64,000 bases of DNA from Bacteroidota bacterium (GTDB taxonomy: Bacteria > Bacteroidota > Bacteroidia > Chitinophagales > Chitinophagaceae): positions 1-64,000 of the forward strand of contig VGGV01000002.1 of NCBI GenBank assembly GCA_016868455.1, in the 5' to 3' direction. A program made the position numbers and the translations under genes. Shown here piece after piece: positions 1 through 64,000 of this stretch. The notes beneath the pieces are model-generated. The model searched no databases. It was not told the DNA's origin and saw only the letters and a list, made by a program, of their open reading frames with translations. Position 1 is the first letter of the stretch; each line of letters begins with the position of its first letter.

Positions 1-2
1 TG

Positions 3-128
3 GCACTTATTTTCAATCTTTTTGGATTGAACACACTAATGCAGATCACCCCCCTGCACCACCTTGTTTTGGGTGGCTTTGCATTTGGAGCCATTTTTAT
101 GGCAACTGATCCGGTTACAGCAGCACAG
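3..128 (+). pseudogene. nqrB: NqrB (Na+-translocating NADH:quinone reductase subunit B) fragment
   Basis: Reading frame 3 from the left edge encodes about 42 residues ending [20 protein letters not shown], which I recognise as the conserved segment of NqrB, a membrane subunit of the sodium-pumping NADH:quinone reductase (also resembling RnfD). After the TAAQ codons the frame runs only six more codons to a stop at 144-146, and the sequence becomes the peptidase of the next entry in another frame. It is therefore a fragment cut at about 118-128. A misassembly and a real recombination look the same from here. Confidence 0.75.
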
Positions 129-618
129 CGGCACCGGCCCCAGTGATCATACTTCTTTTTACCGGAAGGATATTCCTGTTCTGTTCTACTTCACCGGGTT
201 GCATACGGATTATCACAAACCCACTGATGATGCGGATAAAATAAACTATAACGGTACGTTGCAGATCATTCAGCATATTGAAAAACTGATTGCTTCGTTT
301 GATAAACAGCCTAAACTTGCATTTTTAAAGACAAGAGAAACACAAACCACTACTACAGCCCGGTTCAATGTATCCCGGGGCATTATGCCGGATTATACAT
401 TTGCGGACAATGGTGTAAGAGCCGATGGTATAAGCGAAGGAAAGCCTGCACAAAAAGCCGGGTTGAAAGCAGGTGATATTATTTTACAAATAGGTGAATA
501 CTCCATTTCTTCTATGGAAAATTATATGCAAACACTGACGAAGTTTAAGAAAGGCGATAAAGCAAAAGTGAAGTATAAGAGAGGGTAAAAGGAACTTGAG
601 ACGGTGGTTGAATTCTAA
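118..618 (+). pseudogene. C-terminal part of an M28-family aminopeptidase with PDZ domain, N-terminus missing, internal stop
   Basis: In frame 1 from about 118 the translation starts [20 protein letters not shown], the metal-site region of M28 zinc aminopeptidases, and runs on through the end of the catalytic domain. A PDZ domain follows (about 390-585, with KPAQKAGLKAGDI and the GEYSISSMENYMQ segment). The usual N-terminal two thirds is absent because the gene joins an NqrB fragment at about 118-128. The open frame ends at TAA 586-588, but the same frame continues KELETVVEF to TAA 616-618, the normal C-terminal strand of these PDZ domains. The stop at 586 therefore looks like a nonsense change or a base error. 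The ATG at 64 in this frame lies in NqrB sequence and is not a real start. Confidence 0.75.
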
Positions 619-653
619 GTTGTACCTTACACATACTTATTACATCCATTTGT

Positions 654-1103
654 ATGGCAGAACGGGGCAATAAACTGGTGCTGGATAACCACGAACTCAC
701 CGAATCGTTCTTTGAAGATACCCGTGTGCTCGGTATCATGGCGCCGGTAAAAGATTACCAGTTTTGCTGGCAGATCAACAGCAGCACCGGTCTGGATTTC
801 CGGCTGAACCAGGAGCTGGAAATAAAGCTGATCCGGAAAAAAAGAGAATATTTTTTCTCCATTTATGAATACAATGAACCTAACAAGTTCTTATCGCATT
901 ATATATACAATAACCAGTTCGACGGAGAATACCTGCTGCCCGAATTCAAACACCTTGATTTTTTATGGCTGATGAAGGGCGATGAGGCAAGCGATGAAAC
1001 CATACAGGAAGCCATACAAACCATCCGCTCAATACCCAGTGTGCAATTAGTGGCTGAGCTCACCGCAGATAAAATATCAAATAAAGAGAACCTTGTTTTT
1101 TAA
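654..1103 (+). CDS. IPExxxVDY-family protein of unknown function
   Basis: A 149-residue protein with the signature LPEFKHLDFLWLMKGD near residues 105-120, matching the IPExxxVDY family of small Bacteroidota proteins (here LPEFKHLDF). No signal peptide or membrane segment is visible, so it is probably cytoplasmic. The N-terminal half alternates strands and charged turns, including FCWQINSSTGLDF and EYFFSIYEY. The family's function is unknown to me. The ATG at 654 lies 36 bases after the end of the peptidase remnant. The gene is followed by an 8-base-period repeat array. Confidence 0.8.
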   Translation: MAERGNKLVLDNHELTESFFEDTRVLGIMAPVKDYQFCWQINSSTGLDFRLNQELEIKLIRKKREYFFSIYEYNEPNKFLSHYIYNNQFDGEYLLPEFKHLDFLWLMKGDEASDETIQEAIQTIRSIPSVQLVAELTADKISNKENLVF

Positions 1104-1108
1104 TATGA

Positions 1109-1185
1109 TAATGTGCTAATTTGCTGATGAGCTAATTAAGGAAGTTTCATTGGTATATTATCCAATTGACCAATCAGCAAATTAT
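1109..1185. repeat. Paired 8-base-period array (direct arm plus inverted arm)
   Basis: Positions 1109-1140 hold four 8-base units with consensus TRATNNGC (first unit TAATGTGC, second TAATTTGC). After a 21-base gap, 1162-1185 holds three 8-base units of the opposite sense (CCAATTGA, CCAATCAG, CAAATTAT). The arms contain a perfect 12-base inverted repeat, TAATTTGCTGAT against ATCAGCAAATTA. The element fills the gap ahead of the pterin dehydratase start at 1191. Confidence 0.75.
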
Positions 1186-1190
1186 TTCTT

Positions 1191-1427
1191 ATGTGGGAAG
1201 AAAAAAATAATAAACTGTACAAGAAATTTCAATTCAAAAATTTCAGTGAGGCCTTTGCTTTTATGACAAGAGTGGCCATTGAAGCAGAAAAAATGGATCA
1301 TCATCCGTTGTGGACGAATGTTTGGAATACTGTAGAAATCTGGCTCAGCACACATGATGCCGGTGATATAGTTACAGACAAAGACAGAAAACTTGCTGAT
1401 AAAATTGAGAAACTAATGGAACCCTGA
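1191..1427 (+). CDS. 4a-hydroxytetrahydrobiopterin dehydratase (pterin-4-alpha-carbinolamine dehydratase)
   Basis: A 78-residue protein carrying the PCD signature: [20 protein letters not shown] (residues about 31-50) followed by [14 protein letters not shown]. The paired histidines of DHHP and the later THD histidine are the catalytic residues of this family, which dehydrates 4a-hydroxy-tetrahydropterin during pterin recycling for aromatic amino acid hydroxylases. It is at the short end of the family (usually about 95-110 residues) because it lacks the usual N-terminal strand. The ATG at 1191 is the only good start and directly follows the repeat array. No phenylalanine hydroxylase lies in the window. 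Confidence 0.88.
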
Positions 1428-1430
1428 TTC

Positions 1431-1480
1431 TTATGATGATTAATGCAGGTACATTTCATAATATATCTTAATCATCATAA
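1431..1480. repeat. Perfect 13-base inverted repeat between PCD and ctlX
   Basis: TTATGATGATTAA (1431-1443) and TTAATCATCATAA (1468-1480) are exact reverse complements separated by 24 bases. The stem is AT-rich and has no T-tract, so it does not look like a standard intrinsic terminator. It could be a binding site for a dimeric regulator or a remnant of a palindromic repeat. Confidence 0.6.
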
Positions 1481-1506
1481 CAATCTGCGTTCTTAAAACA
1501 ATCACA

Positions 1507-2424
1507 TTGCCTGCTGCTTCCACCATATTGATGGTTCGTCCCGCTGCTTTTGGCTTTAATGAAGAAACGGTCGCCAATAATTATTTTCAGCATAACCCGG
1601 ATATTTCAAAAGAAGAAGTGCAGCAAAAAGCGCTGTCTGAATTTGATGCCATGGTGGAAAAGCTGCGCAGCAATGGAATGGATGTGGTGGTAATAAATGA
1701 CACGGCTGAACCACCCAAGCCCTCTGCCATTTTTCCCAACAACTGGCTCAGCACCTCTCCGGAAGGAAAATTATTTGTGTATCCCATGTATGCCCCCGGC
1801 AGGAGGCTTGAAAAAAGGGATGAGGTATTAAAAATGCTGGCAAAGGATTTTGTAGTAAAGGATGTGCAGGACTGGAGTGAATTTGAAGCCGAAGAAAGAT
1901 TCCTGGAAGGTACAGGCAGCATGGTAATGGATCATGGCAATAGACTCATCTATGCTGCCATATCAGAGCGGACCAATTTATCTGTACTGGAAAAGTTTGC
2001 CGCTGCCAACGGCTACCAGGCCATTGTTTTTTTGGCTGCAGACAAACAGAGCCGGCCGGTGTATCATACCAATGTGGTGATGACGTTGGGAGAAAATTTT
2101 TGTGTGCTTTGCGAGGAAGCCATTGAGGAAGAATGGGAGCTGATAGCGGTGCGGCAACTGCTGGAGTCAACCCATCATACTATTATTCCGATAACGAAAG
2201 AGCAGATGCACCAGTTTGCCGGCAATATGCTGGAGGTGAAGAATAAGAAAGGGGAAAATATTCTGGTGCTGAGCCAAAACGCTTTTAATTCTTTGCGCAA
2301 GGAGCAGAGGGAGATGCTGGAAGCCTATGCCAGGCTGTTGCCCGTTGCTGTTCCCACAATTGAACAGGTAGAAGGCGGCAGTGTGCGGTGTATGATGGCA
2401 GAGGTGTTTTTGGAGAGGAGGTAA
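1507..2424 (+). CDS. ctlX: Citrulline hydrolase CtlX (guanidino-group-modifying enzyme superfamily)
   Basis: A 305-residue protein starting STILMVRPAAFGFNEETVAN, typical of CtlX, which hydrolyses citrulline to ornithine, CO2 and ammonia. Superfamily residues are visible: the acidic EGTGSMV segment (about residue 135), the catalytic histidine in YHTNVVM (about 187) and the nucleophilic cysteine in EGGSVRCMMAEVF near the C-terminus. No ATG exists before MVRP. I use the TTG at 1507 because it restores the conserved STILM segment. The alternative ATG at 1531 would remove the first eight residues. Its stop abuts the stop of convergent selD with no spacer. Confidence 0.88.
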   Translation: MPAASTILMVRPAAFGFNEETVANNYFQHNPDISKEEVQQKALSEFDAMVEKLRSNGMDVVVINDTAEPPKPSAIFPNNWLSTSPEGKLFVYPMYAPGRRLEKRDEVLKMLAKDFVVKDVQDWSEFEAEERFLEGTGSMVMDHGNRLIYAAISERTNLSVLEKFAAANGYQAIVFLAADKQSRPVYHTNVVMTLGENFCVLCEEAIEEEWELIAVRQLLESTHHTIIPITKEQMHQFAGNMLEVKNKKGENILVLSQNAFNSLRKEQREMLEAYARLLPVAVPTIEQVEGGSVRCMMAEVFLERR

Positions 2425-3504
2425 TTACTGTTTCACCCAAACCCTCTTCTCATTTTCTGCAATCATCTTCCCAACTGCCACAATCTCATTTCTCAAAACA
2501 TTTTTTACCTCATCAATAGCCTCTTCCCTCACACTCACCAGCAACCCGCCATTTGTCTGTGGGTCGGGTAACAGCGTAAAGGCTTCCATCACATTCACTC
2601 CCTTCTCAAACTTTACCGTATCACTGTAGGCATTCCAGTTTCTTGTTGTTGCATCCGGAAAAATGCGCTGGGTTATATATTCTCTTACTCCGGTGGCGAC
2701 TGGTATTTTATCATAATATATTTCTGCGCTCAGTCCGCTGCCTTCCGCCATTTCTATCAGGTGACCCAGCAGGCCAAAGCCGGTTACATCCGTCATGGCG
2801 GTTACGCCTTTTATTTTTCCCAGTTCTTCACCCATCTTATTCAAGGTTGTCATTTGCTCAATCATCACCGGTAAATGCTCTGGTTTCAGCAGCCCTCTTT
2901 TTTGAGCGGTGGATAAAATGCCAACGCCCAGCGGCTTTGTCAGAAATAAATAATCATCTTTCTGTGCGGTATGGTTTCGTTTTAAATTTTCTGTTGGAAC
3001 TATGCCGGTAACGGCCAGTCCGAATATTGGTTCAGGTGAATCAATGCTGTGCCCGCCGGCCAATGGGATGCCGGCTTCTTTGCAAACGGCTCTTCCGCCT
3101 TCAATTACTTTTTGCGCCAGCTCAACTGGCAGCTTTTCCACCGGCCAGCCCAATATGGCAATGGCCAGTATTGGTTTGCCGCCCATGGCATATACATCGC
3201 TGATGGAGTTGGCCGCAGCGATCCTTCCAAAATCAAAAGCGTCATCCACTATCGGCATAAAAAAATCAGTAGTGGAAATAAGTGCCATGCCATTACCCAG
3301 ATCATACACGGCTGCATCATCTTTGCTGTGGTTGCCAACAAGCAGCTTATCATTATCGGGTAGTGCAATGCTGCTCTTTAATATTTCATCCAGCACTTTG
3401 GGGGAAATTTTGCAGCCGCAACCGGCGCCGTGGGAGTATTGGGTGAGAGCGGCCCCCCCAACCCCCGAAGGGGGGATTTGAGAAGAGTCTTTTTGTTCTA
3501 ACAT
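2425..3504 (-). CDS. selD: Selenide, water dikinase (selenophosphate synthase)
   Basis: A 359-residue protein that makes selenophosphate from selenide and ATP, the selenium donor for the SelU enzyme encoded upstream on the same strand. The active-site motif reads [13 protein letters not shown], so the catalytic position is cysteine, not selenocysteine. Other SelD landmarks are [16 protein letters not shown] (metal and nucleotide binding), GGHSID and GFGLLGHL. Residues about 7-20 ([13 protein letters not shown]) are not part of the family and coincide with a GC palindrome in the DNA (3453-3475), so the extreme N-terminus seems to have been extended by a repeat. The ATG is at 3504. Confidence 0.95.
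3453..3475. repeat. C-rich/G-rich palindrome inside the selD N-terminus
   Basis: CCCCCGAAGGGGGG (3462-3475) preceded by a C6 run forms a hairpin. It encodes IPPSGVGGA in selD. Related C/G palindromes occur at 29093-29116, 51651-51666, 53113-53146 and 60614-60652. Confidence 0.6.
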
Positions 3505-3537
3505 TCTGCAAATCTCGGATAAAAAAATTCACGCCAA

Positions 3538-3553
3538 CCTACCGGCCGGCAGG
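3538..3553. repeat. GC palindrome, CCTGCC/GGCAGG family
   Basis: CCTACCGGCCGGCAGG, one member of a dispersed family also seen at 10651, 44520, 53778, 58072, 58138 and 61587. It lies in the gap upstream of selD. Confidence 0.6.
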
Positions 3554-3554
3554 G

Positions 3555-3622
3555 GCGCAAAGAATTCGCAAAGCCCCAAAGACAATTTTCGACTTGCATA
3601 TTTCACTTAGCGTCTTTGCGTG
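3555..3622. repeat. GCAAAG-type short repeats with inverted copy
   Basis: Three spaced copies of a (CG)CAAAG core (3555-3582, spacing about 10-11 bases) are followed by an inverted copy, GCGTCTTTGCG, at about 3610-3620. It occupies the gap between selD and the upstream gene. It is weaker than the heptamer arrays. Confidence 0.4.
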
Positions 3623-3626
3623 ATGC

Positions 3627-5027
3627 CTAATTCTTTCTTCTGAAAACTATCCCTGAACTTTTTTGAAAATCGGAGCTGAAGCGTAGGTGATAAATGTCTT
3701 CACCGTCATGCACCACCAGCAACCCGGTGTTGGGCGGATATTTTCCCAGGTTGTCAGCAAAAAGCACCAGGGTGAAATCTTCCTGCTGCCCCGGCTGGAT
3801 GTAAATAGTTTTTTTGATGGCGCTGGCCTTTAATCCCTGCCTGGCCATTATCATTTCGCCGTTCATAATGACACTAACGGTATCACCATCAATCTCCCCG
3901 TTGTCATAAAGGGAAAGCACAAGACTGTCGGATTTGAAATCCACCACCTGAGAAAATTCAGACTTTCTTCCTGCAATAGTGGTCACATTTTTGGTGAGCT
4001 CCTCCACTGACTTTTTAGGAGCATTTACAACAGGCGCAGCAGCGGGTGTTGCTGCAACAGTTGTATTTGTTTTTTGCACTGCAGGATTTGTTTCGGGCTT
4101 CTTTATTTCATTGTTATTAACCGGTGGGTTTGTTTTGCTGACTGTATTGGAGGCCACAGGCTTGTTGTTGCTTTCAGTCCCTACCTGTTTTGCCTGCGGG
4201 GTTGTTTTAGCAACGATATTTTCTGCAGGCTTTGCGGCATCCTGTTGTTTTACAACCGGTGGGTTATTGGTTTTAGTAACATCTTTTTCATCTGCAGCAG
4301 CAGTCTTTTCTCCTGCTGCCAGAACCGGCTTATTCATAACAGCCGTTTTACCTGAAGCAGACGGTTTTAATGTTACAGGCGCAGCATCTATCTCTTTTGT
4401 CCCGGTTCTTGCCATTGTGTTATCCGGCTTTTTTAAGTCAGGAATTATCGGGTCAGGTTCTGCTCTTTGCAGGTCAGGGGCTGCAACCGATACAGTGGTT
4501 TTACCGGTGTTTATTTCTTTTGTTTCTGTTCTTGTCAGTGAATTATCCGGTTTCTTTAAATCCGGTAATACCGGGTCAGGCTCTGTTCTTTGCAGGTCGG
4601 GCACTGCTACTGCTAATGCCGGCGCCGGGTCATTGTTAAATGTGTACTCGGTTTTCACCCGCTGTGGCTTGGCAATCTTTACAACCGGTAATCCTTCCTG
4701 CCGCTCCCTGTAAAAAGCTAATTCATCGGCCACCTTCAGTTCTTCGAGGTGCGGGAATATTTTGGAGGCGGTGAGATCTTTTTCCTGACCCAGGTCTACT
4801 TTGCCGGTAACGGAGTAATATTTTTTGGTGGCATTGGTTTTCCAGGTGCCGGCCAGGTACCAGGCGCTGTCGTTTCCGTTTCTTCTGAAGGTGCTGGTTA
4901 CTTTTATTCCTTTATCTAATTTGCCGCAGAAGTTGTAAGCAATGATCTCATCATCGGTTACTTCGCATACATCACCCTGTATGGTTCCCTTTACTCTTTT
5001 TACAATGTAGTACAGCGTATCGTTCAC
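3627..5027 (-). CDS. Exported proline/threonine-rich protein of unknown function
   Basis: I give the first canonical start (GTG 5027; 466 residues), but the frame stays open to about 5222, and the upstream translation holds an apparent signal peptide (KKYRLAVLFLFCPLFFPGQS) and a conserved-looking TGLWTGAL segment, so the real protein is about 530 residues. No ATG, GTG or TTG exists in that extension. The mature part has an N-terminal beta-rich domain, a long low-complexity linker rich in P, T, K and A with a duplicated block of about 38 residues (DLQRxEPDPxxPDLKKPDN twice), and a C-terminal beta domain (FKSDSLVLSLYDNGEIDGDT). The function is unknown. It sits between selU and selD on the same strand and overlaps the selU stop. 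Confidence 0.7.
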   Translation of the reverse strand: MNDTLYYIVKRVKGTIQGDVCEVTDDEIIAYNFCGKLDKGIKVTSTFRRNGNDSAWYLAGTWKTNATKKYYSVTGKVDLGQEKDLTASKIFPHLEELKVADELAFYRERQEGLPVVKIAKPQRVKTEYTFNNDPAPALAVAVPDLQRTEPDPVLPDLKKPDNSLTRTETKEINTGKTTVSVAAPDLQRAEPDPIIPDLKKPDNTMARTGTKEIDAAPVTLKPSASGKTAVMNKPVLAAGEKTAAADEKDVTKTNNPPVVKQQDAAKPAENIVAKTTPQAKQVGTESNNKPVASNTVSKTNPPVNNNEIKKPETNPAVQKTNTTVAATPAAAPVVNAPKKSVEELTKNVTTIAGRKSEFSQVVDFKSDSLVLSLYDNGEIDGDTVSVIMNGEMIMARQGLKASAIKKTIYIQPGQQEDFTLVLFADNLGKYPPNTGLLVVHDGEDIYHLRFSSDFQKSSGIVFRRKN

Positions 5028-5202
5028 AATAAATTCACTGCGGGAATAGCCATATACTTTGCCCCTGTATTCTGTAAGAACAATTTCAAACAGCTGGTCT
5101 TTTCTTACGGTGGTGCTGTCGTTGCTCAGGGCGCCCGTCCACAGCCCGGTTAGCGATTGCCCGGGGAAAAATAAGGGACAAAAAAGAAAGAGAACGGCGA
5201 GC

Positions 5203-6336
5203 CTATATTTTTTGCGGCAGTTTTATTGAATGAAGGATAAGCTGGCTGGCATTTTCAGAGGTTACGGATTTGCATTCAATGCTATGTAATAACGAATTTA
5301 CATTCTCCCGATTGTGCAGGCCTTTTAAATAGTATTTATCGTAATATTTCAGCAGGATGCGGAAACTTTCTACGGTATTTCCCTCTTCCAGCAACTGAAT
5401 TGCTGTTTTGGCCTGTAGTCCGCCCAGTTTTTCCTTTATTCGTTCGATGGCGTCAATCATCCGTTGCTTTTCGAGGCAACCGTATTCTTCGGCAAGATGT
5501 TTTAATCTTTCTTCAAAGGGGATATCCAGGAAATAAACCGGAGACTGCCGCATGGTTTTCCAGAGATCGTTCGGGATGTTCACATGCCCGATGCGTTGAG
5601 ATTCATCTTCTAACCAGATACCGGAGGTATGAGGTATGAAGTCTGAAGGGGCCGTCCCGTCTTCTGACCTCTGACTTCTGACATCATTAAGGCTTTGTGC
5701 GAGGACATTCTCAAACATTTCCTGAGAAGGCTGCTCAGGCATTCCGATGTTGCCAAAGGCGGAGCCTTTGTGTTTGGCGATGTTTTCCAGATCAATGACG
5801 GGTTCACCTTTTCCCTTTAAAGCTCTCAGTAATTCTGTTTTTCCTGAACCGGTGTAACCGCCAAGTATCCTGAATTGAAAAGGCAGTCTAAAAGTATCAA
5901 GTACATAGTTGCGGAATTTCTTATAACCGCCAATAAGCGTGCACACCTTAAAGCCATACAGATCGAGTAACCATGCCACGGCGGCGCTGCGCATGCCTCC
6001 CCGCCAGCAGTAGAGGAGGATTAGTCTTGAGTCGATAGTCGTTAGTCCGGCGCTGTTGGGTAACGACTCATGACTATTGACTATTGACTCAACTTCTTCC
6101 ACCATTTTTCTCATCTTAGGCCCGAAAAAATCCAACCCGGTTTTAATGGCCACTTCCCGGCTTTGCTGTTTGTAAGTGGTGCCAACAACTTTTCTTTCAT
6201 CATCCGTAAACAGTGGCAGCGAATGTGCGCCGGGGATATGTGCATGTTTGTATTCGGCAGGGCTGCGCACATCTATTACAGGGTGCTGCTTTGCAAGTTC
6301 AAGAAACTGTTCAACATGTAATTTCTCAACAGCCAT
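5203..6336 (-). CDS. mnmH: tRNA 2-selenouridine(34) synthase (SelU/MnmH)
   Basis: A 377-residue enzyme that replaces sulfur with selenium at wobble 2-thiouridine of tRNAs for Lys, Glu and Gln, using selenophosphate from SelD. The N-terminal rhodanese domain carries the conserved cysteine loop YCWRGGMRS (about residue 111), and the P-loop GGYTGSGKTELL (about 160-171) starts the ATPase part. Two stretches outside the family pattern (VESIVNSHESLPNSAGLT and DVRSQRSEDGTAPSDF) are encoded by heptamer repeat arrays at 6023-6092 and 5624-5683. A TAnnTTTG box ends four bases before the ATG. Confidence 0.93.
   Translation of the reverse strand: MAVEKLHVEQFLELAKQHPVIDVRSPAEYKHAHIPGAHSLPLFTDDERKVVGTTYKQQSREVAIKTGLDFFGPKMRKMVEEVESIVNSHESLPNSAGLTTIDSRLILLYCWRGGMRSAAVAWLLDLYGFKVCTLIGGYKKFRNYVLDTFRLPFQFRILGGYTGSGKTELLRALKGKGEPVIDLENIAKHKGSAFGNIGMPEQPSQEMFENVLAQSLNDVRSQRSEDGTAPSDFIPHTSGIWLEDESQRIGHVNIPNDLWKTMRQSPVYFLDIPFEERLKHLAEEYGCLEKQRMIDAIERIKEKLGGLQAKTAIQLLEEGNTVESFRILLKYYDKYYLKGLHNRENVNSLLHSIECKSVTSENASQLILHSIKLPQKI
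5624..5683. repeat. Heptamer array pair inside selU (second element)
   Basis: Four 7-base units start at 5624 (GAGGTAT, GAGGTAT, GAAGTCT, GAAGGGG). After 11 bases come three units of the opposite sense from 5663 (TCTGACC, TCTGACT, TCTGACA). The reverse complement of the second arm (GTCAGA core) matches the GTATGA/GTCTGA core of the first. The element is in the coding sequence, between the P-loop and the C-terminal part of SelU. Confidence 0.75.
6023..6092. repeat. Perfectly periodic heptamer array pair inside selU (first element)
   Basis: Positions 6023-6050 contain four consecutive AGTCNNN heptamers. After 14 bases, 6065-6092 contains four consecutive GACTNNN heptamers, the reverse-complement core. 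The two 28-base arms could pair as an imperfect hairpin. It is the cleanest member of the array class in this window and is translated as part of SelU just before the rhodanese active-site loop. Confidence 0.85.
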
Positions 6337-6340
6337 TTTA

Positions 6341-6348
6341 CAAAAGTA
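6341..6348 (-). promoter_or_regulatory. Bacteroidota -7 box TACTTTTG for selU
   Basis: On the minus strand TACTTTTG (TAnnTTTG type) ends four bases upstream of the selU ATG at 6336, predicting a leaderless or nearly leaderless transcript for the selU group. Confidence 0.55.
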
Positions 6349-6355
6349 TCAAAAC

Positions 6356-6381
6356 AAAAAAGCCGCCGTTATCCGGCAGCT
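6356..6381 (-). terminator. Intrinsic terminator after rho
   Basis: Read on the minus strand, a hairpin with arms GCTGCCG and CGGCGGC and a 5-base loop is followed by six T. It lies between the rho stop (6420) and the selU start (6336) and separates the two transcription units. Confidence 0.7.
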
Positions 6382-6394
6382 TGTTTATTTACTC

Positions 6395-6410
6395 TCCGCC
6401 AGCCGGCGGA
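6395..6410. repeat. GC palindrome downstream of rho
   Basis: TCCGCC-AGCC-GGCGGA is a perfect 6-base-arm palindrome, ten bases past the rho stop and just before the rho terminator. It resembles the GC palindromes found elsewhere in the window. Confidence 0.45.
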
Positions 6411-6419
6411 CCGGGAATT

Positions 6420-7823
6420 TTATCCGTTCATACTCGCCAAAAACTCTTCGTTGCTCTTGGTGCCTTTCATCCGGTTCTGCAGTTCCCGCATGGCTTCTTC
6501 TGAGTTCATATCGGTGAGATAAACCCGCAGCAAGTTCATCCGCTGCAGTACATCTTTTTCCAGCAACAGGTCATCGCGGCGGGTGCTGGATGCAACAATA
6601 TCAATGGCGGGGAAAATACGCTTGTTGGAAAGCTTCCTGTCAAGCTGCAGTTCCATGTTACCGGTTCCTTTAAATTCTTCAAAGATCACCTCGTCCATTT
6701 TACTTCCAGTATCCACCAAGGCAGTAGCTATGATGGTCAGGGATCCGCCTCCTTCAATTTTACGGGCAGCGCCGAAAAATTGTTTGGGTTTTTGCATCGC
6801 ATTTGCTTCTACTCCGCCGGACAATACTTTGCCGGATGCGGGAGCCACGGTATTATGTGCACGGGCAAGGCGGGTGATGGAGTCAAGCAGAATCACCACA
6901 TCATGTCCGCACTCCACCAAACGTTTGGCTTTTTGCAAAGCGATGGTTGAAACCTTCACATGTTTTTCAGCCGGTTCATCAAAAGTGGAGGCGATTACTT
7001 CTCCTTTTATGCTGCGTTCCATATCCGTCACCTCTTCGGGCCTTTCATCCACCAGCACCACCATCAGGTAACATTCCGGATGGTTGGCTGCAATGGCGTT
7101 GGCCACGGCTTTCAGCAACATGGTTTTACCCGTTTTGGGCTGCGCCACAATCAATCCCCGCTGGCCTTTGCCAATCGGCGTAAACAGATCCATGATGCGG
7201 GTTGATAAATCGGAAGGCACTGTAAAAAGGTTCAGCTTTTCATACGGGAACAAGGGTGTCAGATAATCAAAAGGAACCCGGTCCCTGACTTCTTCAGGAG
7301 TTTTGCCGTTAATGGTATCCACCTTCAGCAGGGCGAAATATTTTTCTCCCTCTTTGGGCGGGCGAACAGCGCCGTAAACAGTATCTCCCGTCTTCAGTCC
7401 AAATAATTTGATCTGCGAAGGGGAAACATATACATCATCCGGCGAGGACAGATAGTTGTAGTCCGACGAACGAAGAAAACCATACCCGTCGGGCATCATT
7501 TCCAGAACGCCTTCGCTGAGAATTACCCCGTCAAACTCCACATTAAACTGTTGTTCCCTTCGGGGAGGATACACTTTGGGAACGCCTTGCTGCTGGGCTT
7601 CAGTCACCGGCTGGGCAGTTGCCGCTGCAATGATCCCGGCAACATCACTGTTCTCGGTTTCGGTTACCGGCTCTTCAGCCAATACCGGCACTTCTGAGCT
7701 TTCTTCATCTGTGGTTTTAGCGCCGTCGCTTAAACCCTGGCGTAAAGGTTTGCGTCCTCTTTTTGCAGGAATTGTTTTTTCGTCGTCTGACGGATTCTGA
7801 CGGGTCGCTTTTTTTACAGGCAT
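6420..7823 (-). CDS. rho: Transcription termination factor Rho, main body
   Basis: A 467-residue reading frame containing nearly all of Rho, the hexameric RNA-dependent ATPase that ends transcription. Visible parts are a charged, disordered N-terminal stretch; the cold-shock-like RNA-binding domain ([16 protein letters not shown]); Walker [12 protein letters not shown]; Walker [15 protein letters not shown]; and the C-terminal [11 protein letters not shown] segment. The true N-terminal domain ([11 protein letters not shown]) is encoded by the overlapping upstream frame 7814-8092. ATG 7823 overlaps the end of that frame, so Rho is made either by reinitiation, by a -1 shift at the A7 run, or the split is an error. 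Confidence 0.93.
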
Positions 7824-8092
7824 ATTGGTTTTTTTATGTTTGTTTTTTCTTCATCGCCGCTTTCCACCACTGCTTCCTCATGGCTGATGCTGGTAGTGGT
7901 TTTTACAATGCGTTTCCGCTTGCCGTCTTCCGCTGGTTTGGCCCCCTTGGAGCCGGCAATGACCTGGCTGTCGAGAATTTTATAGACTAAATCCTGTTTG
8001 GTCAGTTTTTTGGCATTGGGTATTTTCAGTTGCTCGGCAATATCCAGCAGCTCAGGAACGAGCATGTCGTTCAGTTGGAGAATATCGTACAT
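7814..8092 (-). CDS. rho: Rho N-terminal domain, in a separate overlapping frame
   Basis: Ninety-two residues. The first 45 ([20 protein letters not shown] and on to [16 protein letters not shown]) are the SAP-like N-terminal domain of Bacteroidota Rho, followed by a basic, acidic linker that leads naturally into the linker at the start of the next frame. The frame ends shortly after an A7 run (minus-strand sense, 7829-7835) placed as A_AAA_AAA in this frame. Slipping -1 there would read straight into the main rho frame (T-N-M-P-V-K-K). In other Bacteroidota I know Rho as one continuous protein. Confidence 0.85.
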
Positions 8093-8317
8093 ATAAACAG
8101 CTTAAGGTTAATCACTATCCGAAGTAACCAATCCGGGAATTTGAAATTTTGAATTTATATTGAAAGAAACAGGCGGTAAATGTGAGCTAAAGCCTTGGGA
8201 GAACTATACTTATCGGCCTCTTTCTGCTGCAATGATACGGCGAAATCCTGAAAATCAAAAATTTTTGGCAAGGGTCCCCGGGGTTGAAAAGCTTGCCGAC
8301 AGCTGAATTTCAGTAGC

Positions 8318-8325
8318 TATCTTTG
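8318..8325 (+). promoter_or_regulatory. Bacteroidota -7 box TATCTTTG for asnS
   Basis: TATCTTTG ends six bases before the asnS ATG at 8332, implying a very short or absent 5' leader. The rest of the 8093-8331 gap shows no coding signal. Confidence 0.55.
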
Positions 8326-8331
8326 CCCGCT

Positions 8332-9786
8332 ATGTTCAACAAACGAACCAAAATAAAAGACCTGCTTGCACAGAAGCCTGAAGGACAGCAGGTAACCGTG
8401 ATGGGCTGGGTGCGTACTTTTCGCAACAACCAGTTCATTGCCCTGAATGATGGCAGCACGAATAATAACATACAGGTTGTGGCCGGACTGGGCAAGTTCG
8501 GCGACGAATTACTGAAAAGAATAACACTATCAGCCTCGCTGAAAGTAACCGGTACCCTTGACCCCTCACTGGGGAAGGGACAAACAATGGATTTGAATGC
8601 AACTGCTATTGAAGTGCTTGGCGACAGCGATGCAGAAAAATATCCGTTGCAACTAAAAAACAGGCCGACTCTTGAATACCTGAGAGAAAAAGCTCATTTA
8701 CGTTTTCGCACCAATACGTTTGGCTCAGTGTTCCGGGTTCGCCATGCACTGGCATTTGCTATTCACAAATTTTTTAATGATAAAGGATTTGTGTATATGC
8801 ACACTCCCATCATCACCGGCAGTGATGCAGAGGGTGCAGGGGAATTGTTCAGGGTAACTACACTTCCGTTTGATAAACCTCCAAGAAATGATGACGGTAC
8901 CGTAAACTTTAAAGAAGATTTCTTTGGAAAGTCAACCAACTTAACCGTAAGCGGACAACTGGAAGGGGAACTGGCTGCTACAGCCTTTGGTGATATCTAT
9001 ACATTCGGCCCCACCTTCCGGGCGGAGAACAGCAACACCGCAAGGCACCTCGCTGAGTTCTGGATGATTGAACCCGAAATGGCTTTCTATGACCTGGAAG
9101 ATAATATGAACCTCGCTGAAGAGTTCATCAAATACATCATCAAATATGGAATGGAAAATAACCGGGAAGACCTGGAATTCCTTGCACAGCGTTTGGCCGA
9201 AGAAGAAAAACAACTGCCGCAGGATAAGCGCAGCGAAATGGGATTAATAGAAAAACTGGAGTTTGTGCTGAACAACAGTTTTGAAAGACTGACTTATACG
9301 GATGCTATTACGATTTTAAAAGACAGCAACCATAACAAAAAAAAGAAATTTCAGTATGAGATAACCGGCTGGGGCATGGATCTGCAGAGTGAGCATGAAA
9401 GATATTTGGTAGAGAAACATTTTAAGAAACCCGTAATACTATATAACTATCCTGCCGCCATCAAAGCTTTCTACATGCGGCAGAATGATGGCTGCGCCGA
9501 AGGGCAACAAACTGTTGCTGCTATGGACATACTTGCTCCCGGTATAGGTGAAATAGTTGGCGGCTCACAAAGAGAAGAGCGACTGGATAAACTGGAAGCA
9601 AGGATGAAAGAAATGCATATACCTGTTGAAGAAATGTGGTGGTATTTAGATACACGCCGCTTTGGTACCGTACCACATGCCGGCTTTGGCCTTGGTTTTG
9701 AACGCATGGTGCAGTTTGTAACGGGAATGACGAACATCCGGGATGTAATTGCTTTTCCGCGGACGCCGGGGAGTGCTGAATTTTAA
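8332..9786 (+). CDS. asnS: Asparaginyl-tRNA synthetase
   Basis: A class II aminoacyl-tRNA synthetase of 484 residues that charges tRNA-Asn. The N-terminal OB-fold anticodon-binding domain ([20 protein letters not shown]) is followed by the catalytic domain: motif 2 region [20 protein letters not shown] and motif 3 [16 protein letters not shown] near the C-terminus. The ending [17 protein letters not shown] is typical of AsnRS. The TTG three codons upstream lies in the promoter box, so ATG 8332 is chosen. Confidence 0.96.
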
Positions 9787-9877
9787 GTCTCTTTGATATT
9801 ACCGCCTTCCTTCTTTATTTTTTCATTCACCCGAAGTTTTGGTACATTAACAGTCCCGTTTACCAAAACCCTCTGCT

Positions 9878-9988
9878 ATGAAACTTTTTTTAGTTTCTGC
9901 ACTGTTGTTTTTCTTTTCAGCTGTAACTGCCCAGCAATCACTTCCCCTGATTCAGGAGGCTGTATGTCGTCAAACAAAAGTGTACTAA
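9878..9988 (+). CDS. Short ORF with a signal peptide, possibly truncated gene
   Basis: Thirty-six codons: a clear signal peptide (MKLFLVSALLFFFSAVTAQQ) and then only about sixteen residues (ending EAVCRQTKVY) before TAA 9986-9988. It is either a tiny secreted peptide or the start of a gene whose remainder has been lost. The gap 9787-10333 otherwise contains only the next small ORF, a terminator and the gcvT promoter. I do not recognise the sequence. Confidence 0.35.
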   Translation: MKLFLVSALLFFFSAVTAQQSLPLIQEAVCRQTKVY

Positions 9989-10091
9989 TTGCTAGATAGT
10001 GTTTCTGTTTCTAAATTTAATAACTTTTCCTGTAAAAATAGCTGTCTTCGTTTTTTTATTGATGCTTTTTTAATACGCTCTCTTTCTTTTA

Positions 10092-10214
10092 ATGTTAAAT
10101 AATGGAAACACACTCTTAAAATTAGGACCTTTTAGTCCACTTTATGCTGATGATTTACACTATTGCGACTGGTATGGCTATTGCTACTGGTACAAATACT
10201 GGTATTACTGCTAA
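10092..10214 (+). CDS. Unrecognised 40-residue peptide with a Tyr/Trp/Cys-rich repeated tail
   Basis: ATG 10092 to TAA 10212-10214. The first 22 residues are ordinary (MLNNGNTLLKLGPFSPLYAD), and the last 17 are almost all Y, W and C with an 18-base/6-residue repeat: YCDWYG, YCYWYK, then YWYYC at the end. An intrinsic terminator starts 28 bases after the stop, suggesting a transcription unit ends here. No ribosome binding site or clear promoter is visible. It might be a modified-peptide precursor, a small membrane-active peptide, or the tail of a decayed gene that began at 9878. I recognise no family. Confidence 0.4.
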   Translation: MLNNGNTLLKLGPFSPLYADDLHYCDWYGYCYWYKYWYYC

Positions 10215-10241
10215 TCGAATAAGCCACCCGCTTTCTGCACC

Positions 10242-10270
10242 AAGCCTCCTGTTGGAGGCTTTTCTTTTTT
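10242..10270 (+). terminator. Intrinsic terminator after the small ORFs
   Basis: AAGCCTCC, loop TGTT, GGAGGCTT, then TTCTTTTTT: a perfect 8-base stem with a T-rich tail, upstream of gcvT and downstream of the ORF at 10092-10214. Confidence 0.85.
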
Positions 10271-10309
10271 ATGGCATCTGTAATGGACGGGGTTAAAAAT
10301 AAATTGCTC

Positions 10310-10317
10310 TACATTTG
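10310..10317 (+). promoter_or_regulatory. Bacteroidota -7 box TACATTTG for gcvT
   Basis: TACATTTG lies 16 bases ahead of the gcvT ATG at 10334 and just after the preceding terminator, so gcvT starts a new transcription unit. Confidence 0.5.
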
Positions 10318-10333
10318 CACACAATTTCGCTGT

Positions 10334-11440
10334 ATGAAGAATACTCCTTTTACCGGTAAGCATATGGCCCTTGGCGCTAAGATGGCGGAGTTTGCCGGCT
10401 ACAACATGCCCATTTCCTATTCGGGCATCAATGATGAACATGCAGCGGTAAGAAAGAATGCAGGTGTTTTTGATGTAAGCCATATGGGTGAATTCATCCT
10501 GAAAGGAGAAAATGCACTGGACCTGATACAGCGGGTAACCAGCAATGATGCGGCAAAACTGAAAGCCGGGCAGGCACAATACAGTTGTTTGCCAAATGAA
10601 CAGGGAGGTATTGTGGATGACCTGCTGGTGTATTGTATTGAGGAAAATAACCCGCCTGCCGGACGGGCAGGTGTGTACATGCTGGTGGTGAACGCCAGCA
10701 ATATTGAAAAAGACCGGACCTGGATTCAGAAGTATAATCATAACAATACGGAGACACATAATATCTCCGACAAAACCTGTCTGCTGGCGGTGCAGGGCCC
10801 CAATGCCACTAAAATTTTGCAACCGCTAACGGAAATGGACATTTTGAACCTGAAGTATTACACTTTTGTAAAGGGAAAATTTGCCGGGATGGATAATGTG
10901 CTGATCAGCGCTACCGGATATACAGGGGCAGGCGGTGTGGAGATATATTTTGAAAATAAAGACGGGGCTGCAGATAAAATATGGGAAACTATTTTTGCTG
11001 CCGGCGGCCCGCAGGGATTAAAACCCGCCGGCTTGGCCGCAAGAGATACTTTAAGACTGGAAATGGGATTTTGCCTGTACGGGAACGATATTGATGATAC
11101 CACTTCACCGCTGGAGGCCGGGCTGGGGTGGATCACCAAATTCACCAAGGATTTTACGGCAAAAGAAATTCTGGCAAAACAGAAGGCAGAAGGAGTACAG
11201 CGTAAACTGGTGGGGTTTGAAATGGCGGAGAAAGGCATCCCCCGCCACGGGTATGAAATTACCAGTGCAAAAGGTGAACCGATTGGCCGTGTTACTTCGG
11301 GTACACAATCGCCAAGTTTGGGCAAAGCTATTGGTATGGGGTATGTACGAACTTCTTTTGCGGCCATTGGTACGGACATTTATATCAGGGTGCGGGATAA
11401 GCAGCTAAAGGCAAGGGTGGCCAAGATCCCCTTTGCATGA
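10334..11440 (+). CDS. gcvT: Aminomethyltransferase, glycine cleavage system T protein
   Basis: A 368-residue T protein, which releases ammonia from the aminomethyl-lipoyl H protein and transfers the methylene group to tetrahydrofolate. Typical features: [20 protein letters not shown] at the start, [23 protein letters not shown] and the C-terminal barrel ([20 protein letters not shown]). Residues NPPAGRAG (around residue 108-115) replace a short loop and are encoded by a GC palindrome (10651-10671), apparently an in-frame repeat insertion. ATG 10334 matches the conserved N-terminus. GcvP and GcvH are not in the window. Confidence 0.95.
10651..10671. repeat. GC palindrome inserted in frame in gcvT
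   Basis: CCCGCCTGCC-GGA-CGGGCAGG sequence, a CCTGCC/GGCAGG family member, translated as PPAGRAG. The same peptide is encoded by another family member at 58072-58092 in ricT. Confidence 0.7.
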
Positions 11441-11473
11441 TTTTTGAATACTAAGATCTCATTCTTGATTACT

Positions 11474-11950
11474 ATGCCAACGATTCATTTAACCACATTT
11501 ATCGCTGCCCCCTCGGAAGTGGTTTTTGACCTGAGCCGTCACATTGATTTGCACAAAGAGTCAATGTCGAACTTTAAGGAAGAAGCAGTGGCCGGTACAA
11601 GGTTCGGGTTGATTGAAAAGGATGAAACTGTTACCTGGCGGGCAAAGCACCTTTTTAAAACCCGGTTGCTTAGGACGAAGATCACTGAAATGAAAAAACC
11701 GGAAATGTTTGTGGACGAGCAGGCGCAGGGAGATTTTAAGATGATGAAGCATGAACACTATTTTAAGCCCTGTGACAACGGTACCATTGTTATAGATCTC
11801 TTTCACTTTGAATCGCCCTATGGCGTTTTAGGCCGCTGGTTCAACCATCTTTATCTTACCCAATACCTGCGCCGGCTGATAGAACAGCGGAACAAGACCA
11901 TTAAGACCTATGCAGAAAGCGTAAGGTGGAAGAAGCTGCTGATAAAATAA
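11474..11950 (+). CDS. SRPBCC-family ligand-binding protein
   Basis: About 158 residues from the ATG at 11474 (PTIHLTTFIAAPSEVVFDLS). The opening strand and helix (FIAAPSEVVFDLSRHIDLH), followed by alternating strands and a long C-terminal helix (YLRRLIEQRNKTIKTYAESV), are typical of START-like SRPBCC proteins, which bind hydrophobic ligands or act as chaperone-like cyclases. The specific ligand is unknown. A TTG at 11444 would add ten residues unlike the family. It lies 33 bases after gcvT and may be cotranscribed with it. Confidence 0.7.
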   Translation: MPTIHLTTFIAAPSEVVFDLSRHIDLHKESMSNFKEEAVAGTRFGLIEKDETVTWRAKHLFKTRLLRTKITEMKKPEMFVDEQAQGDFKMMKHEHYFKPCDNGTIVIDLFHFESPYGVLGRWFNHLYLTQYLRRLIEQRNKTIKTYAESVRWKKLLIK

Positions 11951-11980
11951 TTTTCCAAAAATCATTATCTGCTGTTCCGT

Positions 11981-11988
11981 TATTTTTG
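11981..11988 (+). promoter_or_regulatory. Bacteroidota -7 box TATTTTTG for comB
   Basis: TATTTTTG, 12 bases ahead of the comB ATG at 12001. Confidence 0.45.
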
Positions 11989-12000
11989 CCTCATTAGATT

Positions 12001-12726
12001 ATGAGCACAAAACCATTCTTATATACATCTCTCTCTCCGGCCCTGCTTCATTTATACAATCTCAGCAACAGCGCGGTGGTTATCATCGATGTATTCCGGG
12101 CCACTTCCACTATTGCTGCAGCTTTACACAACGGTGCCAGGTGTGTGATTCCGGTTGATTCGGTACCCAAAGCCATCGAGATCAGCAAGAGTATTGACGG
12201 TATTGCTGCAGGTGAAAGAGACGGAAGAATAGCCGAAGGTTTGCAGCATGGTAACTCGCCGCTTGAGTATACCCATGAGTTCATCCGTGATAAAACACTG
12301 GTGCTTACCACCACCAACGGCACCCGGCTGCTGCAGATGGCGCTGGATAAAAATGCTGATACCATCATTTCCGGTTCGTTCCCCAACCTGTCGGCGGTTT
12401 GTGATTTTTTGGTGGCCGAAAAAAAGAATGTGGTGCTGGGCTGTGCCGGGTGGAAAGACCGCTTTAACCTGGAAGACACATTATTTGCCGGCGCCGTTAT
12501 TCATCATGTGAAAAATAAGTTTGCCATTCACTGCGACAGCTCGTTGATGGCAGAAACCATGTATGCAAGGCATAAATCAAACCTGGTTAAGTTTGCCCCG
12601 CAGCTTACCCATTATCACCGCCTGGTGGAAAGATTCGGGCTGATAGAAGATATCAAATTTTGCCTGACGCCCGATATAGCTGATGTATTGCCGGTGTATA
12701 ATGACGGAAAACTTGTTCCGAAATAA
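12001..12726 (+). CDS. comB: 2-phosphosulfolactate phosphatase (ComB family)
   Basis: A 241-residue ComB-like, Mg-dependent acid phosphatase. Landmarks are VVIIDVFRATSTIAAAL, AAGERDGRIAEGLQHGNSPLEY, the TTTNGTRLL segment and GCAGWKDRFNLEDTLFAGA. In methanogens ComB makes sulfolactate for coenzyme M. In Bacteroidota its role is less certain, and a link to sulfolactate or sulfonolipid metabolism is only an inference here, since no other sulfonate gene is nearby. Confidence 0.88.
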   Translation: MSTKPFLYTSLSPALLHLYNLSNSAVVIIDVFRATSTIAAALHNGARCVIPVDSVPKAIEISKSIDGIAAGERDGRIAEGLQHGNSPLEYTHEFIRDKTLVLTTTNGTRLLQMALDKNADTIISGSFPNLSAVCDFLVAEKKNVVLGCAGWKDRFNLEDTLFAGAVIHHVKNKFAIHCDSSLMAETMYARHKSNLVKFAPQLTHYHRLVERFGLIEDIKFCLTPDIADVLPVYNDGKLVPK

Positions 12727-12825
12727 AAAACCCTGTAAGATACTCCTTTTTTTCTTCTGTTTAACGGGGAAAGGATTATTTTTTTATTTCTTTCTTTTTA
12801 CAAGGAAATACGCATTACATTCTTT

Positions 12826-12833
12826 TACTTTTG
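12826..12833 (+). promoter_or_regulatory. Bacteroidota -7 box TACTTTTG for the SNF2 helicase
   Basis: TACTTTTG, 48 bases upstream of the ATG at 12882 in an AT-rich gap. Confidence 0.4.
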
Positions 12834-12881
12834 CCGATTGTCTTTTTTGGAATCTGTTATTTGTTCTTGTGATTTGTATTT

Positions 12882-15800
12882 ATGGCCTTACCCCACCTTA
12901 TCAAGTACGTCTATACCCATGGAACGGACGAAGTGATCCAAAGAGGAAAAAAAATACATGCTATCGGGTTTGTGGAGCTGGTGGAATATGACGACCTGTT
13001 TGGCTCCGCTGTATTTCGTGTAAAAGATGACAGCTACTCTACCTTTTACAAAGTATATATCCAAAAATTTAAAGATCCGAAAGCAACTACTTTACGCTGC
13101 GCCTGCCCCTACAATCTCGGTGATATTTGCCGGCATGAGGCGGCTGCGCTGTTCCAGTTGCAGGAAATGATTGACCGGGGCCATCTGCAATCAGAAGATA
13201 TCAAATACGATCAGCGGCATACGGTGGCCAAAATGAAAACCATTGACCTGAAAACCCTGCGCCTGCTTTCATCGCCCGAAGCTTTGCAGGCTGCTGAAAC
13301 TTTTTTGCGTACCAACAAGGCAGGAATAGAATATGCAGAAAATGAAACGGTGAAAGCTTCTGTAACGCTGGATGGCAAAGAATACAAAGTGCTTATCAGG
13401 AAAAACGAAGAAAGAAACTTTGATACCAGCTGTGATTTTGAAGAAGAGGACCATCCCCTTTGTCTGCCCAAACTGATTGTTTTTCTGCAATTGCTCAATA
13501 CATATGGGGCCGGGTACTTCGACAGCATCCGAAATTGGGACAAAGAGAAAAACAAACTGCTGGAAGTTTATGGATATTCTTTGAACGACGATCTGAAAGG
13601 TAAATTTGAATTTGTTTATAAAGACGGGAAACCTTTTTTACGGGTGCTGGATGCCCGTATTAAACGGGTGGCTCCTGTAGCTGCCCCGTTAAGACCGGTA
13701 TTGATTCCCGAAACAGAAAGCAAACAGGAGGAGCAGCTGCCTCCGGCAGAAATAACAGAAACCGTCTTCTCACAAAAACTCGGAATCGTATTCAACTTTA
13801 ATAAAAAAAGCTATCCCCGTTTCACCCTGGATGTAGTTATGGGTGAGCCCAATGATGCAAACAACGGGTTTGCCGGAACGGTAGAAAAAATTGACATCAG
13901 CCGGTATGTAAATACCGAATGTCTGTGTGAAAGTGACAAAGAACTGCTGACCATGCTGCGCAAATTGCAGGAGGGAGAAATCAATAAATACATCAGCAGA
14001 AACTCCCCGTTCTCGGGTATTTGGGAAAATATCATCCATCATGAAGAAGATGACCTGCCCGATGAAACCAAAGAACTGATGGCAGAATACCTGCTGCCCA
14101 AGCTGAAGAAATTATTTTCTGATTCAGCCGAGAGTTTTTTTGTCTTTCTGTTGCCTGAAAAAAAAGCATTCAAGACCCACAACCTGGTGCCGCTGCAGTT
14201 GCAGACAGAACTGGCAAGGCCTCATTTTATTGTAAAGAAGAACTCTAACTTCAGCATACAATGCCGTGTGAAAGCAGGCGGAATGGAGTATGATCTGAAT
14301 GATAACGAAAGCCCCAGCCCGCTCTTTTTTCTCTACAACCAGCAGTCTTATCTGTGGCAGAGCAATGAGATAATTCAATTGATGGAAAAATTTTTGCCTT
14401 CCGGTAAAATGAGTATCCCGGCTGATGAATGGAGCAAGACGCTCTACCAGTTCCTGATACCGCTGGCGAAGGAACATAAAGTGGATTTTGACAGATCACT
14501 GGTGCAGGAAATAAAAGACGGCAACCCGGAGGTGAACCTATTCCTGCTTGAAAAGGGCGAGTACCTGGTGTTTCAGCCTTCCTTTTCTTACAAAGGATAT
14601 GAAACAAGGGCAAAGGACCGGGATGAAGTGGTGGTGCCGCAGGGGGATAAGGTACTTATTGTACACCGGAACCGGGAGAAAGAAAATGAGTTTATCCGGA
14701 AACTCCAGAACCTGCACTCCAGCTTTATTTATAACGAAGACTCTGCTTCGCTTGCATTAAAAGGAGCGGATGTATTGAAAAACAACTGGTTCTTTTTGTT
14801 TGTGGATGCGATGAAGGACATGAAGACGCCGGTATTTGGCTTTGAAGCGCTGAAAAATTTCCGCTTTAACACGGCAAGGCCACAAACCAAAATCTTCATC
14901 AGCAGCAATACAGACTGGTTTGATGCCAAGGTGGATATTGTATTTGGCGACCAGCAGGTAACTGTGGCAGAAGTAAAACGGGCATTGGCCAACAAGCAGC
15001 AATTTGTACAATTGAACGATGGCACTTTTGGTATTTTGCCGGAAGAGTGGCTGAAAAAATATTCGTTGTTGTTTCGGGTGGGGGAGGGCAAGGCCGATTT
15101 ACTCAAATTGTCCCGCTACCATCTGAGCGTGGTGGACGAGCTGTATGAAACAAGAGACGAAGAAGAGCTGGTGGTTCAGCTGGAAGAAAAATATGCCAGC
15201 CTTAAAGAATTCAATAAAATAAAAGAAATAGAACCATCCTATAATCTGAAAATGGTGTTACGACCCTACCAGGTAGCGGGTTTTCAGTGGCTTAATTACC
15301 TTACTGAGATCAAATGGGGCGGCATTTTGGCCGATGATATGGGTCTCGGAAAAACAGTGCAGGCTCTTTCATTCCTTGAACATTACCGGGGAGAAAAGGG
15401 GAAACTGAAATCGCTGGTTGTCTGCCCCACTACACTTATTTATAACTGGGAAAATGAAATAAAAAAATTTACACCCAAACTTACTTACCGCATCCACCAC
15501 GGCCCGATGCGTACAAGGGTAAAAGAAGAACTGCTGGACCATGAGATTACCATTACCACCTATGGCACCCTACGCAGCGACATTAAGTTGCTGATGAGTG
15601 TTGAGTTTGATTATGTGATACTGGATGAGAGCCAGGCCATTAAAAATCCGTCGAGCAAAGTGGCCAGGGCATCCTGCCTGCTGAATGCAAGGAACCGCCT
15701 GTGTATGAGCGGCACGCCGCTGCAGAATAATACGTTTGATATTTTCGCCCAGATGCATTTCCTGAATCCCGGTATGCTGGGAACCATGGAATTTTTCCGG

Positions 15801-16646
15801 CAGGAGTTTGCCATCCCCATTGACAAATTTGGCGAACAGGAACGCAAGGAACATCTGCGAAAAATACTTTACCCTTTTATTCTCAGAAGAACCAAAGAGC
15901 AGGTGGCCAAAGACCTTCCGGATAAACAGGAGATGATTCTTTTCTGCGAAATGGAAAAGGAACAGCGCAGTATTTATGATACTTACCGGAACGACTACCG
16001 CACCCAGATATTGGGCAGCATTGAAACACAGGGCATACAAAAATCACAGCTTACCATTCTGCAGGGCCTGATGAAGCTGCGGCAGATCTGCGATTCACCT
16101 GCTATCCTGAATGAACAGGAAAAATTTGAGAACCATTCCATCAAACTGGATGAACTGGCCCGGGAGATAACGGAGAATATAGGCAATCATAAGGCGCTGG
16201 TATTTTCCCAGTTTCTCGGTATGCTGGCCCTGATAAAAGCCAAAATGAAAGAGCTGGGCATCAAATACGAGTATTTTGATGGCAGCACTTCGGCGCCCGA
16301 CAGGGAAAAAGCTATACAGAGTTTTCAGAATGATGATGAAGTAAGGGTGTTCCTCATTTCACTGAAAGCCGGAGGGGTTGGCCTTAATCTTACGGCTGCT
16401 GATTATGTTTACCTTGTTGACCCCTGGTGGAACCCGGCGGTGGAGCAGCAGGCTATTGACCGAACCCACCGCATCGGGCAAACGAAAAATATTTTTGCTT
16501 ACCGGATGATATGCAAAGACACCATTGAAGATAAAATTCTTCAGCTTCAGGAAAAGAAAAGAGCATTGGCCAAAGACATCATATCTGATGATGCTTCATT
16601 TGTGAAGACCCTCACCAGAGAGGATGTGGAATACCTGTTTAGTTAA
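12882..16646 (+). CDS. SNF2-family DNA-dependent ATPase with SWIM zinc finger
   Basis: A 1254-residue protein. Near residues 69-88 it has a SWIM-type zinc finger (CACPYNLGDICRHEAAALF, CxC...CxH). A long middle region of unclear fold follows. The SNF2 motor starts about residue 795: RPYQVAGFQWLNYL (Q motif), DDMGLGKTVQ (Walker A), VILDESQAIKN (motif II, DESQ), CMSGTPLQNN (motif III), SLKAGGVGLNLTAADYV (motif V) and QAIDRTHRIGQ (motif VI). Such proteins translocate on double-stranded DNA and remodel protein-DNA complexes. The bacterial role is usually unknown, with repair or transcription recycling plausible. The gene is intact despite its length. Confidence 0.93.
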   Translation: MALPHLIKYVYTHGTDEVIQRGKKIHAIGFVELVEYDDLFGSAVFRVKDDSYSTFYKVYIQKFKDPKATTLRCACPYNLGDICRHEAAALFQLQEMIDRGHLQSEDIKYDQRHTVAKMKTIDLKTLRLLSSPEALQAAETFLRTNKAGIEYAENETVKASVTLDGKEYKVLIRKNEERNFDTSCDFEEEDHPLCLPKLIVFLQLLNTYGAGYFDSIRNWDKEKNKLLEVYGYSLNDDLKGKFEFVYKDGKPFLRVLDARIKRVAPVAAPLRPVLIPETESKQEEQLPPAEITETVFSQKLGIVFNFNKKSYPRFTLDVVMGEPNDANNGFAGTVEKIDISRYVNTECLCESDKELLTMLRKLQEGEINKYISRNSPFSGIWENIIHHEEDDLPDETKELMAEYLLPKLKKLFSDSAESFFVFLLPEKKAFKTHNLVPLQLQTELARPHFIVKKNSNFSIQCRVKAGGMEYDLNDNESPSPLFFLYNQQSYLWQSNEIIQLMEKFLPSGKMSIPADEWSKTLYQFLIPLAKEHKVDFDRSLVQEIKDGNPEVNLFLLEKGEYLVFQPSFSYKGYETRAKDRDEVVVPQGDKVLIVHRNREKENEFIRKLQNLHSSFIYNEDSASLALKGADVLKNNWFFLFVDAMKDMKTPVFGFEALKNFRFNTARPQTKIFISSNTDWFDAKVDIVFGDQQVTVAEVKRALANKQQFVQLNDGTFGILPEEWLKKYSLLFRVGEGKADLLKLSRYHLSVVDELYETRDEEELVVQLEEKYASLKEFNKIKEIEPSYNLKMVLRPYQVAGFQWLNYLTEIKWGGILADDMGLGKTVQALSFLEHYRGEKGKLKSLVVCPTTLIYNWENEIKKFTPKLTYRIHHGPMRTRVKEELLDHEITITTYGTLRSDIKLLMSVEFDYVILDESQAIKNPSSKVARASCLLNARNRLCMSGTPLQNNTFDIFAQMHFLNPGMLGTMEFFRQEFAIPIDKFGEQERKEHLRKILYPFILRRTKEQVAKDLPDKQEMILFCEMEKEQRSIYDTYRNDYRTQILGSIETQGIQKSQLTILQGLMKLRQICDSPAILNEQEKFENHSIKLDELAREITENIGNHKALVFSQFLGMLALIKAKMKELGIKYEYFDGSTSAPDREKAIQSFQNDDEVRVFLISLKAGGVGLNLTAADYVYLVDPWWNPAVEQQAIDRTHRIGQTKNIFAYRMICKDTIEDKILQLQEKKRALAKDIISDDASFVKTLTREDVEYLFS

Positions 16647-16757
16647 CCATTTATCTGCTTTCCGGGGCTGTTTATCAGGTTTCCGGCAAAAAATAACGCC
16701 TTCCCGAAGGTTGAATCCCCGCCTTACGTCTATTTTCGTACGCTTATAATACTGATT

Positions 16758-19712
16758 ATGAAGAAGATTTTGACCTTATCCGCATTGTTACTGGTATTTT
16801 TTACCCCGGTTATTGCTCAAAAAGCAGAGGGCAGCATCAAAGGAAAGCTGATGGACACCTCCGGCAAACAACCCCTGAACGGAGCCACCGTTTCAGTCAT
16901 CAACACAAAAGACTCATCACTGGCCACTTTTACTCTTTCCAATAAGTTGGGTGTTTTTGAAATAAAAGGTCTTGAATACGGAAATTATCAGATAGTAATT
17001 TCTTTCCAGGGATTTGAAACACTGAAAAAAACCGTGAGCATTACTTCCGGAACAAAGAATATTGAACTGGGCGAACTGGCCGTACAAAAAGAATATAAAA
17101 CCCTGGGCGAAGTAACAGTAACGACTGATGCACCGGTTCTCATCAAAAATGATACGATACAGTTCAAAGCCGATGCCTTTAAAACAAGACCGAATGCCAC
17201 GGTGGAAGATCTTCTGAAAAAAATTCCCGGTGTGCAGGTGGATAAAGACGGTAATGTGAATGCACAGGGCGAACAGGTGCAGAAAGTATATGTTGACGGC
17301 AAGGAATTTTTTGGCAATGATCCCAAGCTGGCCACAAAAAATCTTACCGCCGATATGGTGGAAAGTGTGCAGGTATTTGATGACATGAGTGAACAGGCAA
17401 GGTTTACCAAAGTGGATGATGGCAGCCAGTCCAAAGCGATCAATATCAAATTGAAAAAAGACAGAAACAAGGGGATATTTGGCAGGGCGCTGTCTGCCGG
17501 CGGATACAGCAATGACAACGGTGGCCGTTATGAAGGCAACCTAAGTTTTAACCGGTTCAATGGCAACAACCGCCTTTCCGTTCTGTTTAATGCCAACAAT
17601 ATTAATAAGCAGGGTTTCTCTTTTTCAGACATTATCAGTTCCATGGGTGGCTTTAGCGGGTTTGGCGGAGGAGGTAATACAGGCGGCGGAAGGGGGGGGG
17701 GTGGTTTCGGCGGAGGCTCGGGGGGAAGTGGTGGTTTTGGCGGAACAGGGATGAACATGATCTCAACCCGTGGCGGTGGTTTTGGCGGCATCGGTACGGG
17801 GCCCGCCGGTATTACAACATCTCTTTCAACCGGTTTAAACTTTAATACAGAAAGCGTAAAAATAAAAGCCAGCGGCAGTTACTTTTTTTCCCGCACCCGC
17901 AATGAGCAGGAACAAAATACTTTTCGACAGACATTTTTTCCGAATGATTCCGTTGCATATTTAACAAGAACCGCCGTTCAGGATAATATCAATCAAAACC
18001 ACCGCTTCAATATGCGTTTTGAGTACCTTATTGACTCCATGAACTCAATTTTGTATACCCCCAGCCTGACCCTCCAGCATTCCGATAACATGAATAAAGA
18101 TACCTCCTTTACCGTTTCGAGCATACCCGGGCAGGAGTACCTGGCGCAAACAGGAAGAACCACTAATACAAATGTGCGGGACGGGTTGAATTGGAATAAC
18201 AATCTTCTGTACCGCAAAAGATTTAAAACGCCGGGCAGAACTATTACGCTGGGCTGGAACAATACGATCGGCAACAGCGAAAGTGAAGGTTTTACAATTT
18301 CTCCGCTGCAGTTTTACAAACCGGATGGTTCCCGGTTCCAGGGCTTCAGCCAGAATCAGCAAAACAACCAGGAAACCACAACAAGAAACAATACGCTGAG
18401 TCTTTCTTACACCGAACCGGTGGGCAAAAACAAGTTGCTGGAGTTTAACTATGCCTATACCAATAACAGGAGCACTTCTGACCGGAAGACTTTCAATTAC
18501 AACTCCGCCACCGGTGAATATGATATTATCAACCTGCCCCTTACCAATGATTTTGAAAATAAGTTTGAAGCTAACCGTTTTGGCGCCAATTTCCGGGTGC
18601 AGGAAAAAAAATACAATTACCAACTGGGGATAGGGGTGCAAAGGGCTGCTCTCACCAGCGAAAGTTTCCAGGCATTAACCAATAAAGATTCTGTAACAAG
18701 ACAGAGCTTTACCAACTATTTTCCTCAGGCCGGTTTTAACTGGACACCCAGCCGTACACAGGGTTTGCGGTTTAATTACCGTGGAAGAACCAATCAGCCT
18801 TCGGTTTCGCAATTGCAGGATGTAATAGATGTAAGCAATGCGCTGCAATGGAAAACCGGCAACCCGGCCCTAAAGCAGGAGTTTACACATAATATCAACC
18901 TGGGTTATAATAAATTTGATATTGTTACTTTCCGGTTCCTGGCGGCCAACATCAACTTCATCACCACGAGGAATAAGATCGTCAACAGTATCAAAGATAC
19001 CATACGGGCTATTCAGCTCACCGGGCCGGTAAATATGAACGGAGCGTTTAACACCAGCGGCTTCTTTACATTGGGCCTGCCTTTTAAAAATCCTAAACTA
19101 AGGGGTTCCAGCCTGAACTTTACCAGTTTCGGTCTTTATAACCGTGACATCAGTCTGCTTTACGGGGAAAAAAATATCGGCCGAACGATTACACTCACAC
19201 AAACCGCCGGCGCCAATTTTAACCTGAAAGAAAAATGGGATCTGTCGGCCAATGCCAGTCTTTCTTATTACAAAATAAAATATTCAGTGAACACAGCCCT
19301 GAATGATGACTATCTTACACAAACCTATTCGGCGGATGTGGCCTATACTTTTAAAAAACCGGGGCTTATTCTTTCAACCGATATCGATTATTATGTAAAC
19401 TCCGGCCGTGCGGAAGGGTATAATCAGCGTATTCCGCTGTGGAATGCTGCCATCAGCAAACAATTATTCAAAAAGAAGAACGGGGAACTGAAGTTTACAG
19501 TACATGATATTCTGAACCAGAACCAGAGCATCACCCGTACCAATGGCGACAACTACATTGAAGACGTAAGAAGCATGGTGCTGCGCCGCTACTTCATGGT
19601 CAGTTTCCTGTTCAACCTGAACCGTATGGGCGGAAAGAATAACAATCAGCAACAAACGCCGGGTATGCCCCGGTTTATGGAGAGGCAAATGCGTAATATG
19701 AGAATGTATTAA
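16758..19712 (+). CDS. Outer-membrane beta-barrel protein with carboxypeptidase-regulatory-like domain (TonB-receptor-like)
   Basis: A 984-residue exported protein. Signal peptide [20 protein letters not shown]; residues about 24-105 form a carboxypeptidase-regulatory-like domain ([20 protein letters not shown]); about 115-230 form a plug-like domain ([35 protein letters not shown]); the rest is an OMP_b-brl_3-type barrel. Residues about 295-350 are an extreme Gly-rich loop ([15 protein letters not shown]) containing a G10 tract. No SusD partner is adjacent, so the substrate is unknown. The gene ends in a strong hairpin at 19741-19785. Confidence 0.9.
17692..17701 (+). repeat. G10 homopolymer in the barrel gene
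   Basis: Ten consecutive G within the Gly-rich loop coding region, around codons 312-315. A change of one base would shift the frame of an outer-membrane protein, the classical arrangement for slipped-strand phase variation. Confidence 0.8.
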
Positions 19713-19740
19713 AACAACGCCCCCGGATGAATGAAAAGAA

Positions 19741-19785
19741 ACGCCCCGTCTCCTTCAGCCTGGTTAAGGAGGACGGGGCGTCTTA
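19741..19785. terminator. Strong hairpin, probable bidirectional terminator
   Basis: ACGCCCCGTCTCCTT (19741-19755) pairs with AAGGAGGACGGGGCGT (19766-19781), with one bulged G and a 10-base loop. It lies between the barrel gene and a converging small ORF. The T-tract is weak on both sides. Confidence 0.6.
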
Positions 19786-19808
19786 CTATGGTTGGGGTCA
19801 GTAAAAGT

Positions 19809-19967
19809 TTATTTATGGCGGTGATAAACAGCAGATGCCGCTGACGAACCATGAATGAACACTGCCAGCAGGGATTTCAGTAAGCGGAAAATATTGTAGG
19901 AGGGCCTGTAATGATGCTGGTAAATTTTTGCCGACTGGATGTGGTATCTCATCTTTCTGCTTTTCAT
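19809..19967 (-). CDS. Small unrecognised basic ORF (52 residues)
   Basis: ATG 19967 to TAA 19809. The translation begins MKSRKMRYHIQSAKIYQHHY, is rich in basic and aromatic residues, and has one hydrophobic stretch (NIFRLLKSLLAVFIHGSS) before a basic end (YHRHK). It converges on the barrel gene with the hairpin at 19741-19785 between them, a normal arrangement for a real gene. No family is recognised. Confidence 0.35.
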   Translation of the reverse strand: MKSRKMRYHIQSAKIYQHHYRPSYNIFRLLKSLLAVFIHGSSAASAVYHRHK

Positions 19968-19998
19968 AGTATATTGTTTTGAACAGTGTTAACGGATA

Positions 19999-20154
19999 TT
20001 GCGTAATGAAAAGTATGCAATAAAGTGTGAATTTTATAATATCCGGACCGAAAATGAACCCCGTTTCGCCGCTCTTACAGTGAAAAACGTAAAAGCACCT
20101 GTATTAAATACTAATTTGCTTAATGAGATCCTGCCTCCGGAAGTAAATAAGTAA
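19999..20154 (+). CDS. Possible small ORF or gene remnant (51 residues, TTG start)
   Basis: An open frame from TTG 19999 to TAA 20152 with protein-like composition (KYAIKCEFYNIRTENEPRFA at the start, NTNLLNEILPPEVNK at the end). There is no ATG and no clear promoter. It could be the last piece of a decayed gene. The rest of the 19968-20273 stretch shows no coding signal. Confidence 0.25.
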   Translation: MRNEKYAIKCEFYNIRTENEPRFAALTVKNVKAPVLNTNLLNEILPPEVNK

Positions 20155-20307
20155 AGATGGCTGCAACCCGATAAACTGTCAGCAAACATTAACCTGGATT
20201 AACATTAAAACAACCCCCTTTAACCCCTTATCTTACCGGGTCAGAATATTTTCGTAGCCGAAACAAGATAGCTATGAGGTCTGTTTACTTCCTGATTATT
20301 TTCATAA

Positions 20308-20738
20308 TTGGTTTTTCGGCGGTTTCGCCGGCGCCTGACAAAACTATTTTCCATTCTTGCCGTTGTATCCCTGTTTGCAATTGGAACAGCTTTTATGCCT
20401 GTTAAAAAAACAGACGGCGACTGGTTCTTTTTCGAAGACAAAAGAGTAGGCTTCGAGGTGGATCATGATGTTATCCATTTTGGCAACTGGAAAGACGACG
20501 TACGCCAGATCAAACTGAAAATAACCGATGGCCCCTGAAAATGTACGACATGAAAATTCATTTTGACAATGGCGAGGTTCAGGATGTATCCCTGCGGTTC
20601 CGCTTTGCACAAGGAAGTGAAAGCCGGGTGATTGACCTGAATGGCGGCCTCCGCCACCTGAAAAAAATTGAATTCTGGTATGAGACCAAAGGATTTGCCC
20701 GCGGCAGGTCAAGAGTGGCTGTTTGGGGAAGAAACTGA
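20308..20738 (+). pseudogene. DUF2541-like exported protein, frameshifted
   Basis: Two adjacent frames together make one protein. The first (TTG 20308 to TGA 20536-20538) has a hydrophobic N-terminal segment (LTKLFSILAVVSLFAIGTAF) and ends DVRQIKLKITDGP. The second (from 20536 in the next frame) continues LKMYDMKIHFDNGEVQDVSL, then SRVIDLNGGLRHLKKIEFWY to the stop at 20738. The order and motifs resemble DUF2541-type beta-sandwich proteins. The break is in a C4 run (20532-20535): one more C would restore the frame. The start is also unclear. A second frame from ATG 20274 encodes another signal-like peptide (MRSVYFLIIFIIGFSAV). Confidence 0.65.
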
Positions 20739-20763
20739 CAGCCTGACCCCTGACTCATTAGTG

Positions 20764-20793
20764 AATGCTCCGCCCGGCGGGGCATTTCTTTTT
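20764..20793 (+). terminator. Intrinsic terminator upstream of uppS
   Basis: ATGCTCCGCC and GGCGGGGCAT form a stem with a CG turn and one T/G mismatch, followed by TTCTTTTTT. It closes the DUF2541-like unit. Confidence 0.75.
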
Positions 20794-20824
20794 TGGCAAA
20801 TCTCCGAATGCCGATGTGTAATGG

Positions 20825-20832
20825 TAACTTTG
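20825..20832 (+). promoter_or_regulatory. Bacteroidota -7 box TAACTTTG for uppS
   Basis: TAACTTTG, 10 bases ahead of the uppS ATG at 20843, downstream of a terminator. Confidence 0.5.
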
Positions 20833-20842
20833 TACCCGGTTT

Positions 20843-21598
20843 ATGAAAACTATGCAGGCTCAGGTTGAGAATATTGATAAAAGCAGGCTTCCCCGCCATA
20901 TTGCCATTATTATGGATGGTAATGGCCGCTGGGCAAAGGAAAAAGGGGAAGACCACTTATTTGGTCACTTTCATGGAGTAGAAAGTGTGAGAAACATTGT
21001 GGAAGGCTGCGCCGAACTGGGTATAGAATACCTGACGCTTTACGCATTTTCAACCGAAAACTGGGACCGGCCCGAATACGAAGTGGTGGGCCTGATGGAA
21101 TTGCTGGTGAATACCATCCGCAAAGAAGTAGAAAGTCTTGATAAGAACAATATCCGTCTGCATGTAATTGGCGATTTGAGCATGCTGCCTGATTATGCCC
21201 GCAAGGAACTGGACGATGCTCTGGAAATTACCCGCAGCAACACTGGTCTGAACCTGATTATGGCGCTGAGCTACAGTGGCCGCTGGGAATTACTGAATGC
21301 TGTTAAAAATATTGCCTACGAAGTAAAACAAAGTCGCCTGAAGGTGGAAGCTATTGATCAGAACACCCTGCAGCGATTCCTCTGCACCAGCGGCTTTCCC
21401 GACCCGGAGCTGATGATACGCACCAGCGGAGAATACCGCATCAGTAATTTTTTACTGTATCAGCTTGCTTATGCGGAATTGTATTTTACCAGCGTAAGAT
21501 GGCCTGATTTCAGAAAAGAAAACCTGTACGAAGCCATCATAGACTACCAGAGAAGGGAAAGAAGGTTTGGAAAGACCAGTGAACAGTTAGTGAGTTAG
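20843..21598 (+). CDS. uppS: Isoprenyl transferase (undecaprenyl diphosphate synthase)
   Basis: A 251-residue cis-prenyltransferase that makes the C55 lipid carrier for peptidoglycan and O-antigen. Motifs: HIAIIMDGNGRWAKEKG (phosphate-binding region), LTLYAFSTENWDRP, and RTSGEYRISNFLLYQLAYAE near the C-terminus. It heads the envelope block uppS, bamA, skp, skp, murI, a common order in Bacteroidota. A nine-base-period repeat array separates it from bamA. Confidence 0.95.
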   Translation: MKTMQAQVENIDKSRLPRHIAIIMDGNGRWAKEKGEDHLFGHFHGVESVRNIVEGCAELGIEYLTLYAFSTENWDRPEYEVVGLMELLVNTIRKEVESLDKNNIRLHVIGDLSMLPDYARKELDDALEITRSNTGLNLIMALSYSGRWELLNAVKNIAYEVKQSRLKVEAIDQNTLQRFLCTSGFPDPELMIRTSGEYRISNFLLYQLAYAELYFTSVRWPDFRKENLYEAIIDYQRRERRFGKTSEQLVS

Positions 21599-21606
21599 AA
21601 ATCGGG

Positions 21607-21722
21607 GTCAAGTAAGTCAATCAGGTCAAATTTGTCATCTAAGTCATACAGGTCAAATAAGTCAATTTTTAGAGAATATGACCCCGTTTTGCACCTGACT
21701 TTTATGACTGATACGACCAATA
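21607..21722. repeat. Nine-base-period array pair between uppS and bamA
   Basis: Seven consecutive 9-base units start with GTCA from 21607 to 21669 (first unit GTCAAGTAA). After about 25 bases, units starting TGAC or CGAC follow with the same 9-base period (21696, 21705, 21714), the reverse-complement core. The whole is also bracketed by CGGGGTCA (21603-21610) and TGACCCCG (21679-21686). The only other content of the 21599-21867 gap is AT-rich leader sequence. Confidence 0.85.
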
Positions 21723-21867
21723 AAACTACTTCCCGGTTTCTTTAACAAAGACTTCAATTTTTTACCGTTATTTTGCCGCCGGTTCGGGGGGTGTAGAACT
21801 GTAAATAAAAGAAAATAAGCTGTTTACATCTGACGGCGGGGAACCGGAATAACCAGAACATTTAAAC

Positions 21868-24603
21868 ATGCAAAAATTTTTACGAGGGTTTTGTGCAATA
21901 CTGTTGATGATGGGCTTGACTGTACTGTCGGTACATGCTCAGGAAACAGATACCACCCGTCCGACCTCTGTTGATCCCAAACTGATTGAATGGCTTAATT
22001 CCCGTATTCCGAAGGAGTATACCATTGCCGCTGTTAGCATTACCGGAATAAAGCACCTGGATACTTCTATTGTTTATTCCATTGCTAACCTTCAGCCGGG
22101 TGAAAAATTTGTTTACCCCGGCGCCGATATCTTTGGTAAAACCATTGCCAATTTGTGGCGGCAAAAACTTTTTTCCAATATCCAGATTCTTGTTACACGG
22201 GTTGAGGAAGATAAGGTATGGCTGGAAGTGAATGTACAGGAGAGATCAAGGCTGGGCAATTTTAGCTTTGTTGGGGTAAAAAAAGCGGAACAGGAAGATT
22301 TGCTGACTAAACTCACCCTGGCCAAACAGACCATTATTACTGAAAACACCCACCGTGAAATTATTGAAAAGACAACGACATTTTATACAGAAAAAGCGTA
22401 CCGGAATGTAAAGGTGTGGATTGAATCCAGGCCCGACACTTCATTTGTAAATTCGGATGAACTGATCATTCATGTGGATAAAGGCAGCAAAGTAAAAATT
22501 GACAATGTCAGGTTCTATGGTAATGAAAATGTAGATGACTTTCGCCTGAAAAAGCAAATGAAGGGCATCAAGGAAATGGGCAAAGCCACACTGAACCCGG
22601 CTCATGAGCCCAGCCCTTACGGAGGAGAAATACCTTTTTCATTTAACCAGTGGCTGAAAGAATGGGGTTTCCTTTCACTCAGTAAAACCAAAAAGCTGCT
22701 CGACCCCTGGTTCCGTTTCAAGCTCAGCGGAGCCAAATTTGATGAAAAGAAGTATGAGGAAGACCGGGAGAAAATACTCAACTACTATAACTCACTGGGG
22801 TACCGGGATGCACAGATAACGGATGATACGCTGCTGCGGATCAAAAAATCAGGAAATATCAATGTTGATATAAAAGTAGAAGAGGGCAGAAAATATTATT
22901 TTGGCAACATTACCTGGAAAGGCAATGCCAAATACACTGACTCTGTGCTGAATTTTTTACTGGGGATTAATAAGGGGGATGTGTACAATCTTTCTGTTTT
23001 AAATAAAAGGCTGGGCAAGGAAGCTTCTCAGGAGGGAGGTGATATAAGCGGATTGTACATGGACGATGGCTATCTTTTTTTCCGTGCCGAACCAGTGGAA
23101 ACAGCCGTGTACAATGATACCATTGATTATGAAATACGTATTACCGAAGGCCCGCAGGCAAGGATAAAAAATGTGGCCATTTCAGGCAATGAAAAAACAA
23201 AGGACTATGTAATCCGCCGGGAACTAAGAACTATCCCGGGAGAACTGTTCAGCCGGTCAGACCTTATCCGTTCGCAAAGAGAGCTGGCCAACCTGCAGTA
23301 TTTTAACCAGGAAACCATTAATCCGGGCGTGGTGCCCAATGCAGAAGACGGAACAGTGGACATTAACTGGAAACTGGAAGAAAAATCATCTGACCAGTTG
23401 GAGTTATCAGCCGGATGGGGCGGCGGCATAGGTCTTACCGGAACCCTCGGTGTTACCTTCAATAATTTTTCCATTAACAACATTTTCAAGAAATCTTCCT
23501 GGGATCCGCTGCCCACCGGCGATGGTCAAAAACTAAGCCTTCGCTACCAGTCAAACGGCCGGGCCTTCCGTTCATTGATTTTTTCTTTTACAGAACCCTG
23601 GCTGGGAGGGGAAAAAAGAAATTCGTTTACAATCGGGGTCAACAGCAGTAAGTTTTCAAATGCTTTTAACCAGTTTGGACAACCTGACCGGTCCCGGTCA
23701 GACAGCAATTATCTGAAAACAACCGGCCTTTCAATAGCACTGGGCAAACAGTTAAAATGGCCGGATGATTATTTTAGCCTTGTATACACCCTGAACTTTA
23801 CGCAGTATAAATTAAGAAACTATCCCATTTTTGACGAAAGTTTCAGAACAGGAACATCCAATAATGTTAGTGTAAAAATTGCCCTGCAGCGCTCTTCTGT
23901 ATTTGACCCGATGTTCCCCGTAAGCGGTTCAAATTTTATTGCCAGTGTTCAGCTTACTCCCCCTTATTCCCTATTGAACAAAAGCATTGAAAAAGCAGAA
24001 AACAAATTCAAAAATCCTGAATATCATAAATGGCGGTTTAATGCAGAATGGTATGTCCCATTGGGTAAACCCATGGGGGCCGAAAAAAACCGCCAGTTTG
24101 TTTTAAAGATAGCAGCCAAGTATGGCTTTATGGGGCGTTACAACCGCAAACTGGATTATTCACCTTTTGAAAGGTTCCAGGTGGGGGATGCGGGACTTAC
24201 CAATAACTTCGGGCTGCTGGGATATGATATTATTGCACACCGGGGTTACTATGTTTATCAGAATTCAGACCCCACTATCAATCCTGATCAGCAAAGTGCC
24301 ACCCAGTTCTTCACTATTTTCAACAAATATCAGCTGGAGCTCCGCTTTCCGCTGGTAAGGAATCCCGGCAGCACCATTTATGCTCTTACATTTTTTGAAG
24401 CAGCCAATGGCTGGTTTAATTACAAGGACTATAACCCCTTTCGCCTGCGTCGCAGTGTAGGCGTAGGCATGCGGTTCTTCCTGCCCATGTTCGGGTTACT
24501 GGGCTTTGATTATGGAGTGGGTCTCGACAGAATAAACTCTGCCAATCCGGGGCTGAAAAATGCTTCCCGGTTTACCTTTATGCTGGGCTTTGAGCCTGAA
24601 TAA
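21868..24603 (+). CDS. bamA: Outer-membrane protein assembly factor BamA (Omp85)
   Basis: A 911-residue protein with a signal peptide (cleavage near AQETD) that inserts beta-barrel proteins into the outer membrane. Residues about 50-480 contain successive POTRA domains (VSITGIKHLD, NFSFVGVKKAEQEDLLTKL, NVRFYGNENVDDFRLKKQM, VAISGNEKTKDYVIRRELRT). The barrel follows (SAGWGGGIGLTGTLGVTFNN, FTEPWLGGEKRNSFTIG) and ends RFTFMLGFEPE. It is the essential core of the machinery that also needs the two OmpH/Skp chaperones encoded next. Confidence 0.95.
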   Translation: MQKFLRGFCAILLMMGLTVLSVHAQETDTTRPTSVDPKLIEWLNSRIPKEYTIAAVSITGIKHLDTSIVYSIANLQPGEKFVYPGADIFGKTIANLWRQKLFSNIQILVTRVEEDKVWLEVNVQERSRLGNFSFVGVKKAEQEDLLTKLTLAKQTIITENTHREIIEKTTTFYTEKAYRNVKVWIESRPDTSFVNSDELIIHVDKGSKVKIDNVRFYGNENVDDFRLKKQMKGIKEMGKATLNPAHEPSPYGGEIPFSFNQWLKEWGFLSLSKTKKLLDPWFRFKLSGAKFDEKKYEEDREKILNYYNSLGYRDAQITDDTLLRIKKSGNINVDIKVEEGRKYYFGNITWKGNAKYTDSVLNFLLGINKGDVYNLSVLNKRLGKEASQEGGDISGLYMDDGYLFFRAEPVETAVYNDTIDYEIRITEGPQARIKNVAISGNEKTKDYVIRRELRTIPGELFSRSDLIRSQRELANLQYFNQETINPGVVPNAEDGTVDINWKLEEKSSDQLELSAGWGGGIGLTGTLGVTFNNFSINNIFKKSSWDPLPTGDGQKLSLRYQSNGRAFRSLIFSFTEPWLGGEKRNSFTIGVNSSKFSNAFNQFGQPDRSRSDSNYLKTTGLSIALGKQLKWPDDYFSLVYTLNFTQYKLRNYPIFDESFRTGTSNNVSVKIALQRSSVFDPMFPVSGSNFIASVQLTPPYSLLNKSIEKAENKFKNPEYHKWRFNAEWYVPLGKPMGAEKNRQFVLKIAAKYGFMGRYNRKLDYSPFERFQVGDAGLTNNFGLLGYDIIAHRGYYVYQNSDPTINPDQQSATQFFTIFNKYQLELRFPLVRNPGSTIYALTFFEAANGWFNYKDYNPFRLRRSVGVGMRFFLPMFGLLGFDYGVGLDRINSANPGLKNASRFTFMLGFEPE

Positions 24604-24644
24604 ATTTTCAAGAAGTTAATCTGCAAATCACAAATCATACAGAT

Positions 24645-25157
24645 ATGAAAAAGACTTTCCTTCTTGCCTTAATGCTGGGGTTTGGCTTTTTGGGCTTTTC
24701 TCAAAAATATGCCATCATTAACACCCGCTATATCCTGGATCAAATGCCGGATTATAAAACTGCACAAAAACAACTGGATGATATTGCAACCGGCTGGCAA
24801 AGAGATATTGATGGCAAACAGGCAGAACTGGATAAGATGTATAAGGACTATGAGGCCGAGCAGGTGATGCTGAGCGATGACCTGAAGAAAAAAAGGGAAG
24901 ACCAGCTTTTCAACAAGGAAAAAGAACTGAGGGATCTGCAGCGGAAACGCTTTGGTTTTGAGGGGGATTTGTTTAAAAAACGACAGGAACTGGTGAAACC
25001 CATTCAGGATAAGGTATATAATGCTGTACAGAAAATAGCCGTACAGAGGGGCTATGATTTTGTACTCGACAAAAGTGAGGGAATTACCATTATCTTTGCC
25101 GACCCCAAACTGGACAAGAGCGAAGATGTGCTGAAAGAATTAGGAGTTAAAAGCTGA
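24645..25157 (+). CDS. OmpH/Skp-family periplasmic chaperone (first copy)
   Basis: A 170-residue exported protein: signal peptide MKKTFLLALMLGFGFLGFSQ, then the Skp start strand KYAIINTRYILDQMPDYKTA and long charged helices (AELDKMYKDYEAEQ, KKKREDQLFNKEKELRDLQR) that form the tentacles. The C-terminal strand YDFVLDKSEGITIIFADPKLD is typical. Skp proteins carry unfolded outer-membrane proteins to BamA, which is encoded just upstream (41-base gap). Confidence 0.9.
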   Translation: MKKTFLLALMLGFGFLGFSQKYAIINTRYILDQMPDYKTAQKQLDDIATGWQRDIDGKQAELDKMYKDYEAEQVMLSDDLKKKREDQLFNKEKELRDLQRKRFGFEGDLFKKRQELVKPIQDKVYNAVQKIAVQRGYDFVLDKSEGITIIFADPKLDKSEDVLKELGVKS

Positions 25158-25286
25158 GGTAACAGCCGGCTGCCAAACTGTTAAAGAAAATGAAAGTCTT
25201 CCGGGGCCAAGGCAACTAAAGCCTGTAAAAAAGAATCAATAACAAGAACATAAACCGGGAATAACCCCGGAGTTAAAAAAAAACCA

Positions 25287-25820
25287 ATGAAAAAATTTTT
25301 CTCAGTAATTGTTTTGGCAGTATGCTTATTACTATCCGGTGAAGCTGTTGCACAAACCAAGATCGGGTATATCAGTATTGAAAACATGGTAAGACTGATG
25401 CCGGCAACCGCCAAAATTGATTCTCTGCTGGAACAATACCAAAATGATTCCATCAACCCCCAGTATGCTCAAATTGTGGCGCTGTACCAGTATAAAGACA
25501 GTGTATACCGGGACTCTGTAAAAACCCCGGCCGTAGTGCGCAAACAAATTGAACAGGAGCTGCCTACTTTAATTTACCAGATTCAAAACTGGCAGACAAT
25601 TGTAAACCAGGCCATGGAATCAAAACAAAATGAACTGCTGGCCCCAATTTACAATAAAGTATATGATGCCATTAAAGCAGTGGCAAAAGAAAAGGGATAT
25701 ACCCATGTGCTCAATAAAGAAGCATTGCTGGTGGCCCCCGATGGTGATGATATGATAACGGCAGTAGCAGCCAAACTGAAAGTGACGCTACCCAAGGCCG
25801 GGGGGACAAAGCCCAATTGA
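25287..25820 (+). CDS. OmpH/Skp-family periplasmic chaperone (second copy)
   Basis: A 177-residue exported protein with signal peptide (MKKFFSVIVLAVCLLLSGEA) and the Skp N-terminal pattern TKIGYISIENMVRLMPATAK. The helical tentacle region is shorter and less charged than in the first copy. The C-terminus holds KGYTHVLNKEALLVAPDGDD. Tandem Skp genes after bamA are usual in Bacteroidota. The 129-base gap after the first copy holds no obvious terminator. Confidence 0.88.
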   Translation: MKKFFSVIVLAVCLLLSGEAVAQTKIGYISIENMVRLMPATAKIDSLLEQYQNDSINPQYAQIVALYQYKDSVYRDSVKTPAVVRKQIEQELPTLIYQIQNWQTIVNQAMESKQNELLAPIYNKVYDAIKAVAKEKGYTHVLNKEALLVAPDGDDMITAVAAKLKVTLPKAGGTKPN

Positions 25821-25890
25821 TTTTAGAAATAAAAAATAAGCGGAATACCTTTCTGTTAAAACAGAAGGGTATTTTGTTACACTGCCCGAG

Positions 25891-25898
25891 TACATTTG
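25891..25898 (+). promoter_or_regulatory. Bacteroidota -7 box TACATTTG for murI
   Basis: TACATTTG ends three bases before the murI ATG at 25902. The TTG inside the box is an unlikely start. Confidence 0.5.
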
Positions 25899-25901
25899 CA
25901 T

Positions 25902-26735
25902 ATGCAGCAACCAGCGCCGATTGGTATTTTTGATTCAGGTTATGGGGGGCTTACCGTTTTAAAGGAAATAGTCAGGAGACTTCCTCAATATGACTATATC
26001 TACCTGGGCGATAATGCCCGTGCCCCATATGGAAACCGTTCTTTCGATACTGTCTATCATTACACACTGGAATGTGTGAAATGGTTTTTTAATAAAGGCT
26101 GTTCCCTGGTGATACTCGCCTGCAACACAGCTTCTGCCAAAGCATTACGGACCATTCAGCAGAATGATTTACCAAAAATTGCTCCTGACCGAAGAGTGCT
26201 GGGTGTCATCAGACCCACGGCAGAAGTTATCGGTACATTTTCTGAAACAGGCAGTGTGGGGGTGCTTGCCACCAGCGGAACAGTGGCTTCAGAATCCTAT
26301 CCGATGGAGATCGGGAAATTTTTTCCTGCGCTGAAAGTGTACCAGGAAGCCTGCCCCATGTGGGTGCCGCTGGCGGAAAACAATGAACATGAAGGGCATG
26401 GCGCAGATTATTTCATCAAAAAAAACCTGCATACTATTTTTAAAAAAGGAGAGGATATCGATGTAATCCTCCTGGGTTGTACGCATTACCCCCTTTTGAA
26501 AGAAAAAATAGGAGAATACCTGCCAATAGGAGTCAGGCTGATCTCGCAGGGCGAAATTGTGGCAGAAAGCCTGGCGGATTATCTGCAACGCCACCCTGAA
26601 ATAGAGACCCGGTGCAGTAAAAACGGGCATCAGGAATTTTATACAACGGATTCCACTGATGATTTTGACCATCACGCCGCAGTATTTTATGGCCAGCCGG
26701 TAAACTCAATACATACGGATATAAGCCATGTGTAA
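25902..26735 (+). CDS. murI: Glutamate racemase
   Basis: About 277 residues. It converts L- to D-glutamate for peptidoglycan. Both catalytic cysteines are visible, in VILACNTASAKAL (about residue 71) and ILLGCTHYPLLKEK (about 189), with the N-terminal GIFDSGYGGLTVLKEI and YLGDNARAPYGNRS segments. The ATG at 25902 gives the usual start MQQPAPIGIFDSG. It ends the envelope block that begins at uppS. Confidence 0.95.
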   Translation: MQQPAPIGIFDSGYGGLTVLKEIVRRLPQYDYIYLGDNARAPYGNRSFDTVYHYTLECVKWFFNKGCSLVILACNTASAKALRTIQQNDLPKIAPDRRVLGVIRPTAEVIGTFSETGSVGVLATSGTVASESYPMEIGKFFPALKVYQEACPMWVPLAENNEHEGHGADYFIKKNLHTIFKKGEDIDVILLGCTHYPLLKEKIGEYLPIGVRLISQGEIVAESLADYLQRHPEIETRCSKNGHQEFYTTDSTDDFDHHAAVFYGQPVNSIHTDISHV

Positions 26736-26808
26736 ATTGAGAATCAGCCGGTAACAATCAGGGTTCAAATTTTTGTACCCCGCTTTTCGGCATCTCGGCT
26801 TCTACCCC

Positions 26809-26816
26809 TACCTTTG
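26809..26816 (+). promoter_or_regulatory. Bacteroidota -7 box TACCTTTG for rpmH
   Basis: TACCTTTG, about 85 bases ahead of the rpmH ATG, leaving a real 5' leader unlike most genes here. Confidence 0.45.
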
Positions 26817-26901
26817 CCGTTCTTTCACAAAACCACCGGTGTGGTGACCCGTGGTGATTATGAAACCTGAACCGTTCTCCTGGTTCGCATTTTGAAAATT
26901 T

Positions 26902-27057
26902 ATGAAAAGAACATTTCAACCTCATCGTAAACGCCGGAAAACGGTGCATGGCTTTCGCAAACGGATGCAAACTGCCAATGGAAGGAAAGTGCTGGCCAGC
27001 AGAAGAAAAAAAGGCCGCACAAAACTTACCGTATCCGACGAAAGAAAATTGAAGTAA
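26902..27057 (+). CDS. rpmH: 50S ribosomal protein L34
   Basis: A 51-residue, very basic protein: [20 protein letters not shown] followed by [19 protein letters not shown], the L34 signature. It is placed in the conserved order rpmH, rnpA, yidD. A terminator hairpin at 27088-27119 ends exactly at the rnpA start codon, so L34 can be transcribed much more than the downstream genes. Confidence 0.96.
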
Positions 27058-27087
27058 GGATTCAAACGCTGATGTTTTAATACATTT

Positions 27088-27119
27088 AAGCCCCGAAGCT
27101 GACAATTGGGGCTTTTTTT
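27088..27119 (+). terminator. Intrinsic terminator between rpmH and rnpA
   Basis: AAGCCCC and GGGGCTT form a stem followed by T7. The T-tract runs into the ATG of rnpA (27120), so rnpA expression probably depends on readthrough. Confidence 0.85.
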
Positions 27120-27515
27120 ATGGCAAAAAGACTCACATTGAGAAAAAAGGAAAGACTGAAAAGCCGGAAAGCAATCGAAACCCTTTTCAGCAAGGGGAAA
27201 AGCATAAAACTGATGCCATACAGGGTGCTGTATCTTTTCGGAGAAAAAGGCTTACAGTTTGGAGTAGGAGTAAGCGCAAAGAATTTTAAAAAAGCAGCTG
27301 ACCGGAACAGAATAAAACGTCTCACAAGGGAGGCATGGCGGATGCAAAAAACACCTTTGCAGGAATTACTGCAATCTCAAAATAAAGGGCTGTATATTTT
27401 TTTTACATACACATCTGCAGAACCGGCTGCTTATCCAACAGTAAGGGATGCAGTTCAAAAAATCCTGGCCAAACTGATGAATATGATCTATGAAACAGGT
27501 ACTTCAGATACTTAG
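27120..27515 (+). CDS. rnpA: Ribonuclease P protein component
   Basis: A 131-residue basic protein that assists the RNase P RNA in tRNA 5' maturation. The RNR motif is visible as [17 protein letters not shown] (about residues 59-75), after the usual start [20 protein letters not shown]. The C-terminus overlaps the yidD start by 26 bases. The ATG directly follows the rpmH terminator. Confidence 0.95.
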
Positions 27516-27720
27516 CTTGCCTTTTATCTTCCTTATCAAGGTATACCAGTGGGTGATTTCTCCCTGGCTGGGGCCAAAATGCCGGTTTACTCCCAGTTGC
27601 TCCCAATACGCTTCGGAAGCTTTAAAAAAACATGGTGTTTTCAAAGGCCTCTGGCTGACCCTTAGGAGGATTTCCCGTTGCCATCCCTGGGGGGGCAGCG
27701 GGTATGACCCCGTTCCGTAA
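27490..27720 (+). CDS. yidD: Membrane protein insertion efficiency factor YidD
   Basis: A 76-residue protein with the family core [15 protein letters not shown] and [19 protein letters not shown], then [18 protein letters not shown]. It helps YidC insert inner-membrane proteins. The overlap with rnpA indicates translational coupling. Confidence 0.93.
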
Positions 27721-27800
27721 AAAGGGTATAAATAACCGTTAGCATGGCCAATACACCTGACACTTATTTATTGAGTATATTGGCGTGAAATCAAAAGGCT

Positions 27801-28429
27801 TTGGTTACCGCCTCTGTTATAGAAGATGATAAACATTACCGTGAAGGGCTTAAAACTCTGATTGATAATTCAGGTTATTTCCGTGTACTGAGCCTGTATC
27901 CTTCGGCAGAGATTGCTTTGCCCCCACCTCAAAACACATCCGCCGGATATAGCGATAGTGGATATCAAATTGCCGGGAAAAAACGGGGTAGAGCTAATCG
28001 CTGCAATAAAAGAAGTGTTGCCGGAGACATTATGCCTGGTGTGCTCATTTTATGATGATGATGAATATGTATTTAATGCCCTGAAGAATGGAGCCAGCGG
28101 TTATATCCTGAAAGATTCAATGCCCAACCATATTATTGAATCGCTGAAAGAACTGCACCAGGGCGGGGCGTCGATGAGCCGGTATATTGCCAAAAAAGTC
28201 ATCAATACTTTTCAGGCCAAAAAAAACGCATCCCAGATTGTCGGAACTTTCAGAAAGGGGAAATGAGATTCTGCAATTAGTGGCTACCGGGTTAATAGTA
28301 AAAGAAGTGGCCCACAAACTACACCTCAGCAACCATACCGTTACCAAGCATGTAAAAAATATTTATAACAAACTTCATGTAAATAACCGCATTGAAGCTG
28401 TAAACAAACTGAATCATCCGGAAGTATAA
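27801..28429 (+). pseudogene. NarL/FixJ-type response regulator, two frameshifts
   Basis: Three frames join into one regulator of about 209 residues: receiver start TASVIEDDKHYREGLKTLID (TTG 27801), then DIAIVDIKLPGKNGVELIAA with the phospho-acceptor Asp and ASGYILKDSMPNHIIESL, then the LuxR helix-turn-helix LSERGNEILQLVATGLIVKE and NHTVTKHVKNIYNKL. The breaks are at a C5 run (27921-27925), where removing one C restores the frame, and an A8 run (28219-28226), where removing one A does. Either the gene is dead, or both homopolymers were over-called. No partner kinase is adjacent. Confidence 0.85.
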
Positions 28430-28431
28430 AG

Positions 28432-28460
28432 AAAAAAGACTGCTTGCCAGGCAGCCTTTT
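28432..28460. terminator. Probable bidirectional terminator between converging genes
   Basis: A run of A, the hairpin AGACTGC-TTGCCAG-GCAGCCT (one mismatch), then TTTT. It lies between the response regulator remnant (+) and superoxide dismutase (-). Confidence 0.6.
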
Positions 28461-28480
28461 GTGCATATATCTAAAGAGTA

Positions 28481-29080
28481 TCAGTCTTCGAACCGTTCCG
28501 CTGCTTTTTTCCAGTCCACTATATTCCAGAATGCTGCAAGATATTCTGCCCTCCGGTTCTGGTATTTCAGGTAATAAGCATGTTCCCACACATCCACACC
28601 CAGGATGGGTTTGCCGTTTACTTCGGCCACATCCATCAACGGATTATCCTGGTTAGGAGTGGAGGTTACTTCCAGCTTACCGTCTTTTACAATCAGCCAG
28701 GCCCATCCGCTTCCGAAGCGGGTCATACCGGCATTGGCAAACTTTTCTTTAAAAGCTTCGAAAGATCCGAATGCATCATGAATGGCTTCAGCCAGTTTCC
28801 CGGAAGGCATACCGCCTCCGGTTTCATCCAGGCTTTCCCAGAAGAAGGTATGGTTCCAGTGCCCGCCGCCGTTGTTGCGCACAGCCGGGGATATTTTTCC
28901 TGCATTTCCTACCAGTGCTTCCAGTGATTTATTTTCATGCTCTGTGCCGGTAATGGCTTTGTTCAGGTTGTCAACATAAGCCTGGTGATGTTTGCCATGG
29001 TGAATCTGCATGGTTTGTGTGTCAATATGCGGCTCCAGCGCATCATATGCATAAGGGAGCGGCGCTAATGTAAATGCCAT
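28481..29080 (-). CDS. Superoxide dismutase (Fe/Mn type)
   Basis: A 199-residue enzyme that disproportionates superoxide. All four metal ligands are visible: the His of [16 protein letters not shown], the His of [13 protein letters not shown], and Asp and His in [15 protein letters not shown] start at the ATG at 29080 ([20 protein letters not shown]). The frame is open further upstream, but that part is not family sequence. Iron versus manganese preference cannot be read with confidence. Confidence 0.95.
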
Positions 29081-29092
29081 AAGAAAGTATTT

Positions 29093-29116
29093 GCCCCCAG
29101 CCCTGAAGGGGTGAGG
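29093..29116. repeat. C-rich/G-rich palindrome upstream of superoxide dismutase
   Basis: GCCCCCAGCCCTGAAGGGGT: CCCT-GA-AGGGG hairpin of the C/G family, located in the superoxide dismutase leader. Confidence 0.45.
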
Positions 29117-29143
29117 AAGTGAATGAATAAGTTTGAAGAATAA

Positions 29144-29151
29144 CAAATTTA
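29144..29151 (-). promoter_or_regulatory. Bacteroidota -7 box TAAATTTG for superoxide dismutase
   Basis: On the minus strand TAAATTTG is about 63 bases upstream of the ATG at 29080. The C/G palindrome lies between it and the gene, in the predicted leader. Confidence 0.45.
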
Positions 29152-29229
29152 CAATGAGGATGTTTATTAAGCTATCTGCTGCCAAAATCTTTCCGAACTC
29201 GCAAAACTCAGCTGCATTATTTCTTCCCT

Positions 29230-29544
29230 TTAGGGGCCGGGTGTGCAAGTCTGTTTAATTTTTTTCCCTTTTTCGGTAAAAGTTTCTACGATACCCCTTG
29301 TTTCCAGGTCAAGCCGGATGGAGATGGGATACCAGGGAATTGATTTTTTGAAACCCGGCATTGTCTTTTTGATGATTTTTACCACATCACCGGTTAGTTC
29401 TGTAAAGGATTTTCCTTTGCTGCCTTTCAGGCTTTGAAGGATGGCAGCTTTAAAGGGCTCATATATTTCACCGTCAATGTTAAACTGGCTTCTGGTGCGG
29501 GGATGGGTTGTGGTAATTTTCTTTGTTTTGGTGGCTTTGGCCAT
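29230..29544 (-). CDS. DUF6958-like small basic protein
   Basis: A 104-residue protein starting at ATG 29544, two bases after the deaminase stop. The features [20 protein letters not shown] and [20 protein letters not shown] resemble a winged-helix-like domain annotated DUF6958. It is probably cytoplasmic and nucleic-acid-binding by fold, but its function is unknown. It is likely cotranscribed with the deaminase. Confidence 0.65.
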
Positions 29545-29546
29545 AA

Positions 29547-29984
29547 CTATCTTTTTGATTTGAAAAAATCTTTCATCAATTGGGCGCATTGTTCCTGCAG
29601 CACACCCCGCACCAGCTCAGTTTTAGGATGAAAAGGCCAGTTGGTGCCTGCAGTTTTCTTGTAGCCGTTCTTTTCATCATCTGCCCCGTATACAATTTTG
29701 CCGATCTTGCCCCAGTATATTGCACCGGCACACATCAGGCAGGGCTCTACGGTTACATACAGCGTGGCATCGGGCAGATATTTTGAGCCAAGCAAATTAA
29801 AAGCCGATGTCAGGGCTATCATTTCTGCATGAGCAGTAGGGTCGTTCAGCCGCTCTGTCATATTATGACCCCGGGCAATGATCTTCTCATTTACCACTAC
29901 CACGGCGCCGACGGGAATTTCTTCATCTTCGAAGGCTTTTTTGGCTTCCTTCAGCGCCTGCATCATAAAGTATTCGTTGGTCAT
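29547..29984 (-). CDS. Nucleoside deaminase (TadA/guanine deaminase family)
   Basis: A 145-residue zinc-dependent deaminase with the HAE motif (DPTAHAEMIAL, about residue 52) and the PCxxC motif (VEPCLMCAGAIYWG). In this family the enzyme either makes wobble inosine in tRNA-Arg (TadA) or deaminates guanine. The segment VYGADDEKNGYKKT after the PCxxC helix does not match the best known TadA ending, so I leave the substrate open. Confidence 0.88.
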   Translation of the reverse strand: MTNEYFMMQALKEAKKAFEDEEIPVGAVVVVNEKIIARGHNMTERLNDPTAHAEMIALTSAFNLLGSKYLPDATLYVTVEPCLMCAGAIYWGKIGKIVYGADDEKNGYKKTAGTNWPFHPKTELVRGVLQEQCAQLMKDFFKSKR

Positions 29985-30109
29985 CGTTTTCCTGAATCAA
30001 TATTGAAAAAGCCGGGAATGACCTCTTGTATTTTTTTCATACCCGGAATTGCAAACCAGGCATCAAAAATTCATACCGGTTTGCTTATCTTGTCATAAAA
30101 TTATAATTA

Positions 30110-31483
30110 ATGCTGAATATATCCAGCCTGGAGAAAATGCGGCAGCATTTTAATAGTGGCGCCACAAAAACATACGCCTTTCGCAAAGAGCAATTAAAGA
30201 AACTGAAGGCTTCTATTCTAAAACATGAACAGGATTTGTATAATGCTTTATATGCAGATCTGAAAAAAAGCCCTGAAGAATGCTGGGTTACAGAACTTGG
30301 ATTTGTAATTGCCGAAATAAATGCGGCTCTTAAGAACCTTAAATCGTGGATGAGGCCAGAGAGGGCAGCAACTAACCTTGTAAACCTTCCATCATCAAGC
30401 AGGGTGATAAAAGAACCTTTAGGAGTGGTACTTGTTATCGGTCCCTGGAATTATCCGTTTATGTTGCTTATGAACCCGATTGTAGGTGCCATTGCCGCAG
30501 GGAATTGTATTGTGTTAAAACCAAGCGAATTTGCACGGGCTACAGATGCGGTGATGAAAAAGATCATTGAAGATGTGTTTCCGCCCGACTATATTTTATA
30601 TATGCAGGGTGATGGCGCCACCGTGATCCCAGAGATGATGAATAATTTTACATTCGGTCATATTTTTTATACCGGGAGCACTGCTGTTGGAAAGATTATT
30701 TATAAAATGGCAGCCGAGCGATTAGTTCCGGTGACACTGGAACTTGGTGGCAAAAGCCCCTGTATCGTGGAAAATGATGCGAATATCAAAGTGGCGGCAC
30801 GGCGGATCACCCTGACAAAATTTTCCAATGCCGGACAAATGTGTGTGGCACCGGATTATCTGCTGGTTCATGAATCGGTAAAAGATAAATTAGTGACAGC
30901 AATTAAGGAGAATATTCAAAATTTTTTTTCAGATAAACCGGAAGAAAGCTATTCCTATGGAAAAATAATTAATGAAAGACAATTCAACCGAATAGCGGGA
31001 TATTTATCCAATGGAAAAATAGTTTGCGGTGGGAGAACCGATAAAGAAAAATTATTCATTGAACCAACGATACTTACAGATATTTCAACTGATGCACCGG
31101 TAATGCAAGATGAAATATTCGGACCGGTACTTCCCGTTATTTCTTTTGGCACATCAGCAGAGGCAAAGGCAGAGATTGATAAACATCCTAACCCGCTGGC
31201 CTTTTATATTTATACATCCAGTAAGAAAAAAGAGGATGCGTGGCTGGAAGCTGTTCCTGCGGGTGGAGGTTGTGTCAACAATTCAAGCTGGCATCTTACC
31301 AATCATTACTTGCCATTTGGCGGCCGGGGTTTCAGCGGCACAGGCTGCTATCATGGCAAATACTCCTTCGAAACCTTCAGCCATAAGAAGGCAGTAATGA
31401 AAACCCCCACCTGGTTTGACCCTAATATTAAATATCCGCCTTTCAATGGGAAACTAAAGCTGTTTAAATGGGTAATTAGATGA
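30110..31483 (+). CDS. Aldehyde dehydrogenase (class 3-like)
   Basis: A 457-residue NAD(P)-dependent aldehyde dehydrogenase. Key sites: GPWNYPFMLLMNPIVGAIAA (substrate channel and cofactor region), KPSEFA, FYTGSTAVGKIIYKMAA, the catalytic Glu in VTLELGGKSPCIV (about residue 209) and the catalytic Cys in NAGQMCVAPDYLL (about 243). The short length and N-terminus fit fatty-aldehyde or coniferyl-aldehyde dehydrogenases of the ALDH3 type. The stop overlaps the next ATG (ATGA), so it is coupled to the glutathione peroxidase gene. Confidence 0.93.
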   Translation: MLNISSLEKMRQHFNSGATKTYAFRKEQLKKLKASILKHEQDLYNALYADLKKSPEECWVTELGFVIAEINAALKNLKSWMRPERAATNLVNLPSSSRVIKEPLGVVLVIGPWNYPFMLLMNPIVGAIAAGNCIVLKPSEFARATDAVMKKIIEDVFPPDYILYMQGDGATVIPEMMNNFTFGHIFYTGSTAVGKIIYKMAAERLVPVTLELGGKSPCIVENDANIKVAARRITLTKFSNAGQMCVAPDYLLVHESVKDKLVTAIKENIQNFFSDKPEESYSYGKIINERQFNRIAGYLSNGKIVCGGRTDKEKLFIEPTILTDISTDAPVMQDEIFGPVLPVISFGTSAEAKAEIDKHPNPLAFYIYTSSKKKEDAWLEAVPAGGGCVNNSSWHLTNHYLPFGGRGFSGTGCYHGKYSFETFSHKKAVMKTPTWFDPNIKYPPFNGKLKLFKWVIR

Positions 31484-32157
31484 GAAAACTAAAGCGTTTC
31501 CCCGTTGTTCTTTTTTTACTGATTGCAGCATTTGCAGTTTATGTGGAAATTGTAAACCATAATTCAAAAAATATGACGTACCGCCAGAAAGTACTGAAAG
31601 CAATATATCCGGCATGGATGTGGTGGACCAAATTAAGAGGGAAAAATGTTACCCAGCTTTCCAATGAAACTAAACAACCGCCGGTTTCGTTTTATTCTTT
31701 GAAAGGAACGCTGAATGATAACACGGAACTTGACTTCGCCACACTTAAAGGCAAAAAGGTTTTGCTGGTGAATACGGCCAGCAACTGCGGATATACGGAC
31801 CAGTACAATGATTTGCAAAGGTTGTATGAAAAAGCTAAAGATAACCTGGTGGTGCTTGGTTTCCCCGCCAACGACTTTAAAGAGCAGGAAAAAGGAACTG
31901 ATGAAGAGATTGCACAGTTCTGTAAACTCAATTACGGCGTGAGTTTCCCGCTGATGAAAAAAAGCAGTGTGGTAAAAGGCGAGACCCAAAACCCGGTATT
32001 CAGATGGCTCACCGATTCATCACTGAACGGATGGAATACCAAACCGCCGTCCTGGAATTTTAGCAAGTACCTGGTTAATGAAAGTGGTGTCCTGGCTCAT
32101 TATTTCGGCCCTTCCGTTTCGCCGCTGAGTGAGGGGGTTATTAAAGCAATTCAATAA
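31480..32157 (+). CDS. Membrane-anchored glutathione peroxidase-family protein
   Basis: A 225-residue thiol peroxidase. An N-terminal hydrophobic segment (FPVVLFLLIAAFAVYVEIV) suggests a membrane anchor facing the periplasm. The peroxidatic Cys is in VNTASNCGYTDQYNDLQRLY (about residue 103), and the second conserved motif is GFPANDFKEQE. The Trp of the catalytic tetrad is in PSWNFSKYLVN. It is translationally coupled to the aldehyde dehydrogenase, consistent with a joint role in handling oxidised lipids. Confidence 0.9.
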   Translation: MRKLKRFPVVLFLLIAAFAVYVEIVNHNSKNMTYRQKVLKAIYPAWMWWTKLRGKNVTQLSNETKQPPVSFYSLKGTLNDNTELDFATLKGKKVLLVNTASNCGYTDQYNDLQRLYEKAKDNLVVLGFPANDFKEQEKGTDEEIAQFCKLNYGVSFPLMKKSSVVKGETQNPVFRWLTDSSLNGWNTKPPSWNFSKYLVNESGVLAHYFGPSVSPLSEGVIKAIQ

Positions 32158-32160
32158 AAC

Positions 32161-32664
32161 ATGTTGAGTAAAACGGATATTGAAAAGTATTTCAATGCCG
32201 AAAAGGCAGAAAGCCTGCTTTTTATGGCAATAGGTGCAGCGGCTGTTGCGGCAGCCATTGTTTTCCTTTTTGTACTCAATCTGAATTTTTACCGAGGGGC
32301 TGCTATCCCAATGATACTGGTAGGGCTGATATTAAGTGCGGTTGGCTATACGGTGTATAAACGAAGCGACAATGACCGCATCCGCAATGTATATGCATTG
32401 GATATGAATCCTTCGGAACTGAAGAATAAAGAACTGCCGCGAATGAAAACCGTGATGAAAAATTTTGCCATCTACCGCCGGACAGAAATTTGTTTATTGC
32501 TGCTTGGCGCCGGGCTGTATGGTTACTTTATCCGTGATTTCAAGTATGATTTCTGGCGGGGGTTTGGCCTGGCGCTGGCAGTAATGGCCTTGCTGGCAGT
32601 AACTGCTGATTATTTTGCAGAACGCAGAGGACGCATTTACACCCGTGGCCTGGAAGAACTGTAA
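32161..32664 (+). CDS. Hypothetical membrane protein (four predicted helices)
   Basis: A 167-residue protein with hydrophobic segments at about 20-42 (FMAIGAAAVAAAIVFLFVL), 49-66, 110-125 and 133-150, and a charged loop between the second and third. It starts three bases after the peroxidase stop, so it is probably in the same transcript. No family recognised. Confidence 0.7.
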   Translation: MLSKTDIEKYFNAEKAESLLFMAIGAAAVAAAIVFLFVLNLNFYRGAAIPMILVGLILSAVGYTVYKRSDNDRIRNVYALDMNPSELKNKELPRMKTVMKNFAIYRRTEICLLLLGAGLYGYFIRDFKYDFWRGFGLALAVMALLAVTADYFAERRGRIYTRGLEEL

Positions 32665-32670
32665 AATGAA

Positions 32671-33135
32671 TCAGGTAACAATCCCTTCCTTCTTTTGCTG
32701 GTCTTTCAGAAATTTTATTCCGAAGCTCAGCTTTTTTGCTGAAGGTGATTTTGCACTTAATGCCCGCCAGAACGGGGTGATCTTACTCAATGGCCTACCC
32801 TTTATATATTCTTCATGGGCATTTTCTGCTATGATGCGGATAAAGATACCCGTGGTGACAGGGCAGGTATATTCCGCTTTGTATCCTGCTGCCAGGTCTT
32901 TGCGTATCTGTTTAATGTCCGTAAAATATCCTTTGGGTATCTGCCGAACATAGTCATCAACAATTTTGGGAGTTGCTATCAGCATTTTGCTTCCGGCAGG
33001 GATATCAGCAAAATCATAATCATTCTTTTTTACTTCATATTTCCTGCAGGGCAGCATTTTTTCAGCCCATGTTTTTCTTTTGAAGGAAGATTTCCTGCCA
33101 TTTGAGCGGACAGGCTTCTTTGCCGTAATTGCCAT
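32671..33135 (-). CDS. MGMT-like (alkyltransferase-like winged-helix) family protein
   Basis: A 154-residue protein from ATG 33135. The core IPKGYFTDIKQIRKDLAAGY, CPVTTGIFIRIIAENAHEEY and ITPFWRALSAK matches a bacterial family annotated MGMT-like, related in fold to the DNA-binding part of O6-methylguanine methyltransferases. The basic N-terminus (KKPVRSNGRKSSFKRKTWAE) could bind nucleic acid. The alkyl-acceptor PCHR motif is not visible, and CPVTTG stands near its usual place, so repair activity is doubtful. Confidence 0.7.
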   Translation of the reverse strand: MAITAKKPVRSNGRKSSFKRKTWAEKMLPCRKYEVKKNDYDFADIPAGSKMLIATPKIVDDYVRQIPKGYFTDIKQIRKDLAAGYKAEYTCPVTTGIFIRIIAENAHEEYIKGRPLSKITPFWRALSAKSPSAKKLSFGIKFLKDQQKKEGIVT

Positions 33136-33176
33136 AACCTTTATGTTTGATATAAAGTTAAACACAAAGAAAAACT

Positions 33177-33422
33177 ATGGGTATGACTGATATCATAGGT
33201 TCGGCGGGAGTGGGCCTGATTTTAATCGCCTATTTTCTCAGCACTGAAAAATTGCTGAAACCGGATAGTAAAGCATTTTTTGTGATGAACATCATTGGCG
33301 CCGGTCTGGCCACCTGTGCATCAGGGCTCATCAGTTACTGGCCGTTTGTTATCCTGGAAGGAACATGGACGCTGGTTTCCATTTACGGTCTGATGAAGGC
33401 AATGAGAATTAGTATGACCTGA
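33177..33422 (+). CDS. CBU_0592-like small membrane protein
   Basis: Eighty-one residues with three hydrophobic segments (IIGSAGVGLILIAYFL, FFVMNIIGAGLATCASGLIS and WPFVILEGTWTLVSIYGLM). The arrangement fits the small membrane family typified by CBU_0592. The function is unknown. It is divergent from the preceding gene and converges on dusB. Confidence 0.65.
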   Translation: MGMTDIIGSAGVGLILIAYFLSTEKLLKPDSKAFFVMNIIGAGLATCASGLISYWPFVILEGTWTLVSIYGLMKAMRISMT

Positions 33423-33437
33423 TTAGGGGCCTGCACC

Positions 33438-34493
33438 TTACTCCACCGGGCACTTTTCATGATAATTCACCAGTTCAAGAGGAGTTTTTTCAAACTGGTA
33501 GCCGCTGTATATACGGGCAATATGATCCAGCACTTCATTGATCTCTGCTTCCGTTTTCAGTGTGACTAATTTGTTGCGGAACTCTTTTATGTTGGGTAAT
33601 CCTTTCAGGTAATTGGCATAGTGACGGCGCATTTCATTGATGCCCACAACCGGGCCTTTCCACTGCACTGATTTTTGCAAATGTTTCCTGCAAACAGCTA
33701 TACGGTCTTCAATGGAAGGGGCGGGCAGGTGTTCTCCTGTTTTTACCAAGTATTTTATCTCGTTAAATATCCAGGGATAACCAATGGCGGCACGGCCTAT
33801 CATGATACCGTCAACACCATAGCGGTTCTTGTATTCCTGTGCTTTTTCGGGTGAGTCAATATCTCCATTGCCAAAAACCGGGATATTGATGCGGGGATTG
33901 TTCTTCACCTTACCGATCAGTGTCCAGTCCGCTTCTCCTTTATACATCTGCGTTCTTGTACGGCCGTGTATGGCCAGCGCTTTAATACCCACATCCTGCA
34001 GCCGTTCGGCCACTTCCTCAATATTTTTGGTGTCGTCATCCCATCCCAGTCTTGTTTTTACTGTAACGGGCAGGGATGTTGATTTTACCACAGCATCTGT
34101 GAGCCGCACCATCAGGTTGATATCCCTCAACACTCCGGCGCCGGCTCCTTTTAGTGCCACTTTTTTCACGGGGCAGCCGAAGTTGATATCAAGCAGGTCA
34201 GGGTTAGTGACTTCCACAATCTTTGCGGCAAGAGACAAACTTTCTTCATCGCCGCCGAATATCTGGATACCGACAGGCCGTTCATAATCGAAGATGTCGA
34301 GTTTCTTCCGGCTTTTAATAGCGTCTCTTATTAATCCTTCGGATGAAATAAACTCCGTGTACATCAGGTCAGCGCCGTTATCCTTGCAAACGGCACGGAA
34401 GGGCGGATCGCTTACGTCCTCCATGGGCGCCAGCAATAACGGGAACCCGATAGCCATCGGGTCAGGAAATTGTATGTTACCTATCTTTACCAC
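33438..34493 (-). CDS. dusB: tRNA-dihydrouridine synthase B
   Basis: A 351-residue FMN enzyme that reduces uridine in the tRNA D-loop. Signatures: FPLLLAPMEDVSDPPFRAVC, DINFGCPVKKVALKGAGAG with the catalytic Cys, VTVKTRLGWDD, and DGIMIGRAAIGYPWIF. Between NIQFPD and FPLLLAP it carries the extra residues PMAIG, encoded by the palindrome at 34446-34461, probably an in-frame repeat insertion. The ATG at 34493 (MVKIGNI) fits the family. Confidence 0.95.
   Translation of the reverse strand: MVKIGNIQFPDPMAIGFPLLLAPMEDVSDPPFRAVCKDNGADLMYTEFISSEGLIRDAIKSRKKLDIFDYERPVGIQIFGGDEESLSLAAKIVEVTNPDLLDINFGCPVKKVALKGAGAGVLRDINLMVRLTDAVVKSTSLPVTVKTRLGWDDDTKNIEEVAERLQDVGIKALAIHGRTRTQMYKGEADWTLIGKVKNNPRINIPVFGNGDIDSPEKAQEYKNRYGVDGIMIGRAAIGYPWIFNEIKYLVKTGEHLPAPSIEDRIAVCRKHLQKSVQWKGPVVGINEMRRHYANYLKGLPNIKEFRNKLVTLKTEAEINEVLDHIARIYSGYQFEKTPLELVNYHEKCPVE
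34446..34461. repeat. Palindrome CCCGATRGCYATCGGG inside dusB
   Basis: CCCGATAGCCATCGGG, 15 of 16 positions consistent with the perfect palindrome CCCGATAGCTATCGGG found at 59403-59420. Here it encodes PMAIG near the DusB N-terminus. Confidence 0.6.
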
Positions 34494-34501
34494 TTAACAA
34501 A

Positions 34502-34529
34502 ACACTCCTTCGCCAAAGCTTCGGAGTGC
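34502..34529. repeat. CTCCTTCG/CTTCGGAG palindrome between dusB and the CPBP gene
   Basis: CACTCCTTCGCCAAAGC and TTCGGAGTG form an imperfect hairpin followed by another CGAAGC. It lies in the 71-base divergent gap. Confidence 0.4.
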
Positions 34530-34564
34530 GAAGCAAATTTACAATCTAAAAACGGAGTTTTCGA

Positions 34565-35539
34565 ATGAAAGGATTTATGAAAACAAAACCGGCCGGCAAC
34601 CAGTTTTTAATATTGGTGGGTGTGGTACTGGTGAGTTGTTTTGTGATCGGGATGATCGGCACACTGGCGCTTTCGGCCATCACCGGCATCAGCCTGGAGA
34701 GTATGACTGATCTTTCATCACTCGATTATTCAAAACCGGCAGTAATAAATTTTCTCCGGGGCATGCAACTGGTGCAGTTTATCAGCCTTTTTGTGGTGCC
34801 CGTTTTTATCTGTCTGCGGCTTTTCAGCACCGAAGATAAAAAATACATGGGCTGGAAAAACCCATCCCACCCGGGCTATATCATGGCAGGCATCGGTGTG
34901 ATGCTTATTGCTCTTCCGTTTACAAGCTGGTTGGGAGAAATCAACCGGAATATTCCCTTTCCCTCAGGAATTGAAAGCTGGATGAAAGAGCAGGAAGAAG
35001 ATGCGGCCAAAACCATTCAGGCGCTTTTGTCAAGGCATACGGTCAAAGATTTATTACTGAATATTGTTTTCGTGGCAGGACTGGCTGCCGTGGGTGAAGA
35101 ACTCCTTTTCCGCGGCATGGCACAGCGGTTATTGATAAAAATGTTTAAAAGCCCATGGGCCGGTATCCTCATTTCAGCAGCCATTTTTTCTGCCATGCAC
35201 ATGCAGTTCTATGGCTTTCTGCCAAGGTTTGCACTGGGTGTGCTGCTGGGTATTATTTACTGGTACAGCGGCAGCCTGTGGGTGGCCATGCTGGCCCATT
35301 TCATTTATGATGTGGTACTGATAGTAGTGGCTTATTTCAACCCGGAAATGCTGGCAGATGAAAACAATATGCAGCTTTCCAATCTTGCACTGGCGGGAAC
35401 GTTAAGCCTGGCGCTGGTGTTACCCCTGGTAATCTGGATGCAAAGAAAATCAGCCACTACGTTTAATGCTGTTTATGCCGATGATGAGGAGCCTGCAAAA
35501 AACCATCCTTTTGATTTTAAAGAAAACACTCCCGAATAA
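34565..35539 (+). CDS. CPBP-family intramembrane glutamic endopeptidase
   Basis: A 324-residue multi-pass membrane protein of the CAAX/CPBP (type II) protease family. The catalytic motifs are AAVGEELLFRGMAQRLLIKM (EExxxR) and the later ISAAIFSAMHMQFYGFLPRF and LAHFIYDVVLI histidines. About eight hydrophobic segments are visible. Substrates in Bacteroidota are unknown. The gene reads together with cdsA (16-base gap), suggesting a membrane-biogenesis operon. Confidence 0.88.
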   Translation: MKGFMKTKPAGNQFLILVGVVLVSCFVIGMIGTLALSAITGISLESMTDLSSLDYSKPAVINFLRGMQLVQFISLFVVPVFICLRLFSTEDKKYMGWKNPSHPGYIMAGIGVMLIALPFTSWLGEINRNIPFPSGIESWMKEQEEDAAKTIQALLSRHTVKDLLLNIVFVAGLAAVGEELLFRGMAQRLLIKMFKSPWAGILISAAIFSAMHMQFYGFLPRFALGVLLGIIYWYSGSLWVAMLAHFIYDVVLIVVAYFNPEMLADENNMQLSNLALAGTLSLALVLPLVIWMQRKSATTFNAVYADDEEPAKNHPFDFKENTPE

Positions 35540-35555
35540 ACCCGGTAACTGAACC

Positions 35556-36434
35556 ATGACATTTAACTGGCCTGTTTTTAAAACCAGAACTCTTACCGCC
35601 ATCCTTTTTGCCGCGGTGATGCTTACCGGCCTGCTATGGAACCACTGGAGCTTCCTGGTTTTATTTTCTGTTATTCATTTCGGCTGCTGGTGGGAGTATT
35701 TGAAGCTTACTGAAAAAATCCATCAAACATCTTTTCATATCTATACCAAACTCGGTTTGATGGTGATGGGTTATGGTCTAATGTTATGGTTTTGCGGGTC
35801 TGTATACCAGATCAACAATTACGGATTCAGGGAAAACCTTTCATTGCCTGTTTCTGCCGCCGGTTTTGCTTTACTGCTGATCGGCATTTTTCAGAAGAAT
35901 GGAATCAGTTTAAGAGGCTTTTTAATGGCGCTGGGAGGGTTGGTTTATATTTCTTTGTGCTCGGGATTGATGATGGATTTAAAATCAGCAGAAACTTCTT
36001 TTGATTTTCATACTCATGATACTGTTTTTGTTCCCCCTGCTATTGTAGTAAGTATTTGGCTTAATGATACATTGGCATATATCACCGGTTCGCTGATTGG
36101 TAAAACTCCATTGTCAAAAATATCTCCCAAAAAAACATGGGAGGGCACAATCGGAGGCATTTTATTGTCAGTTATCACTGCAACTTTTGCTTTTCCTGCC
36201 ATTTATAATCATCATCTGTATAAGCCAATGATGATTCTTTCCGGATCAATAGCTCTTATTGCTTCTGTAACCGGTACCATCGGAGATTTATTTGAATCCA
36301 AACTCAAACGAATAGCCGGGGTAAAAGACAGCGGCCGTATCATGCCCGGGCATGGCGGTTTTTTAGACAGGTTTGATTCCATGCTCTTCGCTATTCCAGC
36401 TGTTTGGTTATACCTTCAGATTGCAATGCGATAA
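35556..36434 (+). CDS. cdsA: Phosphatidate cytidylyltransferase
   Basis: A 292-residue multi-pass membrane enzyme making CDP-diacylglycerol from phosphatidate and CTP, the branch point of phospholipid synthesis. The C-terminal signature KRIAGVKDSGRIMPGHGGFL, then DRFDSM, is diagnostic. LGGIxK-type PKKTWEGTIGGI precedes it. It is followed by psd, so two steps of phosphatidylethanolamine synthesis are adjacent (phosphatidylserine synthase is not here). Confidence 0.94.
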   Translation: MTFNWPVFKTRTLTAILFAAVMLTGLLWNHWSFLVLFSVIHFGCWWEYLKLTEKIHQTSFHIYTKLGLMVMGYGLMLWFCGSVYQINNYGFRENLSLPVSAAGFALLLIGIFQKNGISLRGFLMALGGLVYISLCSGLMMDLKSAETSFDFHTHDTVFVPPAIVVSIWLNDTLAYITGSLIGKTPLSKISPKKTWEGTIGGILLSVITATFAFPAIYNHHLYKPMMILSGSIALIASVTGTIGDLFESKLKRIAGVKDSGRIMPGHGGFLDRFDSMLFAIPAVWLYLQIAMR

Positions 36435-36439
36435 ACTAC

Positions 36440-36474
36440 TTCGTCAATTCGCCATTCACTATTCACCATTGCCT
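36440..36474 (+). repeat. Heptamer array directly upstream of the psd promoter box
   Basis: Consecutive 7-base units ATTCGCC, ATTCACT, ATTCACC, ATTGCCT from 36447, preceded by TTCGTCA (36440). The last base of the array is the first base of the TATATTTG promoter box. Confidence 0.7.
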
Positions 36475-36481
36475 ATATTTG
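36474..36481 (+). promoter_or_regulatory. Bacteroidota -7 box TATATTTG for psd
   Basis: TATATTTG ends four bases before the psd ATG at 36486: a predicted leaderless start. Confidence 0.55.
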
Positions 36482-36485
36482 CCGC

Positions 36486-37175
36486 ATGACGATCCACAAA
36501 GAAGGCTTTAAACCTATTGCACTAAGCGTTTTGCTTTTCTGCATCCTGAATGTAGCCTCTTTTTATTTTATCAGCTATTCAGCCCCGCTGGTAAGCTGGG
36601 TTATTTTTATTGTAACTACAGCGTTATTGTTATTGATCATATCCTTTTTCCGGATTCCCAAAAGACAGCTGACCATCCGGGAAGATGCCATTGTGGCGCC
36701 TGCGGACGGGAAAGTGGTGGCCATTGAAGAAGTTCAGGCCGATGCATATTTTACCGACCGGCGCATACAGGTATCCATTTTTATGAGCCCGCTGAATGTG
36801 CATGTTAACCGCAACCCGGTAAGCGGCGAAGTAATATACAGTCAGTACCACAAAGGGAAATACCTGGTGGCATGGCACCCCAAATCATCCACCGAAAATG
36901 AACGGCATACCGTGGTGTACCGAAAAAGCGGGAAAGAAATTCTGGTTAAGCAAATTGCCGGGGGACTTGCCAAACGTATCTGTAACTACCTGCAGCCGGG
37001 TATGGAAGTGAAGCAGGGAGATGAAATGGGCTTTATCAAATTCGGTTCAAGGGTTGACCTGCTGTTGCCATTGGATGCAAAAGTGCAGGTGAAGATTGGA
37101 GATAAACCGCAGGGTGGGGTTACCGTGATTGCAACCTGGTACAATCACTTTTGTAAGATTGTTTATTATCAGTAA
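36486..37175 (+). CDS. psd: Phosphatidylserine decarboxylase
   Basis: A 229-residue short-form decarboxylase that makes phosphatidylethanolamine. N-terminal hydrophobic segments (IALSVLLFCILNVASFYF and WVIFIVTTALLLLIISFF) anchor it. Catalytic-domain markers are VAPADGKVVAIEE, IFMSPLNVHVNRNPVSGEV and ENERHTVVY. The self-cleavage site that generates the pyruvoyl group is the GS of MGFIKFGSRVDLLLP near the C-terminus. Confidence 0.94.
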   Translation: MTIHKEGFKPIALSVLLFCILNVASFYFISYSAPLVSWVIFIVTTALLLLIISFFRIPKRQLTIREDAIVAPADGKVVAIEEVQADAYFTDRRIQVSIFMSPLNVHVNRNPVSGEVIYSQYHKGKYLVAWHPKSSTENERHTVVYRKSGKEILVKQIAGGLAKRICNYLQPGMEVKQGDEMGFIKFGSRVDLLLPLDAKVQVKIGDKPQGGVTVIATWYNHFCKIVYYQ

Positions 37176-37196
37176 TTTTAAAAGAAACATTTTTCT

Positions 37197-37430
37197 ATGA
37201 GTACAAACGAAATGAGGCGAAAGGCCAAAAAGTATATTGATGAGGCTGACGATAAGGTTGTAAAAATGGTTTATACAATGCTGGAGGCAGAAAGAGAGGA
37301 TGATTGGTGGGATGACCTTCCGGTATCGGTTTAAAAAAGTATAATAAAGGCCGAGAAAGAACTGGATGATGGGAAGGGTATTCCTCATGAAGTGGTTATG
37401 AAAAAATATAGAAAATGGCTTACCAGGTAG
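37197..37430 (+). pseudogene. ParD/RelB-type antitoxin with internal stop
   Basis: ATG 37197 opens a frame (MSTNEMRRKAKKYIDEADDK) that stops at TAA 37332-37334 after 45 residues, but continues in the same frame as KSIIKAEKELDDGKGIPHEE-like sequence (IPHEVVMKKYRKWL) to TAG 37428-37430. The combined 77-residue product matches small antitoxins with a helical N-terminus and an HEEVM-type end. A change of the TAA codon from AAA or CAA would explain it. The tail overlaps the toxin start by 16 bases, a usual toxin-antitoxin layout. Confidence 0.7.
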
Positions 37431-37716
37431 TTTGGTCGCCGGAGGCAATGAAGACATTTGACAAGATTGTTGATTACCGGGAAGAATATTTTTCGGAAAA
37501 TGAAGTAGCCAGGTTTGTTCAGTTAGTAAACCGGCGGCTTCTTTTATTAAAGAAGTTTCCTGAACTTGGAAGAAAAAATCGGTCACCACTGGCAGAAGAA
37601 GAATTGTTCTGCATAAAAGAACTATACTTTATTACCGCTTTCACACCAGAAATAAAGAAATCCGGCTGCTTTCTTTTTTTGATACCCGTCAAAATCCACA
37701 GAAACGGAAGTTTTAA
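37415..37716 (+). pseudogene. ParE/RelE-type toxin, frameshifted
   Basis: ATG 37415 gives YQVVWSPEAMKTFDKIVDY and on to LKKFPELGRKNRS, the first two thirds of a RelE/ParE fold. The family ending then appears in another frame: IVLHKRTILYYRFHTRNKEI, then LLSFFDTRQNPQKRKF, stopping at TAA 37714-37716. The frame changes somewhere in 37590-37625 (GAA-rich stretch). In the original frame the protein runs on into unrelated sequence. The end overlaps the HAD gene stop. Confidence 0.7.
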
Positions 37717-38420
37717 AAAATTCCTTCCAATTCCTTCAAAGAATAAACAGTATATGTCGGTTTGTTGCCATTTACCAGTTCCACGGTGTTGGTAAGGTGG
37801 TTGACATGCACCTGGTCAATACCGGCATTTACAGCGCCAAGAATATCCACTTCAATGGTATCGCCGATCATAATGCTTTCTTCAGGCAGGGCGCCGGTTT
37901 TTTGGAAAGCAAATTCAAAAATTTCCTTTTGCGGTTTCAGGCTGTTGCCGGCTTCAGAGGTAATCACTTCAGTAAAATATTTATCCAAACCAGAACTTTT
38001 CAGTTTGCCGTGCTGTGTTTTTTCAAACCCGTTGGTGATAAGGTGGAGCCGGTACTTTTTCTTCGACAGGTAATCCAGTATTTCAGTGGTATGGGGAAAT
38101 AACAGTTTTCTGGTTGGCAGCAGGTCAAGAAAAAGTATGCCCATTTCCCTTGCCAGGTGCTCATCAGCTATTTTAAAATCCAGGAGTGACAACCACATCC
38201 TTTTCCAGCGCAGCTCATCCACTTTGATAACACCGCTGCGGTAGCGGTCCCAGAGTTTATCATTATGTGCCAGGTAGTTTTTATGAAACAGGTCAAAATC
38301 ATGGATGCCCCTGTTCTTCAGTTGCAGTTCCTCATACAGTTCCTGAAGCGTCAGCCGGCTGTTGGCTTCAAAGTCCCAGAGGGTATGGTCGAGGTCAAAG
38401 AAAAGATGTTTGTACTGCAT
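37713..38420 (-). CDS. HAD-superfamily hydrolase, YjjG-like noncanonical pyrimidine nucleotidase
   Basis: A 235-residue phosphatase from ATG 38420. HAD motifs: FFDLDHTLWDFEANS (nucleophile and acid), LHLITNGFEKTQ (motif II), the Lys in LKPQKEIFEFA and IMIGDTIEVDILGAVNAGID (motif IV). The length and the LWDFE start fit the YjjG group, which removes phosphate from unusual pyrimidine nucleotides. The upstream 20 codons in the same frame come from a repeat array and are not family sequence. Confidence 0.88.
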   Translation of the reverse strand: MQYKHLFFDLDHTLWDFEANSRLTLQELYEELQLKNRGIHDFDLFHKNYLAHNDKLWDRYRSGVIKVDELRWKRMWLSLLDFKIADEHLAREMGILFLDLLPTRKLLFPHTTEILDYLSKKKYRLHLITNGFEKTQHGKLKSSGLDKYFTEVITSEAGNSLKPQKEIFEFAFQKTGALPEESIMIGDTIEVDILGAVNAGIDQVHVNHLTNTVELVNGNKPTYTVYSLKELEGIF

Positions 38421-38429
38421 CGCTGTTTG

Positions 38430-38437
38430 TAGATTTG
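38430..38437 (+). promoter_or_regulatory. Bacteroidota -7 box TAGATTTG for the SDR gene
   Basis: TAGATTTG, in the short divergent gap between the HAD and SDR genes, 42 bases ahead of the SDR ATG. Confidence 0.45.
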
Positions 38438-38453
38438 CAAAGAAAACTGAAAT

Positions 38454-38481
38454 ATTCAATAATCCATGCTCCATTTTCAAT
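38454..38481 (+). repeat. Heptamer array overlapping the SDR start codon
   Basis: Four 7-base units with consensus NNTCMAT (ATTCAAT, AATCCAT, GCTCCAT, TTTCAAT). The last unit supplies the first two bases of the ATG at 38480. It has the same consensus as the array at 51714-51741. Confidence 0.7.
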
Positions 38482-39181
38482 GAATGTACTCATCACCGGC
38501 GCATTAAGAGGTATAGGCAGGGCCATTGCAGAAATATTTGCCGCTAACGGTCATAACCTGTTTATTACTTCCCGCAATGAAGTGGCATTGTATAAAGCCA
38601 TGGAAGAACTGGTGACAAAATATCCTTCCGTCACCATTAAAGCCAAAGCTTTTGACTTAAGTATAAAAGAAGAAGCTATTAAAGCCGGAAGTTGGGTGCT
38701 TGATGCCGGTATTGTGCCTGATGTATTGGTAAATAATGTCGGCCTATTTGAACCCGGCAGTGTGCATAATGAACCGGATAACCTGCTGGAAAACCAGGTA
38801 GCCACAAACCTTTACAGTGCTTATCATCTTACCAGGGCTGTTTTGCCTGAAATGCTGAAACGGAAATCGGGCCACATCTTTAATATGTGTTCAACAGCAT
38901 CGCTGGGTGCTTATGAAAACGGCGGGGCATACAGCATCAGCAAGTTTGCCCTGCACGGCTTTAGTAAAAACCTGCGGGAGGAAATGAAGCCCTATAATAT
39001 AAAAGTCACTTCCGTTTTCCCCGGCGCCGTGATGACGGGCAGCTGGGGCGGGTTTGACAACAGCCAAAAACGTATTATGGAAGCAGAAGATGTGGCTAAG
39101 ATGGTGTATGTTGTTTCGCAGCTTTCTGCTGCTGCTTGTGTGGAAGATATTGTGATGAGGCCACAGCTGGGGGATTTATGA
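38480..39181 (+). CDS. Short-chain dehydrogenase/reductase
   Basis: A 233-residue SDR oxidoreductase. Cofactor motif TGALRGIGRAIAEIF at the N-terminus, NNVG (about residue 88), and the catalytic YSISKFALHGFSKNL (YxxxK) with the preceding Ser in MCSTASLGAY. The substrate is unknown. The start at ATG 38480 gives the canonical MNVLITGALRG. The frame extends upstream but crosses the HAD gene on the other strand. Confidence 0.88.
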   Translation: MNVLITGALRGIGRAIAEIFAANGHNLFITSRNEVALYKAMEELVTKYPSVTIKAKAFDLSIKEEAIKAGSWVLDAGIVPDVLVNNVGLFEPGSVHNEPDNLLENQVATNLYSAYHLTRAVLPEMLKRKSGHIFNMCSTASLGAYENGGAYSISKFALHGFSKNLREEMKPYNIKVTSVFPGAVMTGSWGGFDNSQKRIMEAEDVAKMVYVVSQLSAAACVEDIVMRPQLGDL

Positions 39182-39190
39182 TGCCCCCGG

Positions 39191-39937
39191 TTAATTTCCT
39201 TTCAACAACTCCATCACTTCTTCCTTGCTTCTCCGGGATACTTCAATCTTTGTAGAGTCTTTTAGTGTAATAAATCCTTCATGGTCTATGAAGGAGATAA
39301 AGGCTTTATTTACGAGGTGCGATTTATGGGTTCTGATAAAATGATAAAGAGCCAGCAGTTCTTCATATTCACCCAGGTTTTTGGAACTCATCAGTTGTTT
39401 GTTGTTGGTTGTAAAAAACCTGGTATAAGCATTCAGCGCCTCACAGCGTATGATTTCATGCGGGTATAAAAAATGAACACCCTCCCTGGCAGGAAGCGCC
39501 AGCCTGAACTGATTTTGCTGCTGCAGGTTAAGGTTATAACTGATATTGGTAAACAATTCTTTTGGCTGGTTAATTTCAGACCGGCTTTGTTCAAAACGGC
39601 GGAACAACTGCATTAGTTCTTCGGCATCAACAGGCTTCAGCAGGTAATCAAATGCGCTGAAGCGGATAGCCCGGATGGTATATTCATCATACGCTGTGGT
39701 AAAGATGACTTTAAAATCTTTGGCCACTACCGTATCCAGTACATCAAACCCGTTCAGGTGGGGCATACGGATATCCAAAAAAATAAGGTCGGGTTTAAAG
39801 TTGTGCATCATCACAGCGGCCAGTCTGGCATCATTACAGCTTTCCACAGACTTTTCTGCCGGAACAAATTTTTCCAGCATCAGCCGCAATGAATCAGTGG
39901 CTTTCCGCTCGTCATCTATAAGAAGTATCTTAATCAT
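39191..39937 (-). CDS. LytTR-family response regulator
   Basis: A 248-residue two-component regulator: receiver domain with acidic pocket LLIDDERKA, phospho-Asp in DLIFLDIRMPHLNGFDVLD and the conserved Lys in FDYLLKPVD; then a LytTR DNA-binding domain (residues about 140-245, ending in FITLKDSTKIEVSRRSKEEV). The ATG overlaps the stop of the intact kinase frame by four bases (ATGA), so it was translated together with the upstream kinase remnant. Confidence 0.9.
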   Translation of the reverse strand: MIKILLIDDERKATDSLRLMLEKFVPAEKSVESCNDARLAAVMMHNFKPDLIFLDIRMPHLNGFDVLDTVVAKDFKVIFTTAYDEYTIRAIRFSAFDYLLKPVDAEELMQLFRRFEQSRSEINQPKELFTNISYNLNLQQQNQFRLALPAREGVHFLYPHEIIRCEALNAYTRFFTTNNKQLMSSKNLGEYEELLALYHFIRTHKSHLVNKAFISFIDHEGFITLKDSTKIEVSRRSKEEVMELLKGN

Positions 39938-40503
39938 ATCACCTGTCGGATTAATGGCAGTATAATAGTTACCCTTGTGCCGGCGGCATTTCCTTTCGCA
40001 TCCTATAAATCTTCTACCTTAAATGAACTTTGATGAGGATGCTGTTCATTAACTGTTTTTATTCTTTCTTCAGCTACAGAAAGCCCCTTGCCGGTATGCC
40101 CTTCCGGGTTGTTTATTTTTTTTGCCGCCATGCGGCCAATACCATTATCCTCCACCACGCAAACAAGGGTTTCATCACCATCTTCTGAAAAAACAACATT
40201 TACAACTCTCTCCCTCTCTTTGTGAAGCAGGCCATGCCAGATGGCGTTTTCCACAAAGGGCTGTACCAGCAGGGTGGGTATTTTTATTTCATCAGTATCT
40301 ATATTGTACAGGGCATCGCCATATTCTTTCAGGCTCATACTTTCTTTTTTCTGCAGAAGCGACTGGTATTGCTGATTAGCCATTTTCCGGTTTTGCTTTT
40401 CCAGTGTAATAAACCACCAGACTAAGGCAGCAATAATATAGACCAGCAGCATCCAGTAGATAACTGTGGCCCTTCGTAATTTTTCCCGGCTGCTGTCGGG
40501 CAT
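39934..40503 (-). pseudogene. Chimeric, truncated sensor histidine kinase
   Basis: The open part (ATG 40503 to TAG 40003) starts with DSSREKLRRATVIYWMLLVY and a membrane helix, a start I associate with orthodox kinases. After about 65 residues it becomes the ATPase part of a LytS-type kinase (IKIPTLLVQPFVENAIWHGL, then VEDNGIGRMAAKK and GKGLSVAEERIK). The H-box segment with the phospho-His is missing. Past the TAG the same frame continues DAKGNAAGTRVTIILPLI to TGA 39936-39934, overlapping the regulator ATG, so the TAG is a premature stop. The junction is roughly 40290-40345. Confidence 0.75.
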
Positions 40504-40506
40504 GGG

Positions 40507-40995
40507 TTATGGTTGTTTTTTTTCGATCCGCAGGCCTACATTCAGCACATGTTCCAGGGGATCTTCCCGCATGACTTGTTCGATAGTAAAAGTATATTCT
40601 CCCTTTTTTCGGAAGTAGAAGTCGGTTTCTTCAGGGGTGAGGAGTATTCGGTGTTCAAAAATGTCATCCATCCCGCTGCCTTTCCATCCTTCTTCGTCAT
40701 TGCCCAGTTCAAGCGGATACATTACCGATCTGGCGCTGTCTTCCCCAGGTTGCCGGGTAATGAGGTTGATATAGATATTATTGTAGTTATACTGATCAAA
40801 GTGCCGCAGGGTTAACAAGATCTTATAAGGAACGGCCGTGTCTTTAATGGTGAAGCGGAAAGAGGGTTTAAAACTGCTCTTCCATTTATGACCCGGGATA
40901 ACGGTTGTTTTTTCGTACAGATCAATGGTCTGGCATGAGAAAAGACACAAGACACAAGGCACAAGGCACAATAGGGAACTTATTTTTCTGTTCAT
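40507..40995 (-). CDS. gldH: Gliding motility lipoprotein GldH
   Basis: A 162-residue lipoprotein. Lipobox CLFSCQT after a signal peptide whose core (LLCLVPCVLCLF) is encoded by a heptamer array (40942-40969). The mature part has the GldH features FRFTIKDTAVPYKILLTLRH, YNYNNIYINL and WKGSGMDDIFEHRILLTPEE. GldH belongs to the Bacteroidota gliding/type IX secretion set, although its role is undefined and many non-gliding species keep it. It lies downstream of yicC. A second heptamer array of inverted sense (41024-41058) is in its leader. Confidence 0.92.
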   Translation of the reverse strand: MNRKISSLLCLVPCVLCLFSCQTIDLYEKTTVIPGHKWKSSFKPSFRFTIKDTAVPYKILLTLRHFDQYNYNNIYINLITRQPGEDSARSVMYPLELGNDEEGWKGSGMDDIFEHRILLTPEETDFYFRKKGEYTFTIEQVMREDPLEHVLNVGLRIEKKQP

Positions 40996-41058
40996 TCAGT
41001 AAAGATACGTTTAGCATTAAAGTCTTGTACCTTGTTCCTTGAACCTTGTACCTTATAA
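40942..41058. repeat. Heptamer array pair flanking the gldH start codon
   Basis: Arm 1, 40942-40969: AAGACAC twice, AAGGCAC twice. Arm 2, 41024-41058: CTTGTAC, CTTGTTC, CTTGAAC, CTTGTAC, CTTATAA. Arm 2 is the reverse-complement theme (GTACAAG) of arm 1. The gldH ATG (40995) lies in the 54-base loop, arm 1 codes for the signal peptide and arm 2 runs to the yicC stop. Confidence 0.85.
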
Positions 41059-41928
41059 TACGTTCAGCACCTGCTCCTTTGCTTTTTCCAGTTCATCTTT
41101 CATCATCACCACGCATTTCTGAATGGCGGCGTCATAGGCTTTGGAGCCGGTGGTGTTGATTTCACGGCCTATTTCCTGCAACACAAAGGATAATTTTTTT
41201 CCTTTTAACTCTTCCTTTTCGCCCAGTAATGTTTTGAAATAATCGCAGTGATTCTTAAGCCGCACCTGTTCCTCGCTGATGTCAATCTTTTCGATATAAT
41301 AGATCAGTTCCTGCTCCAGCCTGTTGTCGTCATAATTTTCTTTGCCCACATTTTCTTCCAGTAGCCGGGTAATGCCTTCCCTGATTTTTTGCAGGCGGAG
41401 CGGCTCCAGTTTCATCACCTCATCCTGCTGCTTCAGGATATTGTTGATTCGGTTATGCAGGTCTTCTTCAAGAGAGCGGCCTTCTTCCAGCCGGTGCAGG
41501 TTCAGGTCCTCCATAGCGGAAAGCAGTACATTTTGAAAATCAGTCCATTCAGTATCCGTAAGGGTATCTCCGCTGGGGGTTATTACTTCAGGCAATTTTA
41601 CCAGTGTACTCAGGATATGCGATGGGTCAAGGTTCAGGGCTTCGGACAGTTCGGCCAGGGGCTTGTAGTAAGACTTTGCAAGGTCAACATTGATAGTTAC
41701 GGGTTTGGCATTGCCTGTATCTTTCAGGCTGATGGTGCAGTCCACCGTGCCCCTGCCCAGTTTTTCAGAGAGCAAACGGCGGATATCAAACTCGTAGGGT
41801 CTTAAAAGGGAGGGAAGTTTTAACTGCAGATCAAATTGTTTTCCGTTCAGCGATTTAATATCAACCAGGAAAGTTTTATCGTCCAGATTTTTTTCGGCCC
41901 TTCCAAAACCGGTCATTGATTTCAGCAT
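41053..41928 (-). CDS. yicC: YicC-family endoribonuclease
   Basis: A 291-residue protein with the N-terminal YicC signature MLKSMTGFGRAEKNLDDKTF and LNGKQFDLQLKLPSLLRPYE, and the C-terminal DUF1732 part (LKNHCDYFKTLLGEKEELKG, LSFVLQEIGREINTTGSKA). YicC proteins are RNA endonucleases implicated in small-RNA turnover and stress survival. It is the first gene before gldH on this strand, and its stop lies in the repeat array in the gldH leader. Confidence 0.93.
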   Translation of the reverse strand: MLKSMTGFGRAEKNLDDKTFLVDIKSLNGKQFDLQLKLPSLLRPYEFDIRRLLSEKLGRGTVDCTISLKDTGNAKPVTINVDLAKSYYKPLAELSEALNLDPSHILSTLVKLPEVITPSGDTLTDTEWTDFQNVLLSAMEDLNLHRLEEGRSLEEDLHNRINNILKQQDEVMKLEPLRLQKIREGITRLLEENVGKENYDDNRLEQELIYYIEKIDISEEQVRLKNHCDYFKTLLGEKEELKGKKLSFVLQEIGREINTTGSKAYDAAIQKCVVMMKDELEKAKEQVLNVL

Positions 41929-42071
41929 ACAGAATTTTTTAACCGGCGATGCCGGAGTAGGTAAAGGTATTTTTATTTATTGATTTATCCGGTCAGGAGA
42001 CCGGTTATCATATCGGATAATTGGTAAGCATAGAAAGACAGAACAAAGAAACAGCGATACCTGCCATAATT

Positions 42072-42103
42072 AAAAATCCCCCTCCGTTTTGCGGAGAGGG
42101 ACA
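42072..42103. terminator. Hairpin of terminator type in the yicC/lpxD gap
   Basis: CCCCCTCCG and CGGAGAGGG form a stem with a TTTTG loop, flanked by AAAAAT upstream and ATTTAT downstream. No gene ends immediately before it on the plus strand. Confidence 0.5.
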
Positions 42104-42319
42104 TTTATATGGATGGGTTAGTAAGTACCGGGAAATAAATTTCCCGACGCAATATTAAAAATTATTTTGTTTAACCCCAAAATATTTCCAAAATATTTTA
42201 TTAACATTTCACTTTTCGCTGTGGATAAACCCGAGATAAAAACCATGGAATGAAGCAGGGCCTCTGTCAATGTTGTTCATCAGGTATAATTGCATCAACG
42301 ATAAATGTATTTTTTTTAA

Positions 42320-42356
42320 TTCAATGAAACCCTTGCCGGCCATACGTTTCATTGAA
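42320..42356. repeat. 11-base perfect inverted repeat
   Basis: TTCAATGAAAC (42320-42330) and GTTTCATTGAA (42346-42356) with a 15-base GC-rich loop, followed by ATGATTTTTTT. It could be a terminator for an unannotated small RNA or a regulator site. Confidence 0.55.
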
Positions 42357-42544
42357 ATGATTTTTTTATATAACCTAATAGAGGAAAATTTTTTTTATAC
42401 ATTCAGAAAATAAACTCCGCTATTATTCTCCCTGTAAAAAAGGGAATTGAATGCAAAAAAGGGCCAATACAAAATTTTTTACAGACAAGCGAATTAAGGC
42501 TTAAAATCATCTTTTTTATCATAATACCCCATTTCGCCGGTTAT

Positions 42545-42552
42545 TACCTTTG
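42545..42552 (+). promoter_or_regulatory. Bacteroidota -7 box TACCTTTG for lpxD
   Basis: TACCTTTG, 67 bases ahead of the lpxD ATG at 42620. Confidence 0.45.
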
Positions 42553-42619
42553 TATGGCCTCATCCTTTTAGTAACGATTTTTTCCTAAGGATACGGCTTT
42601 CACCATAAAAAACCATCAT

Positions 42620-43564
42620 ATGCGTTTTGAAAATCCTGTTCCGGTTACAACGATTGCAAAAATCATCGGCGCCAGCCTGCTGGGCAATAAAGAGGGATTG
42701 GTAACCGGTATCAATGAAATACATAAAGTGGAAAAAGGGGACCTGGCATTTGTAGATCATCCCAAATATTATGATACCTGTATCCATTCGGCGGCCACCT
42801 TCATCATCATCAATAAAGAATCGGCTTTTCCTGAAGGCAAAGCTTTGCTGGTGGTGGATGAACCTTTCGAGGCGTACCTGAAAATTGTAAATCATTTCCG
42901 TCCGTTTGCCCCTTCCATGAAAATGATCAGCGACAGCGCTGTAGTGGGAGAGGGAACCGTCATTATGCCCAATGCCTATGTCGGCAATCATGTTACTATT
43001 GGGAACAATTGCATCATTCATCCGAATGTGATCATACTGGACCACTGCATTATCGGTGATGAGGTGGTTGTACAGGCGGGTACCGTTATCGGAAGTGATG
43101 CCTTTTACTATAATAAGAAGACCGGCAGCCCCCTTCATTATAAAAAAATGACCAGCTGCGGCAGGGTGGTGATCGAAAACGGGGTGGAGATCGGCGCCAA
43201 CTGCACTATTGACCGCGGCGTAAGTTCAGATACAATAATCGGGGCAGGAACAAAAATGGATAACCTGGTACATATCGGTCATGATACCGTAGTGGGTAAA
43301 AACTGCCTCTTTGCCGGTCAGGTGGGAATTGCAGGAGCCACCACCATTGAAGATAATGTGATATTATGGGGGCAGGTAGGGGTAAGCAAAACGCTTACTA
43401 TCGGAAGAGATGCCGTGGTATATGCACAAAGCGGCGTGAAGGACTCTATCCCCGGCGGTAAAGTGTATTTTGGTTCGCCGGTGGAGGATGCCCGGGAAAA
43501 AATGAAAGAATTTGTCTGGATAAAAAGGATACCGCAGTTGTGGGAGAAAGTAATGGGGAAGTAG
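42620..43564 (+). CDS. lpxD: UDP-3-O-acylglucosamine N-acyltransferase (LpxD-like)
   Basis: A 314-residue left-handed beta-helix acyltransferase. An N-terminal domain of about 100 residues (ITGINEIHKVEKGDLAFVDH) is followed by hexapeptide repeats (VVGEGTVIMPNAYVGNHVTI and onward) and a C-terminal helix. The catalytic His region NLVHIGHDTVVGKNCLFAG is present. LpxD adds the N-linked 3-hydroxy fatty acid to the lipid A precursor. It is slightly shorter than typical LpxD (about 340), so a related sugar N-acyltransferase cannot be excluded. Confidence 0.85.
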   Translation: MRFENPVPVTTIAKIIGASLLGNKEGLVTGINEIHKVEKGDLAFVDHPKYYDTCIHSAATFIIINKESAFPEGKALLVVDEPFEAYLKIVNHFRPFAPSMKMISDSAVVGEGTVIMPNAYVGNHVTIGNNCIIHPNVIILDHCIIGDEVVVQAGTVIGSDAFYYNKKTGSPLHYKKMTSCGRVVIENGVEIGANCTIDRGVSSDTIIGAGTKMDNLVHIGHDTVVGKNCLFAGQVGIAGATTIEDNVILWGQVGVSKTLTIGRDAVVYAQSGVKDSIPGGKVYFGSPVEDAREKMKEFVWIKRIPQLWEKVMGK

Positions 43565-43566
43565 GA

Positions 43567-43668
43567 ATTGGTTAAATGGTTAATTAGTGAAAAGAGGATT
43601 CTCACGCTTTAAGACTCCAATCATTCTCACGGTACTTATCGGGATAACTAATTAACCAGATTAATCCG
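43567..43668. repeat. Eight-base-period array pair between converging genes
   Basis: Arm 1, 43567-43590: ATTGGTTA, AATGGTTA, ATTAGTGA. Arm 2, 43645-43668: TAACTAAT, TAACCAGA, TTAATCCG, of inverted sense (TTAACC against GGTTAA). Two direct copies of ATTCTCACG lie in the loop. The element sits between the lpxD stop and the opposite gene's stop. Confidence 0.75.
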
Positions 43669-44797
43669 GCGAATAATCATACGGCAACTGGTCTGCCAGG
43701 TTCTTCCAGCTCCAGTAGCCCTGGTTTATCCAGTTTTTCTGGTCGTAGTAATATCCGTTTTCGGCAATAGCGATCCAGTCTTTCATATCAATATATGATA
43801 TCTGGTAAGGGATACCCTTGGGCAGGTTCATTTTCCGCAGGTATTCTTTTTCCGGGCTGGCTTTTTTGTAAGTAATACTGATTTTCCTCGGATAATAGAT
43901 TTCAATCTCCACCGGCCCGGCTGTAACTTTATACACCATACTGTCTGCCCCAATGCTGTCCCGCTCATTCAAAACAAGATTATAATAGGCCGAATCGTAC
44001 ACTGTTGTCACTTTATTGAATTTCTTATTATCCTTTTCGTCCAGCAGATCAATTATCCAGCCGTCTTCAATAAGGGTACTGTCATAATAACTGCGCATAA
44101 AATGCAGCTTGGAACCTTCATAGCCTTTTTTCCGGGCAACAGCCCAAACTGCTTTCAGGCTGTCGGTTCCTTCCATCTCAGTATACAGGCAATAACCCCT
44201 GTAAAGGTTGGAACTGCTGTTGTAGTAATACACAAATGAATCCAGTTGATAAAGGAGGTTGTATCCAAGGGCGTAGTTGGCGATTTTTACCGGTTCAGTG
44301 GCCAGCACTTTCAGCCGGTTACTTTTCTTGTAATAATAAAACTTCAGTACTTCAGGATTCAGCAGCGAGCATTTAGCGGCATTGGGAGTGCTGCCGATGA
44401 AATGCTGCAAAAAGAAATCACCGTATTTGGCAAGACCGTCAGTTACTTCATAGGTATTTCTGAGTACAACCTCGCCCATGCTTTTTTCTTCTTTTATCAT
44501 CAGTATCTCAAGCTTATTGCCTGCCTGTCCGGCAGACAGGTTTTCAGAAACACGGACGGTTTGAGTTTGATAACCAGTATAGCTGAATACCAGGTCATAT
44601 CCCCCCGATTTCAGGGCCAATGTAAACTCACCCTGTTTATTGGTAGCTGTACCCAGCGTGGTATTCTGGCAAAATACGGAGGCGGCAGCCAGCGGTTCCC
44701 TTGAAACAGAGTCAAGCACTGTTCCTGTAACCACAAACTGCGCCTGAGAAGAAATACTGATTATTGAGAGCAGAAGAAGAAAACGAAGTTTTTGCAT
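43661..44797 (-). CDS. Exported protein with carboxypeptidase-regulatory-like domain
   Basis: A 378-residue protein from ATG 44797: signal peptide QKLRFLLLLSIISISSQAQ, then a CarboxypepD-regulatory-like beta-sandwich (VVTGTVLDSVSREPLAAASV, FTLALKSGGYDLVFSYTGYQ). A C-terminal domain of about 270 residues rich in Tyr and Lys follows, seen in Bacteroidota proteins of unknown function. Residues NLSAGQAG just after the first domain are encoded by the GC palindrome 44520-44540. It is probably periplasmic or outer-membrane-associated. Confidence 0.75.
   Translation of the reverse strand: MQKLRFLLLLSIISISSQAQFVVTGTVLDSVSREPLAAASVFCQNTTLGTATNKQGEFTLALKSGGYDLVFSYTGYQTQTVRVSENLSAGQAGNKLEILMIKEEKSMGEVVLRNTYEVTDGLAKYGDFFLQHFIGSTPNAAKCSLLNPEVLKFYYYKKSNRLKVLATEPVKIANYALGYNLLYQLDSFVYYYNSSSNLYRGYCLYTEMEGTDSLKAVWAVARKKGYEGSKLHFMRSYYDSTLIEDGWIIDLLDEKDNKKFNKVTTVYDSAYYNLVLNERDSIGADSMVYKVTAGPVEIEIYYPRKISITYKKASPEKEYLRKMNLPKGIPYQISYIDMKDWIAIAENGYYYDQKNWINQGYWSWKNLADQLPYDYSPD
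44520..44540. repeat. GC palindrome inserted in frame
   Basis: CCTGCCTGTC-CGGCAGACAGG pattern, CCTGCC/GGCAGG family; encodes LSAGQAG in the 43661-44797 gene, at the boundary between two domains. Confidence 0.65.
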
Positions 44798-44845
44798 AGA
44801 TGTTGATTCGGGATAAAGATAATGCCCGGTGATTATTGGTTGCAA

Positions 44846-45829
44846 TTACCGGGTCGTTTCAAGGTATTTTTTACAGGCTTTTTGAATGGTTTCTTCCAGC
44901 GGGGTAAAGGAGAATCCCGGCAGGACGCTCAGTAATTTATCGTTTTCAAACCAGGTTTTGCTTACCGCCACCCTGGCGCTTTCTTTTGTAAGCAAAGGTT
45001 TTTTACCATTCAGGAGAAATTGTAATTTTTCCATTCTCCAGGCTAAGCCCAGCAAAAAAGAGTTAGCCTCCCGGAAAGGTCTTTTTTTGTGAAAATGATC
45101 AGCAATGGTTTCCTGCAGCTTCTTAAAAGACCAGGTGGCGCCGTTCACAATAAACCTTTCTTCCGTTATGCTGCTCTCCATCATGAACAACACTACTTTT
45201 ACCACATCTTCCACATCCACAAACCCGTTGATGCCGGTAGTGTACCACTTAAACTCCCGGTAAATATTTCTGAATATTGCACAGCTGCCGCTGTTCCAGT
45301 CGCCATAACCCAGTACGGTACTGGGGTTCAGTATTACGGCATCCAGTCCTTCGCCCATGCCTCTCCACACTTCCAGTTCAGCCTTGTATTTGCTTTTGCC
45401 GTAATGAGTGTTTACTTTGCTTTCTTCCCATTTCTTTTCTTCGTTCACATGGCCGCCATGGGCAGTTCGTCCAAGCGCTGCAACAGAACTGATGTGTATC
45501 AGGCGCTTTACATTATTTTCCAGTGCCATGTTCACCACATTGGCAGTACCGTCCACATTAACCCGGAACATATTTTTCCGTTCTTTTCTTAAAAAGGAAA
45601 CCACAGCTGCGGAATGTATAACGGCATTCACACCCTGCATGGCATTCTGAAGAGATACCACATCCAGCACATCACCTTCCACCCATTCGGCTTTGTTCAG
45701 GATTTCGGAAGAAATAAAAGCAGGAAGATTAGCAGAGCGCCGTATTGCCCTGACGGGATAACCCTTTTCAATCAACGCTTTGATAATATAAGCTCCAAGA
45801 AAACCAGTGCCGCCGGTTACAAGTATCAT
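44846..45829 (-). CDS. NAD-dependent epimerase/dehydratase family protein
   Basis: A 327-residue extended-SDR enzyme: MILVTGGTGFLGAYIIKALI (cofactor loop), HSAAVVSFLRKER, ISSVAALG (catalytic Ser) and YGKSKYKAELEVW (YxxxK). The NAD-dependent nucleotide-sugar epimerase/dihydroflavonol-reductase group fits best, but the substrate cannot be told. ATG 45829 is chosen. The 15 upstream codons are repeat-array sequence. Confidence 0.88.
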   Translation of the reverse strand: MILVTGGTGFLGAYIIKALIEKGYPVRAIRRSANLPAFISSEILNKAEWVEGDVLDVVSLQNAMQGVNAVIHSAAVVSFLRKERKNMFRVNVDGTANVVNMALENNVKRLIHISSVAALGRTAHGGHVNEEKKWEESKVNTHYGKSKYKAELEVWRGMGEGLDAVILNPSTVLGYGDWNSGSCAIFRNIYREFKWYTTGINGFVDVEDVVKVVLFMMESSITEERFIVNGATWSFKKLQETIADHFHKKRPFREANSFLLGLAWRMEKLQFLLNGKKPLLTKESARVAVSKTWFENDKLLSVLPGFSFTPLEETIQKACKKYLETTR

Positions 45830-45863
45830 GGTTAATTGGGTTAATAGGACCTGGTTAATTAGG
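45830..45863 (-). repeat. GGTTAAT array at the epimerase start codon
   Basis: GGTTAATTG, GGTTAATAG (period 9), then ACCT and GGTTAATTAGG, immediately upstream of the epimerase ATG (minus strand, 45829). The core is the same as in the arrays at 43567 and 59604. Confidence 0.55.
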
Positions 45864-45876
45864 CATAAAAGCAAAT

Positions 45877-46245
45877 TCAGTCTTCTTGCTTTCTGCGTTT
45901 TAGGTATGCAATATAGCCGTTAATTAATTTTAGCACCTGCTCATATTGATTCTTTAATTCAAGAAATCTTTCTTCTGTTATATACTCATCTTCTAAGGCA
46001 CTGGAAAGAGGATCGTAAGTTTCCATGAGTGAGCCCGGGGCATTACGGCAGAATTTTATGGCCCCCTGATCATAATATCTTCTGTAGCCTTCAGCAATAT
46101 TTGCGGCAACCGATCTTGCAGAGTCTTTTCTCTGAGCGGTAAGCAAAAACTTTTCTTCATTCGGGAATGTCTTTGCTGTTTTAATGACTGCTTTTCTGAA
46201 AGATTTTGCAGCAATATACACCTCTAATGTATCAAGAGTTTGCAT
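45877..46245 (-). CDS. Four-helix-bundle protein (23S rRNA intervening-sequence type)
   Basis: A 122-residue all-helical protein from ATG 46245: LDTLEVYIAAKSFRKAVIKT, TAQRKDSARSVAANIAEGYR and FLELKNQYEQVLKLINGYIA. The SVAANIAEG motif is characteristic of the family first found inside 23S rRNA intervening sequences, though many copies, like this one, are free-standing. Function unknown. It lies between the epimerase and the hydroxyacyl-CoA dehydrogenase genes on the same strand. Confidence 0.82.
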   Translation of the reverse strand: MQTLDTLEVYIAAKSFRKAVIKTAKTFPNEEKFLLTAQRKDSARSVAANIAEGYRRYYDQGAIKFCRNAPGSLMETYDPLSSALEDEYITEERFLELKNQYEQVLKLINGYIAYLKRRKQED

Positions 46246-46302
46246 AAATAAATTTGATAATGAGATCCCTGCTGTCCAATTCCTAATTAACTTCATCCCC
46301 AA

Positions 46303-47157
46303 TCAACTTAATTCCCTGTAGCTGTAATATCCTTCTCCTGTTTTTTTCCCCAGCTTTCCTTCTTTCACCTTTTGCTCCTGTATGCGGGATGGCCTTAACC
46401 GCTCCGGTTTGTTCATTTGTTCATAAACAGAGCAACTGACAGTGTAGTTCACATCATTGCCTATCAGGTCCATCAGTCGGAAGGGGCCCAGCTTAAAACC
46501 AGAAGCCTCTATCAGGGCATCAATTTTTTCAATGGCAGTGCCTTCTTCGGCCAAACGTAATGATTCGATATAAAAGGGCCTTGCCACACGGTTCACAATA
46601 AATCCGGGGGCATCTTTACAAATCACCGGCACTTTGCCCATGGCTTTGGCCAGTTCCACCACTGTTTTTGTAGTTGCTTTATTGGTGTGTGGTGTGTTTA
46701 CCACTTCCACCAGTTTCATAATGGTGGCAGGGTTAAAAAAATGCATCCCTATCACCCGTTCAGGCCGCTGTACCTGTCCGGCAATTTTGGTAACCGGCAA
46801 TGATGAAGTATTGCTGGCAAAAACACATTCACTGTGGTTGATCTCGGCCAACTGGTTGAATAAGGTAACCTTGGCTTCGGTTTTTTCTGCAATAGCTTCA
46901 ATAAATACATCTGCCAGGCAGGTTTGGATATCATTGGTGAATTGGATGCGCTCTGTTATTTTGTCTTTTTCCCCCGCAGTTATTTTGCCCTTTTCCGCCA
47001 ATATTTGCAGGTTTTTTTCAATCGCCTGTTTTGCCTTGTCCAGCACAGCGGGACTCAGTTCATACAGCAGGGTAAAGAAACCCGCCTGTGCAGCGGTCTG
47101 TGCAATACCGCTGCCCATGGTACCTGCCCCGCATACACAAAGGGTGTTGATAGTCAT
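46303..47157 (-). CDS. 3-hydroxyacyl-CoA dehydrogenase
   Basis: A 284-residue NAD enzyme of fatty acid oxidation or butyrate-type metabolism: VCGAGTMGSGIAQTAAQAGF (Rossmann loop), ASNTSSLPVTKIAGQVQRPE, the catalytic His in GMHFFNPATIMKLVEVV and the C-terminal LGPFRLMDLIGNDVNY. The stand-alone, single-domain length fits PaaH/Hbd-like enzymes. Its beta-oxidation partners are not adjacent. Confidence 0.92.
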   Translation of the reverse strand: MTINTLCVCGAGTMGSGIAQTAAQAGFFTLLYELSPAVLDKAKQAIEKNLQILAEKGKITAGEKDKITERIQFTNDIQTCLADVFIEAIAEKTEAKVTLFNQLAEINHSECVFASNTSSLPVTKIAGQVQRPERVIGMHFFNPATIMKLVEVVNTPHTNKATTKTVVELAKAMGKVPVICKDAPGFIVNRVARPFYIESLRLAEEGTAIEKIDALIEASGFKLGPFRLMDLIGNDVNYTVSCSVYEQMNKPERLRPSRIQEQKVKEGKLGKKTGEGYYSYRELS

Positions 47158-47264
47158 AGCCGGTGAATTGCTGTAAAGATATTGCTCTTGCGCTGTTCAT
47201 TTTTTTACTCCCAGAAATAGGATAATCTGGCCGGATTCACTTACCTTAAGCCAAAATTTAATTT

Positions 47265-47891
47265 ATGGACACCAACCAGCCAGTTGCTTCAACAACCTAT
47301 ACCCCTGCACCAGCTTCACCAGGGATGTTTGGAACCTCAATCACTTCCTCCGTTGCATTTATCGTTGCTATTTTAATGTTTTTACTTCCTTTTTCTGAGA
47401 TCAAATGCGGCGATTCCACCTTAATGAATAAATCAGGTCTTGGTTTTGCCATGGGCCAGGAATGGAAATTTGCAGGTGGTATGGGGCAGGATATGATGAA
47501 AGACATGGATACCAAAACCGGGAAAAAGAAAGAAGGCAATGCACAAATGTTTATTATCGCAGCGCTTGGTTTAGGTGTGCTGGGGTTATTAGCCTCATTC
47601 GTTAAATCCAAAGGAGCAGGCGGAATAGGCATAATAGCCGGTATCCTCGGTGCAGGGACTTTAATTGCCTTTATGTTTGATGTAAAAAAATGGTTTAATG
47701 ACGGGCTGGCCAAAGAAGCTGCAGAAAAAGCGACAGACGGGGCCGATTCCATTGGCCTGGATAAAATCGGGGATACGATGAACAACATGAAACCTACGCT
47801 GGCATTCACCCCCTGGTTTTATGTCGCCATTGTGGCTTTTGTGGCTGCCGCCTTTTTCTGTTATAAAAGAATGTCTTCAATAAAAAGCTGA
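47265..47891 (+). CDS. Hypothetical membrane protein
   Basis: A 208-residue protein with predicted membrane helices at about 26-45 (SSVAFIVAILMFLLPFSEIK), 93-112, 121-140 and 185-203. A loop of about 45 residues between the first two carries KCGDSTLMNKSGLG. It is followed after 39 bases by a second small membrane protein, so the two probably act together. No family recognised. Confidence 0.7.
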   Translation: MDTNQPVASTTYTPAPASPGMFGTSITSSVAFIVAILMFLLPFSEIKCGDSTLMNKSGLGFAMGQEWKFAGGMGQDMMKDMDTKTGKKKEGNAQMFIIAALGLGVLGLLASFVKSKGAGGIGIIAGILGAGTLIAFMFDVKKWFNDGLAKEAAEKATDGADSIGLDKIGDTMNNMKPTLAFTPWFYVAIVAFVAAAFFCYKRMSSIKS

Positions 47892-47930
47892 TTGACGCAG
47901 TTATAATTATTCACCACTAAACCAACCATC

Positions 47931-48335
47931 ATGAACAGAAAAAATTTAACGATTGCGCTGGCCGTAATATTGATTGCCAGTTTTTTTCTACCAATGGAGG
48001 CCCGGGGCAGCGTCAGTGCATTTGATATGGTTAAAGGCCCTTCTTTAGGCAGCAGCACCACAGCCGTATTGATGAAATACCTGTGGCTGGCCATGCCCCT
48101 CACCGGTATTATCCTGCTGATAGGGGCATTGAACAACGGCAACTATTTCCTTGGCCGGGGCTTCTGGTCCTTTCTGCCGCTGCTGGCGATTCTGTTCCTT
48201 CTTATCGGTATCCCGATGATAGAAGGAGCGGCTATCGACGATGTGTTCAAAGAGATCTTTAAAATGTACGGCATCGGGGTATGGCTTGCGCTGGCAGCAT
48301 CACTGGTGCTGGCTTTTTACTGGCCTAAGCAATAA
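47931..48335 (+). CDS. Hypothetical membrane protein
   Basis: A 134-residue protein with four hydrophobic segments (LTIALAVILIASFFLPME, YLWLAMPLTGIILLIGALN, FWSFLPLLAILFLLIGIPMI, IGVWLALAASLVLAFYW). The first helix ends with FLPMEARGS-VSAFDMVKG, echoing FLLPFSEIKCGDS of the neighbouring protein, which suggests that the two share ancestry. A strong terminator follows. Confidence 0.7.
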   Translation: MNRKNLTIALAVILIASFFLPMEARGSVSAFDMVKGPSLGSSTTAVLMKYLWLAMPLTGIILLIGALNNGNYFLGRGFWSFLPLLAILFLLIGIPMIEGAAIDDVFKEIFKMYGIGVWLALAASLVLAFYWPKQ

Positions 48336-48354
48336 AATAGCTGCTTTTTTTTCT

Positions 48355-48386
48355 AAGGCTGCCCGAACGGCAGCCTTTATTTTTTC
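48355..48386 (+). terminator. Intrinsic terminator after the membrane-protein pair
   Basis: AAGGCTGCC, loop CGAAC, GGCAGCCTT, then TATTTTTTC. Confidence 0.85.
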
Positions 48387-48416
48387 TTTCGGCCGGATAA
48401 ATTATTTTTATCGCTT

Positions 48417-49319
48417 ATGAATATTGTGCAAAGGATCCTTATAATAGCAGCAGGATTCCTGACAGGACAAAATACTGCAGCAGGACAAACCAAGCAGCAG
48501 TGGGCACAAACGGTGAACTGGGATGGGGTCAGTCACTGGTCGGTATATATCATCACACAGCCCAAATTTACCGGTCCCAATGCGCTCCCGGTTCCATTTA
48601 TCGGCAATGGCAGCACCGACAGTAATACGTATGCCGCCATAACCGGACATTTTCATTTCATGGATGGCGACCGGGCGCAGAACATTGCATTGTACGGCAA
48701 CTACTGCCTGGTAAAGGATGTGGTTTCCGTTGATATAGCCTATATTCCGGTGGAATTTTACAGGATGAGCGACGCCCTGAAGAAAGAACGGAATGTATAT
48801 TACACTCACTATTACGATAACGTAGCCAGGGGTGATGTGGTGCTGAATATAAATATCCGCCTGTTGAAAAAATGGCAGAAGGACATTCAGCTTGCCCTGC
48901 GGATTGGTTACCGTTATCCTGCCGGTTCAGACCTGGAAACAGCGAGGTATACCGACGGAATGGGTTATTATTTTGATATTTCCTTTGGCAAACCGCTTTC
49001 CCCTTCCCTTAAATGGATTGGCATGGCCGGGTTTTATGTATGGCAACTGAATGGCAATGGCCACCGGCAGAATGATGCTTTGCTTTTTGGCAGCGGGGTG
49101 GAGTGGAACAAAAACGGCTGGAAATTTCAGGGCTATGGAGCCGGGTACATGGGTTACCTGTTTCGCAGCGGCGATAAACCCATTGTATTAAGGGCCTGTA
49201 CAGAAAAAAGGTTTAACAATACCGCCTTGCTGCTGCGGCTGCAGCAGGGTGTTCAGGATTATCAATACAGCAGTGTTGAATTGGGGATGAAATATTTCTT
49301 TAAAAAGAAAGGTTCATAA
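48417..49319 (+). CDS. Hypothetical exported beta-strand-rich protein
   Basis: A 300-residue protein with a signal peptide (RILIIAAGFLTGQNTAAGQ) and alternating amphipathic strands to the end (IQLALRIGYRYPAG, VELGMKYFFKKK), consistent with a small outer-membrane barrel. No family recognised. The stop is three bases from the end of converging pheS. Confidence 0.65.
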   Translation: MNIVQRILIIAAGFLTGQNTAAGQTKQQWAQTVNWDGVSHWSVYIITQPKFTGPNALPVPFIGNGSTDSNTYAAITGHFHFMDGDRAQNIALYGNYCLVKDVVSVDIAYIPVEFYRMSDALKKERNVYYTHYYDNVARGDVVLNINIRLLKKWQKDIQLALRIGYRYPAGSDLETARYTDGMGYYFDISFGKPLSPSLKWIGMAGFYVWQLNGNGHRQNDALLFGSGVEWNKNGWKFQGYGAGYMGYLFRSGDKPIVLRACTEKRFNNTALLLRLQQGVQDYQYSSVELGMKYFFKKKGS

Positions 49320-49322
49320 GGT

Positions 49323-50354
49323 TCAGATCGCCGAAGTAAACTGCTTCAGAAACCGCACATCGTTTTCACTGAACAGGCGGATATCATTGATGCCGTATTT
49401 AAGCATAGCGGGTCTTTCAATACCCATTCCAAAGGCAAAGCCTGTATACTTATTGGGGTCAATACCACAGTTGGATAATACATTCGGGTGCACCATGCCA
49501 CAACCCAGTATCTCCACCCAGCCTGTTTTCTTGCATACACTGCAGCCTTCGCCTCCGCAGATGAAGCAGCTAACGTCCATCTCGGCGCTGGGCTCGGTAA
49601 ACGGGAAATAAGAAGGCCGGAAACGGACTTTTACATCTTTGCCATACATCTCCTTTACAAAAAAGTAAAGCGTTTGCTTCAGGTCGGCAAAAGAAACATT
49701 CTCGTCAATGTACAATCCCTCCACCTGGTGAAAAAAGCAATGGCTGCGGGCACTTACGGTTTCATTGCGGTAGACACGGCCGGGATAAATTCCCCGGATG
49801 GGCAGCACTCCTTTCTCCATTTCTCTTATCTGCACATTGCTGGTATGGGTGCGCAGCAGAAAATCCGGGTTTTGCTGAATATAAAAAGTGTCCTGCATAT
49901 CCCTGGCAGGATGGTGTTCAGGTAAATTAAGGGCGCCGAAGTTGTGCCAGTCGTCTTCAATCTCCGGCCCTTCGGCCACGGCAAAACCAAGCCGCTGGAA
50001 AATAGAAACGATCCTGTTGCGCATCAGGGTTACCGGGTGGCGGGAGCCCAGCGGGATATCATCGCCCGGTAAGGTCAGGTCTATCTGGGTGCTGGTATCT
50101 GGTTGATGGTTTATTGTCGTCTCTTTCAGCTGAGCATATTTATTTTCAGCAAAGAGTTTGAATTCGTTCAGCAGCTGCCCGGCTTCTTTTTTCTTATCAG
50201 CGGCCACATTTTTCATTGCACCCATTATCTCTTTCACAATGCCCCTTGTGCCCAGCCATTTTATGCGGAATTCTTCCACAGCTTTTGCATCTAAGGCGGT
50301 AAAAGCAGCTATTTCATTTCTGTATCCTTCAATCTTCTTCAGCAAATTTTCCAT
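49323..50354 (-). CDS. pheS: Phenylalanyl-tRNA synthetase alpha subunit
   Basis: A 343-residue class II synthetase subunit. The N-terminal coiled coil (residues 1-90) is followed by HPVTLMRNRIVSIFQRLGFA, TSNVQIREMEKGVLP, and the motif 2/3 segments FFHQVEGLYIDENVSF and FAFGMGIERPAMLKYGI. It carries an extra Cys cluster (CFICGGEGCSVCKKTGWVE) typical of one bacterial subgroup. ATG 50354 is preferred because a promoter box ends four bases upstream. pheT is elsewhere. Confidence 0.95.
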   Translation of the reverse strand: MENLLKKIEGYRNEIAAFTALDAKAVEEFRIKWLGTRGIVKEIMGAMKNVAADKKKEAGQLLNEFKLFAENKYAQLKETTINHQPDTSTQIDLTLPGDDIPLGSRHPVTLMRNRIVSIFQRLGFAVAEGPEIEDDWHNFGALNLPEHHPARDMQDTFYIQQNPDFLLRTHTSNVQIREMEKGVLPIRGIYPGRVYRNETVSARSHCFFHQVEGLYIDENVSFADLKQTLYFFVKEMYGKDVKVRFRPSYFPFTEPSAEMDVSCFICGGEGCSVCKKTGWVEILGCGMVHPNVLSNCGIDPNKYTGFAFGMGIERPAMLKYGINDIRLFSENDVRFLKQFTSAI

Positions 50355-50358
50355 CCGG

Positions 50359-50366
50359 CAAAGATA
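50359..50366 (-). promoter_or_regulatory. Bacteroidota -7 box TATCTTTG for pheS
   Basis: On the minus strand TATCTTTG is followed by CCGG and then the pheS ATG, implying a leaderless start. Confidence 0.55.
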
Positions 50367-50477
50367 AGAACCATGATTTACCGGGTTAAAAGGGATTTTC
50401 AGGAACCAGACAGGTTTCCTTGTTTTCATGGATTCCTTTCCATTCTTGTTAATCAGGGTTCTGCTTATCTTCGTCTC

Positions 50478-51614
50478 ATGTCAGACCATCTCAATATTTC
50501 CGACTTTCTTGATCCCATTGACCTGCATGAAGTATCACATGACGAGAGCTACAAAGAAGGGCAATTGGGTAAAGCGATTTCCATTTACAGCGGAGAATTT
50601 CCAGACCTGGATGCGGCACAGATAGTGATTATTGGCTGCGGCGAACAGCGGGGCAGCGGGCTGATAAATGGCCACAGCGAGGCGCCGGACATCATCCGCC
50701 GTCATTTTTATAATTTGTACTACTGGCACCAGGAGATTAAAATAGCAGATGCCGGTAATATCAAAGCCGGTTCTTTATATACCGATTCCTATGCTGCTTT
50801 AAAGACGGTGGTGCAGGAGTTGATCGGTGATGGTAAAACAGTAATCATCCTCGGCGGCTCACATGACCTCACCCTATCACAATACTACGCCTACGCAGAA
50901 AATAAAAAACTGATTGAGGCCAGTTGTGTGGATGCCCTGATTGACCTGAATCTTGAATCACCCTTCCGGCATGAGAATTTCCTGATGGAAATGCTGACCG
51001 GAGAACCCAACTATATCCGCCACTACAACCATATCGGTTTCCAGAGCTACTATGTGCACCCCCGGATGCTGGAAACGCTGGACAAACTCCATTTTGACTG
51101 CTACCGGGTGGGCAGCGTAAAGGAAAATATTGACGAGATGGAACCGGTGATCCGCAACAGCAATATGCTGAGTTTTGATATGACGGCCATCGCCTATGCC
51201 TATGCACCCGCCACCACGGCCTCACCCAATGGTTTTAACGGCGAAGAGGCCTGTGTGCTGATGCGCTATGCCGGCATGAGCCCCAACATCAATAGCATCG
51301 GCATTTATGGTTATGATGTGCAGCATGACAAGGATGAACTGACGGCCAAACAGATTTCTCATATGCTCTGGTATGTGCTGGATGGCCGCAGCCGGGGCAG
51401 GAGGGAGGCACAACTGGATGAAAAAGATTCCTTCAACGAATATCACACCGCTTTTGCAGAAGTGGAAACGGTATTTATACAAAGCAAAAAAACAGGCCGC
51501 TGGTGGATGCAGCTGCCCGATAAAAAATTCATCGCCTGCAGTTACAAGGATTACCTGCTTGCCAGCAGTAATGAGATACCGGAACGTTGGCTGAGGGCGC
51601 AGGAGAGGGGCTGA
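50478..51614 (+). CDS. Arginase/formimidoylglutamase-family protein with altered metal site
   Basis: A 378-residue ureohydrolase fold protein from ATG 50478. The first metal motif is intact (LGGSHDLTLSQYYAY), but the second reads DALIDLNLE where catalytic members have DAHxD, and the third reads SFDMTAIAYAYAPATTA where SFDxD is usual. So several of the manganese ligands are missing and hydrolase activity is doubtful. Similar proteins in Bacteroidota are routinely annotated as formimidoylglutamase. A weaker promoter-like TATCTTCG ends six bases before the ATG. Confidence 0.82.
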   Translation: MSDHLNISDFLDPIDLHEVSHDESYKEGQLGKAISIYSGEFPDLDAAQIVIIGCGEQRGSGLINGHSEAPDIIRRHFYNLYYWHQEIKIADAGNIKAGSLYTDSYAALKTVVQELIGDGKTVIILGGSHDLTLSQYYAYAENKKLIEASCVDALIDLNLESPFRHENFLMEMLTGEPNYIRHYNHIGFQSYYVHPRMLETLDKLHFDCYRVGSVKENIDEMEPVIRNSNMLSFDMTAIAYAYAPATTASPNGFNGEEACVLMRYAGMSPNINSIGIYGYDVQHDKDELTAKQISHMLWYVLDGRSRGRREAQLDEKDSFNEYHTAFAEVETVFIQSKKTGRWWMQLPDKKFIACSYKDYLLASSNEIPERWLRAQERG

Positions 51615-51648
51615 GCCGGGAGTCATTAGTCATTAGCCAGGAGTCTTC
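51614..51648. repeat. Heptamer array starting at the arginase-like gene stop
   Basis: Five 7-base units from 51614 (AGCCGGG, AGTCATT, AGTCATT, AGCCAGG, AGTCTTC) with the AGYC core, as in selU arm 1 (6023-6050). A C/G palindrome (51651-51666) follows at once. Confidence 0.7.
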
Positions 51649-51713
51649 GTCCCCTCCGGGGGGCGGCAGAGTTTTGCAATAAAGAAATTTCCGGTGGGTG
51701 GGGGTTAGGAAAC

Positions 51714-51787
51714 GCTCAATAATCAATTTTCAATGTTCAATTTTCGGTACAATAAATCGTACTTCATACTTCTGACCTCATACCTCA
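51714..51787 (+). repeat. Two heptamer arrays at and after the dacB start codon
   Basis: Units NNTCAAT four times at 51714-51741 (GCTCAAT, AATCAAT, TTTCAAT, GTTCAAT); the ATG at 51733 lies inside. A second array occupies 51760-51787 (TACTTCA, TACTTCT, GACCTCA, TACCTCA) and encodes the core of the signal peptide. The second matches the reverse complement of the selU array at 5624. Confidence 0.8.
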
Positions 51788-53106
51788 TCCATTCATCCTG
51801 CTCCATTCAAAAACAAATAGCCCGATCTGCCAAAGAAGAGGTATTAAGCAATAAAGCCTTCCAAACCGCCCATGTCGGCATCAGCATTTTTGAACCTGCC
51901 GAAAACAAATACCTCTACAACTACCAGGGCGATAAATATTTTGTACCTGCCAGCAATACCAAGCTGCCTACCTGCTATGCAGCGATGAAATATTTGGGGG
52001 ATAGTTTAGTGGGGTTGTATCTGGTTGATTTTAAATACAAAGATATTGGGGCCAAAAATTGGAAAGACAGCATATGGTTGATTCAACCGGCGGGAGACCC
52101 AACTTTTCTTCATCCGGATTTTAAAAATCAACCTGTTTATGAACTTTTAAAATCATTGAACCGGCCGATTTCATTGGTTGCGCCAAATTGGTTTGAACAA
52201 GGGTTAGGCTCTGGATGGGCATGGGGCGATTACCAGGAAAATTATATGGCTGAACGAAGCGCAATGCCGATATATGGTAATGTGGCGAGGTTTCGGTTGA
52301 ATAAAGATGTTTTTACTGCAACGCCAAAATATTTCTTATACCAGGATGATTCAATATTAGCAGACTATATTAACGATAGATTGCCAAAAACTGATTTTAC
52401 AATCCGAAGAGAATTGAACAAGAACAATTTTTATTTCACTGAGTCAAGGCAGAAATTTCAAAGTGTGGAAATACCTTTTGTGCCAACCGACAGTATAGTA
52501 GAAAGATTATTAAGTGATACCATTGGGAAAAAAATATCATTCGGAAAAATTTTTGATGCCAATTTTGCAAAAGGTGGTCACAATGCAATCCACTCCCAAC
52601 CCACCGACTCCCTCCTCAAACCCATGATGCACCGAAGCGATAATTTTTTTGCGGAGCAATCATTATTAATGGTGAGCAATGAAATGCTGGGGGTGATGAA
52701 CGATGAAAAGATTATTGACACATTGCTCAAAACAGATTTCAAAGACCTGCCGCAAAAGCCAAGATGGGCAGATGGGAGCGGCCTCAGCCGGTATAATTTA
52801 TTTACCCCGCAGGATTTTGTTGCCATTCTCAATAAAATGAAAAATGAGTTTGGTATGGAACGCATCAAGGTCATTTTCCCCACCGGCGGCGAAGGAACTA
52901 TCAGCAGTTACTACAAAGCCGACAGTGGATATATTTATGGCAAAACAGGAACTCTATCCGGTGTTGTTGCCTTCAGTGGTTATTTCTATACAAAAAAAGG
53001 TAAACTATTAATTTTCTCTACGCTGGTTAATAATCATCAGGGTTCAACAACTGATATAAGGCGGGCAGTTGAAAGATTCCTGCAAGGAGTTCGTTCCAAG
53101 TTCTAG
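51733..53106 (+). CDS. dacB: D-alanyl-D-alanine carboxypeptidase/endopeptidase (PBP4, S13 family)
   Basis: A 457-residue low-molecular-weight penicillin-binding protein that trims or cleaves peptidoglycan peptides. The three active-site motifs are visible: PASNTKLPT (SxxK, about residue 74), MMHRSDNFFAEQ (SxN) and IYGKTGTLSG (KTG). The N-terminal signal (YFILLTSYLIHSSC) ends in a possible lipobox Cys and is encoded by heptamer arrays, so the original start may have been altered. A C/G palindrome separates it from converging mutL. Confidence 0.92.
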   Translation: MFNFRYNKSYFILLTSYLIHSSCSIQKQIARSAKEEVLSNKAFQTAHVGISIFEPAENKYLYNYQGDKYFVPASNTKLPTCYAAMKYLGDSLVGLYLVDFKYKDIGAKNWKDSIWLIQPAGDPTFLHPDFKNQPVYELLKSLNRPISLVAPNWFEQGLGSGWAWGDYQENYMAERSAMPIYGNVARFRLNKDVFTATPKYFLYQDDSILADYINDRLPKTDFTIRRELNKNNFYFTESRQKFQSVEIPFVPTDSIVERLLSDTIGKKISFGKIFDANFAKGGHNAIHSQPTDSLLKPMMHRSDNFFAEQSLLMVSNEMLGVMNDEKIIDTLLKTDFKDLPQKPRWADGSGLSRYNLFTPQDFVAILNKMKNEFGMERIKVIFPTGGEGTISSYYKADSGYIYGKTGTLSGVVAFSGYFYTKKGKLLIFSTLVNNHQGSTTDIRRAVERFLQGVRSKF

Positions 53107-53112
53107 GAGTCT

Positions 53113-53146
53113 AAAGCCCCTCTTTCGGAGGGGTTTGGGGAGGCCC
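53113..53146. terminator. C/G palindrome between dacB and mutL, probable terminator
   Basis: AGCCCCTC-TTTC-GGAGGGGTTT, followed by GGGGAGGCCC. It fits both the C/G repeat family and a bidirectional terminator between converging genes, and it touches the mutL stop. Confidence 0.5.
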
Positions 53147-54990
53147 TACTTCCCAAACATCTTCTCCAACTGTTCTTGCTTAAATTCTAAAAAAGTAGGA
53201 TTACCATCCGGTGAAACGTTCGGCTGCTCGCAGGCAAAAAGATCATTCACCAGTTGGTGCATCTCCTTGTCAGTAAGTTTCACCCCGGTTTTGATGGATT
53301 GCTGTCTTGCGAGCGAACGAACCAGCTTTTCTCTTTTAGAGAATTTTACTTCCGGGCTAAAATGCTTGTACTGCTCCAATAAAATATCAATGATGTGTTT
53401 TTCATTACCCGCTTCCACATCGGCCGGTGTTCCCTGAATGACAAATGTGTTTTTCCCAAATGGTTCAATTGAATAACCAAGTAATTGCAAGTCGGATAAG
53501 ATTTCTTCCAATATCGCTGCATCTGCAGGAGCTAATTCCAATGTAGCAGGAAACATACTGCGCTGAGTTGCCACTGGTTTGTCCTTGCTGGCTGCGCTCA
53601 GCCGTTCGTACAACACTCTTTCATGCGCCGCCTGCTGGTGAATGAGGAGGAAGCCGTTGACAAACGGAATGATGATATAAGTGTTTAATAATTGGCTAAG
53701 CTCTGAATCCGCCGTGAGTGGTGAGTGGTGAGTGGTGAGTAGCGTCTCTGATTTTTGTATTGACTCCTGACTCCCGGCCTGCCTGCCGGTAGGCAAGGCT
53801 TCTGACTCCGAACTCTCGTAAAAATCTCTCCAATGCTTCAGCTCACTCTTCTCAATAAAATGCGCCTGATGTTTTTGAGTAAAGCCTTTGAAGATAGAAG
53901 AGGATATGGCTGCTTCCTGTTTTTTCTCTGTAAAAGGCTGCTGAATGGCAGGTAACTGTTGAATGGTTGCATCGAGGTCAAAATCGAGGGTAGGAGTGAC
54001 GCTGAACTGAGCCAGTGCATGTCTCACCGCCGCCTGTACAAATGCATAAACGATCTTTTCGTCTTCAAATTTGATCTCCTGTTTTGTCGGGTGCACATTA
54101 ACATCTACCAGCGTGGGATTAAGGTCAATAAACAGAACATACATGGGGAAACTGTCCGGAGGGATCATTTCCTGGTAGGCGCTCATCACTGCATGGTTCA
54201 GGTAAGGACTTTTTATAAACCGGTTGTTGACAAAGAAGTATTGGTCACCCCTTGTCTTTTTTGCAGCTTCGGGCTTGCCCGCAAATCCATAAATGTTCAT
54301 GTAATCGGTTTCTTCCTTTACCGTTACCAGTCTGGCATTGTAATTATTGCCCAGCAGTTGTACAATGCGTTGCTTCAGGCTGCCTGCTTCCAGGTGAAAT
54401 AACTGCTGGTTATTAGCCGTAAGGGAAAACTGAATGGCCGGAAATGAGAGTGCCACCCTGGTAAACTCATCCACGATCTGCCGCATTTCAGCCGCATTGC
54501 TTTTTAAAAAATTCCGGCGGGCCGGCACATTGAAAAATAAATTCTTCATTGCTATGCTGGTACCATTTGGCGCTGCCACCGGTTCCTGCTTCTTCACCAC
54601 ACTGTTCTCTACTTCAATGTAAGTGCCTGTTTCATCTTCGGCTCTTTTCGTTTTCAGTTCTACCTGTGCCACTGCTGCAATGGAAGCCAGTGCTTCGCCC
54701 CGGAAACCCATGGTGCGGATATGAAACAGGTCTTCGATAGTGGCAATCTTGGATGTGGCATGCCGTTCGAAACTCATCCGGGCATCCGTTTCACTCATAC
54801 CGGTGCCATTATCCACTACCTGTATCAGCGATTTGCCTGCATCTGTGATAATGAGTTTAATATCCGTGGCGCCGGCATCCACTGCATTTTCCATCAATTC
54901 CTTCACAGCGCTGGCCGGCCGCTGAATTACCTCGCCGGCCGCTATCTGGTTGGCAATATTATCGGGGAGTAACGTAATCTTATCCGGCAC
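53146..54990 (-). CDS. mutL: DNA mismatch repair protein MutL
   Basis: A 614-residue protein. The N-terminal GHKL ATPase has ELMENAVDAGATDIKLIITD, VVDNGTGMSE and MGFRGEALASIAA. The middle transducer domain follows, and the C-terminal dimerisation domain starts about residue 430. The nuclease-type motif there reads IHQQAAHERVLYE, not DQHAxxExxxxE, so metal-dependent nicking is uncertain. The linker (about residues 390-425) contains PTGRQAG and TTHHSPLTADSE, encoded by a GC palindrome and heptamer arrays. The start is GTG 54990 (PDKITLLPDNIANQIAAGEV). Confidence 0.95.
   Translation of the reverse strand: MPDKITLLPDNIANQIAAGEVIQRPASAVKELMENAVDAGATDIKLIITDAGKSLIQVVDNGTGMSETDARMSFERHATSKIATIEDLFHIRTMGFRGEALASIAAVAQVELKTKRAEDETGTYIEVENSVVKKQEPVAAPNGTSIAMKNLFFNVPARRNFLKSNAAEMRQIVDEFTRVALSFPAIQFSLTANNQQLFHLEAGSLKQRIVQLLGNNYNARLVTVKEETDYMNIYGFAGKPEAAKKTRGDQYFFVNNRFIKSPYLNHAVMSAYQEMIPPDSFPMYVLFIDLNPTLVDVNVHPTKQEIKFEDEKIVYAFVQAAVRHALAQFSVTPTLDFDLDATIQQLPAIQQPFTEKKQEAAISSSIFKGFTQKHQAHFIEKSELKHWRDFYESSESEALPTGRQAGSQESIQKSETLLTTHHSPLTADSELSQLLNTYIIIPFVNGFLLIHQQAAHERVLYERLSAASKDKPVATQRSMFPATLELAPADAAILEEILSDLQLLGYSIEPFGKNTFVIQGTPADVEAGNEKHIIDILLEQYKHFSPEVKFSKREKLVRSLARQQSIKTGVKLTDKEMHQLVNDLFACEQPNVSPDGNPTFLEFKQEQLEKMFGK
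53714..53815. repeat. Heptamer arrays and GC palindrome in the mutL linker
   Basis: GTGAGTG three times plus GTGAGTA (53714-53741), then TGACTCC twice (53761-53774), then the palindrome CCTGCCTGCCGGTAGGCAAG (53778-53797) and further TCTGACTC-like units to 53815. Everything is translated within the flexible MutL linker. Confidence 0.8.
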
Positions 54991-55103
54991 AAAATCGTAT
55001 TAGCCGCCAAAAATAACCATTTCATTTTTAAGCAACTTTCAGCAATTTCTTTGCATTAAAAAAGGTAATTTTAGTATTCATTTCATTAATCAATCACCTT
55101 GCC

Positions 55104-58043
55104 ATGAAACTGTTCAAGCCGGCTCTGATCATTGGCCTTTTATTACCAAATATTCTTATTGCACAATACAAAAGCGGTCTTGCCAGAGAGCAGTGGGTGG
55201 ACAGTGTATTCAACTCACTCAGCGATGATGAGAGAATCGCCCAGCTGATGGTCATCCGGGCACATTCCAACCTTGGAGCCGATCATGTAGAGAAGGTGAC
55301 AAAGGACATCAAAAAATATAATGTGGGTGCCTTGTGTTTCTTTCAGGGCGGGCCGGTTCGGCAGGCCAATCTCACCAACTTTTATCAAAGTATTGCCAAA
55401 ACGCCGCTGATGGTTACGATTGATGGTGAATGGGGGCTGGGCATGCGGCTTGACAGCGTTGCCAGGTTTCCCTACCAGCTTACTATTGGCGCCATCAGTG
55501 AAGAACGCCTTGTGTACCAAATGGGTTTGGCAGTAGGGGAACAATGCAGGCGGATTGGAGTGCATGTAAATTATGCGCCGGTGGTTGACATCAACAACAA
55601 CCCCAACAATCCGGTGATCGGCTACCGTTCTTTTGGTGAAGACAGGGAAAAAGTTTCAAAATATGGAATTGCTTACATGACGGGAATGCAGGATGCGGGC
55701 ATCATGGCCTGCGCAAAACATTTTCCCGGGCACGGCGATGTGGATGTGGATTCACATTATGATCTTCCTGTAATCAAAAAAAGTATTGACCAACTTGATT
55801 CAATGGAGCTGGTACCATTTAAAGCAGTGTTTGATGCAGGTATTGGCAGTGTGATGATTGCGCATCTTTCCATTCCGGCTATTGACAATACCGCTAACAG
55901 GGCTACTTCGATTTCAAAAAACAACGTAACTGATTTACTACGGAACAAAATGGGCTACCAGGGCCTCACTTTTACAGATGCGCTGGAGATGAAAGGAGTG
56001 GCCAAATATTTCCCGGATGGTGTGATATCTGTTGAAGCGCTGATTGCCGGCAACGATATGCTTTGCCTTCCTGCCAGTGTGCCGGAATCAATTGAAGCCA
56101 TTAAACAAGCCATTGCAGATAAAAAACTGGGCTGGGATGATCTTTATACCAAGACAAAAAAAGTGCTGGCATCCAAGTTTGACCTGGGAATGAACAAGAC
56201 CCAGTGGGTTGATACCAACAACCTGCTTGCCGACCTGAATGCTAAAACAGATGCCATCCGATATGAAGTAGCGCAGCACAGCATGACCTTGCTCAACCAG
56301 GCCAGTTTGACGGCATCAAGAAATGATTATGCCGTGGTGCCGCTCACTTCTTCGGGGAACTATACCGGTGCGAAAGGTAAACCGGGGAAGGTGGCCTATG
56401 TGGGCATCGGCACATCAGAGCTGAATGATTTTGGAAAAAGATTGCAGCAGGATTTTGGCGCAGATGTGTTTACCTTTTCTTACAAAGACGGACAGGATAA
56501 GGCGGATGAGATTTTAAAGGCCGTGCCAAAAGACGGAAAGTATGATGCTATCATAGTAGGTATTCACAACTATTCACTTCGACCGGCTGATAATTTTGGC
56601 ATCAGCCCGGCTGCTATCAACCTGTATAGGCAACTTAATTTTATCAGGACCATTACCCTGACATTCGGAAACGTTTTGGCAACAAAGAATTTTTGCGATG
56701 CCTGGACCCTGCTGGCCTGTTACCAGGATGATATCATCACACAACAGGCTGCGGCAGATTACCTTTCTGGCAAATTCGAACTGCAGGGCAGGCTGCCGGT
56801 TTCTGTGTGCCGGTTTAAATTCGGCGATGGAATTGTGAAAGACGAAAAAGACCCAGCCTGGCACCGCCCGGAACAACTGGCACAGGTGGATTCTATTGTG
56901 AACGATGCGGTGGTGCAAAAGGTTTTTCCCGGTTCAGTGGTGCTGGCGGTGCATGAAGGAGAGATTGTTTATCATAAAGCTTTTGGCAATTATAAATACG
57001 AACCTTCTCAGCCGGTAAGTCTGGAAAGCATTTTTGACCTCGCCTCTGTTACCAAAATTTCAGCCACTACCGTTTCAGTTATGAAGCTTTATGAACAGGG
57101 AAGGCTTGATTTTAAAAAAAAGCTTGGCGATTTCCTTCCAATTGTAAAAGGTACTAATAAAGAAAATTTAAGGATAGATGATATACTGCTGCACCAGGCA
57201 GGGCTGGTACCCTTTATTCCTTTTTATAAAGAAACAATTGATTCTGTTACAGGCGAACCCAAGGCGGTTATTTACAGAAGTAAACCCGAACCTGGTTTTA
57301 CCGTAAGGGTGGCCGAAGGAATTTATATGCGGGATGACTGGGGAGATACCCTGTTTGCCCGTATACTCATAAGCCCGCTGGGACCACAGGGCAAATATGT
57401 GTACAGCGATAATGATTTTATTTTTCTCGGCAAAGTTGTGGAAGAGATAACGGGAATGAAACTGGATGAGTATGTGCAGAAAACATTTTACCGCCCTATT
57501 GGAATGATAAGTACCGGCTATAAACCAAGAGAACGGTTTGCAGCAAATAAGATGGTTCCTACCGAAACGGAAAAACATTTTCGCCGGCAAACCACGCAGG
57601 GAGATGTGCATGATGAAGGCGCTTCTATGTTTGGCGGAGTGGCAGGCCATGCGGGGTTATTTTCCAATGCTTATGACCTTGCCATGCTTTACCAGATGTT
57701 ATTGAATGGAGGCACATTTAATAGCGAAAGATACCTGAAGAAAGAAACCATTGATTTGTTTACATCTTATCACAGCAAAAACAGCCGCCGGGGATATGGG
57801 TTTGATAAACCGGAGAAAAATAATGCCACCCGCAAAGAAACCTATCCCTCATCCCTGATATCACCGCTGGCATTTGGCCATACCGGCTTTACCGGCACCT
57901 GTGTATGGGTAGATCCGAAATATAACATTGTATATGTATTTCTTTCAAACCGTGTGTATCCCACCCGGGATAACAATAAGCTTGGCCAGTTGCTGATACG
58001 GGGAAAAATACAGGATGCGATTTACAGGGCGTTGGGGATCTAA
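55104..58043 (+). CDS. Glycoside hydrolase family 3 (NagZ-like) fused to a beta-lactamase-type serine hydrolase
   Basis: A 979-residue exported protein. Residues about 30-380 are a GH3 barrel with the NagZ-type loop ACAKHFPGHGDVDVDSHYDL, implying N-acetylglucosaminidase activity in cell-wall recycling; about 390-590 form the second GH3 domain. From about 600 a class C beta-lactamase-like domain follows with SVTK (DLASVTKISATT), YSD (YVYSDNDFIFLG) and a C-terminal HTG (FGHTGFTGTC). This fusion is known in Bacteroidota. Peptidoglycan sugar and peptide processing in one protein is inferred. The stop abuts that of ricT. Confidence 0.93.
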   Translation: MKLFKPALIIGLLLPNILIAQYKSGLAREQWVDSVFNSLSDDERIAQLMVIRAHSNLGADHVEKVTKDIKKYNVGALCFFQGGPVRQANLTNFYQSIAKTPLMVTIDGEWGLGMRLDSVARFPYQLTIGAISEERLVYQMGLAVGEQCRRIGVHVNYAPVVDINNNPNNPVIGYRSFGEDREKVSKYGIAYMTGMQDAGIMACAKHFPGHGDVDVDSHYDLPVIKKSIDQLDSMELVPFKAVFDAGIGSVMIAHLSIPAIDNTANRATSISKNNVTDLLRNKMGYQGLTFTDALEMKGVAKYFPDGVISVEALIAGNDMLCLPASVPESIEAIKQAIADKKLGWDDLYTKTKKVLASKFDLGMNKTQWVDTNNLLADLNAKTDAIRYEVAQHSMTLLNQASLTASRNDYAVVPLTSSGNYTGAKGKPGKVAYVGIGTSELNDFGKRLQQDFGADVFTFSYKDGQDKADEILKAVPKDGKYDAIIVGIHNYSLRPADNFGISPAAINLYRQLNFIRTITLTFGNVLATKNFCDAWTLLACYQDDIITQQAAADYLSGKFELQGRLPVSVCRFKFGDGIVKDEKDPAWHRPEQLAQVDSIVNDAVVQKVFPGSVVLAVHEGEIVYHKAFGNYKYEPSQPVSLESIFDLASVTKISATTVSVMKLYEQGRLDFKKKLGDFLPIVKGTNKENLRIDDILLHQAGLVPFIPFYKETIDSVTGEPKAVIYRSKPEPGFTVRVAEGIYMRDDWGDTLFARILISPLGPQGKYVYSDNDFIFLGKVVEEITGMKLDEYVQKTFYRPIGMISTGYKPRERFAANKMVPTETEKHFRRQTTQGDVHDEGASMFGGVAGHAGLFSNAYDLAMLYQMLLNGGTFNSERYLKKETIDLFTSYHSKNSRRGYGFDKPEKNNATRKETYPSSLISPLAFGHTGFTGTCVWVDPKYNIVYVFLSNRVYPTRDNNKLGQLLIRGKIQDAIYRALGI

Positions 58044-59390
58044 TTATTTCTCTTTTCCCTGATTAGAGTTACCTGCCCGTCCGGCAGGCGGGTTCGGCCT
58101 CTGCTGATTGCGGTTGGGATTACTCGGCTTTTGCTGACCTGCCTGCCGGTCAGACAGGTTCCTGTCAGGGTTGTTTTGCTGCTGCCCTTGCTGCTGGTTA
58201 CCTTGTTGTTTTCTTTGTTGCCCCCCTTGGCTCTTGTTTCTTGTATCTTGGTTCTTATTTTTTTGTTGTTGCTGCTGTTTCTTTTTCCTTTCCGCTTTTT
58301 CCAAAGTTCTCAGGCTAATCTGGCCAACCAACTCCACTGTTTCAGGTTCTTTTTCTACCGACTTCGAAGTAGTTACATCCACCGGTTCCAGTTCTTCCGG
58401 CTTAATGCCCTGCTGGTTTAATGTTTTTATTTTTTGTACCCTTTCAATACTTAATGGATACTGTTTATTGCTGTCGGGCAAGGTGTACCACATCAGGTTC
58501 TTGAAAATATCTTTCTTGATGAGGAAGGCATTGCCCTTTGCTACCTGTATCACATCACAGTTGTCAGGGAAGTGCTGCAACGCATCTAAGTAAGTATCCA
58601 ACTCATAATTCAAACAGCATTTCAATCTTCCGCATTGTCCGCTGAGTTTTGTCTGATTGATGGAAAGGTTCTGATAACGGGCTGCTGCTGTATTCACGGA
58701 TTTAAAATCTGTGAGCCATGTGCTGCAGCAAAGCTCCCGGCCGCAACTGCCAATTCCACCCACTTTACCTGCTTCCTGCCGGGCACCTATCTGCCGCATC
58801 TCCACTTTTACTCGGAATTCTCCGGCATATACTTTTATCAGTTCCCTGAAATCTACCCGGCCATCAGCAATATAAAAGAAAGTGGCCTTGCGTCCATCAG
58901 CCTGCATTTCCACCTGGCTTATTTTCATATCCAGTTTCAGTTGCCTGGCAATGGCACGGCTACGTATCACTGCTTCCGGTTCCCTTTCTTTATTCTGATT
59001 TCTAATTTCAATATCACGGTCGCTTGCCCGGCGCAATACTTTTTTCATTTCAGGATTGTCTTCCTTCACATTCCGTTTCTTCATCTGCAGGCGAACGATC
59101 TCACCCGTCAACGACACTTCGCCCACATCAAATCCACTCACTCCTTCCACGGCTATCAGGTCGCCTTTTTCAAAAGGTTGCAACGATGTATTGCGGAAAA
59201 AATCTTTGCGGGTACCCTGGCTGAAACTCACTTCAATCACCTTGCAGACGCTGTCCATATCAGCAATTGGCAGGTTGCGCAGCCAGTCATAGGCATTCAT
59301 ACGGTTGCACCCGCCGGAACTGCATCCGCCGTTGCTCTTGCATCCGTTTGGCTTACCGCCGGTAGTGGTGCTGCAACCTGTACAACCCAT
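58044..59390 (-). CDS. ricT: PSP1-domain protein, RicT-like, with Cys-rich N-terminus and Q/N-rich tail
   Basis: A 448-residue protein from ATG 59390. Residues 2-30 hold six cysteines in a Gly/Ser-rich stretch (GCTGCSTTTGG ... NGCKSNGGCSSGGC). The PSP1 core follows (ARQEAGKVGGIGSCGRELCC, SGQCGRLKCCLNYELDTYLD) with its CGRxxCC and CGRLxCC cysteines. RicT homologues form a complex that controls RNase Y and binds Fe-S clusters in Bacillus; the Bacteroidota role is unknown. The last 80 residues are Q/N/K-rich low complexity and contain two palindrome-encoded inserts, LSDRQAG and NPPAGRAG. Confidence 0.9.
   Translation of the reverse strand: MGCTGCSTTTGGKPNGCKSNGGCSSGGCNRMNAYDWLRNLPIADMDSVCKVIEVSFSQGTRKDFFRNTSLQPFEKGDLIAVEGVSGFDVGEVSLTGEIVRLQMKKRNVKEDNPEMKKVLRRASDRDIEIRNQNKEREPEAVIRSRAIARQLKLDMKISQVEMQADGRKATFFYIADGRVDFRELIKVYAGEFRVKVEMRQIGARQEAGKVGGIGSCGRELCCSTWLTDFKSVNTAAARYQNLSINQTKLSGQCGRLKCCLNYELDTYLDALQHFPDNCDVIQVAKGNAFLIKKDIFKNLMWYTLPDSNKQYPLSIERVQKIKTLNQQGIKPEELEPVDVTTSKSVEKEPETVELVGQISLRTLEKAERKKKQQQQQKNKNQDTRNKSQGGQQRKQQGNQQQGQQQNNPDRNLSDRQAGQQKPSNPNRNQQRPNPPAGRAGNSNQGKEK
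58072..58092. repeat. GC palindrome in the ricT tail (second)
   Basis: CCTGCCCGTCCGGCAGGCGG, encoding PPAGRAG on the minus strand, the same peptide as the gcvT insertion. Confidence 0.7.
58138..58158. repeat. GC palindrome in the ricT tail (first)
   Basis: CCTGCCTGCCGGTCAGACAG plus G, encoding LSDRQAG on the minus strand. It lies 45 bases from the other copy. Confidence 0.7.
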
Positions 59391-59402
59391 ACGCAATTTT
59401 TG

Positions 59403-59420
59403 TCCCGATAGCTATCGGGA
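59403..59420. repeat. Perfect 18-base palindrome TCCCGATAGCTATCGGGA
   Basis: An exact palindrome 12 bases upstream of the ricT ATG (minus strand). A close relative lies inside dusB (34446-34461). Half-sites (TATCGGG) occur at about 43638 and 59595. The rest of the 59391-59647 gap shows nothing else apart from the array at 59604. Confidence 0.75.
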
Positions 59421-59603
59421 TACGATTTTAGATTTGTTGAGAGGGATGATGACACCAGCTTCAGTTCCCTGATTGGGCTTTAGTTGCGTCGCACTCTTGT
59501 ACGTTTTGTCCGCTATTCAGCAAAGCGAAATTCTTCTGATTAGCAATGCTATATATAAGAGTAGAAGTAGACATAACTATAGTAACCTGAAACTATCGGG
59601 CTC

Positions 59604-59634
59604 TCACTAATTAACCAGTAAACCAGTTAACTAA
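59604..59634. repeat. Eight-base-period TTAACCAG array
   Basis: TCACTAA followed by 8-base units TTAACCAG, TAAACCAG, TTAACTAA (59611-59634), the same core as the arrays at 43645 and 45830. It lies 13 bases from the holB stop. Confidence 0.65.
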
Positions 59635-59647
59635 TCCACCCCCATCC

Positions 59648-60868
59648 TCAATCCATCAAAAATACAATCTTATCCTGAATAATATGGTATAGTTTAATTG
59701 TAAGAGCATGGAAGAGCATTTTGCCGTTGGCATTACGTTCTATGTAATAACTGGCCCTGTCAAGTTCTTCAATAATGGCCTGCTGTTGCTCAATACCGGC
59801 TATTTTGTTCAGCCTTTCTGCAAAATCCCTTTCAGTACCAAAAGCTCCCGGAGCATTGCCTGTTGCCCGCAGCAGGATGGCCTGTTCCAGCAGGTGGTTA
59901 AAGTAACGAAGGAACTGTTTTTGCTTTTCCCGCCCCAGGCGGCTTATTTCTTCCACCCATTTTGTCTGGGCCACGGGGCCGGTTTTTAAAGTGGCATTCA
60001 GCCATTCCCGAAGCAGGAACTGCCAGTCTTCTTCCGCATGCTGCACCAGTTGCAGGGCCTCCCGGTAATTGCCTTCACTTACACTGGCTACCTGACTGGC
60101 AATGGAAGTCTCCGTTTTATTGCAGCTGATCAGCGCTTCTTCAATTTCCTTTGTTTCCAGCGCCGGTATTTTTATCAGCTGGCAACGGCTGACGATGGTG
60201 GGTAAAACCAGTTCTTCGTTTTCAGTAACAAGAATAAACAAAGTATTGGGAGGCGGCTCTTCTATGATCTTAAGCAGTTTATTTCCTTCCTTGTCCAGTT
60301 CCTCAGGCAGCCACATTACAAGTACTTTGTATCCGCTTTCAAAGCTTTTCAGACTTAGCTTCTTTATAATCTCATCACATTCACGGGCAGTAATTTTCCC
60401 CTGGCTGTTGTCTTTCTCCTTTATCATTTCTATCCAGTCAAACAAGTTGCCATAAGGATTTAATTTGACAAACTCCCTCCATTCTGTTATAAAATCTGTG
60501 GCAATTGGTTTTTCGCCAGTCTTTTTTGTTACAGTAGGATAAGAAAAATGAATATCCGGGTGTACGAGTTGTTGTGCTTTTTGGCAGGCGGGACAGGCGC
60601 CGCAGCTGTCAGCCTCACCCCCCTGCCCCCTCTCCTGCCGGAGGGGGGGAGTCTCATCTGCAAATAAGGAGGGTCCTGCAACAGCAGCGGTATTCTTGCC
60701 GTTCACTTTTTCGCAAACAACATATTGGGCAAAAGCCAATGCAAGAGACAAAGCCCCGCTTCCTTCTTTGCCAATAAAAAGTAAAGCATGGCTGAGCCGG
60801 TTATGGTTCAGCAGGTCTTTTAATTGCTCCTTTACTTCCTGTTGGCCTATGATGTCTGAAAATTGCAT
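59648..60868 (-). CDS. holB: DNA polymerase III delta-prime subunit (clamp-loader ATPase family)
   Basis: A 406-residue protein: FSDIIGQQEVKEQLKDLLNH, a degenerate P-loop (FIGKEGSGALSLALAFA), the zinc-binding cysteine cluster (DSCGACPACQKAQQLVHPDI), NKLLKIIEEPPPNTLFILVT and VSRCQLIKIPALE (SRC motif). It belongs to the clamp loader that places the sliding clamp on DNA. The loop before the Cys cluster has extra residues ETPPLRQERGQGGEA, encoded by a C/G palindrome (60614-60652). Confidence 0.92.
   Translation of the reverse strand: MQFSDIIGQQEVKEQLKDLLNHNRLSHALLFIGKEGSGALSLALAFAQYVVCEKVNGKNTAAVAGPSLFADETPPLRQERGQGGEADSCGACPACQKAQQLVHPDIHFSYPTVTKKTGEKPIATDFITEWREFVKLNPYGNLFDWIEMIKEKDNSQGKITARECDEIIKKLSLKSFESGYKVLVMWLPEELDKEGNKLLKIIEEPPPNTLFILVTENEELVLPTIVSRCQLIKIPALETKEIEEALISCNKTETSIASQVASVSEGNYREALQLVQHAEEDWQFLLREWLNATLKTGPVAQTKWVEEISRLGREKQKQFLRYFNHLLEQAILLRATGNAPGAFGTERDFAERLNKIAGIEQQQAIIEELDRASYYIERNANGKMLFHALTIKLYHIIQDKIVFLMD
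60614..60652. repeat. C/G palindrome inserted in frame in holB
   Basis: CCCCCCTGCCCCCTCTCC, then TGCC, then GGAGGGGGGGAG. It encodes TPPLRQERGQGG just ahead of the zinc cluster. Confidence 0.65.
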
Positions 60869-60948
60869 GAATGGCGAAAATAAACTATCTGAAAATAAAA
60901 ATAGCCCGGATGATACCAGGCCATTTCAGTAATCTCTTTGATCTGGTT

Positions 60949-61512
60949 CTATTTCAAATACTGGAGTACTTCCTCACTCATGGGGTTCACCTTATGGTGA
61001 AACACCGCAACTAAGTTTCCTTTTTCATCCAGCAGGAATTTGGTGAAGTTCCAGATAACCGGGTCCTGTAAAAATCGCTTCCATGCCATGTCTTTTGAGG
61101 TTACCCCTGGTTCTTTCTTTGCCAGTTCCTTTGACTGGTCCACCAGCGATTTATACAGCGGGTGTATATCATCTCCTTTCACTGAAATTTTTTCTGCCAT
61201 CGGGAAGGTTACGCTGTATTCTTTTGTGCAGAATTCTTTTATTTCTGCATTAGAGCCGGGCTCCTGTGCTCCAAAATTATTGGCCGGAAAACCAACGATG
61301 ACAAGCTTATCCTGGTATTTTTTATACAGCGTTTCAAGGTCTTTGTATTGCGGCGTGTTGCCGCATTGGGATGCTGTATTGACGATCATTATTTTCCTGC
61401 CTTTGTATTTGGCAAAATCTATTTCACCATCCAGCCCCGGTACTTTAAAATCATAGATGGAGCCTCCGGTAAGGGTTGCGGATAATATCAGTGTCATTAA
61501 AAAAGGGTTCAT
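60949..61512 (-). CDS. Glutathione peroxidase-family protein (exported or anchored)
   Basis: A 187-residue thiol peroxidase from ATG 61512. A short hydrophobic N-terminus (NPFLMTLILSATLTGGS) may be a signal or anchor. The peroxidatic Cys is in VNTASQCGNTPQYKDLETLY, and the family motifs GFPANNFGAQEPGS and VIWNFTKFLLDEKG follow. It is the second peroxidase of this family in the window; the other is at 31480-32157. Confidence 0.92.
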   Translation of the reverse strand: MNPFLMTLILSATLTGGSIYDFKVPGLDGEIDFAKYKGRKIMIVNTASQCGNTPQYKDLETLYKKYQDKLVIVGFPANNFGAQEPGSNAEIKEFCTKEYSVTFPMAEKISVKGDDIHPLYKSLVDQSKELAKKEPGVTSKDMAWKRFLQDPVIWNFTKFLLDEKGNLVAVFHHKVNPMSEEVLQYLK

Positions 61513-61586
61513 TGAATTTACAATTTGAGTCAATAAAGTTAGGCTGATTCTGTATAATCCCAGTTAATCCCTATAAGCCCGGTTTA

Positions 61587-61606
61587 CCTGCCTGCTGGCT
61601 GGCAGG
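61587..61606. repeat. GC palindrome between two genes
   Basis: CCTGCCTGCTGGCTGGCAGG, CCTGCC/GGCAGG family, in the gap downstream of the beta-helix gene. Confidence 0.65.
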
Positions 61607-61616
61607 TCATGGTTCA

Positions 61617-63002
61617 TTATTGTTTTTCAAAACAACCCAGGTCGGGCAGGCCAACAGCCCGTGGCTTTCCGTCGATATCGGTGGTAATGCCTGTACTGAC
61701 ACCCTTATTAAGAGCGGCTGAGCCCGGCTTCAGCCTGAAGTCGTAATAATTTTTGTTGGTATTGACGCTGTCAAATTGCGGAGGCTGGTTGTTAATGATC
61801 TGGTTGCTGGTGATATTGGAAGGATTGGTCTGCACCTTCCAGAGGGTATAATCAAAATTTACATTGAAGATGGTGTTGCCGTTTTTTTCCACAACAACTT
61901 CATCATTTACCAACCCGTTTTCGCCCCAAAAAATACAATTGCGGAAAAGAGCAGTGAGGTTAGCGGAAGCCCCGTTGGCATAATTGCTCAGAGAAAATAC
62001 CGGATCCCTGTGTTCAATAAACCGGTTGGCGTAAGTGACCACTGTACAGTGAGTGAACTGGTAATCGCCGCCTTTGGCCAGTAAAAGATTTTTACCGCAG
62101 TTGCTGATGAGGCAGTTTCTTGCCCTGATGCTGGAATTGAGTGAGATAATCCCGGCATCATAAGCATTGTCAATCACACACTCATTCAGTACAAGTTTTG
62201 GATTGGCATTGGGTGACGGGTCGGTGATGCCGATACCCTGGTAGGCATTTTTTATCACGGCATAATTCAGCACATTGTCTTTTGATCCTGCAAGGAAAAA
62301 AATACCCGGCCAGCTTGCCGGATAATCTTTATAAGGTTCATCAAGCCGGTCGCCCTGAAAATACACCCGGTCAATAGTGTCTTTTAACCCGTTTACATCC
62401 AGTGTTCCATTCACTATAACGGGCGCATCAGCATGTACATATATCCTGCAGCCTTTGTTAATGGTAAGTGTTTGATTTGCGTTTACAATTAACGAGCCTA
62501 AAATCACATAAGGCAGATTATTATTCCAGGTTTCATTTGCTGTTACCACTTTATCCCTGAAGAAATTGGCATTCTGCCCCCATGCTTCTAATTGTACCAG
62601 CCTGTTTCGGCCGTTATAACTTACCTGTATGCTGTCGCGGATAATAAAGGGCAGGTTGCCTGCCCCGGGATTCACAGTTACCTGTACAAACACATACAGG
62701 CTGTCGTTGGCTTCGATATCCAGGTTACTGAACTGTGTGCCGGCAATGCCATCCACATTCATTTTGTAAACAGAAGCGGCGCCGCCCATCAGCTTTAATG
62801 CAGGCAGTTTCAGTTTTTGGTTGTTGTCATTAATGATCTTCAGTGTCCGGTAAGTTGAGCCGGCAGTGACAAATACCGTATCAAATTTTAATGTATCGGC
62901 TGAAATGGTCACCCTTGCATCCGGTGAAGTGATATAAGCATCTTTACGGCAGGAACAAAGCAGTAATACAAAGGATACCGTAAACAGGATGCAGGTCTTC
63001 AT
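61617..63002 (-). CDS. Lipoprotein with right-handed beta-helix (pectate-lyase-like) domain
   Basis: A 461-residue lipoprotein from ATG 63002: signal peptide TCILFTVSFVLLLCSCRKD with lipobox Cys. An N-terminal immunoglobulin-like part (RVTISADTLKFDTVFVTAGS) is followed by parallel beta-helix repeats (VIVNGTLDVNG, VLNYAVIKNAYQGIG, IRARNCLISNCGKNLLLA). The C-terminus (DIDGKPRAVGLPDLGCFEKQ) is typical of choice-of-anchor/parallel-beta-helix proteins. No catalytic residues can be assigned. It may bind polysaccharide at the cell surface. Confidence 0.8.
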   Translation of the reverse strand: MKTCILFTVSFVLLLCSCRKDAYITSPDARVTISADTLKFDTVFVTAGSTYRTLKIINDNNQKLKLPALKLMGGAASVYKMNVDGIAGTQFSNLDIEANDSLYVFVQVTVNPGAGNLPFIIRDSIQVSYNGRNRLVQLEAWGQNANFFRDKVVTANETWNNNLPYVILGSLIVNANQTLTINKGCRIYVHADAPVIVNGTLDVNGLKDTIDRVYFQGDRLDEPYKDYPASWPGIFFLAGSKDNVLNYAVIKNAYQGIGITDPSPNANPKLVLNECVIDNAYDAGIISLNSSIRARNCLISNCGKNLLLAKGGDYQFTHCTVVTYANRFIEHRDPVFSLSNYANGASANLTALFRNCIFWGENGLVNDEVVVEKNGNTIFNVNFDYTLWKVQTNPSNITSNQIINNQPPQFDSVNTNKNYYDFRLKPGSAALNKGVSTGITTDIDGKPRAVGLPDLGCFEKQ

Positions 63003-63032
63003 GCAAATCAAAAATAGCTTGACTAATTGATA

Positions 63033-63731
63033 TTAACGGGAAGCATAACAAAGGGTTGCCACACTGAGTTGAACTCCCGGAGCCTTGAGCAATTCAGTGC
63101 CACAGGCTTCCAGGGTGGCGCCGGTAGTCACCACGTCATCTACCAATAAGACTTTTTTATTAATAACAGCATCGGGACCAGTAAGAAAGAATTTCCCTTC
63201 GATATTTTTCCACCGCTCAATTCTTCCCTTCTTGGTTTGTGTTTCGGTATGCTGGGGCCGGCTTACAACTTTGTTAAGCACAGGTATTTTCATGGCCTCA
63301 GCCATTCCATCACATAAAACGGCAGCCTGGTTATAGCCCCTTCTTTTTTCTTTTGCAGGAAAAAGCGGAAGGGGTATCAAAGCGTCCGCATCAAACCGCC
63401 CGGACTTGTTTATTTGTTCGCCCATGATACGGCCCAATTGCAAGCCCAGGTCTTTATTCCCCCTGTACTTGAACTGATGCATCAGGTGCTGCATCAGCGA
63501 TTCTTTGGTGAAATAAAACTGTGCCGTGGCGGCTGCCAGGGGTAATCTTCCCCAGAAAGTTTTTTCAACCGGATTTCCGGGATGCAGCTCAAAATTGGTT
63601 TCCGGCATTGCTTCCATGCATCGCATACAAAGAAGTGATTCTTCACTCAGCAGATCACTCCCGCATCCCGTGCATACATGCGGAAACAGCAGGTGCAGAA
63701 CCGAATCTTTTATTTCCCTGAGCTTAATCAT
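63033..63731 (-). CDS. ComF-family phosphoribosyltransferase-like protein
   Basis: A 232-residue ComF protein: N-terminal zinc ribbon (CTGCGSDLL ... LLCMRCMEAMP) and a C-terminal type I phosphoribosyltransferase fold with VLLVDDVVTTGATLEACGTE as the PRPP loop. In naturally competent bacteria ComF helps DNA uptake. A direct role here is not shown. The ATG overlaps the radA stop by four bases (ATGA). Confidence 0.9.
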   Translation of the reverse strand: MIKLREIKDSVLHLLFPHVCTGCGSDLLSEESLLCMRCMEAMPETNFELHPGNPVEKTFWGRLPLAAATAQFYFTKESLMQHLMHQFKYRGNKDLGLQLGRIMGEQINKSGRFDADALIPLPLFPAKEKRRGYNQAAVLCDGMAEAMKIPVLNKVVSRPQHTETQTKKGRIERWKNIEGKFFLTGPDAVINKKVLLVDDVVTTGATLEACGTELLKAPGVQLSVATLCYASR

Positions 63732-64000
63732 GTAAATAAATAGCGGTACATTTCTTCCACTCTCCCCATCATGACCACTTCAATATCAAAGTTTTTTTTA
63801 CTTAACCCTTTCTGGTTGTATTTGGAAACAATAATTTTTTCAAACCCCATTTTTTCTGCTTCGGCAATGCGCTGATCAATTTTATTGACCGCCCGTATTT
63901 CACCGCTCAAACCCACTTCGCCGGCAAAGCAAATATGCTGGGGCAGGGAAACATCTTCGTATGAGGAAAGTAAAGCGCAAAGAACAGCAAGATCAATGGA
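63728..64000 (-). CDS. radA: DNA repair protein RadA, C-terminal part (runs off the window)
   Basis: The frame is open to the window edge. It encodes the C-terminal Lon-like domain of RadA: HICFAGEVGLSGEIRAVNKI, then QRIAEAEKMGFEKIIVSKYN, ending YRYLFT. RadA is a RecA-like helicase for recombination intermediates. Its ATPase part lies beyond 64000. It is translationally coupled to comF, which fits a shared DNA-processing unit. Confidence 0.92.
   Translation of the reverse strand, partial: SIDLAVLCALLSSYEDVSLPQHICFAGEVGLSGEIRAVNKIDQRIAEAEKMGFEKIIVSKYNQKGLSKKNFDIEVVMMGRVEEMYRYLFT

Follow-up and report, generated by a model that had tools for sequence, protein, structure and literature searches.

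The short tandemly repeated repetitive sequences (STRR) of the heterocystous cyanobacteria are heptameric tandem arrays dispersed through the genome and built from fixed words; they are not known to form inverted pairs. In Xanthomonas campestris and X. axonopodis the repeats are of the type GGGAATC/(GGGANTN)n, and in Nostoc of the type GGGGA(C/T)T (Rehm et al. 2015, PMC4692102). The Xanthomonas repeats frequently form convergent pairs (70 and 75 cases), and between the same genes their length and sequence vary from species to species; the available parts of that report leave their function open and cite a suggestion that the heptamer corresponds to the length of DNA that a polymerase grips (PMC4692102). 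TAACTGA direct repeats occur in the Beggiatoaceae, the Cyanobacteria and five Bacteroidetes (MacGregor 2015, PMC4679880). The preference of some bacteria for seven-base repeats has been reported repeatedly, its cause being left open in the available text of both papers (PMC4692102, PMC4679880). Template-switch mutations arise during replication, by a process that yields inverted copies and is able to re-establish pairing between hairpin arms, according to the available portion of a third paper (Monttinen and Loytynoja 2022, PMC8794818).

How does the present locus compare with these systems? The window, by which we mean the whole stretch of DNA analysed, comprises bases 1–64000 of a contig of the 2.64 Mb assembly G000. 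Its GldH lipoprotein gene and the relatives of its MutL assign it to the Chitinophagaceae, the family to which Terrimonas belongs. An earlier note on this DNA had listed 11 arrays and knew no name for their class. This is only partly so: heptameric repeats have been published for Xanthomonas (PMC4692102) and for the Beggiatoaceae and others (PMC4679880), while among the best-matching titles of the open-licence literature there is no description of such arrays in the Chitinophagaceae. The arrays are of the general kind of the published heptamer repeats, but with many words. They resemble the Xanthomonas and Nostoc repeats in their 7-base period, imperfect units, few units per array and intergenic excess, and in recurring between the same genes with a length and sequence that differ from species to species; they differ in that each of those genomes uses one word type, whereas 178 words occur among 285 arrays here, and in that 89–93% of those repeats are intergenic, against 53 of 132 here (PMC4692102). 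The available parts of that report do not mention a site at which one word has given way to an unrelated one (PMC4692102). With the TAACTGA repeats they share the dispersal of 7-base tandem arrays through the genome and a patchy phylogenetic spread, whereas the TAACTGA word is fixed, lies mostly near start codons and has one inverted case (PMC4679880). The exact word TAACTGA is found in none of the 285 arrays, and a word within one base of it in four.

Could the arrays be a product of chance? Under a criterion that demands an identical 4-base core in at least four units, the window holds seven exact arrays of period 7, against none in 60 dinucleotide shuffles; no other period between 5 and 15 gave more than one. 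A further 390,853 bases of the same genome yielded nine period-7 exact-core arrays against 0.1 in shuffled sequence. At 80 MutL loci, the best 80 of 542 MutL relatives (titled Chitinophagaceae, Terrimonas, Niabella and the like, or Bacteroidetes, Bacteroidota, Chitinophagales or Sphingobacteriales bacterium), there were 55 against 0.2, with period 8 second (21 against 0.6). A core-free score, which takes matches to the unit consensus over five units at a threshold of at least 0.77 and applies no complexity filter, was run on 1.97 Mb of array-rich relatives including the window, small-genome and order-level loci being left out. Period 7 again dominated (240 arrays against 9 in shuffles). At the other periods the data and the shuffles gave, respectively, 56 and 35 arrays (period 5), 56 and 5 (period 6), 43 and 0 (period 8), 13 and 1 (period 9) and 0 and 0 (period 10). 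The set of 285 arrays was found ignoring columns (333 before low-complexity and duplicate arrays were dropped); at its threshold there are 353 arrays in the data and 39 in the shuffles. The period-7 arrays are real and non-random. The exact period of 7 put forward in the earlier note is borne out, and shuffled sequences, which it feared might give as many arrays, gave far fewer both in the window and in the 1.97 Mb. A period of 7 also rules out a CRISPR array, with its repeats of about 24–40 bases, unique spacers and cas genes.

The density of arrays, at one threshold throughout and with a complexity filter, is 14.1 per 100 kb in the window, 9.5 in the rest of the sample from its own genome and 13.4 at the 80 MutL loci. 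Twelve genomes of the genus were sampled, in part for only 23–80 kb each, and the arrays are restricted to part of this sample: eight larger-genome members, pooled, have 9.2 per 100 kb, against 0.5 in three small-genome members (one array, 0.6 in shuffled sequence). No period-7 arrays were present in two order-level relatives from other families (shuffled 0) or in 50 kb of E. coli, and 40 kb of the larger genome G025 held no four-unit exact-core array. Chance, codon usage or composition might have been suspected, periods 6 and 9 being raised too, as coding periodicity could do. Yet period 7 is the strongest and is no multiple of three, and it lies at chance level in the small-genome members, the order-level relatives and E. 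coli. These findings refute such an explanation, to which we assign practically no probability.

Which of the listed places stand above chance individually? For each we took the count expected per 64 kb of shuffled sequence, as the smallest value over nine period and unit settings, uncorrected. Eight of the 11 places have at most 0.08 expected (6023, 5624, 21607, 40942, 51614, 51714, 53714 and 1109); since these values are uncorrected minima over nine settings, the 0.08 of 51614 is only fair. The array at 36447 is doubtful, and those at 38454 (0.67 expected) and 43567 (0.70) show no excess over shuffled sequence. At gathering scores Rfam gave no match in the window. The features are as follows, the arrays being given without a strand.

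1101–1185: 8-base-period array with an inverted match; 27/32, 0.01 expected; RNA fold z −1.3 and −3.1.
5203–6336, minus strand: rhodanese-domain protein gene (Pfam PF00581, E 1e-12), which holds the next two arrays.
5621–5690: heptad array with an inverted arm in the second variable loop of the rhodanese gene; at most 0.08 expected; RNA fold z −3.2 and −0.5; relatives have different words here.
6019–6092: heptad hairpin array, left AGTC and right GACT, in the rhodanese gene; period 7, 0.01 expected; RNA fold z −5.3 on one strand and −4.1 on the other; the loop around it is short or absent in several orthologues from the genus.
8138–8156: short heptad array, 5-base core, three units; absent from the earlier list.
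21607–21722: 9-base-period array GTCAAxxxx with an inverted arm, between two ORFs; 36/45 matches, 0.00 expected; RNA fold z −1.9 and −2.6; similar GTCAAAT arrays in loci L117 and L122.
36443–36474: weak heptad array, single arm, between ORFs; 23/28, 0.26 expected.
40936–41058: two heptad arms about 50 bases apart, CACAAGR on the left, in the start of a GldH-like ORF, and CTTGTNC on the right, between genes; 26/28, 0.00 expected; RNA fold z −3.8 and −4.6; other words or none at several orthologous places.
51611–51648: heptad array AGYC, single arm, at a gene end; 27/35, 0.08 expected.
51716–51788: two adjoining heptad arrays with unrelated words, TCAATTT then TACTTCA; 25/28, 0.00 expected.
53146–54990, minus strand: mutL gene (Pfam PF01119 and PF08676).
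53714–53776: heptad array of four GTGAGTG units with two inverted units, in the mutL linker; 21/21, 0.00 expected; RNA fold z −1.6 and −2.7; in many relatives this linker carries different words.
58226–58260: heptad array CTTGNNT in ORF 58044–59396; absent from the earlier list.

Arrays followed by their own inverted complement, as the earlier note had it, exist as a class. A complementary partner (complementary word in at least 16 of 21 positions, at most 120 bases away) accompanies 57 of the 285 arrays, about one fifth, against 8, 5 and 8 for swapped words. Control searches of the same 285 arrays in other orientations gave 7 (direct), 7 (reversed) and 13 (complemented). The 57 entries, which include both arms of some hairpins, represent 41 distinct places. 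Such convergent inverted pairs recall those of Xanthomonas (PMC4692102), and they have a polarity: the 5′ arm has more G than C in 51 of the 57 entries and less in 3, is G-rich by 45 to 4 when consensus words are counted, and is more than half purine in 49. The polarity of a hairpin is equal on both strands and is therefore not an effect of the direction of transcription. Two arms can be made out in the window at 5624, 6023, 21607, 40942 and 53714, but of the 11 window arrays that went into the formal test only 6023 and 40942 (both arms) pass, 5624 being one match short. The place 51714–51787, listed as an example of the design, does consist of heptad arrays, but these carry two unrelated words side by side.

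Is there a privileged core within the unit? The earlier note had described constant core positions with the remainder free. In the 285 arrays the heterogeneity of mismatches across columns is 3539, against 3456 when permuted (s.d. 43), so that mismatches are spread nearly evenly. Most imperfect arrays of five units have some invariant columns in any case. We compared orthologues for the 141 of 195 queried arrays that had a spanning match, dropping duplicates and matches of at least 99%; 34 arrays with gaps had been dropped beforehand in both versions of the count. When changes were polarised with a third species (41 triples), they affected 47 of 546 core positions (8.6%), 18 of 143 spacer positions (12.6%) and 366 of 5156 flank positions (7.1%); core and spacer do not differ significantly (p = 0.15), and the core evolves no more slowly than the flank. 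An unpolarised count over 80 pairs (core 265/1376, spacer 182/505, flank 2724/13271, p = 2e-13) had pointed to a constrained core and was rejected, being biased because the core columns are picked in the very array that is compared. We conclude that the constant core is mostly a matter of ascertainment.

The limited set of cores proposed earlier fares no better as a general statement: the 285 arrays, from many genomes, use 178 distinct words, and several words occur within the window and its own genome. It holds insofar as AGTC-type words recur (26 arrays in 2.6 Mb). A motif common to all words was sought and rejected as too weak, the information being 2.82 against 2.65 (s.d. 0.07), with 2.81 in the best of 40 shuffles.

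How are the units of one array related to each other? Tandem duplication leaves neighbouring units closest. Here the identity of adjacent units is 0.666, that of units two apart 0.664 and that of units three apart 0.660; at distance 4, which always involves both ends of the array, it falls to 0.597. Among 235 columns in which a minor letter is present in two units, these were neighbours 96 times, against 94 expected by chance; in simulated stepwise duplication, 69–77% of shared minor variants lie in neighbours. The units are related like a star, neighbours being no more alike than distant units, which argues against the textbook model of stepwise slippage; a flat distance curve could also be obtained from slippage by mixed multi-unit jumps. 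The same holds across hairpins. In 40 hairpins with at least three units per arm, identity between arms is 0.68, against 0.69 and 0.68 within arms, and the two arms show no agreement in the order of their units (order permutation, Wilcoxon p = 0.50). A fold-back process that copies one arm in order from the other was rejected on this ground; likewise, a single template switch would be expected to give an ordered reverse-complement copy, unlike the arms seen here. From the flat distances and the exchangeability of the arms, the units of either arm seem to have descended independently from a single word. One array departs from this picture: all five of its units read AGTC in G062 and most read AGTT in G058 and G059, a pattern that looks concerted rather than star-like.

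The differences among units resemble ordinary mutation. Their transition/transversion ratio is 0.77, close to that of intergenic DNA (0.82 for G058 against G062, 0.73 for G059 against G062; coding 1.3), and rates are alike for all four bases, at 14–20%, on which ground base-specific hypermutation of the DGR or deaminase kind was rejected. Nearly perfect arrays are rare: of the 156 five-unit arrays with at least 28 of 35 matches, eight reach 33 and none 35. Perfect arrays of period 8 number four. This lack of perfect arrays hinted that arrays might be born imperfect. We compared pairs of arrays with unrelated words at one site (34 pairs, flanks at least 80% identical) and found that the internal identity of the more uniform array averages 0.84, against 0.82 for the flank, and that it is below flank identity in 12 of the 34. 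Such values are close to those predicted if arrays arose as exact copies after the split and then decayed neutrally, and birth in an imperfect state is not supported.

Do the sites outlast the words? Of 1079 orthologous comparisons, 470 have an array at the corresponding place; random intervals matched in length have one in 182 of 5395 cases. The 1079 are non-independent and mostly supplied by a few loci. Among the 470, the word is the same (6 or 7 of 7 positions) in 96, shares five positions in 138 and shares four or fewer in 236; random pairs of words give 5%, 15% and 80%. By site groups, 12 of 30 have an array in another species, 10 of them with an unrelated word (two of the 30 may be one site), and of the 16 groups with at least three orthologues, 10 have an array elsewhere and eight an unrelated word. 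Word sharing drops as the flanks diverge: the same word was found in 4 of 4 comparisons above 91% flank identity, 15 of 25 at 85–91%, 48 of 131 at 80–85% and 7 of 35 below 72%, counts restricted to comparisons that have an array and share no identical 28-mer. Sites are thus often kept between species while the word changes. Because they lie at the same places in related species, often with different words, the arrays offer a test case for the preference for seven-base repeats. They also reshape loops in conserved proteins, among them the linker of the mismatch repair protein MutL, and so give rise to new protein sequence.

Could the arrays be classical simple sequence repeats, gaining and losing single units by slippage, their copies later blurred by mutation? 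Whole 7-base units differ between close relatives at two loci, the AGTC array and the array upstream of gldH. Arrays have more insertions and deletions per base, 33 in 2439 bp where other sequence has 70 in 17856 bp (48 pairs), and more of those in arrays are multiples of seven (5 of 33 against 2 of 70). But such repeats should show the neighbour similarity that simulated stepwise duplication gives and the observed columns lack, and their mechanism leaves the inverted partners and the exchange of units between arms unexplained. We regard this explanation as unlikely.

Where do the arrays lie? The 132 strict arrays in 2.23 Mb (loci of at least 9 kb, a few of them overlapping) divide into 53 between genes, 73 in predicted ORFs and 6 at edges, under a simple ORF rule that overstates coding; intergenic DNA makes up 11.3% of the bases. 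Gaps between convergent genes are over-represented (18 of 50 arrays, against 17.7% of intergenic bases) and gaps between divergent genes under-represented (7 of 50, against 31.7%). This distribution would suit a selected element, an RNA or DNA hairpin such as a two-way terminator or a protein site, in which the site is kept and the sequence is free. The frequent retention of sites across species, the uniform polarity of the arms and the median RNA fold z of −3.6 in the 57 entries, themselves chosen for pairing, would suit it too. Yet 73 of the 132 arrays lie in predicted ORFs, where a terminator would do harm; the polarised counts reveal no significant constraint on core over spacer; and both array loops of the rhodanese gene are short or missing in many same-genus orthologues. 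Selection for such an element is, in our judgement, a minor possibility.

What process, then, might generate the arrays? A mutational process fits best, given the many words, the unrelated words at the same sites and the intergenic type of transition/transversion ratio. It is, we consider, an evenly balanced proposition that heptamer arrays are born in bursts, by slippage and template switching, and decay by ordinary mutation at tolerated sites. Such a burst would be brief and would strike a site that tolerates it, either an intergenic stretch or a variable loop within a gene. There the polymerase would slip by seven bases and switch template, and several copies of one word could arise near-simultaneously in one or both orientations. 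The units would then diverge by ordinary point mutation and by gain and loss of units, the latter in keeping with the higher density of insertions and deletions in arrays, and the same place might later be overwritten by an array of another word. We infer the burst, the steps of slippage and template switching and the reason for a step of seven. Several points count against this reading: a steady supply should leave many near-perfect arrays, which are too rare here; the G-rich 5′ arm is not predicted by a symmetric mutational process; the array that reads AGTC throughout in G062 looks concerted; and the site groups number only 30. The self-copying or template slippage suggested earlier is partly supported, as a mutational process. 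Plain stepwise slippage is unsupported because the units do not have the similarity between neighbours that it predicts, and the second arm does not repeat the units of the first in order.

The genus contains both array-rich and array-poor genomes (about 9 and 0.5 per 100 kb, as sampled), and the cause of the arrays thereby becomes a comparative question. One candidate was a mobile repeat of the REP or MITE type, mobilised by a RAYT (Y1) transposase or synthesised by a reverse transcriptase. Y1_Tnp is above cut-off in 17 of 42 genomes of the genus, with three matches in G000 and none in the 17 genomes of at most 2.1 Mb, and some arrays contain palindromes like CCTGCCT..AGGCAGG. But G059 and G062 carry arrays and have no Y1_Tnp match, by which the transposase is largely refuted as a requirement; there is no common palindromic consensus among the 178 words; and RVT_1 (6 of 42 genomes) and Ku (2 of 42) have no match in G000. 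RAYT, reverse transcriptase and Ku are not required, and an origin as mobile repeats is highly improbable. A missing hairpin nuclease was also considered and rejected: SbcD reaches cut-off in none of the 42 genomes (25 weak matches), and since it is below cut-off in array-poor genomes too, its absence is at most permissive. Y-family polymerases are present in all 42 and do not discriminate. The distribution of none of these five proteins explains the difference within the genus.

It is decidedly doubtful, though conceivable, that the larger-genome members possess a dedicated activity, since lost from the reduced genomes, which produces bursts of a single seven-base word in both orientations at sites that it prefers. 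If so, every unit would be a separate copy of that word, the units of the two arms would be interchangeable, and a new word could be written over the old one at a site. Such an activity may be likened to a telomerase-like or a hairpin-extending polymerase.

How constant is the period of these arrays? The word GTCAAATxx recurs with a nine-base period at three loci, all of them in the window's own genome, and inverted arms are visible at two of the three:

Window 21607-21722, GTCAAATxx array, nine-base period
L117 (locus of the same genome) 4915-4954, GTCAAATxx array, nine-base period
L122 (locus of the same genome) 6175-6205, GTCAAATxx array, nine-base period

On another contig of this genome (G000:C8:36618-36763), the CTTGTNC arm, which is the right arm of the window array at 40936..41058, has six matches that overlap and are spaced at 21 bases, or 28 in one case. 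By its spacing, this stretch reads as an extended array organised in a 21-base super-repeat.

The window holds three matches, where 0.04 would be expected, to a palindrome close to CCTGCCTNCCGGNAGGCAGG:

53778-53797, palindrome
61587-61606, palindrome, 2-3 mismatches
3534-3553, palindrome, 2-3 mismatches

A palindrome of this kind lies within a heptad array, or partly replaces one, in two loci of relatives (L087, L196) and in the genus genomes G058 and G059. SbcD, a hairpin nuclease, scored above the family cut-off in none of 42 genus genomes, as against 8 of 14 control genomes.

G059 (contig C3) and G062 (contig C4) carry a GAATGAT array upstream of their S13 peptidase gene; G058 has a different array word there. 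Around this array G059 and G062 differ at two positions in 171 bases, and their overall divergence is about 15%. Such near-identity looks like recombination between lineages.

Two other short stretches of the window, 53106-53146 and ~40209-40304, have matches at many sites across the genus genomes, with identities of 73-100%; they are apparently unconnected with the heptads.
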